DNA from: Kordia antarctica
Lineage (GTDB): Bacteria > Bacteroidota > Bacteroidia > Flavobacteriales > Flavobacteriaceae
Assembly: GCF_009901525.1 (NCBI RefSeq)
Contig: NZ_CP019288.1
Coordinates: 4,803,501-4,867,500, forward strand
DNA length: 64,000 bases
Direction: 5' to 3'
This document shows, one piece after another, positions 1 to 64,000 of this stretch. The translations under genes were made by a program, and so were the position numbers. The stretch's first letter is position 1. The number at the start of each line of letters is the position of its first letter. The notes below the pieces were generated by a model that worked only from the letters and a program-made list of their open reading frames with translations, was not told where the DNA came from and did no database searches.

Positions 1-182
1 GAATAGTTGTGTATATCAACAACTCAAATAGCTGGCAAGAACGCTGGGTAGAAACCAATTGGTCAAACACACGAATTAAAGACTTCACAGGTCATTCTGG
101 TTGGGAACCTGTAACGCAAGGTGGAAAATGGGTAAAAATTCAGGCACCACCAAAAAGCTATTCTGTTTGGTCTGTAAAATAA
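1..182 (+). CDS. C-terminal end of an alpha-amylase-like protein (partial)
   Basis: The reading frame is open from the window edge (codons from base 3) to TAA at 180-182, giving about 59 residues. It is rich in Trp and aromatic residues and ends in WVKIQAPPKSYSVWSV. That pattern (beta-strands ending in an 'APPxxYxVW' strand) resembles the small C-terminal beta domain of family 13 alpha-amylases, which hydrolyse alpha-1,4-glucans. No catalytic part is visible, so the assignment rests on this tail only and could be another carbohydrate-active enzyme. The gene is oriented like rpsU but is separated from it by over 550 bases, so it is not in the same operon. Confidence 0.5.
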   Translation, partial: IVVYINNSNSWQERWVETNWSNTRIKDFTGHSGWEPVTQGGKWVKIQAPPKSYSVWSVK

Positions 183-670
183 CATGATACTCAAAATATC
201 ATTATTCAATTGTTACATTGAAAAATTGTTACATTAATAATTAGGGCATTCCGCAATGAAAAATTGCGGACGCGCTTTCGGCAGTCGCTCTCACAAAACA
301 GAAATAAACGAGTTCACTCAGTGGAATCGAAGTGAGGAGCTTCAACAAAGCCTCAATCGCTAATGCAGAAAAAAACAATTCTAACAATCATTCGAAACTA
401 GTATAAAAAATCAATATGTTGTCACTTCGGGCGCAGTCGAGAAGCCAATAAACATCTTAGTTTCATTGAATCTCAACTGCACTCGATTTGACATATTATG
501 ATAAACCTGTTTAGTTTCATATAGAAAAACACTTAATTATCAGTCAATTATCGTCAAGTCTTGATGCTAGATTCCAAAAGCAGCTTGTGCTGAGCCTGTC
601 GAAGTAAGCGGTCTAATATCTTTTATCGGGCAATACATTCAAATTATTTCAATATTCTTTGGTGTAAATA
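183..670. other. Non-coding spacer with decayed dispersed-repeat fragments
   Basis: No convincing gene lies here. The stretch contains several short GC-richer pieces in otherwise AT-rich DNA: around 313-340, GCGCAGTCGA at 431-440, 471-494, and TGAGCCTGTCGAAG near 588-602. They look like fragments of one family of short interspersed palindromic elements of the CTTCGAC-(A/T)G-GCTCAG kind that I recall from flavobacterial intergenic regions. The ten-base core at 431-440 recurs at 2676-2685, next to the tRNA genes. Membership of a genome-wide family is inference; only the local similarity is seen. Confidence 0.4.
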
Positions 671-700
671 TTTGTAATCAAAAAATAGTCTCTATATTTG
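671..700 (+). promoter_or_regulatory. Bacteroidota-type promoter of rpsU
   Basis: A -33 element TTTG (671-674) and a -7 element TATATTTG (693-700) match the Bacteroidota sigma-ABfr consensus TTTG...TAnnTTTG, with 18 bases between them. Transcription would start near 707, giving a leader of about 30 nucleotides that carries the strong Shine-Dalgarno sequence of rpsU. Confidence 0.65.
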
Positions 701-721
701 CAATCGTAAAATCTAAAAGAG

Positions 722-728
722 AGGAGGT
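722..728 (+). promoter_or_regulatory. Strong Shine-Dalgarno sequence of rpsU
   Basis: AGGAGGT (part of GAGGAGGTT) ends eight bases before the rpsU start codon and is fully complementary to the 16S rRNA anti-Shine-Dalgarno core. None of the other start regions inspected here (tuf, secE, rplK, rplA, rpoC) has one. Published work on Flavobacterium johnsoniae indicates that bS21 helps hide the anti-Shine-Dalgarno sequence on the ribosome, so an rpsU message with a perfect site is translated preferentially by ribosomes lacking bS21: an autoregulatory loop. The site is seen; its use in this organism is inferred. Confidence 0.8.
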
Positions 729-736
729 TAAGGACT

Positions 737-931
737 ATGTTAATTATACCAGTTAAAGAAGGAGAAAATATAGACAGAGCACTGAAACGTTTCAAGCGAA
801 AATTTGATCGTACAGGTGGAATGCGTCAACTAAGAGCTAGAAAACACTTTTCAAAGCCATCAGTAGTGCGTAGAGCGCAGATTCAGAAAGCTCAGTACAT
901 ACAAAATCTTAGAGATCAAGAAGAAGTTTAA
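737..931 (+). CDS. rpsU: 30S ribosomal protein bS21
   Basis: A 64-residue, very basic protein starting MLIIPVKEGENIDRALKRFK, the typical bS21 N-terminus, followed by a long helical Arg/Lys-rich tail; length is normal for Bacteroidota. It binds the 30S platform near the 3' end of 16S rRNA. In this phylum it is thought to occlude the anti-Shine-Dalgarno sequence. The ATG is fixed by a perfect Shine-Dalgarno site eight bases upstream, which is exceptional for this phylum. It has its own promoter (671-700) and a terminator at 951-980, so it appears monocistronic. Confidence 0.96.
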   Translation: MLIIPVKEGENIDRALKRFKRKFDRTGGMRQLRARKHFSKPSVVRRAQIQKAQYIQNLRDQEEV

Positions 932-950
932 GATTTTTAGAACAAAATTA

Positions 951-980
951 AAAAGGTTTCCATAACGGAAACCTTTTTTT
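951..980 (+). terminator. Intrinsic terminator of rpsU
   Basis: An inverted repeat AAAGGTTTCC / GGAAACCTTT with loop ATAAC is followed by a run of T. It sits 19 bases after the rpsU stop codon. Confidence 0.85.
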
Positions 981-1036
981 GTGTGTATAATTCAAATATT
1001 AAATACAACTTTAGTAACTTTAAACAAATAAAATGG

Positions 1037-1170
1037 AGTTTATCAGTTTAAGAGTTTATCAGTTTAATTTCGCATTAATAAAAGTTAAAAGTTAAAAGTT
1101 AAAAGTGAACAGTTGAAAGTGAAAAAGTGATCAGTTAAGAGTAAATTAACGAACAAACAAACAAACAAAG
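1037..1170. repeat. Low-complexity AT-rich spacer with short direct repeats
   Basis: The stretch between the rpsU terminator and the recombinase gene contains AGTTTATCAGTTTA twice (from 1037 and from about 1053), about three and a half copies of a seven-base unit GTTAAAA near 1083-1105, and AACA/AAAC repeats at 1151-1169. No gene is seen. Such runs can change length by slippage, but no function is evident. Confidence 0.6.
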
Positions 1171-1193
1171 CGACTAAAACCCAAAACCCAAAA

Positions 1194-2081
1194 ATGACCT
1201 TCACTTCCTTCACAGAATATCTAAAACTCGAAAAGAACTATTCGGTGCATACGGTAACAGCTTATGAAAAAGATTTGCGTTCGTTTTCGGAATTTTGTGA
1301 AACTGCATATGAGGATGATAATATAAAAGGAGTTCATTATGTGCAAATTCGGAATTGGATCGTTTCTTTAGTAGAAACGGGTTTGATGAATGCAACGATA
1401 AACAGAAAAGTATCTTCACTCAAAACCTATTACAAATACTTACTCAAAACAAAACAAATAGAAGTAAGTCCATTAATAAAACACAAAGCATTAAAAACGT
1501 CAAAAAAAATACAAGTACCATTCTCTAAAAAAGAAATGGATCAAGTATTAGAAAACATAGTCTTTAAAAATGATTTTGCAGGTATACGCAACAAAACGAT
1601 CATTGAAATGTTGTATGCAACAGGAATGCGGCGGAGTGAATTAATCAATCTAAAAGAATCAGACATAGATTATACTTTAAAAACAATTAAAATATTAGGT
1701 AAAAGAAACAAAGAGCGAATTGTTCCATTGCTGCAAAAGCTTGAAGTACAGTTAAAAGAATACAATACCCAAAGGAAATCAATAGCTATTCATAAAACGG
1801 ATGAATTATTTTTAACGGCTAAGGGAAATAAAATCTATCCGAATCTTGTATATCGTCTAATAAATGATTATTTTAGTGTAGCATCAACAAAAACAAAAAA
1901 GAGTCCGCATATTCTCAGACATACATTTGCGACTCATTTATTAAATCAAGGTGCAGACTTAAATGCTGTAAAAGAATTACTTGGTCATGCTAGCTTAGCT
2001 TCCACACAAGTATATACTCACAACAGTTTAGCTGAACTTAAAAATGTATATGCCAAAGCGCATCCTAGAAATAAAAAGTAA
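1194..2081 (+). CDS. xerC: XerC/XerD-type tyrosine recombinase
   Basis: A 295-residue site-specific recombinase. The N-terminal SAM-like DNA-binding domain (about residues 1-90) begins with FTEYLKLEKNYSVHTVTAY. The catalytic domain carries the expected set: Arg in ATGMRRSELINL, Lys in the GKRNKERIVPL hairpin, H-x-x-R in SPHILRHTFATHLL, His in LGHASLASTQVY, and the nucleophilic Tyr in the final YTHNSLAELK. Length and motifs match housekeeping Xer proteins that resolve chromosome dimers at dif, rather than larger phage integrases. Its place directly before hpf and the tuf cluster, without mobile-element signatures, supports a chromosomal role. Whether it is XerC or XerD cannot be decided from the sequence. 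Confidence 0.88.
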   Translation: MTFTSFTEYLKLEKNYSVHTVTAYEKDLRSFSEFCETAYEDDNIKGVHYVQIRNWIVSLVETGLMNATINRKVSSLKTYYKYLLKTKQIEVSPLIKHKALKTSKKIQVPFSKKEMDQVLENIVFKNDFAGIRNKTIIEMLYATGMRRSELINLKESDIDYTLKTIKILGKRNKERIVPLLQKLEVQLKEYNTQRKSIAIHKTDELFLTAKGNKIYPNLVYRLINDYFSVASTKTKKSPHILRHTFATHLLNQGADLNAVKELLGHASLASTQVYTHNSLAELKNVYAKAHPRNKK

Positions 2082-2132
2082 TTACAAAGAAAGCAGCCAA
2101 AACCTAAATTATAACCTAAAAAAATACCGCGT

Positions 2133-2432
2133 ATGAAAGTAAACATGCAGTCCGTAAACTTTACGGCAGATCGTAAGTTAGTAGATTTCATTCAAAGAAA
2201 AATGGACAAGTTAGAAACATACTATGATAAAATTGTAGATGCAGACGTCTATTTAAAGGTAGAAAACACAAGTGCAAAAGAAAATAAGATTGCAGAAGTG
2301 AGAGTAAATATTCCTGGAGATGATCTTATGGTAAAAAAACAATGTAGAACCTTTGAGGAAGCTATGGATGAAGCAACAAGCACATTACAAAGAGCGCTAT
2401 TAAAAAGAAAAGAAAAAGTACGAACACATTGA
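2133..2432 (+). CDS. hpf: Ribosome hibernation promoting factor (HPF/RaiA family)
   Basis: A 99-residue protein with the HPF/RaiA beta-alpha-beta-beta-beta-alpha pattern: MKVNMQSVNFTADRKLVDF, a first helix (FIQRKMDKLETYYDKI), strands with VYLKVENTS and IAEVRVNIPG, and a C-terminal Lys/Arg-rich helix. It binds the 30S decoding region of idle ribosomes and promotes their storage. The length is that of the short HPF form, without the C-terminal dimerisation domain of long HPF. It lies 51 bases after the recombinase on the same strand and may be co-transcribed with it. Confidence 0.9.
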   Translation: MKVNMQSVNFTADRKLVDFIQRKMDKLETYYDKIVDADVYLKVENTSAKENKIAEVRVNIPGDDLMVKKQCRTFEEAMDEATSTLQRALLKRKEKVRTH

Positions 2433-2456
2433 TATAAAAAAGTTCTCAAAAATTGT

Positions 2457-2485
2457 TTTGATTAAAAAAATAATTTATACATTTG
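2457..2485 (+). promoter_or_regulatory. Promoter of the tRNA-tuf cluster
   Basis: A -33 TTTG (2457-2460) and a -7 TACATTTG (2478-2485), 17 bases apart, fit the Bacteroidota promoter consensus. It lies 40 bases before tRNA-Thr and is well placed to drive tRNA-Thr/Tyr/Gly/Thr and tuf as one unit. Confidence 0.65.
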
Positions 2486-2486
2486 C

Positions 2487-2514
2487 AGTCCGTTAGAAAT
2501 AGCGGGCTTTTTTT
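2487..2514 (+). terminator. Short hairpin with T-run between hpf and tRNA-Thr
   Basis: AGTCCG (2487-2492) can pair with CGGGCT (2503-2508, one G-U pair) and is followed by a T-run to 2514. It resembles an intrinsic terminator of hpf, but it begins just after the -7 box of the tRNA promoter. It may therefore act instead as a leader hairpin at the start of the tRNA transcript. Confidence 0.4.
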
Positions 2515-2524
2515 ATGAGCAAAA

Positions 2525-2598
2525 GCCGATGTAGCTCAGCTGGCTAGAGCAGCTGATTTGTAATCAGCAGGTCGTGGGTTCGAGTCCCTCCATCGGCT
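2525..2598 (+). tRNA. tRNA-Thr (anticodon UGU)
   Basis: A cloverleaf of 74 bases: acceptor GCCGATG pairs with CATCGGC, the D arm has GCTCAGCTGGCTAGAGC, the anticodon loop is TTTGTAA, and the T arm contains GGTTCGAGTCC. CCA is not encoded. First tRNA of a Thr-Tyr-Gly-Thr-tuf cluster, the same order as in the Escherichia coli tufB operon. Confidence 0.95.
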
Positions 2599-2706
2599 CA
2601 AAAAAAGTAAAGCGCAGTAGGGGTTGAGAAATACGAAAAGTATTTTGAGACATAATAATGAAACGTTAATCCTTAGCGCAGTCGAAGGAAGTTATCCATC
2701 GGCTCA
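2589..2706. repeat. Direct repeat of the tRNA-Thr 3' end flanking a 94-base insert
   Basis: The twelve-base 3' end of the tRNA-Thr gene, TCCATCGGCTCA (2589-2600), recurs exactly at 2695-2706. The segment between carries GCGCAGTCGA (2676-2685), the core also found in the spacer at 431-440, and AGCGCAGT at both ends of the insert. This looks like a small element inserted at, or scarred onto, a tRNA 3' end. Confidence 0.6.
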
Positions 2707-2732
2707 TAAGTTTTGAAATATTGATTTTTATT

Positions 2733-2814
<82 letters not shown>

Positions 2815-2824
2815 CTAAACAAAA

Positions 2825-2897
2825 GCGAAAGTAGCTCAGTTGGTAGAGCGTCAGCCTTCCAAGCTGAATGTCGCCGGTTCGAACCCGGTCTTTCGCT
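2825..2897 (+). tRNA. tRNA-Gly (anticodon UCC)
   Basis: A 73-base cloverleaf: acceptor GCGAAAG / CTTTCGC, anticodon loop CTTCCAA, T arm CCGGTTCGAACCCGG, discriminator T. Third tRNA of the cluster. Confidence 0.95.
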
Positions 2898-2910
2898 CTA
2901 TATATTTCTT

Positions 2911-2982
2911 GCCGATGTAGCTCAGGGGTAGAGTGTTTCCTTGGTAAGGAAGAGGTCACGGGTTCAAATCCCGTCATTGGCT
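2911..2982 (+). tRNA. tRNA-Thr (anticodon GGU)
   Basis: A 72-base cloverleaf: acceptor GCCGATG / CATTGGC with one G-U pair, anticodon loop TTGGTAA, T arm CGGGTTCAAATCCCG. It shares its 5' acceptor half with the UGU tRNA-Thr upstream. It lies 55 bases before tuf. Confidence 0.95.
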
Positions 2983-3037
2983 CATAAAATGTATAAATTT
3001 AACACTAATATATAACTAAGATTAAAATAAATTAAAC

Positions 3038-4225
3038 ATGGCAAAGGCAACTTTTGATCGTTCAAAACCACACCTTAACATAGGTACAATTGGACACGTA
3101 GATCACGGTAAAACAACTTTAACTGCTGCTATTACTAAAGTATTAGCTGATGCAGGTTTTTCAGAAGCAAAATCATTTGATCAAATTGATAATGCTCCAG
3201 AAGAGAAAGAAAGAGGAATAACAATTAATACATCACACGTAGAATACGCAACAGCTAATCGTCACTACGCACACGTTGACTGTCCAGGTCACGCGGATTA
3301 CGTAAAGAACATGGTTACTGGTGCTGCACAAATGGATGGCGCTATATTAGTAGTTGCTGCAACTGACGGTCCTATGCCACAAACTCGTGAGCACATCTTA
3401 TTAGGTCGTCAAGTAGGAATTCCAAGAATGGTTGTATTCATGAATAAAGTGGATATGGTTGATGATGAGGAATTAATTGAATTGGTAGATATGGAAGTTA
3501 GAGATTTATTATCTTTCTATGAATATGATGGAGATAATGGGCCTGTAATTGCTGGTTCTGCATTAGGTGCACTTAACGGTGAGAAAAAATGGGTTGATAC
3601 AGTTTTAGAATTAATGGAAGCTGTTGATGTTTGGATTGAAGAGCCTTTAAGAGAAATAGATAAGCCTTTCTTAATGCCAATTGAAGATGTATTCTCAATT
3701 ACTGGTCGTGGTACTGTTGCAACTGGTCGTATTGAAACGGGTATTGCTAACACTGGAGATCCTGTAGAGATTATTGGTATGGGAGCTGGAAAATTAACTT
3801 CTACTATTACTGGTATCGAAATGTTTCGTCAAATATTAGATAGAGGTGAAGCTGGAGATAATGCAGGTATTTTATTAAGAGGTATTGAGAAAACTCAAAT
3901 CTCTAGAGGTATGGTAATCTGTAAGCCAGGTTCTGTAACTCCACATGCTAAATTTAAAGCTGAGGTTTATATCCTTAAAAAAGAAGAAGGTGGACGTCAC
4001 ACTCCATTTCATACAAATTATCGTCCTCAATTTTATGTTCGTACAACGGATGTAACAGGAACTATCAGCTTGCCAGAAGGTGTTGAGATGGTTATGCCAG
4101 GAGATAACTTAACAATTACTGTTGAGTTGTTAAACACAATTGCGATGAATGTAGGTTTACGTTTTGCAATTCGTGAAGGTGGTAGAACTGTTGGTGCAGG
4201 TCAGGTAACTGAAATTTTAGACTAA
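3038..4225 (+). CDS. tuf: Elongation factor Tu
   Basis: A 395-residue GTPase that carries aminoacyl-tRNA to the ribosomal A site. Domain 1 (about residues 1-200) has the G motifs GHVDHGKTT, the switch I segment [20 protein letters not shown] and NKVD. Domain 2 begins near the [20 protein letters not shown] stretch. Domain 3 ends with [19 protein letters not shown]. Length is standard. It follows four tRNA genes and is probably co-transcribed with them; a terminator follows at 4251-4278. No Shine-Dalgarno precedes the ATG (AATTAAACATG), as is usual in this phylum. It is the only tuf gene in the window. Confidence 0.98.
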
Positions 4226-4250
4226 ACAGATAAATATTAATAAATAATAG

Positions 4251-4278
4251 AGGTGTCCCGTTTTTGGGACGCCTTTTT
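4251..4278 (+). terminator. Intrinsic terminator of tuf
   Basis: AGGTGTCCC and GGGACGCCT form a nine-pair stem (one G-U) around a T-rich loop, followed by TTTTT. It lies 25 bases after tuf and eight bases before tRNA-Trp, so the tRNA-Trp/secE unit needs readthrough or its own promoter. Confidence 0.8.
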
Positions 4279-4285
4279 ATGGAAT

Positions 4286-4358
4286 ACGGGTTTAGCTCAG
4301 TTGGTAGAGCACTGGTCTCCAAAACCAGGTGTCGTGAGTTCGAGTCTCTCAACCCGTG
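4286..4358 (+). tRNA. tRNA-Trp (anticodon CCA)
   Basis: A 73-base cloverleaf: acceptor ACGGGTT / AACCCGT, discriminator G, D arm GCTCAGTTGGTAGAGC, anticodon stem-loop CTGGTCTCCAAAACCAG, T arm GAGTTCGAGTCTC. A tRNA-Trp directly before secE-nusG is a widespread bacterial arrangement. Confidence 0.95.
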
Positions 4359-4374
4359 CTAATAAAATTACAAT

Positions 4375-4575
4375 ATGGCTGGTATAGTAAATTATGTAAA
4401 AGAATCTTTCGAGGAGTTGAGAACCAATGTTACTTGGACAGCGTGGCCAGAGGCACAGCGTTTAACAATTGTTGTTGCGATTTTCTCAATTATTTTCTCA
4501 TTAGTAATTTGGGGAGTTGATTCAGCCTTTGCAAAAGCATTAGGATTTGTGTACGAACTAGTACTTGGTAAATAA
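4375..4575 (+). CDS. secE: Preprotein translocase subunit SecE
   Basis: A 66-residue protein of the short SecE type. An amphipathic N-terminal part (VKESFEELRTNVTWTAWPEA) with the conserved 'W-P-x-x-x' segment precedes a single membrane span (about residues 29-50, LTIVVAIFSIIFSLVIWGVD). SecE clamps SecY in the inner-membrane SecYEG channel. It starts 17 bases after tRNA-Trp and is followed 25 bases later by nusG, the canonical order. Confidence 0.95.
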   Translation: MAGIVNYVKESFEELRTNVTWTAWPEAQRLTIVVAIFSIIFSLVIWGVDSAFAKALGFVYELVLGK

Positions 4576-4599
4576 TCACTCTCAAAAATTATACTTATT

Positions 4600-5151
4600 A
4601 TGGCGGATTCTAATGTGAAGAAATGGTATGTTGTGAGAGCTGTCAGTGGGCAGGAAAATAAAATAAAAGCTTATATAGAAAGCGAAATAGTTAGACTTGG
4701 TCTTGAGGATTATGTAGAAGAAGTTTTAGTTCCAACGGAAAAAGTAATTCAAATCCGTAACGGAAAAAAAGTAAATAAGGAAAAAGTTTATTTCCCAGGT
4801 TATATTATGATTAAAGCTAATATAGCAGGAGAAGTAACACATGTTATAAAGTCAGTTACAAACGTGATTGGTTTCTTAGGAGAAGTAAAAGGAGGAGATC
4901 CTGTTCCGTTAAGGCAATCAGAAGTTAATAGAATGCTTGGTAAAGTGGATGAATTAGCAGTGAAAACTGATAATGTCGCAATCCCTTTTACAACAGGACA
5001 AACAGTAAAAGTAATCGATGGTCCTTTCAATGGTTTCAATGGAACAGTTGAAAAGATTAACGAAGAGAAACGTAAATTAGAAGTAATGGTGAAAATTTTC
5101 GGAAGAAAAACACCTTTAGAACTAAGTTACATGCAAGTAGAGAAAATATAA
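4600..5151 (+). CDS. nusG: Transcription termination/antitermination protein NusG
   Basis: A 183-residue factor that binds RNA polymerase and couples it to Rho or ribosomes. The NGN domain (about residues 6-115) starts KKWYVVRAVSGQENKIKAYI and contains the VYFPGYIMI strand. The C-terminal KOW domain (about residues 128-183) carries VKVIDGPFNGFNGTVEKI and ends MQVEKI. Length matches the two-domain form. It is in the secE-nusG-rplK operon. Confidence 0.97.
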   Translation: MADSNVKKWYVVRAVSGQENKIKAYIESEIVRLGLEDYVEEVLVPTEKVIQIRNGKKVNKEKVYFPGYIMIKANIAGEVTHVIKSVTNVIGFLGEVKGGDPVPLRQSEVNRMLGKVDELAVKTDNVAIPFTTGQTVKVIDGPFNGFNGTVEKINEEKRKLEVMVKIFGRKTPLELSYMQVEKI

Positions 5152-5226
5152 TTGTTACACATTATATATACACGTAAACATTTTTAGCTTCCAAATAAAA
5201 AGTGTTTTACAACTAAAAACAAGAAA

Positions 5227-5664
5227 ATGGCAAAAGAATTAAGTAAAGTAGTTAAGCTACAAGTTAGGGGAGGTGCAGCGAATCCGTCGCCACCGGTTGG
5301 ACCCGCTTTAGGTGCTGCCGGTGTTAATATCATGGAGTTCTGTAAGCAGTTTAATGCAAGAACACAAGATAAACAAGGTAAAATAGTACCAGTTGTTATT
5401 TCTGTATACAAAGACAAATCTTTTGAATTTGTAGTGAAAACAGCTCCAGCGGCAGTTCAGCTAATGGAAGCGGCAAAGATTAAAAAAGGATCAGGAGAAC
5501 CAAACCGTAAAAAGGTAGCAAGCGTAACTTGGGAACAAGTAAGAGCAATTGCTCAAGACAAAATGGTAGACTTAAATGCGTTTAAAGTTGAGTCAGCAAT
5601 GAGTATGGTTGCAGGAACTGCAAGATCTATGGGATTAACAGTATCTGGTGATAAACCTTTTTAA
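5227..5664 (+). CDS. rplK: 50S ribosomal protein uL11
   Basis: A 145-residue stalk-base protein. The N-terminal domain has the conserved [20 protein letters not shown] segment, whose prolines contact translation factors. The C-terminal RNA-binding domain (about 70-145) binds the GTPase centre of 23S rRNA and ends [11 protein letters not shown]. It lies 75 bases after nusG and 12 bases before rplA; L11-L1 pairing is canonical. Confidence 0.97.
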
Positions 5665-5676
5665 ATCTAAAAGAAA

Positions 5677-6366
5677 ATGGCACGAGTAACAAAAAAGCAA
5701 AAAGAAGCTTTAGCTAAAGTAGACAGAAACAAATTGTATTCTGTTGCGGAAGCATCAAGCTTAGTGAAAGAAATAACAAATGTAAAATTTGACGCGTCTG
5801 TTGATATTGCTGTAAGATTAGGTGTTGATCCACGTAAAGCTAATCAAATGGTAAGAGGTGTGGTAACATTACCGCACGGAACAGGTAAAGACGTTAAAGT
5901 TTTAGCATTAGTAACTCCAGATAAAGAAGCAGAAGCTACAGAAGCAGGTGCTGACTATGTTGGATTAGACGAGTACCTTGCGAAAATTAAAGGAGGATGG
6001 ACAGATGTTGATGTAATCATCACAATGCCAAGTGTAATGGGTAAATTAGGACCTTTAGGTAGAATTTTAGGACCAAGAGGTTTAATGCCAAACCCAAAAA
6101 CTGGTACTGTAACAATGGATGTAGCGAAAGCTGTAACTGAAGTGAAAGCTGGTAAAATTGACTTTAAAGTTGATAAAACAGGAATCGTTCATGCGTCTAT
6201 TGGTAAATCTTCATTCTCTGCAGAAAAAATTGAAGGGAATGCGGCTGAGCTATTACAGACATTAATGAAATTAAAGCCAACTGCGGCAAAAGGTATATAC
6301 ATGAAAAGTGTTTTTATGTCAAGTACCATGAGCCCAAGTATAGCTGTTGATCCGAAAACAATATAA
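5677..6366 (+). CDS. rplA: 50S ribosomal protein uL1
   Basis: A 229-residue protein of the mobile L1 stalk, which helps release deacylated tRNA. Recognisable segments are [18 protein letters not shown] near residue 45, [20 protein letters not shown] near 115, and the RNA-binding [15 protein letters not shown] near 165. Length is standard. L1 typically represses its own operon by binding the L11 leader; a possible leader (5152-5226) exists, but I could not identify the binding structure. Confidence 0.97.
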
Positions 6367-6391
6367 TTGGTAGTTAAAAAAGATTTTTATC

Positions 6392-6913
6392 ATGACTAAA
6401 GAAGAAAAATTAGTAGTAATAGAAGAATTAACTGCACAGTTAGCTGAAAATACGAATATTTATTTAACAGATATCTCTGGATTAAATGCTGAAGCTACTT
6501 CAGATTTAAGAAGAGCTTGTTACAAGGAAAATATTCAACTTGCAGTAATCAAGAATACATTGCTTGCAAAAGCAATGGAAGCTTCTGAAAAAGAATTTGG
6601 TGAACTTCCTGAAGTATTAAAAGGAAACACTTCACTAATGTTTTCAGAAACAGGAAACGCTCCAGCGAAATTAATCAAAGAATTCAGAAAAAAGAAGAAA
6701 GCAAAAAAACCTATTTTAAAAGGAGCTTTCATCGAATCTGCGGTTTATGTAGGAGACGATCAATTAGATGTATTAGTTGATATCAAATCTAGAGAAGAGC
6801 TTATTGGAGAAATCATTGGATTATTACAATCTCCTGCTAAGAACGTTGTTTCTGCTCTTAAATCTAGTGGCGGTAAATTGGCTGGAATCATCAAAACATT
6901 ATCTGAAAGATAA
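6392..6913 (+). CDS. rplJ: 50S ribosomal protein uL10
   Basis: A 173-residue stalk protein that binds 23S rRNA through its N-terminal domain and carries L7/L12 dimers on its C-terminal helix. The N-terminus MTKEEKLVVIEELTAQLAEN and the segment LRRACYKENIQLAVIKNTLL are typical of L10. It is followed after 64 bases by rplL, the canonical pair. Confidence 0.96.
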   Translation: MTKEEKLVVIEELTAQLAENTNIYLTDISGLNAEATSDLRRACYKENIQLAVIKNTLLAKAMEASEKEFGELPEVLKGNTSLMFSETGNAPAKLIKEFRKKKKAKKPILKGAFIESAVYVGDDQLDVLVDIKSREELIGEIIGLLQSPAKNVVSALKSSGGKLAGIIKTLSER

Positions 6914-6977
6914 TTTAGAAAGTACGCACTTAACAAAACAAATATTTAACAAAAACATTATTTTAAAACGATAGAAA

Positions 6978-7352
6978 ATGGCAGATTTAAAAGAATTCGC
7001 AGAACAATTAGTTAACCTTACAGTAAAAGAAGTTAACGAATTAGCAGGTATATTAAAAGATGAGTACGGTATTGAGCCTGCTGCAGCTGCAGTAGTTCAA
7101 TCAGGTGGTGGCGGAGCAGCAGCAGAAGAAGCTGACGAGCAAACTGAATTTGACGTTATCTTAAAAGCCGCAGGTGGTTCTAAGTTAGCAGTAGTTAAAT
7201 TAGTAAAAGAATTAACTGGTTTAGGTCTTAAAGAAGCTAAAGCAATTGTTGATTCTGCACCAGCAGCAGTAAAAGAAGGAGTAACTAAAGATGAGGCTGA
7301 AGGTCTTAAAGCATCTTTAGAAGAAGCAGGAGCAGAGGTTGAGCTTAAGTAA
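6978..7352 (+). CDS. rplL: 50S ribosomal protein bL12 (L7/L12)
   Basis: A 124-residue acidic stalk protein. The N-terminal dimerisation part (residues 1-35) is followed by an Ala/Gly-rich hinge ([18 protein letters not shown]) and the C-terminal factor-binding domain (about 54-124) with the typical [18 protein letters not shown] segment. It recruits EF-Tu, EF-G and other GTPases. A strong hairpin between it and rpoB (7375-7417) probably adjusts the ratio of ribosomal protein to polymerase expression. Confidence 0.97.
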
Positions 7353-7374
7353 GCTTACCAAGCTATAAAAACTT

Positions 7375-7417
7375 GGTTTAGGTCTTTGGGATAGTTCCCT
7401 GAGACCTAAACCCTTTT
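7375..7417 (+). terminator. Attenuator hairpin between rplL and rpoB
   Basis: GGTTTAGGTCT (7375-7385) pairs perfectly with AGACCTAAACC (7402-7412); an inner GGGA/TCCC extends the hairpin. It is followed by only CTTTTG, a weak T-run. This is what is expected of a partial terminator (attenuator) like the rplL-rpoB site of Escherichia coli. The structure is seen; partial readthrough is inferred. Confidence 0.65.
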
Positions 7418-7474
7418 GTGCATATAAGCGTGAATACGTTTTATTTTATTTTATTTTAATCATAATATTGTCCA

Positions 7475-10400
7475 TTGATGTTCACAAATCAGACTGAAAG
7501 ATTAAATTTCGCCTCGGCAAAACACACACCTGACTATCCAGATTTCCTAGATATTCAGATCAAATCATTCCAAGATTTCTTTCAATTAGAAACGAAATCT
7601 GAAGAGCGTGGCGAAGAAGGATTATACAACACCTTCCAAGAAAACTTTCCAATTACAGACACTCGTAATCAATTCGTATTAGAATTTCTTGATTACTTCG
7701 TCGACCCACCTAGATACAATATTCAAGAATGTATTGAAAGAGGATTAACGTATAGTGTGCCTTTAAAAGCACGTCTAAAACTATATTGTACAGATCCAGA
7801 GCATGAAGACTTTGAAACAATTGTACAGGATGTATATTTAGGAACTATTCCTTATATGACTCCAAGTGGAACGTTCTGTATCAATGGAGCTGAGCGTGTC
7901 GTAGTTTCTCAATTACACCGTTCGCCAGGAGTATTTTTTGGACAATCTTTCCATGCAAATGGAACAAAGCTATATTCTGCCAGAGTAATTCCTTTTAAAG
8001 GATCATGGATAGAATTTGCAACTGATATCAATAGTGTAATGTATGCATATATTGATAGAAAGAAAAAATTACCTGTAACTACACTATTTAGAGCTATCGG
8101 ATTTGAAAGTGATAAAGATATCCTTGAGATATTTGATCTTGCTGAAGAAGTAAAAGTATCTAAAAGTGGACTTAAAAAAGTATTGGGTCGCAAGTTAGCT
8201 GCACGTGTATTAAATACGTGGCATGAAGACTTCGTAGATGAAGATACAGGAGAAGTAGTATCTATCGAACGTAACGAAATCGTTTTGGATAGAGATACTG
8301 TTTTAGAAAAAGAACACATAGAAGAAATCGTGGAAGCTGGTGTAAAAACTGTTCTTTTACACAAAGAAGAAAACCAAGCTGGTGATTACGCGATTATCCA
8401 TAATACATTACAAAAAGATCCTACGAACTCTGAAAAAGAAGCCGTAGAACACATTTATCGTCAACTTCGTAATGCTGAGCCGCCAGATGAGGAAACAGCA
8501 CGTGGTATTATCGATAAACTATTTTTCTCTGACCAACGTTACAACCTTGGAAACGTAGGTCGTTACCGTATGAATAAGAAGTTAGGATTGAATATCGCAA
8601 TGGATAAGCAAGTCTTAACGAAGGAAGATATTATCACCATCATCAAATACTTAATTGAGTTAATTAACTCTAAAGCGGAAATTGATGATATTGATCACTT
8701 ATCTAACAGACGTGTTCGTACAGTAGGAGAACAATTAGCACAACAATTCGGTGTTGGACTTGCGCGTATGGCAAGAACAATCCGTGAGCGTATGAACGTT
8801 AGAGATAACGAGGTATTTACACCAATCGATTTGATTAATGCAAAAACCTTGTCATCTGTAATTAATTCATTCTTCGGAACGAATCAGTTGTCGCAATTCA
8901 TGGATCAAACAAATCCATTAGCAGAAATAACACACAAGCGTCGTCTATCGGCTTTAGGACCTGGAGGACTTTCTAGAGAAAGAGCAGGTTTCGAAGTACG
9001 TGATGTTCACTATACACACTACGGACGTTTATGTCCTATTGAAACACCAGAAGGACCAAACATTGGATTAATATCTTCTCTTGGAGTATTTGCAAAAGTA
9101 AACGCTATGGGATTCTTGGAAACTCCATACCGTAAGGTAGAGAATGGAAAAGTTGATATTAACAATTTTGCATACTTAAGTGCTGAGGAAGAAGAAGGAA
9201 TGAAAATTTCTCAAGCAAACATTCCAACAACTGAAGACGGTACAATCAGTGTTGACAAAATAATTGCACGTGAAGAAGGAGATTTCCCAGTAGTATCTCC
9301 ATCTGAAGTTGATTATACGGATGTTGCACCAAATCAAATAGCATCAATCTCAGCATCGTTAATTCCATTCTTGGAACATGATGATGCCAACCGTGCATTG
9401 ATGGGATCTAACATGATGCGTCAAGCAGTACCATTATTACGTCCACAATCACCAATCGTAGGAACAGGATTAGAGCGTCAAGTAGCTTCTGATTCTAGAG
9501 TATTGATAAATGCTGAAGGCGATGGATTGGCTGAATATGTAGATGCAAATAAAATTACAATCAAGTACGATCGTACGGAAGAAGAAAAATTAGTAAGTTT
9601 TGACGGAGACTCAAAAACATACAACTTAATCAAATTCCGTAAAACGAATCAAAGTACATCTATTAACCTAAAACCAATTATTAAAAAAGGTGATAGAGTT
9701 AAAAAAGGACAAGTACTTTGTGAAGGATATGCAACTCAAAAAGGAGAACTAGCACTTGGACGAAACATGAAGGTTGCCTTCATGCCTTGGAAAGGATATA
9801 ACTTTGAGGATGCAATTGTAATCTCTGAAAAAGTAGTTCGTGAAGACATCTTTACGTCTATTCACATTGACGAATACTCAATGGATGTAAGAGATACAAA
9901 ATTAGGAGCTGAAGAATTAACCAATGACATTCCAAACGTTTCAGAAGAAGCTACAAAAGATTTAGATGAAAATGGAATGATTAGAGTTGGAGCTGAAGTA
10001 AAACCTGGCGACATTCTAATTGGTAAAATTACTCCAAAAGGAGAATCAGATCCTACACCAGAAGAAAAATTATTACGTGCAATCTTTGGAGACAAAGCAG
10101 GTGATGTAAAAGATGCTTCATTAAAAGCGTCTCCATCATTACACGGAGTTGTAATTAATAAAAAATTATTCGCAAGAGCAATCAAAGACAAGCGTAAAAG
10201 AGCGAAAGACAAAGAGGAAATCGCAACTTTAGAACTTGAATACACCACTAAATTCGGAGAATTAAGAGAAGTATTAATTGATAAATTATTTACGCTCGTT
10301 AATGGTAAAACTTCTCAAGGAGTTCAAAATGATCTTGGAGAAGAAGTATTGCCAAAAGGGAAAAAGTTTACACTAAAAATGTTAAACGCAGTAGAAGATT

Positions 10401-11287
10401 ACGCGCATTTAACAGGAGGAACTTGGACTACTGACGATGTTACAAATACTGCAATTGCAGATTTAGTACACAACTATAAAATCAAACTTAATGACCTTCA
10501 AGGAGCATTAAGAAGAGATAAATTTACAATATCAGTTGGAGATGAATTACCAGCAGGAATTTTAAAACTAGCTAAAGTTTACATCGCTAAAAAACGTAAA
10601 CTAAAAGTAGGTGATAAAATGGCAGGTCGTCACGGAAACAAAGGTATTGTAGCTCGTATTGTTCGTCAAGAAGATATGCCTTTCTTGGAAGATGGTACGC
10701 CAGTAGATATCGTATTAAATCCATTAGGAGTACCTTCTCGTATGAATATCGGTCAAATTTATGAAACGGTATTAGGATGGGCAGGAGAAAAACTAGATAA
10801 AAAATATGCTACGCCAATCTTTGATGGTGCTTCATTAGATCAAATTAATGAAATCACTGACGAAGCTGGTGTTCCAAGATTTGGACATACATACTTATAT
10901 GATGGTGGAACAGGAGAACGTTTCGATCAGCCGGCAACGGTAGGTATTATTTACATGCTGAAACTAGGACACATGGTAGATGACAAAATGCACGCACGTT
11001 CCATAGGACCATATTCATTAATTACGCAACAACCATTAGGTGGTAAAGCACAATTTGGTGGACAACGTTTTGGAGAAATGGAAGTTTGGGCATTAGAAGC
11101 ATATGGAGCATCTAGCACACTAAGAGAAATACTGACTGTAAAATCTGATGATGTAATTGGTAGAGCCAAAACTTACGAAGCTATCGTAAAAGGGGAACCA
11201 ATGCCAGAACCAGGATTACCTGAATCATTCAATGTATTAATGCATGAATTGAAAGGTCTTGGATTAGACATTAGATTAGAGGAATAA
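7475..11287 (+). CDS. rpoB: DNA-directed RNA polymerase subunit beta
   Basis: A 1270-residue beta subunit, normal for Bacteroidota. The rifampicin-pocket segment around residues 472-505 reads [20 protein letters not shown]; the Asp, His and Ser positions that usually mutate to resistance have wild-type residues. The [20 protein letters not shown] stretch lies near 500, [19 protein letters not shown] near 645, and the active-site loop [14 protein letters not shown] near 1045. With beta' it forms the catalytic cleft of the core enzyme. It lies 122 bases after rplL behind an attenuator-like hairpin and 67 bases before rpoC. The first two codons are both ATG; either could start. Confidence 0.98.
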
Positions 11288-11295
11288 TTATAAAC

Positions 11296-11320
11296 GCCGT
11301 GTAACTTTTTGTTGCACGGC
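11296..11320 (+). other. Hairpin in the rpoB-rpoC spacer
   Basis: GCCGTGTAAC (11296-11305) and GTTGCACGGC (11311-11320) form a ten-pair stem (one T-G pair) around TTTTT. No T-run follows, so it is not a standard terminator. It may be an RNA processing or stability element between the two large subunit genes. Confidence 0.55.
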
Positions 11321-11354
11321 TATAAGTACACATAATTCATTATCAACCATTAGT

Positions 11355-14300
11355 ATGGCAAGAAATAGAGATAAGAATACTGTAAAGAGATTTAATAAAA
11401 TCTCGATAGGTTTAGCCTCTCCGGAGTCTATATTAGGAGCTTCAAAAGGTGAAGTCCTAAAACCTGAAACAATCAACTATCGTACACACAAACCTGAGCG
11501 TGACGGATTATTCTGTGAGCGTATCTTCGGTCCTGTAAAGGATTACGAATGTGCTTGTGGTAAATACAAAAGAATTCGCTACAAAGGAATCGTATGTGAC
11601 CGATGTGGTGTTGAAGTAACAGAAAAAAAAGTACGTAGAGATAGAGTTGGACATATCAACCTTGTAGTGCCAGTTGCACACATTTGGTATTTCCGTTCGT
11701 TACCAAACAAAATTGGATACCTTTTAGGATTACCATCTAAGAAATTAGACATGATTATTTACTACGAACGTTATGTAGTAATTCAGCCAGGTGAAGCTAA
11801 AAATGAAGAAGGTGAGCCAGTTCAAAAAATGGATTTCCTTACGGAAGAAGAATACTTAAATATTCTTGAATCGCTTCCACAAGAAAATCTATATCTAGAC
11901 GATAAAGATCCTAAGAAATTTATCGCTAAAATGGGTGCTGAATGTTTAATTGAATTATTATCTAGAATTGATTTAGATCAATTATCATTCGATTTAAGAC
12001 ACAAAGCAAACAACGAAACATCTAAGCAACGTAAAACGGAAGCGTTAAAGCGTTTGCAAGTTGTTGAAGCGTTACGTGATGCGAACAAAAATCGTGAAAA
12101 CCGTCCGGAATGGATGATCATGAAAGTTGTTCCTGTAATTCCACCAGAATTACGCCCGTTAGTACCACTTGATGGTGGTCGTTTTGCAACGTCTGATTTA
12201 AATGATTTATACCGTAGAGTAATTATCAGAAACAATCGTTTAAAAAGATTAATGGAGATCAAAGCTCCAGAAGTAATCTTGCGTAACGAGAAGCGTATGC
12301 TTCAAGAATCTGTAGATTCATTATTCGATAACACGCGTAAATCATCAGCAGTAAAAACAGATTCTAACAGACCGTTAAAATCATTATCTGATTCCTTAAA
12401 AGGTAAGCAAGGACGTTTCCGTCAAAACTTACTTGGAAAACGTGTGGATTATTCTGCGCGTTCAGTAATTGTTGTAGGTCCAGAATTAAAATTATCTGAA
12501 TGTGGATTGCCTAAAAATATGGCAGCAGAACTTTACAAGCCTTTCGTAATTAGAAAACTAATTGAAAGAGGAATTGTAAAAACTGTAAAATCTGCAAAGA
12601 AAATTATAGACAAGAAAGAACCAGTAGTTTGGGACATTCTTGACAACGTTATTAAAGGTCATCCAGTATTACTAAACCGTGCGCCTACGTTGCACAGACT
12701 TGGTATACAGGCGTTTCAGCCAAAGCTAATTGAAGGAAAAGCAATTCAGTTGCATCCATTAGTATGTACAGCATTCAACGCCGATTTTGATGGAGATCAA
12801 ATGGCAGTTCATTTACCATTAGGACCAGAAGCAATCTTAGAAGCACAACTATTAATGTTAGCTTCTCACAACATTCTGAATCCAGCAAATGGTTCGCCAA
12901 TTACAGTACCTTCACAAGATATGGTACTTGGTTTATACTATATGACGAAGTTGCGTAAATCTACTCCAGAAAGAAAAATTGTTGGTGAAGGTTTAACATT
13001 CTACTCTGCAGAAGAAGTAGTAATGGCGTACAATGAGAAAAAAATAGAGTTAAATGCTTCGATGAAAATTAGAGCAATGGACTTTAATGAAGAAGGAAAA
13101 TTAGTTCCGCAAATTATCGAAACAACTGTTGGACGTGTACTTTTTAACGAAAAAGTTCCAGCAGCAGCAGGTTATATCAATAAAGTATTAACGAAAAAAT
13201 CGTTACGTAATATTATTGGTGATATTTTAAGAGTTACTGATATTCCTACGACAGCAGATTTCTTAGATGAAATTAAAGGTCTTGGATACGGATTTGCCTT
13301 TAGAGGTGGATTATCATTCAGTTTAGGAGATATTATCATTCCAAAAGAAAAGCAATCGTTAATTGACAATGCTAACAAAGAGGTTGATAAAATTACCGCA
13401 AGTTATAACATGGGATTAATTACCAATAACGAGCGTTACAACCAAGTAATTGACAGATGGACAACAACGAATGCAAACCTTACGGAGTTGTCTATGAAGC
13501 ACATTAGTGAAGATCAACAAGGATTTAACTCTGTGTATATGATGCTTGATTCTGGAGCCCGTGGTTCTAAAGAGCAGATTCGTCAGTTAACTGGTATGCG
13601 TGGATTAATGGCGAAGCCGAAAAAATCGACTGCCGGTGGTGGAGAAATTATTGAAAACCCAATTCTTTCTAACTTTAAAGAAGGATTATCGATCTTAGAA
13701 TACTTTATCTCTACGCACGGTGCGCGTAAAGGTCTTGCCGATACCGCATTAAAAACTGCCGATGCAGGATACTTAACACGTCGTTTAGTAGATGTATCTC
13801 AAGATGTAATTGTGAACATTCATGATTGTGAAACATTACGAGGTGTAGATGTAATGGCATTAAAGAAAAATGAAGATGTTGTAGAGCCATTAAAAGAACG
13901 TATTCTTGGTAGAGTTGCATTGCAAAATGTATACAATCCATTAACAGAAGATGTTTTAGTAGAAGCTGGACAAGAAATTTCAGAAGAAATAGCTCAAATT
14001 ATAGAAGACTCACCAGTAGAATCAGTAGAAGTAAGATCACCATTAACATGTGAAGCGAAAAAAGGTATTTGCGCAAAATGTTACGGAAGAAACCTTTCTA
14101 CTAACAAAATGGTTCAAATTGGAGAAGCTGTTGGAGTTGTAGCTGCACAATCTATTGGAGAACCAGGTACACAGTTAACGCTACGTACGTTCCACCTTGG
14201 AGGAGTTGCAGGTAACATTTCTGATGAAAACCAATTACTTGCTAAATTTGGCGGTGTTGCTGAAATAGAAGAACTAAAAACAGTGAAAGCTGAAGCTAGT

Positions 14301-15653
14301 GATGGGAAAATTACGAATGTTGTAATTTCTCGTACTTCTGAAATTAAAGTAATCGACAAGAAAACAGGAATCACTTTAAGTACAAATAATATTTCTTATG
14401 GTTCAACAATCTTTGTGAAAAACGGAGATGTTGTGAAAGCAGGAGATGTTATTACACAATGGGATCCATATAACGGATCTATTATCTCTGAATTTGGAGG
14501 TAAAATTCAATTTGAAAACATTGAACAAGGTATTACGTTCCAAGTAGAAATTGATGAGCAAACAGGATTCCAAGAAAAAGTAATCTCTGAATCTAGAAAT
14601 AAAAAATTAATACCAACGCTACAAATCCTTGATAAAAAAGGAGAAATTCAACGTTCATACAACTTACCAGTAGGTTCTCACTTAATGGTAGAAGACAATG
14701 AAAAAATTGAAGTAGGTAAAGTATTAGTAAAAATACCACGTAAGTCATCCAAAACTGGAGATATTACAGGAGGTTTGCCACGTGTAACAGAATTATTTGA
14801 AGCGCGTAATCCTTCTAATCCAGCGGTAGTTTCTGAAATTGATGGAGTCATTTCTTTTGGTAAAATTAAAAGAGGTAACCGTGAAATCATTGTAGAATCT
14901 AAATTTGAAGACGTTCGGAAGTATTTAGTAAAATTATCTAATCAAATCTTAGTACAAGAAAATGATTACGTAAGAGCAGGAATGCCACTTTCGGATGGTT
15001 CTATTACACCAAATGATATTTTAAATATCAAAGGACCTTCTGCGGTACAGCAGTACTTAGTAAATGAAGTACAAGAAGTATATCGTTTACAAGGTGTGAA
15101 AATTAATGACAAGCACTTTGAGGTAATTATTCGTCAAATGATGCGTAAAGTAAGAATTGGAGATCCAGGAGATACTATTTTCTTAGAAAACCAATTAATT
15201 CATAAGTCTGACTTTATCAGAGAAAATGATAATCTTTACGGTCAAAAAGTAGTGGAAGATGCAGGCGATTCAGAAAACTTTAAACCAGGACAAATCCTTT
15301 CTCCAAGAGAATTGAGAGATGAAAATTCTGTGTTAAGAAGAGCTGATAAGCAATTAGTATCTGCAAGAGAAGTAGTTCCGGCAACGGCAACACCAATCTT
15401 ACAAGGTATTACAAGAGCTTCATTACAGACGAAATCATTCATCTCTGCAGCATCGTTCCAGGAAACAACAAAAGTACTGAACGAAGCAGCTGTAAGTGGT
15501 AAAATTGATACACTTGAAGGATTAAAAGAAAATGTAATTGTTGGACATAGAATACCAGCAGGAACGGGAATGCGTAAGTACGATGATATCATTGTAGGTT
15601 CGAAAGAAGAATACAACGAAATTATGGCTGCAAAGCATGAAATAAACTTTTAA
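11355..15653 (+). CDS. rpoC: DNA-directed RNA polymerase subunit beta'
   Basis: A 1432-residue beta' subunit. The N-terminal zinc ribbon (about residues 66-90) is [16 protein letters not shown] followed by DRCG. The catalytic magnesium loop [12 protein letters not shown] lies near 475-486. The trigger-loop region [19 protein letters not shown] lies near 935. The second zinc site uses the Cys in HDCETLRG (about 825) and [13 protein letters not shown] (about 900). Length and motifs are complete. It is followed after three bases by a small DUF3467 gene. Confidence 0.98.
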
Positions 15654-15656
15654 TAC

Positions 15657-15968
15657 ATGAACAACGACAAAGCAAACGAAAAGCAAATCAATATAGAGTT
15701 GGATGATGCAACTGCGGAAGGAATTTATTCCAACCTAGCAATCATTAACCATTCAGCTTCTGAATTTGTGGTAGATTTTGTAAACATTATGCCAGGGCGA
15801 CCAAAGGCAAAAGTAAAATCTAGAATTGTGTTAACACCACAACATGCAAAACGATTAATGAAGGCATTAGGTGAAAACATTCAGCGCTTTGAAAAAGCTC
15901 ATGGAAAAATCAAAGAATTTGAACATCCTACAATTCCAATGAATTTTGGACCGACAGGAGAAGCATAA
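15657..15968 (+). CDS. DUF3467 family protein
   Basis: A 103-residue cytoplasmic protein that I recognise as DUF3467 from the segments EGIYSNLAIINHSASEFVVD, FVNIMPGRPKAKVKSRIVLT and AKRLMKALGENI. The biochemical function is unknown. The start lies three bases after the rpoC stop, so it is translated from the same message; a strong terminator follows directly. Co-transcription with rpoC is regular in Bacteroidota as far as I recall, which suggests a role tied to transcription or to its regulation, but that is inference only. Confidence 0.85.
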   Translation: MNNDKANEKQINIELDDATAEGIYSNLAIINHSASEFVVDFVNIMPGRPKAKVKSRIVLTPQHAKRLMKALGENIQRFEKAHGKIKEFEHPTIPMNFGPTGEA

Positions 15969-15971
15969 ACT

Positions 15972-16006
15972 AAAAAAACCTCAATTTTCGAATTGAGGTT
16001 TTTTTT
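15972..16006 (+). terminator. Terminator of the rpoBC-DUF3467 operon
   Basis: AACCTCAATT and AATTGAGGTT pair around a TTCG tetraloop and are followed by eight T. It begins four bases after the DUF3467 stop codon. Confidence 0.92.
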
Positions 16007-16106
16007 ATTTTATAAGTATTTTAAAAATCTATGACTATTAATATAAAATAGATTTTTGTTATAGAGTCCAAAAAACAGGCTTCTATATTTAAAACCTAAT
16101 GCACAA

Positions 16107-16140
16107 AAAAAAGACATTCACATATATGAATGTCTTTTTT
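16107..16140. terminator. Bidirectional terminator between DUF3467 gene and prfC
   Basis: AAAAAAGACATTCA and TGAATGTCTTTTTT form a long stem flanked by A-run and T-run on the two sides, so it can act on both strands. It lies between convergent transcription units and serves prfC from the - strand. The rest of the spacer 15969-16213 holds nothing else that I see. Confidence 0.85.
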
Positions 16141-16213
16141 ATTTAAAACTGTTACATGGCTTTAGAATGATTATTTAATCATTCAATCTTCAATTCTTCA
16201 ATTATTTTTTTCA

Positions 16214-17800
16214 TCAATATTCACTCGTAAAGTGGAATTTAATTTTAGGATATTTCTGCTGTGTCATCTGTAATGAAAAAGAAGAATCGGCAAGGAAAAC
16301 CATTTTATCTTCTTTGTCACGTGCTAAAAATTTCTGTTTTACACGCTTGAAATCTAAAAACTGAGGATCTTTTTCATTATCAACTTCAATCCAACATGCT
16401 TTAAAAACATTCAAATTTTCATACGAACATTTTGCGCCATATTCATGTTCCAATCGATATTGAATCACTTCGTATTGAAGCGCTCCAACGGTTCCAATAA
16501 TCTTTCTATTGTTTAAATCTAGCGTAAATAATTGTGCAACTCCTTCATCCATTAACTGACTAATTCCTTTATTCAATTGCTTAGATTTCATCGGATCCGC
16601 ATTGTTAATATACCTAAAATGTTCTGGCGAAAAGCTAGGAACACCTTTGTAATTCATCTGTTCTCCAGCGGTTAACGTATCCCCAATTTTGAAATTTCCG
16701 GTATCATGCAAACCAACAATATCACCTGGGAATGATTCATCTACAATCTGTTTTTTCTCTGCAAAAAAAGCATTCGGACTTGAAAATTTTAGGTTCTTAT
16801 CAAGTCGAACATGTAAATAAGGAGTATTTCTTTTAAAAACTCCAGAAACAATTTTTATAAAGGCAAGTCTATCTCTATGTTTAGGATCCATGTTGGCATG
16901 AATTTTAAAAACAAAGCCTGAAAAATCTTTCTCATTCGGGTGTACCAAACGCGTGTCAGATTCTTTCGGTCGTGGTGTTGGCGCAATTTCAACAAAACAA
17001 TCAAGCAATTCTCTCACTCCAAAATTATTCAAGGCAGAACCGAAAAATACAGGCTGTAATTCTCCATTAAGATATTCTGTTCTATCAAAATTTGGATACA
17101 CTTCCATTGCTAATTCCAACTCTTCACGTAAAGTTTCTGCGGCAGTTTCGCCGATATACGTTTCTAGTTTAGGATTGTTTACATCTTCAAAATGAATTGC
17201 TTTTGAAATGGTTTGTTTATTATCTCCTGTAAATAAATTAATATTCCTTTCCCAAATATTATAAATTCCCTTAAAATCGTAGCCCATACCAATAGGGAAA
17301 CTTAAAGGTGTAACGCGCAAGCCTAATTTCTGCTCAACTTCATCTAACAAGTCAAAAGCATCTTTTCCTTCTCTATCCAACTTATTAATAAAAACAATAA
17401 TTGGAATCTTTCGCATGCGGCAAACTTCGACTAATTTTTCTGTTTGTTCTTCCACACCTTTTGCAACATCAATCACAACAATTACACTATCAACAGCGCT
17501 TAATGTGCGAAAAGTATCTTCTGCAAAATCCTTGTGTCCTGGTGTGTCTAAAATGTTGATTTTCTTGTTCTTATAGATAAAAGCTAATACCGAAGTTGCC
17601 ACAGAAATTCCTCTTTGGCGTTCAATTTCCATAAAGTCACTCGTAGCTCCTTTTTTGATCTTATTATTCTTCACAGCTCCAGCTTCTTGAATGGCTCCAC
17701 CAAAGAGTAATAACTTCTCTGTTAATGTTGTCTTTCCTGCATCGGGATGTGAAATAATGCCAAAGGTTCTTCGCTTATTAATTTCTTTTTCTAGACTCAT
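16214..17800 (-). CDS. prfC: Peptide chain release factor 3
   Basis: A 528-residue GTPase that recycles RF1/RF2 after translation termination. The G domain has SHPDAGKTTLTEKLL (residues 17-31), the switch I stretch with RQRGISVATSVL, DTPGHKDFAEDTFRTL and the base motif INKLDREGKDAFD. RF3-specific segments follow, such as PFFKIG-like GNFKIGDTLTAGE and GVPSFSPEHFRYI. Length matches RF3 and is shorter than EF-G. It is convergent to the rpoC operon and divergent from the accessory locus at 18,091, and seems to be a single-gene unit. Confidence 0.96.
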   Translation of the reverse strand: MSLEKEINKRRTFGIISHPDAGKTTLTEKLLLFGGAIQEAGAVKNNKIKKGATSDFMEIERQRGISVATSVLAFIYKNKKINILDTPGHKDFAEDTFRTLSAVDSVIVVIDVAKGVEEQTEKLVEVCRMRKIPIIVFINKLDREGKDAFDLLDEVEQKLGLRVTPLSFPIGMGYDFKGIYNIWERNINLFTGDNKQTISKAIHFEDVNNPKLETYIGETAAETLREELELAMEVYPNFDRTEYLNGELQPVFFGSALNNFGVRELLDCFVEIAPTPRPKESDTRLVHPNEKDFSGFVFKIHANMDPKHRDRLAFIKIVSGVFKRNTPYLHVRLDKNLKFSSPNAFFAEKKQIVDESFPGDIVGLHDTGNFKIGDTLTAGEQMNYKGVPSFSPEHFRYINNADPMKSKQLNKGISQLMDEGVAQLFTLDLNNRKIIGTVGALQYEVIQYRLEHEYGAKCSYENLNVFKACWIEVDNEKDPQFLDFKRVKQKFLARDKEDKMVFLADSSFSLQMTQQKYPKIKFHFTSEY

Positions 17801-18090
17801 CTGAAATATTTAAATAGGCATCAAAAATATCACTTTTAAATCAAATAAGACATAAAGTTACTAACAACTTAAGGTAGCAAACTGTATTTTTTTTAACAAA
17901 AACAGTATAAATACTATAAAAAACATAATAAGCACTTTAACGATAAAATTAGCATTTCATCGAAAAAACAAATCCTTTCATGGGTATTGATGCGTATATC
18001 TATGTATGAGTTATTACATTTGTTAATAGTTCGTTAAAAGAATAACCTAGTAAATCCTTTTTATTAACAACCTTAAAAAGAAGTATACGA
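17801..18090. promoter_or_regulatory. Divergent promoter region between prfC and the accessory locus
   Basis: A 290-base AT-rich spacer without a gene. On the + strand TACATTTG (18015-18022) matches the Bacteroidota -7 box and lies 68 bases before the first ATG of the accessory locus; only a weak TTG occurs upstream (17987-17989), at a longer spacing than usual. On the - strand TATTTTTG (17829-17822) fits the -7 pattern for prfC, but lacks a good -33 box. Confidence 0.35.
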
Positions 18091-18933
18091 ATGCAAAACA
18101 TTACTATTGATGCACTGTTGAGAGGTAAACTTTCATGCAGTATATCTTTTGTTTTATTAATTGTTAAGAAGTTTTCTCCCATATTTATTTTGTGGCTTTC
18201 TATGCTACAAATAACTCATGCGCAGGAGAAAACTGTGTATGATGTTCAAAACCTGATGCTAGATGAAACTACGGCTGACGGAATTATTTCCTTTCAAACT
18301 ATAGTGCCACATCTAACAGGTGTTGCTAATTTAAGACATCATGTTTACGAAAATCAAGAGCTGTATCCTATGGAGCAAAAAGCGATTGAAACAAGTAGAG
18401 ATAAAAAGCACGAAGCGCACAAACGATGGGAACGATACATGCGAAAACTGCCTGTATATGTTTACATAGCGAAAGATATCCAAAATTATATTTCGGTAAC
18501 CACAGAAATCAGTGATCATTTTACGGTTTGTCAAAAATTTACTGACAAGCTTGTTGTGAACATTGAAAATAAAAATGAATATCCGATTAGTGCAGAAATA
18601 GAACTTGAAACTGGGAGTATTATAAACTTTCCGAAATCAAAAGATGACGTAAAAATTTCATACAATAAAAATAAAAATATAACTTTCAATTACATTGGTA
18701 ATGGAAGAGCAACATTTAGTTTACCTCCTAAATCAAAAGTATCTGCAATAATACCAGTAGTGTACAGTTGTGACGGAAATAATGGTAAAACAAACAAAAC
18801 TGATAACAGCCAAATCTCGATAAATCACAAGATTAATCTTGTTGGGTACGTTTACAACAGTGAAAAAAAGGAGTTATACAGAATAACTTCTTTCCCTGTG
18901 ACTACCTCAATGATTAAACTTGGATATCTATAA
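18091..18933 (+). CDS. Exported protein of unknown function, first gene of the giant-protein locus
   Basis: A 280-residue protein that I do not recognise. A hydrophobic stretch (about residues 29-44, FSPIFILWLSMLQITHAQ) ending in HAQ looks like a signal peptide with cleavage near residue 45, preceded by an unusually long N-terminal extension; no ATG lies closer. The mature part has a charged helical segment (about 100-120, rich in Lys, Arg, His and Glu) and then strand-rich sequence with repeated 'VNIENKNEYPISAEIELE'-like strands, suggesting a beta-sandwich. Two cysteines (in FTVCQ and VYSCDG) could pair. Its stop codon lies 11 bases before the giant gene, so the two are probably co-transcribed; it may be a partner, chaperone or anchor of that protein, but this is inference. 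Confidence 0.75.
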   Translation: MQNITIDALLRGKLSCSISFVLLIVKKFSPIFILWLSMLQITHAQEKTVYDVQNLMLDETTADGIISFQTIVPHLTGVANLRHHVYENQELYPMEQKAIETSRDKKHEAHKRWERYMRKLPVYVYIAKDIQNYISVTTEISDHFTVCQKFTDKLVVNIENKNEYPISAEIELETGSIINFPKSKDDVKISYNKNKNITFNYIGNGRATFSLPPKSKVSAIIPVVYSCDGNNGKTNKTDNSQISINHKINLVGYVYNSEKKELYRITSFPVTTSMIKLGYL

Positions 18934-18944
18934 AATAAAGTTTC

Positions 18945-21900
18945 ATGACTATGAAAAAAATTACATCAAAAATAGGAGTAGCACTAACAGTGGCATTACT
19001 ATTTTTATTCAGCGCTAATGCACAAAATATTTCTGGAGTAGTAAACTCATACACTACAGTTTCTGCTGTAAGCGGAACAAGTGTAACCGTAGGAAGTAGT
19101 GCTGGTCTAGCAATCAATGATCCTGTAATGATTATCCAAATGACAGGTATTAGTGGTGGCGGAAACGCAGCAGGAGTTGACAATGGCGCGGGTAATTACC
19201 ACTTAGCAAAAATTACGAACATTGCTGGGACTACATTAACGATTGATACGTCAGTTACCAAAACATTTACACCTGGAACGGAAAGAGTACAGCTCGTAAG
19301 AATTGCTAAATATACAAGTGATGTAACCGTAGTAGGTGCAGTATCAGCACAACCATGGAATGGAACTACAGGAGGAGTTGTTTATATAGATGCATGTGAT
19401 AATAATATTACAATGAATGCTAACATAAATGCTTCTGGAGATGGTTTCTTTGGAAGAAATACAACAGCAAGTTTCACTCCAAGTAACTGTGGTGAATCTG
19501 CCGCAGCTTTAACTTCACCAGATGATACTTGGGGAACAGATCCTTTGTATTTTGGTGGAGACTTTTCAGACCCAGCACCTTTATCAGGAGGAACAGGACG
19601 TGGTGGACACGGAGGCTGTGAAGCAGGACAAGGAGCCCCAGATGGAGGAGCAGGAGTAGGTGGTAATGGAGCAAACTCAACAGACGCAACACTTGGTTCA
19701 GGTGGTGGTGGTGGTGGTTATGGTGGTGGTGGTACTAGTGGAGGAGCTGGTACAACTATTTCAGGAACCGCAGCACCAGCTTCAGGAAGTGTGTTTGATA
19801 CAGCAAGTAACTTACGATTATTCATGGGAGCTGCTGGAGGATCTGAAGCAGAATGGGCACCAGCAACTGGAAACGGTGGGGGAATTGTAATTGTACTTGC
19901 TAATAATATAACAACAAACGGATCAAATAGAGATATAGTAAGTGACGGTGACGCAGGACCAAATGCAGGTACATATACTTTTGGAGGTCAATCTTCAAAA
20001 GTAACAGGTGGAGCAGGTGGAGCAGGATATATTGTAGTGCAAGCTGCCACTATTAATGCGCAAGTAAGAGCATTTGCACGTGGTGGAGATGCAACAACAC
20101 AAGCAGGGCCAGCACCAATTTTTACAGAATATGGAGGTCCTGGAGGTGGTGGATTTATTATAAGTACTACTGCAATTACAACTACAGCTGTAAATAGTGG
20201 TAATATTTTAACAGGTAACGGAGCCTTAGCTGGTGCAGCAGGTAAAGTAGTTACAGATGCAGGAATTACTACTGCTTTTACAATAGAATGTTCAAATTGT
20301 AACATAGCAGATGCAGGAAAAACAAATGAAACGTGTAATAATAATTCAACACGCGTTCGATCAGACGATTACGCAAGTTTTGACTTAAACCCAACAGGAA
20401 CAGATTTAGTTTCTACGTATACAGTTACGGCTAACAACGGAGGAGTAGTAACACCAGCTACAGGAACATATGGTTCGGCAACAACCTTTAGATTACAGGA
20501 TGGTTCAGCTAATAACACACTATATACAATTACAATAACTGACAACACAACAGGTACTTGTACAATAACAACATTTGTACAACAAACTAACTGTAATATA
20601 GATTATTGTGATCTATCAATTGCAGGAAATGTAGATACTGATTTAGATGGTGTAGCTGATTTTTGTGATGAAGATGATGATAATGATGGAATATTAGATA
20701 CACAAGAATTTTGTGCAACGGATCCTATCCCATTAAACGTTGATGATGTTATTGAAATTCAAATAGACTTAGATCAGTTTTCAACGGAAACAGGATGGAC
20801 GCTTTCAAGAAGTGGAACAGCTCTCGCTTCAGTAGCACAAGGAACATACACAACCGGAAATGTAACAGTAACACAATCAATAACCATAACAGAAAACGGG
20901 AATCATACGTTTATAATTAATGATAGTTTTGGGGATGGTATACAAGGAAACTCGTACAGAATTATACTAGATGGAGTTACGATAGTGAACCGAACTTTTG
21001 GGTCGCCAAGCGATACAACTACGTTCTCGCAATCAGATAATTTCTTAATAAATTCAATTGTAACAGATTCTTTTAGTTGTTTAGCTGATGATCCTGTAGG
21101 AGATTCAGATGGAGACGGAATTATAAATTACCAAGATCCAGATTTTTGTACTTTAAATGCAAATGGTGTTTGTACTAATTTAGATACAGATGGTGATGGA
21201 ACAATAAATACATTTGATCTTGATAGTGATGGAGATGCGTGTTTTGATACACTAGAAGCAGGACATACAGATGGAGATGCTGACGGAATACTTGGAAACT
21301 CGCCAGTTACAGTAAATGCTACAAATGGTAGAGTAACCGGACAAGGTGGTTACACAGGAACCAATTTGGCAGTTACAAACTCAGGAAATACTACAGCATG
21401 TGCCACGTGTAATTTAACTAATGCCTCTGTATCATCAGTATTTTGTGATGACAATGGAACTCCACTTGATGACACAGATGATACATTTACATTTTACATT
21501 AGTCCTAACGGAACTATTTTAGCACCAACATACAGTGTTACGGGAGGTATTACGCGAGCAAACATTTCTTATGATGCACCCGAACAATTTGGACCATTTG
21601 CTATTTCCGCAGGAAACATAGTATTTACAATAACAGATGATGCAGACGGATCATGTCAATTAGTAGATGTAACGGTAGCGCCGCCAGCAACCTGTTCAAC
21701 ATCAACAGCTGTTGATACTGACAATGATGGTGTAGTAGATAGTGCTGATATTGATAATGACAACGACGGAATCATTGATGACAACGAAAATGTTTGTGCG
21801 TCAAGACCAATAACTTCAAGTCCTTGGACAGGAAGTAACCCATATGCAAACACAGCTGGACCCGTTGGAATTACTTTTGGAAGCACAATTCCAGCAGGCG

Positions 21901-24900
21901 GAAATGTAGCATACACGCCAAACGGTACAATGACAACAGATCCTTTCTATTCTGATGCCGCTGTTCAAGGTTCAAACTCATTAGAATTTTTATTTGCATG
22001 GGATACAACGCCAGAACCATCAAATGCTGCTGCAGATGATGCCGTAACAGGAACAATAACAATTACGTATGCGCAACCTGTTTACAATCCAATTATACAC
22101 ATTGACAGATTAGGAGGAAACAGACAAGTTTCTTCAGGAAACTACATATCAAACTCTTCATTGTGGACACTGCAAAATGCAGATCTTTCAATGGCAAAAA
22201 TATCAGGGAACAACCAACTAATAGTAAGTTCAAAACAATTCTACCGTGATCCTAACCAAAACTTAGGTAGTGGAACTCCAATAGTGGTTTCAGGAAATGC
22301 TGATACAGCAGGATTTGGTACTGCGGCAGGTAGTATTCAAGTATATGGTACAGTAACAACACTAACATTCCAAGTAACAGGAGTAGGTCTTGACGGAAAT
22401 GGATCAGATGTATTAGAAATGTCTTTCGATGCATGTCCATCAATAGATACGGACGGAGATAACACACCAGATTTCTTAGACACCGATAGTGATAATGATG
22501 GTTGTGTTGACGCTATTGAAGGAGCAGCAAATTTCACTGCCGCAGATTTAACTTCTAGTAACAACTTAGCAGATGATGATGAAGGTGCAGTTGGTGCTAA
22601 TGGAGTTCCTACAAACACAGGAAGTCCACAAGCAACAAATGCAAATGTAACTACAGCTACGCAAGCAGCAATCACAACAGAACCAACTAGTCAATCTACA
22701 ATTGAAGGTGGAAACGCTACTTTTACAGCGGCTGCAAGTTCACAATCAACAACTACATATGCTTCTGGAACACCAAACTATACAGTTCCTCCAGCAACAG
22801 ACTCTTCAGCTAACATAGCATACCAATGGCAAGAAAGTACTAACAATGGTACAACTTGGACTAACATCACTGCCGCAGGAACAAATCCAACATATTCAGG
22901 ATTCACGACGAATTCATTAACGCTAACCAATGTACCAGTTACACATAATGGATATGATTACCAATTAATTGTTACTCATAGCGAAAACGAATGTATACTC
23001 ATAGACTCACAAGATGCAAACCTTACTGTTATTGTTACTAATGATGTTGATAATGATGGTGTAGATGATAATACCGACTTAGATGATGACAATGATGGTA
23101 TTTTAGATACTGTTGAGTGTAGTGGTACAACGAGTAACGAGAATTTAGGAGGCTTATTAGCAACAACAGGAACTGGTTTTACTCCAAGATCAGGAGTGGT
23201 AAATAATCTAGCCTTTCCTTCTTCTCCAGTTGCACAAGATGGTACATACATATATGCAGATGTTAGAGAGACAGCTGTAGATGCTAATTCGATAGGCGTT
23301 ACATTTTTTAGGTCGGATCAAGCTGGTGGTATCTTAGGTACTGTAGATGTAGATGCAGATATGGTGTCTCAAACAACCTTGAATAATTCTTTTGTTTCAG
23401 CAAATTCATTAGATATCGTAGATTTCGATGCTCAAGTATTTACATTTACAATAGAAACTTGGTCTACTACCGGCTTGTACACTTCACCATCTGATATTGT
23501 GCTAGTTCAAATTGGAGGAACAGGAACTTTATCTCCAGTCACAGATTTAGGTGGTGGAGTGTTTCAATATACTATTTCAGGAGCAGAAAATCATAATTCT
23601 AGAGTTAATTTGTCTTCAGCTTCTGGCGAACTTATAAAGAGATATAGATTTATAAAACAAGACATTCAAGTTTATTCAGGAGAAAGACTTGCGTTTACTT
23701 TTACTAATCAAATTACAACTTGTGTAGATACAGATGGTGATAATACTCCAGATTATTTAGATACAGACAGCGATAATGATGGTTGTGTAGATGCTATTGA
23801 AGGAGCGGCAAATTTCACTGCTGCAGATTTAACTTCTAGTAACAATTTAGCAGATGCTGATGAAGGTGCTGTTGATGCTAATGGAGTTCCTACAAATACA
23901 GGAAGCCCACAAGCAACAAATGCAAATGTAACTACAGCTACGCAAGCAGCAATCACAACAGAACCAACTAGTCAAACGACAGGTGTAGGTGGAAACGCTA
24001 CTTTTACAGCGGCTGCAAGTTCACAATCAACAACTACATATGCTTCTGGAACACCAAACTATACAGTTCCTCCAGCAACAGACTCTTCAGCTAACATAGC
24101 ATACCAATGGCAAGAAAGTACTAACAATGGTACAACTTGGACTAACATCACTGCCGCAGGAACAAATCCAACATATTCAGGATTCAACACAAACACACTA
24201 ACTTTAACAAATATACCTAGTACTTACAACGGATATGATTATCAACTAATCGTTACTCATAGTGAAAACTCATGTATATTAATAGACTCACAAGATGCAA
24301 ATTTAACTGTTAATCCAGCCTTTACAGTCGGAGATGTAACGCTTGCAGAAAACGCTGGACCAGCAAGTGTACCAGTAAGTATCGCAAATCCAAGTAGTGT
24401 AGATACAGTTGTATCGATTACTACTGTAGATAACACAGCGGTTAATCCAGCGGATTATACAACCACGACAGTAACTGCAACAATTCCAGCAGGACAAACC
24501 ACTGTAAGCGTATCAATTCCAATTACGGATGATTTAGTTGGAGAACCAACTGAAAACTTTACAGTTAACGGAACAGTTGTAAGTGGAAATACATCAAACG
24601 CAACAGATAGCGGAACAGTAACCATTACAGATAATGACACGCCAGCCTTTACAGTTGGAGATGTTACCCTAGCTGAAACAGCAGGACCAGCAAGTATTCC
24701 AGTGAGTATCGCAAATCCAAGTTCAGTAGATACTGTTGTAAGTATCACTACTGTAGATAATACCGCCGTTAATCCAGCGGATTACTCGTCAACAACAGTT
24801 ACTGCAACAATCCCAGCAGGACAAACCACTGTGAACGTAAGTATTCCAATCACAGATGATTTAGTAGGAGAACCAACGGAAAACTTTACAGTTAACGGAA

Positions 24901-27900
24901 ACGTTGTAAGTGGAAACACGAGCAATGCAACAGATAGCGGAACAGTAACAATTACTGATAATGACACACCAGCATTCACAGTTGGAGATGTAACGCTTGC
25001 AGAAAACGCAGGACCAGCAAGTGTCCCAGTAAGTATCGCAAACCCAAGTAGTGTAGATACCGTAGTAAGTATCACTACAGTAGATAACACAGCGGTTAAT
25101 CCAGCGGATTACTCGACCACGACAGTTACTGCAACAATCCCAGCAGGACAAACAACAGTTAATGTATCAATTCCAATCACAGATGATTTAGTAGGAGAAC
25201 CAACGGAAGACTTCAGTGTAAACGGAAGCGTAGTTAGTGGAAATACATCAAACGCAACAGATAGCGGAACAGTAACCATTACAGATAATGACACGCCAGC
25301 CTTTACAGTTGGAGATGTTACCCTAGCTGAAACAGCAGGACCAGCAAGTATTCCAGTGAGTATCGCAAATCCAAGTTCAGTAGATACTGTTGTAAGTATC
25401 ACTACTGTAGATAATACCGCCGTTAATCCAGCGGATTACTCGTCAACAACAGTTACTGCAACAATCCCAGCAGGACAAACCACTGTGAACGTAAGTATTC
25501 CAATCACAGATGATTTAGTAGGAGAACCAACGGAAAACTTTACAGTTAACGGAAACGTTGTAAGTGGAAACACGAGCAATGCAACAGATAGCGGAACAGT
25601 AACAATTACTGATAATGACACACCAGCATTCACAGTTGGAGATGTAACGCTTGCAGAAAACGCAGGACCAGCAAGTGTCCCAGTAAGTATCGCAAACCCA
25701 AGTAGTGTAGATACCGTAGTAAGTATCACTACAGTAGATAACACAGCGGTTAATCCAGCGGATTATACGACCACGACAGTTACTGCAACAATCCCAGCAG
25801 GACAAACAACAGTTAATGTATCAATTCCAATCACAGATGATTTAGTAGGAGAACCAACGGAAGACTTCAGTGTAAACGGAAGCGTAGTTAGTGGAAACAC
25901 ATCAAACGCAACAGATAGCGGAACAGTAACCATTACAGACAATGACACACCAGCGTTCGTTGTAGGTGATGTAACGATCGCAGAAAACGCAGGGCCAGCA
26001 AGTGTACCAGTAAGTATCGCAAACCCAAGTAGTGTAGATACGGTTGTATCAATCACTACAGTAGATAACACAGCGGTTAATCCAGCGGATTACTCGACCA
26101 CAACAGTTACTGCAACAATCCCAGCAGGACAAACAACAGTTAATGTTAGTATTCCAATTACGGACGATTTAGTAGGAGAACCAACGGAAAACTTTACAGT
26201 TAACGGAAACGTTGTAAGTGGAAACACGAGCAATACAACAGATAGTGGAACAGTAACCATTACTGATAATGACACACCAGCCTTTACAGTTGGAGATGTT
26301 ACCCTAGCTGAGACAGCTGGACCAGCAAGTATTCCAGTGAGTATCGCAAATCCAAGTTCAGTAGATACTGTTGTAAGTATCACTACTGTAGATAATACAG
26401 CGGTTAATCCAGCGGATTATACAACAACAACGGTCACTGCAACAATCCCAGCAGGACAAACCACCGTTAATGTATCTATTCCAATTACAGATGATTTAGT
26501 TGGAGAACCAACAGAAAACTTTACAGTTAACGGAACAGTTGTAAGTGGAAATACATCAAACGCAACAGATAGTGGAACAGTAACAATCACTGATAATGAC
26601 ACACCAGTCTTTACAGTTGGAGATGTTACCCTAGCTGAGACAGCTGGACCAGCAAGTGTACCAGTAAGTATCGCAAATCCAAGTAGTGTAGATACAGTTG
26701 TATCAATCACTACTGTAGATAATACAGCGGTTAATCCAGCGGATTATACAACCACGACAGTCACTGCTACGATTCCAGCAGGACAAACGACAGTAAACGT
26801 ATCAATTCCAATTACGGATGATTTAGTTGGAGAACCAACAGAAAACTTTAGTGTAAACGGAAGCGTAGTTAGTGGAAACACCTCAAATGCAACCGATAGC
26901 GGAACAGTAACCATTACAGATAACGACACGCCAGCCTTTACAGTTGGAGATGTTACCCTAGCTGAAACTGCAGGACCAGCAAGTGTTCCAGTAAGTATCG
27001 CAAACCCAAGTAGTGTAGATACAGTTGTATCAATCACTACTGTAGATAATACTGCGGTTAATCCAGCGGATTACTCGACCACGACAGTCACTGCTACGAT
27101 TCCAGCAGGACAAACGACAGTAAACGTATCCATTCCAATAACAGATGATTTAGTTGGAGAACCAACGGAAGACTTCAGTGTAAACGGAAGCGTAGTAAGT
27201 GGAAACACGAGTAACGCAACCGATAGCGGAACAGTAACAATCACTGATAACGACACGCCAGCCTTTACAGTTGGAGATATAACGCTAGCTGAAACTGCAG
27301 GACCAGCAAGTGTTCCAGTAAGTATCGCAAATCCAAGTAGTGTAGATACTGTTGTATCGATCACTACAGTAGATAACTCAGCGACAGATCCAAATGATTA
27401 CTCGACCACGACAGTCACTGCAACAATCCCAGCGGGACAGACAACAGTTAATGTTAGTATTCCAATCACAGATGATTTAGTTGGAGAACCAACGGAAGAC
27501 TTCAGTGTAAACGGAAGCGTAGTTAGTGGAAACACGAGCAATACAACAGATAGCGGAACAGTAACCATTACTGATAACGACACACCAGCCTTTACAGTTG
27601 GAGATGTTACCCTAGCTGAAACAGCAGGACCAGCAAGTGTTCCAGTAAGTATCGCAAACCCAAGTAGTGTAGATACGGTAGTTTCAATCACTACTGTAGA
27701 TAATACAGCGACTGATCCTAATGATTATACGACCACAACAGTTACTGCAACAATTCCAGCAGGACAAACGACAGTAAATGTAAGTATTCCAATTACCGAT
27801 GATTTAGTTGGAGAACCAACCGAAAACTTCAGTGTAAACGGAAGTGTAGTAAGTGGAAACACGAGCAATGCAACAGATAACGGAACAGTAACAATCACCG

Positions 27901-30900
27901 ATAACGACACACCAGCATTCACAGTTGGAGATGTGACGCTTGCAGAAAACGCAGGACCAGCAAGTGTTCCAGTTAGCATTGCTAATCCAAGTTCAGTAGA
28001 TACTGTTGTAAGTATCACTACTGTAGATAATACTGCGGTTAATCCAGCGGATTACTCGACCACGACAGTTACTGCAACAATCCCAGCAGGACAAACCACC
28101 GTAAACGTATCAATTCCAATCACGGATGATTTAGTTGGAGAGCCAACGGAAAATCTTACAGTTAATGGAACAGTAGTAAGTGGAAACACAAGTAACACAA
28201 CAGACAGCGGAACAGTAACAATCACAGATAACGACACACCAGCTTTCACAGTTGGAGATGTGACGCTTGCAGAAAACGCAGGACCAGCAAGTGTTCCAGT
28301 TAGCATTGCTAATCCAAGTTCAGTAGATACTGTTGTAAGTATCACTACTGTAGATAACACAGCGGTTAATCCAGCGGATTACTCGACCACGACAGTAACT
28401 GCTACGATTCCAGCAGGACAAACAACAGTTAATGTATCAATTCCAATCACAGATGATTTAGTAGGAGAACCAACAGAAAACTTTACAGTTAACGGAAACG
28501 TTGTAAGTGGAAACACGAGCAACACAACAGATAGCGGAACAGTAACCATCACAGATAACGACACGCCAGCCTTTACAGTAGGTGATGTAACCATCGCAGA
28601 AAATGGCGGTAGCGCATCAGTTCCAGTAAGTATTGACAATCCAAGTTCAGTAGATACGGTTGTAAGTATTACCACGGTTGATAACAGTGCAACAGATCCA
28701 AATGATTACTCGACCACGACAGTTACTGCAACAATCCCAGCAGGACAAACAACAGTGAATGTATCAATTCCAATTACGGATGATTTAGTTGGAGAACCAA
28801 CGGAAAACTTTACAGTCAATGGAAGCGTAGTTAGTGGAAACACGAGCAATGCAACAGATAGCGGAACAGTAACCATTACAGACAACGACACGCCGGCCTT
28901 TACAGTAGGTGATGTAACAATCGCAGAAAACGGCGGAAGCGCATCAGTTCCAGTAAGTATTGACAATCCAAGTTCAGTAGATACAGTAGTGAGTATTACC
29001 ACGGTTGATAACTCTGCAACTGATCCAAATGATTACTCGACCACAACAGTCACTGCAACAATCCCAGCAGGACAAACGACCGTGAACGTTAGTATTCCAA
29101 TCACAGATGATTTAGTTGGAGAACCAACAGAAGACTTTAGTGTAAACGGAAGCGTAGTTAGTGGAAACACTTCAAACACAACAGATAGCGGAACAGTAAC
29201 CATCACAGACAACGACACACCAGCCTTTACAGTTGGAGATGTAACGATCGCAGAAAACGGCGGAAGTGCATCAGTACCAGTAAGTATTGACAATCCAAGT
29301 TCAGTAGATACGGTTGTAAGTATCACTACAGTAGATAACACAGCGGTTAATCCAGCGGATTACTCGACCACGACAGTTACTGCTACGATTCCAGCAGGAC
29401 AAACAACAGTTAATGTAAGTATTCCAATCATCGATGATTTAGTTGGAGAACCAACGGAAAACTTTAGTGTAAACGGAAGTGTAGTAAGTGGAAACACAAG
29501 CAACGCAACAGACAGCGGAACAGTAACCATTACAGATAACGACACACCAGCATTTACAGTTGGAGATGTAACGATCGCAGAAAATGGCGGAAGCGCATCA
29601 GTTCCAGTAAGTATTGACAATCCAAGTTCAGTAGATACGGTTGTATCAATCACTACTGTAGATAATACTGCGGTTAATCCAGCGGATTACTCGACAACGA
29701 CCGTTACTGCTACGATTCCAGCAGGACAAACAACAGTTAATGTTAGTATTCCAATTACGGATGATTTAGTAGGAGAACCAACAGAAGACTTTAGTGTAAA
29801 CGGAAGCGTAGTTAGTGGAAATACATCAAATGCAACCGACAGCGGAACAGTAACCATTACAGATAATGATACACCAGCATTCACAGTAGGTGATGTAACG
29901 CTCGCAGAAAACGCTGGACCAGCAAGTGTACCAGTTAGTATCGCAAATCCAAGTAGTGTAGATACGGTTGTATCAATCACTACAGTAGATAACACTGCGG
30001 TTAATCCAGCGGATTACTCGACCACAACAGTTACTGCAACAATCCCAGCAGGACAAACCACCGTGAATGTTAGTATTCCAATTACGGATGATTTAGTAGG
30101 AGAACCAACTGAAAACTTTACAGTTAACGGAACAGTTGTAAGTGGAAATACATCAAATGCAACAGACAGCGGAACAGTAACCATTACAGATAATGACACG
30201 CCAGCATTCACAGTTGGAGATGTAACGCTTTTAGAAAACGCAGGACCAGCAAGTGTTCCAGTAAGTATCGCAAACCCAAGTAGTGTAGATACCGTAGTAA
30301 GTATCACTACAGTAGATAACACAGCGGTTAATCCAGCGGATTACTCGACAACGACAGTTACTGCAACGATTCCAGCAGGACAAACGACCGTGAACGTTAG
30401 TATTCCAATCACGGATGATTTAGTAGGAGAACCAACAGAAAACTTTACAGTTAACGGAAACGTTGTAAGTGGAAACACGAGCAATGCAACAGATAGCGGA
30501 ACAGTAACTATTACAGATAACGATACACCAGCATTCACAGTTGGAGATGTAACGCTTGCAGAAAACGCAGGACCAGCAAGTGTACCAGTAAGTATCGCAA
30601 ACCCAAGTAGTGTAGATACGGTTGTATCGATTACTACAGTAGATAACACTGCGGTTAATCCAGCGGATTACACAACAACGACAGTAACTGCTACGATTCC
30701 AGCAGGACAAACAACAGTGAATGTATCAATTCCAATCACAGATGATTTAGTAGGAGAACCAACAGAAAACTTTACAGTTAACGGAAACGTTGTAAGTGGA
30801 AACACGAGCAATACAACAGATAGCGGAACGGTAACAATTACAGATAATGACACGCCAGCCTTTACAGTCGGAGATGTAACGCTTGCAGAAAACGCAGGAC

Positions 30901-33900
30901 CAGCAAGTGTCCCAGTAAGTATCGCAAACCCAAGTAGTGTAGATACGGTTGTATCGATTACTACAGTAGATAACACTGCGGTTAATCCAGCGGATTACTC
31001 GACCACGACAGTTACTGCAACCATTCCAGCGGGACAAACCACAGTTAATGTATCAATTCCAATCACAGATGATTTAGTAGGAGAACCAACGGAAAACTTT
31101 ACAGTTAACGGAAACGTAGTAAGTGGAAACACATCAAACGCAACAGATAGCGGAACAGTAACAATTACAGATAATGACACGCCAGCCTTTACAGTAGGTG
31201 ATGTAACCATCGCAGAAAACGCTGGACCAGCAAGTGTACCAGTTAGTATCGCAAACCCAAGTAGTGTAGATACAGTAGTATCCATCACTACTGTAGATAA
31301 CACAGCGGTTAATCCAGCGGATTACTCGACAACGACAGTTACTGCAACGATTCCAGCAGGACAAACGAGCGTGAATGTTAGTATTCCAATCACAGATGAC
31401 ATCGTTGGAGAACCAACGGAAGACTTCAGTGTAAACGGAAGCGTAGTTAGTGGAAACACATCAAACGCAACAGATAGCGGAACGGTAACAATTACAGATA
31501 ATGATACGCCAGCGTTTACTGTTGGAGATGTAACCATCGCAGAAAACGCAGGACCAGCAAGTGTCCCAGTAAGTATCGCAAATCCAAGTAGTGTAGATAC
31601 TGTTGTATCGATCACTACAGTAGATAACTCAGCGACAGATCCAAATGATTACTCGACCACAACAGTAACTGCAACAATCCCAGCAGGACAAACAACAGTG
31701 AATGTATCAATTCCAATCACAGATGATTTAGTAGGAGAACCAACGGAAGACTTCAGTGTAAACGGAAGCGTAGTTAGTGGAAACACATCAAACACCACAG
31801 ATAGCGGAACAGTAACCATTACAGACAATGACACACCAGCGTTCGTTGTAGGTGATGTAACGATCGCAGAAAACGCTGGACAAGCATCAGTACCAGTTAG
31901 CATAGCAAACCCAAGTAGTGTAGATACAGTAGTATCCATCACTACTGTAGATAACACAGCGGTTAATCCAGCGGATTACTCGACCACAACGGTTACTGCA
32001 ACAATCCCAGCAGGACAAACAACAGTTAATGTTAGTATTCCAATTACGGATGATTTAGTAGGAGAACCAACTGAAAACTTTACAGTTAACGGAACAGTTG
32101 TAAGTGGAAATACATCAAATGCAACCGACAGCGGAACAGTAACCATTACAGATAACGACACGCCAGCCTTTACAGTAGGTGATGTAACGCTTGCAGAAAA
32201 CGCTGGACCAGCAAGTGTACCAGTAAGTATCGCAAATCCAAGTAGTGTAGATACTGTTGTATCGATCACTACTGTAGATAACTCAGCGACAGATCCAAAT
32301 GATTACTCGACCACGACAGTAACTGCAACAATCCCAGCAGGACAAACAACAGTAAACGTAAGTATTCCAATCACAGATGATTTAGTAGGAGAACCAACGG
32401 AAAACTTTACAGTCAATGGAAGCGTAGTAAGTGGAAACACATCAAACGCAACAGATAGCGGAACAGTAACAATTACAGATAACGACACGCCAGCCTTTAC
32501 AGTAGGTGATGTAACCATCGCAGAAAACGCTGGACCAGCAAGTGTACCAGTTAGTATCGCAAACCCAAGTAGTGTAGATACCGTAGTAAGTATCACTACA
32601 GTAGATAACACAGCGGTTAATCCAGCGGATTACTCGACAACGACCGTTACTGCAACAATCCCAGCAGGACAAACAACAGTAAACGTAAGTATTCCAATTA
32701 CCGATGATTTAGTAGGAGAACCAACGGAAAACTTTACAGTTAACGGAAACGTTGTAAGTGGAAACACATCAAACACAACAGATAGCGGAACAGTAACCAT
32801 TACAGATAACGACACACCAGCCTTTACAGTAGGTGATGTAACGCTTGCAGAAAACGCTGGACCAGCAAGTGTACCAGTAAGTATCGCAAATCCAAGTAGT
32901 GTAGATACTGTTGTATCGATTACTACAGTAGATAATACTGCGGTTAATCCAGCGGATTACTCGACCACGACAGTTACTGCAACAATCCCAGCAGGACAAA
33001 CCACCGTAAACGTATCAATTCCAATCACGGATGATTTAGTTGGAGAGCCAACGGAAAATCTTACAGTTAATGGAACAGTAGTAAGTGGAAACACAAGTAA
33101 TACAACAGACAGCGGAACAGTAACAATCACAGATAATGACACACCAGCTTTCACAGTTGGAGATGTGACGCTTGCAGAAAACGCAGGACCAGCAAGTGTT
33201 CCAGTTAGCATTGCTAATCCAAGTTCAGTAGATACTGTTGTAAGTATCACTACTGTAGATAACACAGCGGTTAATCCAGCGGATTACTCGACCACGACAG
33301 TAACTGCTACGATTCCAGCAGGACAAACAACAGTTAATGTATCAATTCCAATCACAGATGATTTAGTAGGAGAACCAACAGAAAACTTTACAGTTAACGG
33401 AAACGTTGTAAGTGGAAACACATCAAACACAACAGATAGCGGAACAGTAACCATCACAGATAACGACACGCCAGCCTTTACAGTAGGTGATGTAACCATC
33501 GCAGAAAATGGCGGTAGCGCATCAGTTCCAGTAAGTATTGACAATCCAAGTTCAGTAGATACGGTAGTGAGTATCACTACAGTAGATAACTCAGCGACAG
33601 ATCCAGCGGATTACTCGTCAACAACAGTTACTGCAACAATCCCAGCAGGACAAACCACCGTGAATGTATCAATTCCAATCACAGATGATTTAGTTGGAGA
33701 ACCAACAGAAGACTTCAGTGTAAACGGAAGTGTAGTAAGTGGAAACACGAGCAATGCAACAGATAGCGGAACAGTAACCATTACAGACAACGACACGCCG
33801 GCCTTTACAGTAGGTGATGTAACAATCGCAGAAAACGGCGGAAGCGCATCAGTTCCAGTAAGTATTGACAATCCAAGTTCAGTAGATACAGTAGTGAGTA

Positions 33901-36900
33901 TTACCACGGTTGATAACTCTGCAACTGATCCAAATGATTACTCGACCACAACAGTCACTGCAACAATCCCAGCAGGACAAACGACCGTGAACGTTAGTAT
34001 TCCAATCACAGATGATTTAGTTGGAGAACCAACAGAAGACTTTAGTGTAAACGGAAGCGTAGTTAGTGGAAACACTTCAAACACAACAGATAGCGGAACA
34101 GTAACCATCACAGACAACGACACACCAGCCTTTACAGTTGGAGATGTAACGATCGCAGAAAACGGCGGAAGTGCATCAGTACCAGTAAGTATTGACAATC
34201 CAAGTTCAGTAGATACGGTTGTAAGTATCACTACAGTAGATAACACAGCGGTTAATCCAGCGGATTACTCGACCACGACAGTTACTGCAACAATTCCAGC
34301 AGGACAAACAACAGTGAATGTATCAATTCCAATCACAGATGATTTAGTTGGAGAACCAACAGAAAACTTTACAGTTAACGGAAGCGTAGTTAGTGGAAAC
34401 ACTTCAAACGCAACAGATAGCGGAACAGTAACCATCACAGATAATGACACACCAGCCTTTACAGTAGGTGATGTAACGATCGCAGAAAATGGCGGATCGG
34501 CATCAGTTCCTGTGAGTATTGACAATCCAAGTAGTGTAGATACAGTTGTATCGATCACTACTGTAGATAACACTGCGGTTAATCCAGCGGATTACTCGTC
34601 AACAACAGTTACTGCAACAATCCCAGCAGGACAAACAACTGTGAACGTATCAATTCCAATTACAGATGATTTAGTTGGGGAACCAACGGAAGACTTCAGT
34701 GTAAACGGAAGCGTAGTAAGTGGAAACACGAGCAATACAACAGATAGCGGAACAGTAACAATTACAGATAATGATACGCCAGCCTTTACTGTTGGAGATG
34801 TAACAATCGCAGAAAATGGCGGTAGTGCATCAGTTCCAGTAAGTATTGACAATCCAAGTTCAGTAGATACGGTAGTAAGTATCACTACAGTAGATAACTC
34901 AGCGACTGATCCAAATGATTACTCGACCACTACAGTAACTGCAACAATCCCAGCAGGACAAACAACAGTGAATGTATCAATTCCAATCACAGATGATTTA
35001 GTAGGAGAACCAACAGAAAACTTTACAGTTAACGGAAACGTTGTAAGTGGAAACACGAGCAATACAACAGATAGCGGAACGGTAACAATTACAGATAATG
35101 ACACGCCAGCCTTTACAGTCGGAGATGTAACGCTTGCAGAAAACGCAGGACCAGCAAGTGTCCCAGTAAGTATCGCAAACCCAAGTAGTGTAGATACGGT
35201 TGTATCGATTACTACAGTAGATAACACTGCGGTTAATCCAGCGGATTACTCGACCACGACAGTTACTGCAACCATTCCAGCGGGACAAACCACAGTTAAT
35301 GTATCAATTCCAATCACAGATGATTTAGTAGGAGAACCAACGGAAAACTTTACAGTTAACGGAAACGTAGTAAGTGGAAACACATCAAACGCAACAGATA
35401 GCGGAACAGTAACAATTACAGATAATGACACGCCAGCCTTTACAGTAGGTGATGTAACCATCGCAGAAAACGCTGGACCAGCAAGTGTACCAGTTAGTAT
35501 CGCAAACCCAAGTAGTGTAGATACAGTAGTATCCATCACTACTGTAGATAACACAGCGGTTAATCCAGCGGATTACTCGACAACGACAGTTACTGCAACG
35601 ATTCCAGCAGGACAAACGAGCGTGAATGTTAGTATTCCAATCACAGATGACATCGTTGGAGAACCAACGGAAGACTTCAGTGTAAACGGAAGCGTAGTTA
35701 GTGGAAACACATCAAACGCAACAGATAGCGGAACGGTAACAATTACAGATAATGATACGCCAGCGTTTACTGTTGGAGATGTAACCATCGCAGAAAACGC
35801 AGGACCAGCAAGTGTCCCAGTAAGTATCGCAAATCCAAGTAGTGTAGATACTGTTGTATCGATCACTACAGTAGATAACTCAGCGACAGATCCAAATGAT
35901 TACTCGACCACAACAGTAACTGCAACAATCCCAGCAGGACAAACAACAGTGAATGTATCAATTCCAATCACAGATGATTTAGTTGGGGAACCAACGGAAG
36001 ACTTCAGTGTAAACGGAAACGTTGTAAGTGGAAACACGAGCAATACAACAGATAGCGGAACAGTAACCATCACAGATAATGACACACCAGCCTTTACAGT
36101 AGGTGATGTAACGATCGCAGAAAATGGCGGAAGCGCATCAGTTCCTGTGAGTATTGACAATCCAAGTAGTGTAGATACGGTTGTAAGTATCACCACGGTT
36201 GATAACAGTGCAACAGATCCAAATGATTACTCGACCACAACAGTAACTGCAACAATCCCAGCAGGACAAACGACCGTGAACGTTAGTATTCCAATTACAG
36301 ATGATTTAGTTGGAGAACCAACAGAAGACTTTAGTGTAAACGGAAGCGTAGTTAGTGGAAACACCTCAAACGCAACAGATAGCGGAACGGTAACAATTAC
36401 AGATAATGACACGCCAGCCTTTACAGTCGGAGATGTTACCCTGGCAGAAAACGCAGGGCCAGCAAGTGTTCCAGTAAGTATCGCAAACCCAAGTAGTGTA
36501 GATACCGTTGTAAGTATCACTACAGTAGATAACACAGCGACAGATCCAAATGATTACTCGACCACGACAGTCACTGCTACGATTCCAGCAGGACAAACAA
36601 CAGTTAATGTAAGTATTCCAATCATCGATGATTTAGTTGGAGAACCAACAGAAAACTTTAGTGTAAACGGAAGCGTAGTAAGTGGAAACACATCAAACAC
36701 CACAGATAGCGGAACAGTAACAATTACAGATAATGACACACCAGCATTTACAGTTGGAGATGTAACCATCGCAGAAAATGGCGGAAGCGCATCAGTTCCA
36801 GTAAGTATTGACAATCCAAGTTCAGTAGATACGGTTGTAAGTATCACTACAGTAGATAACTCAGCGACAGATCCAGCGGATTACTCGACCACAACGGTTA

Positions 36901-39900
36901 CTGCAACAATCCCAGCAGGACAAACGACTGTGAACGTTAGTATTCCAATCACGGATGATTTAGTTGGAGAACCAACAGAAAACTTTAGTGTAAACGGAAG
37001 CGTAGTAAGTGGAAACACGAGCAATGCAACAGATAGCGGAACAGTAACCATTACAGATAACGACACACCAGTAATAGTAATAGGTAATTTAACAGTAACT
37101 GAATCAGTAGGTACGGCAAATGTTCCTGTCAGCATCAGCAATCCAAGCTCAGTAGATACGGTAGTTAGTATCACTACAGTAGATAACACAGCGGTTAATC
37201 CAAATGATTATACTAGCACTACTGTAACTGTAACAATTCCAGCGGGTCAAACAAGCGTTAATGTTAGTATTCCAATTGTCGCTGATCTTACAGGAGAACC
37301 AACTGAAGATTTCACAGTTAATGGAACTGTAACAAGTGGTAACACAAATAATACAGATCCAAGTGGAACAGTAACAATCACAGATGCTAATACACCAGCG
37401 TTCGTTGTAGGTGATGTAACGATCGCAGAAAACGCTGGACAAGCATCAGTACCAGTTAGCATAGCAAATCCAAGTAGTGTAGATACAGTAGTATCCATCA
37501 CTACAGTAGATAACACAGCGGTTAATCCAGCGGATTACTCGACCACAACAGTCACTGCAACAATCCCAGCAGGACAAACGACAGTTAATGTATCCATTCC
37601 GATCACAGATGATTTAATTGGAGAACCAACAGAGAACTTTACAGTTAACGGAAACGTTGTAAGTGGAAACACTTCAAACGCAACAGATAGCGGAACAGTA
37701 ACCATCACTGATAATGACACACCAGCTTTTACAGTTGGAGATGTAACGATCGCAGAAAATGGCGGAAGCGCATCAGTTCCTGTGAGTATTGACAATCCAA
37801 GTTCAGTAGATACAGTAGTGAGTATCACTACAGTAGATAACTCAGCGGTTAATCCAGCGGATTACTCGTCAACAACAGTAACTGCAACAATTCCAGCAGG
37901 ACAAACAACAGTGAATGTAAGTATTCCAATCACAGATGATTTAGTAGGAGAACCAACGGAAAACTTTACAGTTAACGGAAACGTAGTAAGTGGAAACACA
38001 AGCAACACCACAGATAGCGGAACAGTAACCATCACAGATAACGACACACCAGCGTTCGTTGTAGGTGATGTAACCATCGCAGAAAATGGCGGATCGGCAT
38101 CAGTTCCAGTAAGTATTGACAATCCAAGTTCAGTAGATACAGTTGTATCGATTACTACAGTAGATAACTCAGCGACTGATCCAGCGGATTATACGACCAC
38201 AACAGTCACTGCAACAATTCCAGCAGGACAAACGACCGTGAATGTATCAATTCCAATTACCGATGATTTAGTTGGAGAACCAACGGAAGACTTCAGTGTA
38301 AACGGAAGCGTAGTTAGTGGAAACACGAGCAACACAACAGATAGCGGAACAGTAACCATTACAGATAACGACACACCAGCGTTCGTTATAGGAGATGTAA
38401 CAATCGCAGAAAATGGCGGTAGCGCATCAGTTCCAGTAAGTATCGCAAACCCAAGTAGTTTAGATACCGTTGTAAGTATCACTACAGTAGATAACTCAGC
38501 GACTGATCCAGCAGATTACTCGACCACGACAGTTACTGCAACAATCCCAGCAGGACAAACGACCGTGAATGTATCAATTCCAATCACGGATGATTTAGTT
38601 GGAGAACCAACAGAAGACTTCAGTGTAAACGGAAGTGTAGTAAGTGGAAACACAAGCAATACAACAGATAGCGGAACAGTAACCATCACTGATAATGACA
38701 CACCAGCATTCACAGTTGGAGATGTAACGCTTGCAGAAAACGCAGGACCAGCAAGTGTACCAGTAAGTATCGCAAATCCAAGTAGTGTAGATACGGTTGT
38801 ATCGATTACTACTGTAGATAATACTGCGGTTAATCCAGCGGATTACTCGACCACGACAGTTACTGCAACAATTCCAGCAGGACAAACAACTGTGAACGTA
38901 AGTATTCCAATCACAGATGATTTAGTAGGAGAACCAACGGAAAACTTTACAGTTAACGGAAACGTAGTAAGTGGAAACACCTCAAACACCACAGATAGCG
39001 GAACAGTTACCATTACAGATAACGACACACCAGCCTTTACAGTAGGTGATGTAACCATCGCAGAAAATGGCGGAAGCGCATCAGTTCCAGTAAGTATTGA
39101 CAATCCAAGTTCAGTAGATACAGTAGTAAGTATCACTACAGTAGATAACTCAGCGACTGATCCAGCGGATTACTCGACCACGACAGTAACTGCTACGATT
39201 CCAGCAGGACAGACAACAGTTAATGTTAGTATTCCAATTACCGATGATTTAGTAGGAGAACCAACGGAAAACTTTACAGTCAATGGAAGCGTAGTAAGTG
39301 GAAACACATCAAACACAACAGATAGCGGAACAGTAACCATTACAGATAACGACACACCAGCCTTTACAGTAGGTGATGTAACGCTTGCAGAAAACGCTGG
39401 ACCAGCAAGTGTACCAGTAAGTATCGCAAATCCAAGTAGTGTAGATACTGTTGTATCGATCACTACTGTAGATAACTCTGCAACTGATCCAAATGATTAC
39501 TCGACCACAACAGTCACTGCAACAATCCCAGCAGGACAAACGACCGTGAACGTTAGTATTCCAATCACAGATGATTTAGTTGGAGAACCAACAGAAGACT
39601 TTAGTGTAAACGGAAGCGTAGTTAGTGGAAACACTTCAAACACAACAGATAGCGGAACAGTAACCATCACAGACAACGACACACCAGCCTTTACAGTTGG
39701 AGATGTAACGATCGCAGAAAACGGCGGAAGTGCATCAGTACCAGTAAGTATTGACAATCCAAGTTCAGTAGATACGGTTGTAAGTATCACTACAGTAGAT
39801 AACACAGCGGTTAATCCAGCGGATTACTCGACCACGACAGTTACTGCTACGATTCCAGCAGGACAAACAACAGTGAATGTATCAATTCCAATTACGGATG

Positions 39901-42900
39901 ATTTAGTAGGAGAGCCAACGGAAAATCTTACAGTTAATGGAACAGTAGTAAGTGGAAACACAAGTAACACAACAGACAGCGGAACAGTAACAATCACAGA
40001 TAACGACACACCAGCATTTACAGTTGGAGATGTAACAATCGCAGAAAATGGCGGAAGCGCATCAGTTCCAGTAAGTATTGACAATCCAAGTTCAGTAGAT
40101 ACGGTTGTAAGTATTACCACGGTTGATAACAGTGCAACAGATCCAAATGATTACTCGACCACTACAGTCACTGCAACAATTCCAGCAGGACAAACAACAG
40201 TGAATGTATCAATTCCAATTACGGATGATTTAGTAGGAGAACCAACGGAAAACTTCAGTGTAAACGGAAGTGTAGTAAGTGGAAACACATCAAACACCAC
40301 AGATAGCGGAACAGTAACAATTACAGATAATGATACGCCAGCATTTACTGTTGGAGATGTAACAATCGCAGAAAATGACGGTAGCGCATCAGTTCCAGTA
40401 AGCATTGACAATCCAAGTAGTGTAGATACCGTTGTAAGTATCACTACTGTAGATAATACTGCGGTTAATCCAGCGGATTACTCGACCACTACAGTCACTG
40501 CAACAATTCCAGCAGGACAAACAACAGTGAATGTATCAATTCCAATTACGGATGATTTAGTAGGAGAACCAACGGAAGACTTTAGTGTAAACGGAAGCGT
40601 AGTAAGTGGAAACACATCAAACACCACAGATAGCGGAACAGTAACAATTACAGATAACGACACACCAGCGTTTACTGTTGGAGATGTAACAATCGCAGAA
40701 AATGGCGGTAGCGCATCAGTTCCAGTAAGCATTGACAATCCAAGTAGTGTAGATACCGTTGTAAGTATCACTACTGTAGATAATACTGCGGTTAATCCAG
40801 CGGATTACTCGACCACTACAGTAACTGCAACAATTCCAGCAGGACAAACAACAGTGAATGTATCAATTCCAATCACAGATGATTTAGTTGGGGAACCAAC
40901 GGAAGACTTCAGTGTAAACGGAAGCGTAGTTAGTGGAAACACGAGCAATGCAACAGATAGCGGAACAGTAACAATTACAGATAACGACACGCCAGCCTTT
41001 ACAGTAGGTGATGTAACCATCGCAGAAAACGCTGGACCAGCAAGTGTACCAGTTAGTATCGCAAACCCAAGTAGTGTAGATACGGTTGTATCAATCACTA
41101 CAGTAGATAACTCAGCGGTTAATCCAGCGGATTACTCGACCACAACGGTTACTGCAACAATTCCAGCAGGACAAACGACCGTGAACGTATCAATTCCAAT
41201 CACAGATGATTTAGTAGGAGAACCAACGGAAAACTTTACAGTTAACGGAAACGTTGTAAGTGGAAACACATCAAACACAACAGATAGCGGAACAGTAACC
41301 ATCACAGATAACGACACACCAGCATTCACAGTTGGAGATGTAACCATCGTAGAAAACGCAGGACCAGCAAGTGTTCCAGTAAGTATCGCAAACCCAAGTA
41401 GTGTAGATACGGTAGTATCAATCACAACGGTTGATAACAGTGCTACAGATCCAAATGATTACTCGACAACGACCGTTACTGCTACGATTCCAGCAGGACA
41501 AACAACAGTTAATGTATCAATTCCAATCACAGATGATTTAGTTGGAGAACCAACAGAAGACTTCAGTGTAAACGGAAGCGTAGTTAGTGGAAACACTTCA
41601 AACACAACAGATAGCGGAACAGTAACCATCACAGATAACGACACACCAGCATTTACAGTAGGTGATGTAACCATCGTAGAAAACGCAGGACCAGCAAGTG
41701 TTCCAGTAAGTATTGACAATCCAAGCTCAGTAGATACAGTAGTGAGTATCACTACAGTAGATAACTCAGCGACAGATCCAAATGATTACTCGTCAACAAC
41801 AGTTACTGCAACAATCCCAGCAGGACAAACAACAGTAAACGTTAGTATTCCAATCACAGATGATTTAGTTGGAGAACCAACAGAAAACTTCAGTGTAAAC
41901 GGAAGCGTAGTTAGTGGAAACACGAGCAATGCAACAGATAGCGGAACAGTAACCATTACAGATAACGACACACCAGCGTTTACTGTTGGAGATGTAACAA
42001 TCGCAGAAAATGGCGGATCGGCATCAGTTCCAGTAAGTATTGACAATCCAAGCTCAGTAGATACCGTTGTAAGTATCACTACAGTAGATAACACAGCGAC
42101 AGATCCAAATGATTACTCGACCACAACGGTTACTGCAACAATCCCAGCAGGACAGACAACAGTTAATGTTAGTATTCCAATTACCGATGATTTAGTAGGA
42201 GAACCAACGGAAAACTTCAGTGTAAACGGAAACGTTGTAAGTGGAAACACGAGCAATGCAACAGATAGCGGAACAGTAACCATTACAGATAACGACACAC
42301 CAGCCTTTACAGTTGGAGATGTAACGATCGCAGAAAATGGCGGAAGCGCATCAGTTCCAGTAAGTATAAACAATCCAAGTTCAGTAGATACAGTAGTGAG
42401 TATTACCACGGTTGATAACTCTGCAACTGATCCAAATGATTACTCGACCACAACAGTCACTGCAACAATTCCAGCAGGACAAACAACTGTGAACGTATCA
42501 ATTCCAATTACAGATGATTTAGTTGGAGAACCAACAGAAGACTTCAGTGTAAACGGAAGTGTAGTAAGTGGAAACACAAGCAATACAACAGATAGCGGAA
42601 CAGTAACCATCACAGATAATGATACACCAGCATTCACAGTAGGTGATGTAACGATCGCAGAAAATGGCGGATCGGCATCAGTTCCTGTGAGTATTGACAA
42701 TCCAAGTTCAGTAGATACGGTAGTAAGTATTACCACGGTTGATAACAGTGCAACAGATCCAAATGATTACTCGACCACGACAGTCACTGCAACAATTCCA
42801 GCAGGACAGACAACAGTTAATGTTAGTATTCCAATTACAGATGATTTAGTAGGAGAACCAACAGAAGACTTTACGGTAAATGGAAGCGTAGTAAGTGGAA

Positions 42901-45900
42901 ACACATCAAACACAACAGATAGCGGAACCGTAACCATCACAGATAATGATACACCAGCATTTACTGTTGGAGATGTAACGATCGCAGAAAACGGCGGTAG
43001 CGCATCAGTTCCAGTTAGCATTGCTAATCCAAGTTCAGTAGATACAGTTGTATCGATCACTACTGTAGATAATACAGCGGTTAATCCAGCGGATTACACC
43101 ACAACGACCGTTACTGCAACAATTCCAGCAGGACAGACAACAGTAAATGTTAGTATTCCAATCACGGATGATTTAGTTGGAGAACCAACAGAAAACTTTA
43201 GTGTAAACGGAAGCGTAGTAAGTGGAAACACGAGCAATGCAACAGATAGCGGAACAGTAACCATTACAGATAACGACACACCAGTAATAGTAATAGGTAA
43301 TTTAACAGTAACTGAATCAGTAGGTACGGCAAATGTTCCTGTCAGCATCAGCAATCCAAGCTCAGTAGATACGGTAGTTAGTATCACTACAGTAGATAAC
43401 ACAGCGGTTAATCCAAATGATTATACTAGCACTACTGTAACTGTAACAATTCCAGCGGGTCAAACAAGCGTTAATGTTAGTATTCCAATTGTCGCTGATC
43501 TTACAGGAGAACCAACTGAAGATTTCACAGTTAATGGAACTGTAACAAGTGGTAACACAAATAATACAGATCCAAGTGGAACAGTAACAATCACAGATGC
43601 TAATACACCAGCGTTCGTTGTAGGTGATGTAACGATCGCAGAAAACGCTGGACAAGCATCAGTACCAGTTAGCATAGCAAATCCAAGTAGTGTAGATACA
43701 GTAGTATCCATCACTACAGTAGATAACACTGCGGTTAATCCAGCGGATTATACAACCACGACAGTCACTGCAACAATTCCAGCGGGACAAACGACTGTGA
43801 ACGTTAGTATTCCAATCACAGATGATTTAGTAGGAGAACCAACGGAAAACTTCAGTGTAAACGGAAACGTTGTAAGTGGAAACACGAGCAATGCAACCGA
43901 TAGCGGAACAGTAACTATTACAGATAACGATACACCAGCATTCACAGTTGGAGATGTAACGCTTGCAGAAAACGCAGGACCAGCAAGTGTTCCAGTAAGT
44001 ATCGCAAATCCAAGTAGTGTAGATACAGTTGTATCGATCACTACAGTAGATAACTCAGCGACAGATCCAAATGATTACTCGACCACAACAGTAACTGCAA
44101 CGATTCCAGCAGGACAAACGAGCGTGAATGTTAGTATTCCAATCACAGATGATTTAGTTGGAGAACCAACAGAAGACTTCAGTGTAAACGGAAGTGTAGT
44201 AAGTGGAAACACGAGCAATGCAACAGATAACGGAACAGTAACCATTACAGATAACGACACACCAGCATTTACAGTTGGAGATGTAACGATCGCAGAAAAT
44301 GGCGGAAGCGCATCAGTTCCAGTAAGTATTGACAATCCAAGTAGTGTAGATACCGTTGTAAGTATCACTACAGTAGATAACTCAGCGACAGATCCAAATG
44401 ATTACTCGACCACAACAGTCACTGCAACAATCCCAGCAGGACAAACAACAGTAAACGTTAGTATTCCAATCACAGATGATTTAGTTGGAGAACCAACAGA
44501 AAACTTTACAGTTAACGGAAGCGTAGTTAGTGGAAACACGAGCAATGCAACAGATAGCGGAACAGTAACCATTACAGACAACGACACACCAGCATTTACA
44601 GTTGGAGATGTAACAATCGCAGAAAATGGCGGAAGCGCATCAGTTCCAGTAAGTATTGACAATCCAAGTTCAGTAGATACGGTTGTAAGTATTACCACGG
44701 TTGATAACAGTGCAACAGATCCAAATGATTACTCGACCACTACAGTCACTGCAACAATCCCAGCAGGACAAACAACAGTGAATGTATCAATTCCAATCAC
44801 AGATGATTTAGTTGGAGAACCAACAGAAGACTTCAGTGTAAACGGAAGCGTAGTTAGTGGAAACACTTCAAACACAACAGATAGCGGAACAGTAACCATC
44901 ACAGATAATGATACACCAGCTTTTACAGTAGGTGATGTAACCATCGCAGAAAATGGCGGTAGCGCATCAGTTCCAGTAAGTATTGACAATCCAAGTTCAG
45001 TAGATACGGTTGTAAGTATTACCACGGTTGATAACAGTGCAACAGATCCAAATGATTACTCGACCACAACAGTTACTGCAACAATCCCAGCAGGACAAAC
45101 AACAGTAAACGTTAGTATTCCAATTACAGATGACTTAGTTGGAGAACCAACGGAAGACTTCAGTGTAAACGGAAGCGTAGTTAGTGGAAACACAAGCAAC
45201 GCAACAGATAGCGGAACGGTAACAATTACAGACAACGACACACCAGCATTTACTGTTGGAGATGTAACCATCGCAGAAAATGGCGGAAGCGCATCAGTTC
45301 CAGTAAGTATTGACAATCCAAGTTCAGTAGATACGGTTGTAAGTATCACTACAGTAGATAACTCAGCGACAGATCCAGCGGATTACTCGACCACAACGGT
45401 TACTGCAACAATCCCAGCAGGACAAACGACTGTGAACGTTAGTATTCCAATCACAGATGATTTAGTAGGAGAACCAACGGAAGACTTCAGTGTAAACGGA
45501 AGCGTAGTTAGTGGAAACACAAGCAACGCAACAGATAGCGGAACAGTAACCATTACAGATAATGACACACCAGCATTTACAGTTGGAGATGTAACAATCG
45601 CAGAAAATGGCGGAAGCGCATCAGTTCCAGTAAGTATTGACAATCCAAGTTCAGTAGATACGGTTGTAAGTATTACCACGGTTGATAACAGTGCAACAGA
45701 TCCAAATGATTACTCGACCACGACAGTAACTGCAACAATCCCAGCAGGACAAACAACAGTGAATGTATCAATTCCAATCACAGATGATTTAGTAGGAGAA
45801 CCAACGGAAGACTTCAGTGTAAACGGAAGCGTAGTTAGTGGAAACACAAGCAACGCAACAGATAGCGGAACAGTAACCATTACAGATAATGACACACCAG

Positions 45901-48900
45901 CATTTACAGTTGGAGATGTAACAATCGCAGAAAACGGCGGATCGGCATCAGTTCCAGTAAGTATCGCAAACCCAAGTAGTGTAGATACGGTTGTATCAAT
46001 CACTACAGTAGATAACACAGCGACAGATCCAGCGGATTACTCGTCAACAACAGTAACTGCAACAATCCCAGCAGGACAAACAACAGTGAATGTATCAATT
46101 CCAATTACGGATGATTTAGTTGGAGAACCAACAGAAGACTTCAGTGTAAACGGAAGCGTAGTTAGTGGAAACACATCAAACGCAACAGATAGCGGAACAG
46201 TAACCATTACAGATAACGATACACCAGCCTTTACAGTTGGAGATGTAACGATCGCAGAAAACGGCGGATCGGCATCAGTTCCTGTGAGTATTGACAATCC
46301 AAGTTCAGTAGATACGGTAGTAAGTATTACCACGGTTGATAACAGTGCAACAGATCCAAATGATTACTCGACCACTACAGTCACTGCAACAATTCCAGCA
46401 GGACAAACAACAGTGAATGTATCAATTCCAATTACGGATGATTTAGTAGGAGAGCCAACGGAAAATCTTACAGTTAATGGAACAGTAGTAAGTGGAAACA
46501 CAAGTAACACAACAGACAGCGGAACAGTAACAATCACAGATAACGACACACCAGCATTTACAGTTGGAGATGTAACAATCGCAGAAAATGGCGGAAGCGC
46601 ATCAGTTCCAGTAAGTATTGACAATCCAAGTTCAGTAGATACGGTTGTAAGTATTACCACGGTTGATAACAGTGCAACAGATCCAAATGATTACTCGACC
46701 ACGACAGTAACTGCAACAATCCCAGCAGGACAAACAACAGTGAATGTATCAATTCCAATTACGGATGATTTAGTTGGAGAACCAACGGAAGACTTTAGTG
46801 TAAATGGAAGCGTAGTAAGTGGAAACACAAGTAACACAACAGACAGCGGAACAGTAACAATCACAGATAACGACACACCAGCCTTTACAGTAGGTGATGT
46901 AACAATTGCAGAAAACGCAGGGCCAGCAAGTGTTCCAGTAAGTATCGCAAATCCAAGTAGTGTAGATACGGTTGTATCAATCACTACAGTAGATAACACA
47001 GCGACTGATCCAGCGGATTACTCGTCAACAACAGTAACTGCAACAATTCCAGCAGGACAAACAACAGTTAATGTATCAATTCCAATCACAGATGATTTAG
47101 TTGGAGAACCAACAGAAAACTTTAGTGTAAACGGAAGTGTAGTAAGTGGAAACACAAGCAACGCAACAGACAGCGGAACAGTAACCATTACAGATAACGA
47201 CACACCAGCATTTACAGTTGGAGATGTAACGATCGCAGAAAATGGCGGAAGCGCATCAGTTCCAGTAAGTATTGACAATCCAAGTAGTGTAGATACCGTT
47301 GTAAGTATCACTACAGTAGATAACTCAGCGACAGATCCAAATGATTACTCGACCACAACAGTCACTGCAACAATCCCAGCAGGACAAACAACAGTAAACG
47401 TTAGTATTCCAATCACAGATGATTTAGTTGGAGAACCAACAGAAAACTTTACAGTTAACGGAAGCGTAGTTAGTGGAAACACGAGCAATGCAACAGATAG
47501 CGGAACAGTAACCATTACAGACAACGACACACCAGCGTTTACTGTTGGAGATGTAACAATCGCAGAAAACGGCGGATCGGCATCAGTTCCAGTAAGTATC
47601 GCAAACCCAAGTAGTGTAGATACGGTTGTATCAATCACTACAGTAGATAACACAGCGGTTAATCCAGCGGATTACTCGACCACGACAGTTACTGCAACAA
47701 TCCCAGCAGGACAAACCACCGTAAACGTATCAATTCCAATCACAGATGATTTAGTTGGAGAACCAACGGAAGACTTCAGTGTAAACGGAAGCGTAGTTAG
47801 TGGAAACACTTCAAACACAACAGATAGCGGAACAGTAACCATCACAGATAACGACACACCAGCATTCACAGTTGGAGATGTAACCATCGTAGAAAACGCA
47901 GGACCAGCAAGTGTTCCAGTAAGTATCGCAAACCCAAGTAGTGTAGATACGGTAGTATCAATCACAACGGTTGATAACAGTGCTACAGATCCAAATGATT
48001 ACTCGACCACAACAGTTACTGCAACAATTCCAGCGGGACAAACAACAGTTAATGTTAGTATTCCAATCACAGATGATTTAGTTGGAGAACCAACAGAAGA
48101 CTTCAGTGTAAACGGAAGCGTTGTAAGTGGAAACACATCAAACACAACAGATAGCGGAACCGTAACCATCACAGATAATGATACACCAGCATTTACAGTA
48201 GGTGATGTAACGATCGCAGAAAACGCAGGACCAGCAAGTGTTCCAGTAAGTATTGACAATCCAAGCTCAGTAGATACAGTAGTGAGTATCACTACAGTAG
48301 ATAACTCAGCGACAGATCCAAATGATTACTCGTCAACAACAGTTACTGCAACAATCCCAGCAGGACAAACAACAGTAAACGTTAGTATTCCAATCACAGA
48401 TGATTTAGTTGGAGAACCAACAGAAAACTTCAGTGTAAACGGAAGCGTAGTTAGTGGAAACACGAGCAATGCAACAGATAGCGGAACAGTAACCATTACA
48501 GATAACGACACACCAGCGTTTACTGTTGGAGATGTAACAATCGCAGAAAATGGCGGATCGGCATCAGTTCCAGTAAGTATTGACAATCCAAGCTCAGTAG
48601 ATACCGTTGTAAGTATCACTACAGTAGATAACACAGCGACAGATCCAAATGATTACTCGACCACAACGGTTACTGCAACAATCCCAGCAGGACAGACAAC
48701 AGTTAATGTTAGTATTCCAATTACCGATGATTTAGTAGGAGAACCAACGGAAAACTTCAGTGTAAACGGAAACGTTGTAAGTGGAAACACGAGCAATGCA
48801 ACAGATAGCGGAACAGTAACCATTACAGATAACGACACACCAGCCTTTACAGTTGGAGATGTAACGATCGCAGAAAATGGCGGAAGCGCATCAGTTCCAG

Positions 48901-51900
48901 TAAGTATAAACAATCCAAGTTCAGTAGATACAGTAGTGAGTATTACCACGGTTGATAACTCTGCAACTGATCCAAATGATTACTCGACCACAACAGTCAC
49001 TGCAACAATTCCAGCAGGACAAACAACTGTGAACGTATCAATTCCAATTACAGATGATTTAGTTGGAGAACCAACAGAAGACTTCAGTGTAAACGGAAGT
49101 GTAGTAAGTGGAAACACAAGCAATACAACAGATAGCGGAACAGTAACCATCACAGATAATGATACACCAGCATTCACAGTAGGTGATGTAACGATCGCAG
49201 AAAATGGCGGATCGGCATCAGTTCCTGTGAGTATTGACAATCCAAGTTCAGTAGATACGGTAGTAAGTATTACCACGGTTGATAACAGTGCAACAGATCC
49301 AAATGATTACTCGACCACGACAGTCACTGCAACAATTCCAGCAGGACAGACAACAGTTAATGTTAGTATTCCAATTACAGATGATTTAGTAGGAGAACCA
49401 ACAGAAGACTTTACGGTAAATGGAAGCGTAGTAAGTGGAAACACATCAAACACAACAGATAGCGGAACCGTAACCATCACAGATAATGATACACCAGCAT
49501 TTACTGTTGGAGATGTAACGATCGCAGAAAACGGCGGTAGCGCATCAGTTCCAGTTAGCATTGCTAATCCAAGTTCAGTAGATACAGTTGTATCGATCAC
49601 TACTGTAGATAATACAGCGGTTAATCCAGCGGATTACACCACAACGACCGTTACTGCAACAATTCCAGCAGGACAGACAACAGTAAATGTTAGTATTCCA
49701 ATCACGGATGATTTAGTTGGAGAACCAACAGAAAACTTTAGTGTAAACGGAAGCGTAGTAAGTGGAAACACGAGCAATGCAACAGATAGCGGAACAGTAA
49801 CCATTACAGATAACGACACACCAGTAATAGTAATAGGTAATTTAACAGTAACTGAATCAGTAGGTACGGCAAATGTTCCTGTCAGCATCAGCAATCCAAG
49901 CTCAGTAGATACGGTAGTTAGTATCACTACAGTAGATAACACAGCGGTTAATCCAAATGATTATACTAGCACTACTGTAACTGTAACAATTCCAGCGGGT
50001 CAAACAAGCGTTAATGTTAGTATTCCAATTGTCGCTGATCTTACAGGAGAACCAACTGAAGATTTCACAGTTAATGGAACTGTAACAAGTGGTAACACAA
50101 ATAATACAGATCCAAGTGGAACAGTAACAATCACAGATGCTAATACACCAGCGTTCGTTGTTGGAGATGTAACCATCGCAGAAAACGCAGGGCCAGCAAG
50201 TGTCCCAGTAAGTATCGCAAATCCAAGTAGTGTAGATACTGTTGTATCGATCACTACAGTAGATAACTCAGCGACAGATCCAAATGATTACTCGACCACA
50301 ACAGTTACTGCAACAATCCCAGCAGGACAAACAACAGTTAATGTTAGTATTCCAATCACAGATGATTTAGTTGGAGAACCAACAGAAGACTTCAGTGTAA
50401 ACGGAAGCGTAGTTAGTGGAAACACTTCAAACGCAACAGATAGCGGAACAGTAACCATCACTGATAATGACACACCAGCTTTTACAGTTGGAGATGTAAC
50501 GATCGCAGAAAATGGCGGAAGCGCATCAGTTCCTGTGAGTATTGACAATCCAAGTTCAGTAGATACAGTAGTGAGTATCACTACAGTAGATAACTCAGCG
50601 GTTAATCCAGCGGATTACTCGTCAACAACAGTTACTGCAACAATCCCAGCAGGACAAACAACAGTGAATGTAAGTATTCCAATCACAGATGATTTAGTTG
50701 GAGAACCAACAGAAGACTTCAGTGTAAACGGAAGTGTAGTAAGTGGAAACACAAGCAATACAACAGATAGCGGAACAGTAACCATCACAGATAATGATAC
50801 ACCAGCATTCACAGTTGGAGATGTAACGATCGCAGAAAATGGCGGATCGGCATCAGTTCCTGTGAGTATTGACAATCCAAGTTCAGTAGATACGGTAGTA
50901 AGTATTACCACGGTTGATAACAGTGCAACAGATCCAAATGATTACTCGACCACGACAGTAACTGCTACAATTCCAGCAGGACAAACAACAGTGAATGTAT
51001 CAATTCCAATCACAGATGATTTAGTTGGAGAACCAACGGAAGACTTCAGTGTAAACGGAAGCGTAGTTAGTGGAAACACGAGCAACACAACAGATAGCGG
51101 AACAGTAACCATTACAGATAACGACACACCAGCATTCACAGTTGGAGATGTGACGCTTGCAGAAAACGCAGGACCAGCAAGTGTTCCAGTTAGCATTGCT
51201 AATCCAAGTTCAGTAGATACTGTTGTAAGTATCACTACTGTAGATAATACTGCGGTTAATCCAGCGGATTACTCGACCACGACAGTCACTGCAACAATCC
51301 CAGCAGGACAAACCACCGTAAACGTATCAATTCCAATCACGGATGATTTAGTTGGAGAGCCAACGGAAAATCTTACAGTTAATGGAACAGTAGTAAGTGG
51401 AAACACAAGTAACACAACAGACAGCGGAACAGTAACAATCACAGATAACGACACACCAGCCTTTACAGTAGGTGATGTAACAATTGCAGAAAACGCAGGG
51501 CCAGCAAGTGTTCCAGTAAGTATCGCAAATCCAAGTAGTGTAGATACGGTTGTATCAATCACTACAGTAGATAACACAGCGACTGATCCAGCGGATTACT
51601 CGTCAACAACAGTAACTGCAACAATTCCAGCAGGACAAACAACAGTGAATGTAAGTATTCCAATCACAGATGATTTAGTTGGAGAACCAACAGAAAACTT
51701 TAGTGTAAACGGAAACGTAGTAAGTGGAAACACCTCAAACACCACAGATAGCGGAACAGTTACCATTACAGATAACGACACACCAGCCTTTACAGTAGGT
51801 GATGTAACCATCGCAGAAAATGGCGGAAGCGCATCAGTTCCAGTAAGTATTGACAATCCAAGTTCAGTAGATACAGTAGTAAGTATCACTACAGTAGATA

Positions 51901-54900
51901 ACTCAGCGACTGATCCAGCGGATTACTCGACCACGACAGTAACTGCTACGATTCCAGCAGGACAGACAACAGTTAATGTTAGTATTCCAATTACCGATGA
52001 TTTAGTAGGAGAACCAACGGAAAACTTTACAGTCAATGGAAGCGTAGTAAGTGGAAACACATCAAACACAACAGATAGCGGAACAGTAACCATTACAGAT
52101 AACGACACACCAGCCTTTACAGTAGGTGATGTAACGCTTGCAGAAAACGCTGGACCAGCAAGTGTACCAGTAAGTATCGCAAATCCAAGTAGTGTAGATA
52201 CTGTTGTATCGATCACTACTGTAGATAACTCAGCGACAGATCCAAATGATTACTCGACCACGACAGTAACTGCTACGATTCCAGCAGGACAAACAACAGT
52301 GAATGTATCAATTCCAATCACAGATGATTTAGTAGGAGAACCAACGGAAAACTTTACAGTTAACGGAAACGTAGTAAGTGGAAACACCTCAAACACAACA
52401 GATAGCGGAACAGTTACCATTACAGATAACGACACACCAGCCTTTACAGTTGGAGATGTAACGCTTGCAGAAAACGCAGGACCAGCAAGTGTCCCAGTAA
52501 GTATCGCAAACCCAAGTAGTGTAGATACCGTAGTAAGTATCACTACTGTAGATAATACTGCGGTTAATCCAGCGGATTACTCGACCACAACAGTTACTGC
52601 AACAATTCCAGCAGGACAAACCACAGTAAACGTTAGTATCCCAATCACAGATGATTTAGTTGGAGAACCAACGGAAGACTTCAGTGTAAACGGAAGCGTA
52701 GTAAGTGGAAACACGAGCAACACAACAGATAGCGGAACAGTAACCATCACAGATAATGATACACCAGCATTCACAGTAGGTGATGTAACGATCGCAGAAA
52801 ATGGCGGATCGGCATCAGTTCCAGTAAGTATTGACAATCCAAGTTCAGTAGATACGGTAGTGAGTATCACTACAGTAGATAACTCAGCGACAGATCCAGC
52901 GGATTACTCGTCAACAACAGTTACTGCAACAATCCCAGCAGGACAAACCACCGTGAATGTATCAATTCCAATCACAGATGATTTAGTTGGAGAACCAACA
53001 GAAGACTTCAGTGTAAACGGAAGTGTAGTAAGTGGAAACACAAGCAATACAACAGATAGCGGAACAGTAACCATCACAGATAATGATACACCAGCATTTA
53101 CTGTTGGAGATGTAACGATCGCAGAAAATGGCGGATCGGCATCAGTTCCTGTGAGTATTGACAATCCAAGTTCAGTAGATACGGTAGTAAGTATTACCAC
53201 GGTTGATAACAGTGCAACAGATCCAAATGATTACTCGACCACGACAGTCACTGCAACAATTCCAGCAGGACAGACAACAGTTAATGTTAGTATTCCAATC
53301 ACGGATGATTTAGTTGGAGAACCAACGGAAGACTTTAGTGTAAACGGAAGCGTAGTAAGTGGAAACACATCAAACACCACAGATAGCGGAACAGTAACCA
53401 TCACAGATAACGACACACCAGCGTTTACTGTTGGAGATGTAACCATCGTAGAAAACGCAGGACCAGCAAGTGTTCCAGTAAGTATCGCAAACCCAAGTAG
53501 TGTAGATACTGTTGTATCGATTACTACAGTAGATAATACTGCGGTTAATCCAGCGGATTACTCGACCACGACAGTTACTGCAACAATTCCAGCAGGACAA
53601 ACAACAGTGAATGTATCAATTCCAATCACAGATGATTTAGTTGGAGAACCAACAGAAAACTTTACAGTTAACGGAAGCGTAGTTAGTGGAAACACTTCAA
53701 ACGCAACAGATAGCGGAACAGTAACCATCACAGATAATGACACACCAGCCTTTACAGTAGGTGATGTAACGATCGCAGAAAATGGCGGATCGGCATCAGT
53801 TCCTGTGAGTATTGACAATCCAAGTAGTGTAGATACAGTTGTATCGATCACTACTGTAGATAACACTGCGGTTAATCCAGCGGATTACTCGTCAACAACA
53901 GTTACTGCAACAATCCCAGCAGGACAAACAACTGTGAACGTATCAATTCCAATTACAGATGATTTAGTTGGGGAACCAACGGAAGACTTCAGTGTAAACG
54001 GAAGCGTAGTAAGTGGAAACACGAGCAATACAACAGATAGCGGAACAGTAACAATTACAGATAATGATACGCCAGCCTTTACTGTTGGAGATGTAACAAT
54101 CGCAGAAAATGGCGGTAGTGCATCAGTTCCAGTAAGTATTGACAATCCAAGTTCAGTAGATACGGTAGTAAGTATCACTACAGTAGATAACTCAGCGACT
54201 GATCCAAATGATTACTCGACCACTACAGTAACTGCAACAATCCCAGCAGGACAAACAACAGTGAATGTATCAATTCCAATCACAGATGATTTAGTAGGAG
54301 AACCAACAGAAAACTTTACAGTTAACGGAAACGTTGTAAGTGGAAACACGAGCAATACAACAGATAGCGGAACGGTAACAATTACAGATAATGACACGCC
54401 AGCCTTTACAGTCGGAGATGTAACGCTTGCAGAAAACGCAGGACCAGCAAGTGTCCCAGTAAGTATCGCAAACCCAAGTAGTGTAGATACGGTTGTATCG
54501 ATTACTACAGTAGATAACACTGCGGTTAATCCAGCGGATTACTCGACCACGACAGTTACTGCAACCATTCCAGCGGGACAAACCACAGTTAATGTATCAA
54601 TTCCAATCACAGATGATTTAGTAGGAGAACCAACGGAAAACTTTACAGTTAACGGAAACGTAGTAAGTGGAAACACATCAAACGCAACAGATAGCGGAAC
54701 AGTAACAATTACAGATAATGACACGCCAGCCTTTACAGTAGGTGATGTAACCATCGCAGAAAACGCTGGACCAGCAAGTGTACCAGTTAGTATCGCAAAC
54801 CCAAGTAGTGTAGATACAGTAGTATCCATCACTACTGTAGATAACACAGCGGTTAATCCAGCGGATTACTCGACAACGACAGTTACTGCAACGATTCCAG

Positions 54901-57900
54901 CAGGACAAACGAGCGTGAATGTTAGTATTCCAATCACAGATGACATCGTTGGAGAACCAACGGAAGACTTCAGTGTAAACGGAAGCGTAGTTAGTGGAAA
55001 CACATCAAACGCAACAGATAGCGGAACGGTAACAATTACAGATAATGATACGCCAGCGTTTACTGTTGGAGATGTAACCATCGCAGAAAACGCAGGACCA
55101 GCAAGTGTCCCAGTAAGTATCGCAAATCCAAGTAGTGTAGATACTGTTGTATCGATCACTACAGTAGATAACTCAGCGACAGATCCAAATGATTACTCGA
55201 CCACAACAGTAACTGCAACAATCCCAGCAGGACAAACAACAGTGAATGTATCAATTCCAATCACAGATGATTTAGTTGGGGAACCAACGGAAGACTTCAG
55301 TGTAAACGGAAACGTTGTAAGTGGAAACACGAGCAATACAACAGATAGCGGAACAGTAACCATCACAGATAATGACACACCAGCCTTTACAGTAGGTGAT
55401 GTAACGATCGCAGAAAATGGCGGATCGGCATCAGTTCCAGTAAGTATTGACAATCCAAGTTCAGTAGATACGGTTGTAAGTATTACCACGGTTGATAACA
55501 GTGCAACAGATCCAAATGATTACTCGACCACTACAGTAACTGCAACAATCCCAGCAGGACAAACAACAGTGAATGTATCAATTCCAATTACGGATGATTT
55601 AGTAGGAGAACCAACGGAAAACTTCAGTGTAAACGGAAGTGTAGTAAGTGGAAACACATCAAACACCACAGATAGCGGAACAGTAACCATTACAGATAAT
55701 GACACACCAGCATTTACAGTTGGAGATGTAACCATCGCAGAAAATGGCGGAAGCGCATCAGTTCCAGTAAGTATTGACAATCCAAGTTCAGTAGATACGG
55801 TTGTAAGTATCACTACAGTAGATAACTCAGCGACAGATCCAGCGGATTACTCGACCACAACGGTTACTGCAACAATCCCAGCAGGACAAACGACTGTGAA
55901 CGTTAGTATTCCAATCACAGATGATTTAGTTGGAGAACCAACGGAAGACTTCAGTGTAAACGGAAGCGTAGTTAGTGGAAACACGAGCAACGCAACAGAT
56001 AGCGGAACAGTAACCATTACAGATAATGACACACCAGCATTTACAGTTGGAGATGTAACAATCGCAGAAAATGGCGGAAGCGCATCAGTTCCAGTAAGTA
56101 TTGACAATCCAAGTTCAGTAGATACGGTTGTAAGTATTACCACGGTTGATAACAGTGCAACAGATCCAAATGATTACTCGACCACTACAGTAACTGCAAC
56201 AATCCCAGCAGGACAAACAACAGTGAATGTATCAATTCCAATTACGGATGATTTAGTAGGAGAACCAACGGAAGACTTCAGTGTAAACGGAAGTGTAGTA
56301 AGTGGAAACACAAGCAATACAACAGATAGCGGAACAGTAACCATCACAGATAATGATACACCAGCATTCACAGTTGGAGATGTAACGATCGCAGAAAATG
56401 GCGGATCGGCATCAGTTCCTGTGAGTATTGACAATCCAAGTTCAGTAGATACGGTAGTAAGTATTACCACGGTTGATAACAGTGCAACAGATCCAAATGA
56501 TTACTCGACCACGACAGTAACTGCTACAATTCCAGCAGGACAAACAACAGTGAATGTATCAATTCCAATCACAGATGATTTAGTTGGAGAACCAACGGAA
56601 GACTTCAGTGTAAACGGAAGCGTAGTTAGTGGAAACACGAGCAACACAACAGATAGCGGAACAGTAACCATTACAGATAACGACACACCAGCATTCACAG
56701 TTGGAGATGTGACGCTTGCAGAAAACGCAGGACCAGCAAGTGTTCCAGTTAGCATTGCTAATCCAAGTTCAGTAGATACTGTTGTAAGTATCACTACTGT
56801 AGATAATACTGCGGTTAATCCAGCGGATTACTCGACCACGACAGTCACTGCAACAATCCCAGCAGGACAAACCACCGTAAACGTATCAATTCCAATCACG
56901 GATGATTTAGTTGGAGAGCCAACGGAAAATCTTACAGTTAATGGAACAGTAGTAAGTGGAAACACAAGTAACACAACAGACAGCGGAACAGTAACAATCA
57001 CAGATAACGACACACCAGCCTTTACAGTAGGTGATGTAACAATTGCAGAAAACGCAGGGCCAGCAAGTGTTCCAGTAAGTATCGCAAATCCAAGTAGTGT
57101 AGATACGGTTGTATCAATCACTACAGTAGATAACACAGCGACTGATCCAGCGGATTACTCGTCAACAACAGTAACTGCAACAATTCCAGCAGGACAAACA
57201 ACAGTGAATGTAAGTATTCCAATCACAGATGATTTAGTTGGAGAACCAACAGAAAACTTTAGTGTAAACGGAAACGTAGTAAGTGGAAACACCTCAAACA
57301 CCACAGATAGCGGAACAGTTACCATTACAGATAACGACACACCAGCCTTTACAGTAGGTGATGTAACCATCGCAGAAAATGGCGGAAGCGCATCAGTTCC
57401 AGTAAGTATTGACAATCCAAGTTCAGTAGATACAGTAGTAAGTATCACTACAGTAGATAACTCAGCGACTGATCCAGCGGATTACTCGACCACGACAGTA
57501 ACTGCTACGATTCCAGCAGGACAGACAACAGTTAATGTTAGTATTCCAATTACCGATGATTTAGTAGGAGAACCAACGGAAAACTTTACAGTCAATGGAA
57601 GCGTAGTAAGTGGAAACACATCAAACACAACAGATAGCGGAACAGTAACCATTACAGATAACGACACACCAGCCTTTACAGTAGGTGATGTAACGCTTGC
57701 AGAAAACGCTGGACCAGCAAGTGTACCAGTAAGTATCGCAAATCCAAGTAGTGTAGATACTGTTGTATCGATCACTACTGTAGATAACTCAGCGACAGAT
57801 CCAAATGATTACTCGACCACGACAGTAACTGCTACGATTCCAGCAGGACAAACAACAGTGAATGTATCAATTCCAATCACAGATGATTTAGTAGGAGAAC

Positions 57901-60900
57901 CAACGGAAAACTTTACAGTTAACGGAAACGTAGTAAGTGGAAACACCTCAAACACAACAGATAGCGGAACAGTTACCATTACAGATAACGACACACCAGC
58001 CTTTACAGTTGGAGATGTAACGCTTGCAGAAAACGCAGGACCAGCAAGTGTCCCAGTAAGTATCGCAAACCCAAGTAGTGTAGATACCGTAGTAAGTATC
58101 ACTACTGTAGATAATACTGCGGTTAATCCAGCGGATTACTCGACCACAACAGTTACTGCAACAATTCCAGCAGGACAAACCACAGTAAACGTTAGTATCC
58201 CAATCACAGATGATTTAGTTGGAGAACCAACGGAAGACTTCAGTGTAAACGGAAGCGTAGTAAGTGGAAACACGAGCAACACAACAGATAGCGGAACAGT
58301 AACCATCACAGATAATGATACACCAGCATTCACAGTAGGTGATGTAACGATCGCAGAAAATGGCGGATCGGCATCAGTTCCAGTAAGTATTGACAATCCA
58401 AGTTCAGTAGATACGGTAGTGAGTATCACTACAGTAGATAACTCAGCGACAGATCCAGCGGATTACTCGTCAACAACAGTTACTGCAACAATCCCAGCAG
58501 GACAAACCACCGTGAATGTATCAATTCCAATCACAGATGATTTAGTTGGAGAACCAACAGAAGACTTCAGTGTAAACGGAAGTGTAGTAAGTGGAAACAC
58601 AAGCAATACAACAGATAGCGGAACAGTAACCATCACAGATAATGATACACCAGCATTTACTGTTGGAGATGTAACGATCGCAGAAAATGGCGGATCGGCA
58701 TCAGTTCCTGTGAGTATTGACAATCCAAGTTCAGTAGATACGGTAGTAAGTATTACCACGGTTGATAACAGTGCAACAGATCCAAATGATTACTCGACCA
58801 CGACAGTCACTGCAACAATTCCAGCAGGACAGACAACAGTTAATGTTAGTATTCCAATCACGGATGATTTAGTTGGAGAACCAACGGAAGACTTTAGTGT
58901 AAACGGAAGCGTAGTAAGTGGAAACACATCAAACACCACAGATAGCGGAACAGTAACCATCACAGATAACGACACACCAGCGTTTACTGTTGGAGATGTA
59001 ACCATCGTAGAAAACGCAGGACCAGCAAGTGTTCCAGTAAGTATCGCAAACCCAAGTAGTGTAGATACTGTTGTATCGATTACTACAGTAGATAATACTG
59101 CGGTTAATCCAGCGGATTACTCGACCACGACAGTTACTGCAACAATCCCAGCAGGACAAACCACCGTAAACGTATCAATTCCAATCACGGATGATTTAGT
59201 TGGAGAACCAACAGAAGACTTTACGGTAAACGGAAGCGTAGTAAGTGGAAACACGAGCAACGCAACAGATAGCGGAACAGTAACCATCACAGATAACGAC
59301 ACGCCGGCCTTTACAGTAGGTGATGTAACGATCGCAGAAAATGGCGGAAGCGCATCAGTTCCAGTAAGTATTGACAATCCAAGTTCAGTAGATACGGTAG
59401 TGAGTATCACTACAGTAGATAACTCAGCGACAGATCCAGCGGATTACTCGACCACAACGGTTACTGCAACAATCCCAGCAGGACAAACAACAGTGAATGT
59501 ATCAATTCCAATTACAGATGATTTAGTTGGAGAACCAACGGAAGACTTTAGTGTAAACGGAAGCGTAGTAAGTGGAAACACATCAAACACCACAGATAGC
59601 GGAACCGTAACCATCACAGATAATGATACACCAGCATTTACTGTTGGAGATGTAACCATCGCAGAAAACGGCGGTAGCGCATCAGTTCCAGTTAGCATAG
59701 CAAACCCAAGTAGTGTAGATACCGTTGTAAGTATCACTACAGTAGATAACAGTGCTACAGATCCAAATGATTACTCGACCACGACAGTAACTGCTACGAT
59801 TCCAGCAGGACAAACGAGCGTGAACGTTAGTATTCCAATCACAGATGACTTAGTTGGAGAACCAACAGAAGACTTCAGTGTAAACGGAAGCGTAGTTAGT
59901 GGAAACACATCAAACACTACAGATAGCGGAACAGTAACCATCACAGACAACGACACACCAGCCTTTACAGTAGGTGATGTAACGCTTGCAGAAAACGCAG
60001 GACCAGCAAGTGTCCCAGTAAGTATCGCAAATCCAAGTAGTGTAGATACGGTTGTATCAATCACTACAGTAGATAACACTGCGGTTAATCCAGCGGATTA
60101 CTCGACCACGACAGTTACTGCAACAATCCCAGCAGGACAAACCACCGTAAACGTATCAATTCCAATCACAGATGATTTAGTAGGAGAACCAACAGAAAAC
60201 TTTACAGTTAACGGAAACGTTGTAAGTGGAAACACATCAAACACAACAGATAGCGGAACCGTAACCATCACTGACAACGACACACCAGCATTTACAGTAG
60301 GTGATGTAACAATCGCAGAAAATGGCGGAAGCGCATCAGTTCCTGTGAGCATTGCAAATCCAAGTTCAGTAGATACGGTTGTATCAATTACTACTGTAGA
60401 TAATACTGCGGTTAATCCAGCAGATTACTCGACCACAACAGTAACTGCAACAATCCCAGCAGGACAAACAACAGTGAATGTATCAATTCCAATTACGGAT
60501 GATTTAGTTGGAGAACCAACAGAAGACTTCAGTGTAAACGGAAGTGTAGTAAGTGGAAACACAAGCAATACAACAGATAGCGGAACAGTAACCATTACAG
60601 ATAACGACACACCAGCATTCACAGTTGGTGATGTAACGATCGCAGAAAATGGCGGAAGCGCATCAGTTCCAGTTAGCATAGCAAACCCAAGTAGTGTAGA
60701 TACCGTTGTAAGTATCACTACAGTAGATAACTCAGCGACAGATCCAAATGATTACTCGACCACAACGGTTACTGCAACAATCCCAGCAGGACAAACCACA
60801 GTAAATGTTAGTATTCCAATTACCGATGATTTAGTTGGAGAACCAACAGAAGACTTCAGTGTAAACGGAAGCGTAGTTAGTGGAAACACTTCAAACGCAA

Positions 60901-63900
60901 CCGACAGCGGAACAGTAACCATTACTGACAACGACACACCAGCATTCACAGTTGGAGATGTAACAATCGCAGAAAATGGCGGAAGCGCATCAGTTCCAGT
61001 AAGTATTGACAATCCAAGTTCAGTAGATACGGTTGTAAGTATTACCACGGTTGATAACAGTGCAACAGATCCAAATGATTACTCGACCACTACAGTAACT
61101 GCAACAATCCCAGCAGGACAAACAACAGTGAATGTATCAATTCCAATTACGGATGATTTAGTAGGAGAACCAACGGAAAACTTCAGTGTAAACGGAAGTG
61201 TAGTAAGTGGAAACACATCAAACACCACAGATAGCGGAACAGTAACCATTACAGATAATGACACACCAGCATTTACAGTTGGAGATGTAACCATCGCAGA
61301 AAATGGCGGAAGCGCATCAGTTCCAGTAAGTATTGACAATCCAAGTTCAGTAGATACGGTTGTAAGTATCACTACAGTAGATAACTCAGCGACAGATCCA
61401 GCGGATTACTCGACCACAACGGTTACTGCAACAATCCCAGCAGGACAAACGACTGTGAACGTTAGTATTCCAATCACAGATGATTTAGTTGGAGAACCAA
61501 CGGAAGACTTCAGTGTAAACGGAAGCGTAGTTAGTGGAAACACGAGCAACGCAACAGATAGCGGAACAGTAACCATTACAGATAATGACACACCAGCATT
61601 TACAGTTGGAGATGTAACAATCGCAGAAAATGGCGGAAGCGCATCAGTTCCAGTAAGTATTGACAATCCAAGTTCAGTAGATACGGTTGTAAGTATTACC
61701 ACGGTTGATAACAGTGCAACAGATCCAAATGATTACTCGACCACTACAGTAACTGCAACAATCCCAGCAGGACAAACAACAGTGAATGTATCAATTCCAA
61801 TTACGGATGATTTAGTAGGAGAACCAACGGAAGACTTCAGTGTAAACGGAAGCGTAGTTAGTGGAAACACATCAAACACAACAGATAGCGGAACAGTAAC
61901 CATTACAGATAATGACACACCAGCATTTACAGTTGGAGATGTAACAATCGCAGAAAATGGCGGAAGCGCATCAGTTCCAGTAAGTATTGACAATCCAAGT
62001 TCAGTAGATACGGTTGTAAGTATTACCACGGTTGATAACAGTGCAACAGATCCAAATGATTACTCGACCACTACAGTAACTGCAACAATCCCAGCAGGAC
62101 AAACAACAGTGAATGTATCAATTCCAATTACGGATGATTTAGTTGGAGAACCAACTGAAAACTTTACAGTCAATGGAAACGTTGTAAGTGGAAACACATC
62201 AAACACAACAGATAGCGGAACAGTAACTATCACAGATAACGATACGCCAGCGTTTACTGTTGGAGATGTAACCATCGCAGAAAACGCAGGGCCAGCAAGT
62301 GTCCCAGTAAGTATCGCAAATCCAAGTAGTGTAGATACTGTTGTATCGATCACTACAGTAGATAACTCAGCGACAGATCCAAATGATTACTCGACCACAA
62401 CAGTTACTGCAACAATCCCAGCAGGACAAACAACAGTTAATGTTAGTATTCCAATCACAGATGATTTAGTTGGAGAACCAACAGAAGACTTCAGTGTAAA
62501 CGGAAGCGTAGTTAGTGGAAACACGAGCAATACAACAGATAGCGGAACGGTAACGATCACAGACAACGACACACCATCCATAGTAATTGGAGATGTAACA
62601 GTAGATGAAGGAGCAGGCACAGTAAGTGTACCAGTAACTATCAGCAATCCAAGTAGTGTAGATACCGTAGTAAGTATTACCACTACCACAGGAACGGCAG
62701 GAACAGCTGATTACACAACAACAACGGTGACTGCAACGATACCAGCAGGACAAACAACGGTTTCTATTATCATTCCAATCACGGATGATTTAATAGATGA
62801 GCCAAATGAAGATTTCACAGTAAATGGAACTGTCACAAGTGGCAACACAAGTAACACAGATCCAAGTGGAACGATAACAATTACAGACAACGATGGCTTA
62901 CCAATGGTAACAATTGGCGATGTAATAGTTGATGAGACAGATGGCACGGCAGTAGTTCCAGTAAGTATCGATACACCAAGTAGTGTAGACACGGTAGTTA
63001 CCATCACAACAACTAACGTTGATGCAACAAGTCCAAATGATTACACGACCACAACAGTAACTGCAACTATCCCAGCGGGACAAACCACAGTTAATGTAAG
63101 TATACCAATTATAGATGATGTTGTTGGAGAACCTACAGAAACATTCACAGTAGATGGAAACGTTGTAAGTGGAAACACAATCAACACGAATCCAAGCGGA
63201 ACAGTAACGATCAATGACAACGATACACCATCCATAGTAATTGGAGATGTAACAGTAGATGAAGGCGCAGGCACAGTAAGTGTACCAGTAACTATCAGCA
63301 ATCCAAGTAGTGTAGATACCGTAGTAAGTATTACCACTACCACAGGAACGGCAGGAACAGCTGATTACACAACAACAACGGTGACTGCAACGATACCAGC
63401 AGGACAAACAACGGTTTCTATTATCATTCCAATTACGGATGATTTAATAGATGAGCCAAATGAAGATTTCACAGTAAATGGAACTGTCACAAGTGGCAAC
63501 ACAAGTAACACAGATCCAAGTGGAACGATAACAATTACAGACAACGATGGCTTACCAATGGTAACAATTGGCGATGTAATAGTTGATGAGACAGATGGCA
63601 CGGCAGTAGTTCCAGTAAGTATCGATACACCAAGTAGTGTAGACACGGTAGTTACCATCACAACAACTAACGTTGATGCAACAAGTCCAAGTGATTACAC
63701 GACCACAACAGTTACTGCAACCATCCCAGCGGGACAAACCACAGTTAATGTAAGTGTACCAATTATAGATGATGTTGTTGGAGAACCTACAGAAACATTC
63801 ACAGTAGATGGAAACGTTGTAAGTGGAAACACAATCAACACGAATCCAAGCGGAACAGTAACGATCAATGACAACGATACACCATCCATAGTAATTGGAG

Positions 63901-64000: not shown

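Follow-up and report, generated by a model that had tools for sequence, protein, structure and literature searches.

The protein of 16,946 aa encoded at one locus of Kordia antarctica is probably a fixed, non-gliding type B adhesin of the type IX secretion system, built of a calcium-stiffened stalk, an exchangeable tip and a conserved anchor. The mechanism which we infer from sequence for its secretion, static anchoring, adhesion and recombination is as follows. Led to the periplasm by a Sec signal, the chain would be directed through SprA by its C-terminal type B domain, and an adjacent barrel of the PorP/SprF family would collect the protein and hold its C-terminus in the outer membrane, where an adjacent PorE-like protein would link the barrel to peptidoglycan. 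Stiffened by calcium, the 131 Calx-beta units would form a long stalk holding the N-terminal tip away from the cell. The giant would stay fixed rather than glide, as its carrier has no cysteines in the C-terminal tail and a PorE-like gene lies next to it. The tip would be exchanged across species with the anchor conserved, and unequal recombination between units would make the stalk longer or shorter. Gene and domain content were already known; what is new is the assignment to a static anchor, the division of the tips into classes and the account of how the array evolves.

The giant frame and its published description

The analysed stretch, referred to as the window, comprised 64,000 bases (4,803,501-4,867,500) of the one 5,500,985-bp contig of K. 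antarctica. Translation of the window gave 15,018 codons without stop or N from 18945 to 63998 on the forward strand, in agreement with the preliminary description, which had reported a single frame of more than 15,000 codons open at the window edge. When the frame was followed over a further 20 kb of this contig, as that description had proposed, the stop codon was found at 69783-69785 (window coordinates are continued past the edge), 5.8 kb beyond the edge. The complete protein of 16,946 aa has a mass of 1.69 MDa and a pI of 4.05, and its frame is unbroken over 50.8 kb; an in-frame stop or a frameshift had been named as possible flaws, and neither was present on full translation. The remark that a listing of complete ORFs omits the giant was true, as a mere consequence of where the window ends.

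The visible part of this type B protein (18945..64000, + strand) was divided by translation and HMM scans. A signal peptide of 27 aa ending in SANAQ was recognized by eye at 18945..19025 (+), and one is also predicted in the published description (PMC7477175). It belongs to a Gly-rich tip of aa 1-553 (18945..20603, +), weakly AgmC_N-like and assigned below to tip class A. The tip is followed by a conserved region of aa 579-1789 (20679..24311, +), at the start of which lies a thrombospondin-type-3 stretch (aa 564-594) scoring below cut-off. The Calx-beta array covers aa 1790-16067, visible at 24312..64000 and ending at 67145 (+). Past the edge, 17 units of 46 aa (67170-69515, +) and a CHU_C/TIGR04131 sorting domain (69483-69782, +) complete the protein.

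The composition is extreme, with Thr at 19.5%, Val at 13.8%, Lys at 0.10% and Arg at 0.20%. Lys and Arg together number 51 and are confined to the first 1,581 and the last 78 residues, so that 15,287 consecutive residues are free of both. The array itself (14,278 residues) contains 1,773 Asp and Glu and not a single Lys, Arg, His, Cys or Trp. Such a Lys/Arg-free stalk suggests why proteins of this kind may escape ordinary proteomics.

A 'giant gene' was reported in the 2020 genome paper of K. antarctica IMCC3317T (Sci Rep 2020, 10:14715, PMC7477175; IMG 2713618241), with 50,835 bp, 16,944 aa, more than 100 Calx-beta domains, a signal peptide, TIGR04131, about 42% GC and top ten BLAST hits of 3,864-12,288 aa. 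The difference of two residues from our count would fit initiation at the ATG that lies two codons further in. The passages of that paper on the giant gene assign no function to it and, as far as they go, are silent on the 46-aa array, the carrier, the PorE-like neighbour, tip classes and evolution of the units. In the open-licence literature we found no other report of a giant gene with Calx-beta domains, and none of Calx-beta together with type IX secretion, giant proteins or a Bacteroidota adhesin; a search of the same literature for Calx-beta in biofilm adhesins showed no Bacteroidota report among the titles listed.

The Calx-beta array and its length

The array consists of 131 Calx-beta units of 109 aa (327 bp) each, all scoring over the 27 bits that Pfam sets as curated cut-off for PF03160, which bears out the earlier Calx-beta assignment. 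The figure of about 121 repeats given for the window was likewise accurate: 122 HMM matches were found there, 121 with more than 90% coverage, and one unit is cut by the edge. A genome-wide PF03160 search returned 138 places, all above cut-off, 131 in the giant and 7 in other frames. There were two side observations on the end of the array. The last 14 units, from 62571, run as seven pairs of 108 + 110 aa, the very last with 109, and the rest have 109 aa. Antisense frames of 169 codons recur there with a period of 654 bp (window 62898-63407 and L002:206-2677, where L002 is a downstream segment), probably as an effect of the composition of the repeat.

When aligned to the calcium site of NCX1, residues E13, D48, D74, E78, E81 and D107 were invariant in 131/131 units, and D73, N108 and D109 were kept in 128. 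The aligned NCX1 positions are calcium ligands. A PDB profile search returned NCX1 for six of seven sequences, the best match being a protein-asparaginase, and the fold matches were led by NCX1, with TM-scores not above 0.41 among the matches listed. The conserved residues suggest that the Calx-beta units may bind calcium. A structure model of three units reached pLDDT 75 and pTM 0.45, while four further models stayed at pLDDT 37-48; in the three-unit model the units appear fairly modelled, but not the angles between them. A Calx-beta domain is about 4 nm long, and 131 of them would span about half a micrometre if straight. The same length had been suggested before; its order of magnitude is plausible, while the inter-domain geometry behind it is poorly predicted, as the pTM indicates.

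The units differ considerably in DNA. Their mean identity was 84% among the 118 units of equal length, and 105 of all 131 are distinct. Among these 118 units of 109 aa (the 13 of other length were left out), synonymous differences averaged 0.390 and non-synonymous differences 0.077, with a pN/pS of 0.198 over 6,903 unit pairs. The Calx-beta units are under purifying selection. They are also homogenised within species. In a set of 237 units with full coverage and without N or stop, from which our own edge-cut unit and partial matches were dropped, the nearest DNA neighbour was conspecific for 129/130 units of K. antarctica, 28/28 of G001, 25/26 each of G009 and G003, and 11/13 of G002 (G numbers denote Kordia genomes, G000 being K. 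antarctica). Conspecific neighbours were less frequent where few units are known (G005 3/6, G010 2/4), and one G004 unit stood outside the tally. The three units of another K. antarctica gene had their nearest neighbours among the units of the giants and not among themselves.

The relatives raise the question whether the true gene is short and its units were multiplied by the assembler. The N-terminal query matched in all 10 congeners. The two single-contig ones have only 27 (G009) and 30 (G003) units, both in broken frames, and such numbers would suit a short gene, as would the block duplications at 17, 20 and 59 units. Exact repeats of at least 900 bp number five in the array, at distances of 17, 20, 59, 72 and 13 units. 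Even the longest of them, with 2,876 bp, is nevertheless far shorter than the N50 of the PacBio reads (20,089 bp, about 93x; PMC7477175), and the unbroken 50.8-kb frame, the number of distinct units and their mean synonymous difference also contradict such multiplication. Such an excess of synonymous over non-synonymous differences is unexpected for a junk or artefact array. An artefact, which the preliminary description had considered, is unlikely given the repeat variation and the read length, and we rate an assembler-made array length as highly improbable.

In the eight draft loci, 0-9 units were found before the contig end or in a short array, and further units lie on downstream contigs in G001 (22), G002 (6) and G005 (4). 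The frame of the giant is broken in K. algicida (G009; locus L020), G003 (L021) and G010 (L029, which contains Ns). In G003, upstream of prfC, L021:1-4603 carries an ORF of 419 aa, presumably transposase-like, and two similar ORFs of 480 aa. Among 149 Flavobacteriaceae genomes, compared by first-look candidates because scored counts there seem to be capped at 27, K. antarctica had 141 Calx-beta candidates and the next genomes 35 and 32; a match at 1e-6 occurred in 53 of the 149.

Tip classes and the upstream genes

Upstream of the giant, an ORF of 531 aa on the reverse strand (16214..17800, by translation) encodes what we take from its sequence to be PrfC, peptide chain release factor 3. This prfC-like neighbour stands beside the giant in 10/11 Kordia genomes, and a 531-aa ORF with a like start was found in 9 congeners; in G009, the 5 kb upstream of the giant showed no prfC-like gene. 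The prfC-like gene marks the locus and is outside the system. Between it and the giant lies a gene for an exported-looking protein of 280 aa (18091..18933, +), which ends 11 bases before the giant and for which HMM library scans found no family. At window 18015-18022, 68 bases before the 280-aa gene, stands TACATTTG, similar to the -7 element of Bacteroidota promoters, with a TTG farther upstream of it than the usual spacing.

The tips of the 11 Kordia genomes fell into five classes by sequence, three of them resting on one genome each and one of these, that of G009, at another chromosomal place. Class A comprised G000, G001, G005, G006 and G008 (80-88% identical), class B comprised G002, G007 and G010 (80-85% identical), and G004, G003 and G009 had a private class each. 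Two matches between classes were seen by BLAST at 1e-3: the first 37 residues of G004, i.e., the signal peptide region, with class A (53-58% identical), and 98 residues between G008 and G009 (E 6e-4). No further similarity between tip classes was found at this threshold. The 600 aa after the tip were 70-79% identical to the K. antarctica sequence in 8 congeners, nine genomes being compared; G006 and G008 stood outside this comparison, as the joint pattern was not found there.

Six of the 11 tips were scanned with Pfam. Class B tips of G002 and G010 contained Big_9 above cut-off, and that of G010 Cadherin_5 as well; CshA_repeat matched the two below cut-off, and the G004 tip contained DUF7933 above cut-off. 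The tips of K. antarctica, G009 and G003 matched no Pfam family. For the K. antarctica tip, a structure of aa 3-470 was discarded at pLDDT 29, and the three antibody chains returned by a PDB search (E 0.19-0.3) were taken as chance. Membership in AgmC_N was rejected, at 65 bits against an NCBIfam cut-off of 275. BamM, Wyosine_form, DUF5977, DUF7122, bpX1, MAPKK1_Int and AgaE stayed below cut-off and were regarded as composition noise, as was Temptin_C, which reached 53 bits (cut-off 27) over the whole protein with no single stretch passing. Because the K. antarctica tip was neither modelled nor matched in Pfam, the word adhesin is drawn from the architecture and from the tips of the relatives.

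Full-length copies of the 280-aa gene were confined to the five genomes of class A. Remnants matching 77 residues in G004 and 61 in G003 were found, and none in the other four genomes. The 280-aa protein may be a partner of tip class A, and the remnants would fit an exchange by which G004 and G003 lost class A, a direction that we infer. A search for silent cassettes located class B tips in G002, G007 and G010 alone among the 11 Kordia genomes, at one place each, and residues 1-470 of class A at no second place; stored cassettes of these two classes were thus not seen. Titles and abstract starts in the open-licence literature contained no report of tip exchange in type IX adhesins.

These observations lead us to a wider proposal, put forward tentatively, of an adhesin with polymorphic tips and variable reach, in which the anchor is kept, the tips are swapped, the length changes several-fold and the Lys/Arg-free stalk is selected. 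If this is true, the stalk would resist trypsin-like proteases and be hidden from tryptic proteomics, and one tip class would travel with its own 280-aa partner gene, leaving fragments of it under other tips. The Kordia relatives offer a naturally graded set of stalk lengths and tips, with which reach could be told apart from specificity.

The anchor, rival readings and known systems

A type IX C-terminal domain, which the preliminary description had recommended looking for, was found at the end of the giant, with 38.9 bits for TIGR04131 (cut-off 35) and 91.7 for CHU_C (cut-off 27). Genome-wide there were 13 type B sorting domains, all above cut-off, of which that of the giant scored lowest (44.3 bits in the genome-wide search, cut-off 35); its frame is by far the longest, with 16,948 codons against 2,540 for the next. 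Downstream lie a PorP/SprF carrier at 69857-70792 (L002:5857-6792, +; 268.8 bits, cut-off 90.55) and a PorE-like protein, P0002, at 70804-72750 (L002:6804-8750, +). The latter matched two PorE-type models near full length and below cut-off (337.5 bits, cut-off 600; 465.6, cut-off 620). SprA (2,916 bits, cut-off 200) and GldK (608 bits, cut-off 350) are present in the genome, and the giant thus has both the adjacent cognate carrier and the SprA that go with a type B substrate. A promoter and terminator scan of the downstream genes gave fewer hits than shuffled sequence (9 vs 13.0 and 0 vs 2.2).

The carrier has cysteines at 132 and 135 alone and none in its tail, and its last 60 residues were cysteine-free in 11/11 Kordia genomes. 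A PorE-like gene follows the carrier in all 11, recognized by shared motif except for P0002, which alone was scanned against the HMM libraries. Carrier and PorE-like gene stand directly after the C-terminal end of the giant in 10/11, G008 reading N before the carrier. The K. antarctica genome has four carriers: two without tail cysteines, each with a PorE-like gene next, and two with a pair (CNC; CYGC) and no such gene. The two PorE-like proteins following carriers are 44% identical. With n = 4, this split is a matter of consistency, not proof. The fourth carrier, with the CNC tail (L091:725-1729, i.e., G000:C1:4175725-4176729), has no type B gene adjoining. By analogy with F. johnsoniae, in which one orphan shuttle serves three orphan substrates (PMC12618676), it might serve those type B proteins that lack a dedicated carrier (10 of the 13 sorting domains).

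Each type B substrate stays attached to its dedicated PorP/SprF carrier (PMC12635249; PMC9143113), SprF requires a CxC in its tail to couple to the GldK track (PMC12635249), PorE has both PorP and peptidoglycan as binding partners (PMC9143113), and a type B protein in an operon with carrier and PorE (Fjoh_3952) is static in F. johnsoniae (PMC12618676). Against this background the giant could be read as a mobile, SprB-like adhesin that the gliding track carries along. The type B domain, the PorP/SprF carrier, the huge repetitive build and the presence of GldK and SprA would all agree with it. The neighbourhood has neither a CxC carrier tail nor an operon free of PorE, both of which characterize the SprB type; instead, substrate, carrier and PorE-like gene stand side by side, as in static assembly. 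A PorE-like neighbour is absent from mobile substrates as these are described in PMC12618676 and PMC9143113, and the strain is recorded as non-motile (PMC7477175). The missing CxC does not preclude movement, since SprF without it still makes sporadic contacts with the track (PMC12635249). On balance we regard a mobile giant as unlikely.

The giant could also be a released or coat-forming matrix protein, part of a surface coat, a biofilm matrix or a calcium- or ice-binding layer, rather than a tether acting as a single molecule. Such a role would be in line with the very acidic array and with a K. antarctica tip that has no recognised domain. Since the type B domain, the adjoining carrier and the PorE-like gene indicate anchoring, we judge it similarly improbable. 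In the fixed-adhesin reading, which we prefer, the carrier cysteines and the PorE-like neighbour place this protein, among the largest known from bacteria, in a fixed class, and hence give it a testable function.

The closest counterpart is found in F. johnsoniae, where Fjoh_3952, Fjoh_3951 (SprF-like) and Fjoh_3950 (PorE-like) likewise place substrate, carrier and PorE-like protein side by side. Static foci of Fjoh_3952 were shown in cells; the giant is likened to it by gene arrangement, not by sequence. SprB with SprF in the same species is likewise a very large, repetitive type B protein (669 kDa) with its own carrier (PMC9143113). It differs from the giant in that SprF has a CxC tail, no PorE-like neighbour is described and SprB moves on tracks (PMC12635249; PMC9143113). 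By profile and leading fold match the units resemble NCX1, in a different protein context. The tetra-repeat of an Aeromonas RTX adhesin (6xi1) was fourth among the fold matches to the units, and RTX adhesins use type I secretion. Finally, the earlier view that the giant is among the largest bacterial proteins is fair, although it is not the largest: an Omnitrophota ORF of 39,678 aa exceeds it, and differs in having 42 predicted transmembrane helices (PMC10066038). A role in coat or adhesion has been proposed for such ORFs, most of which, according to the same source, have few annotated domains, unlike the giant of K. antarctica.
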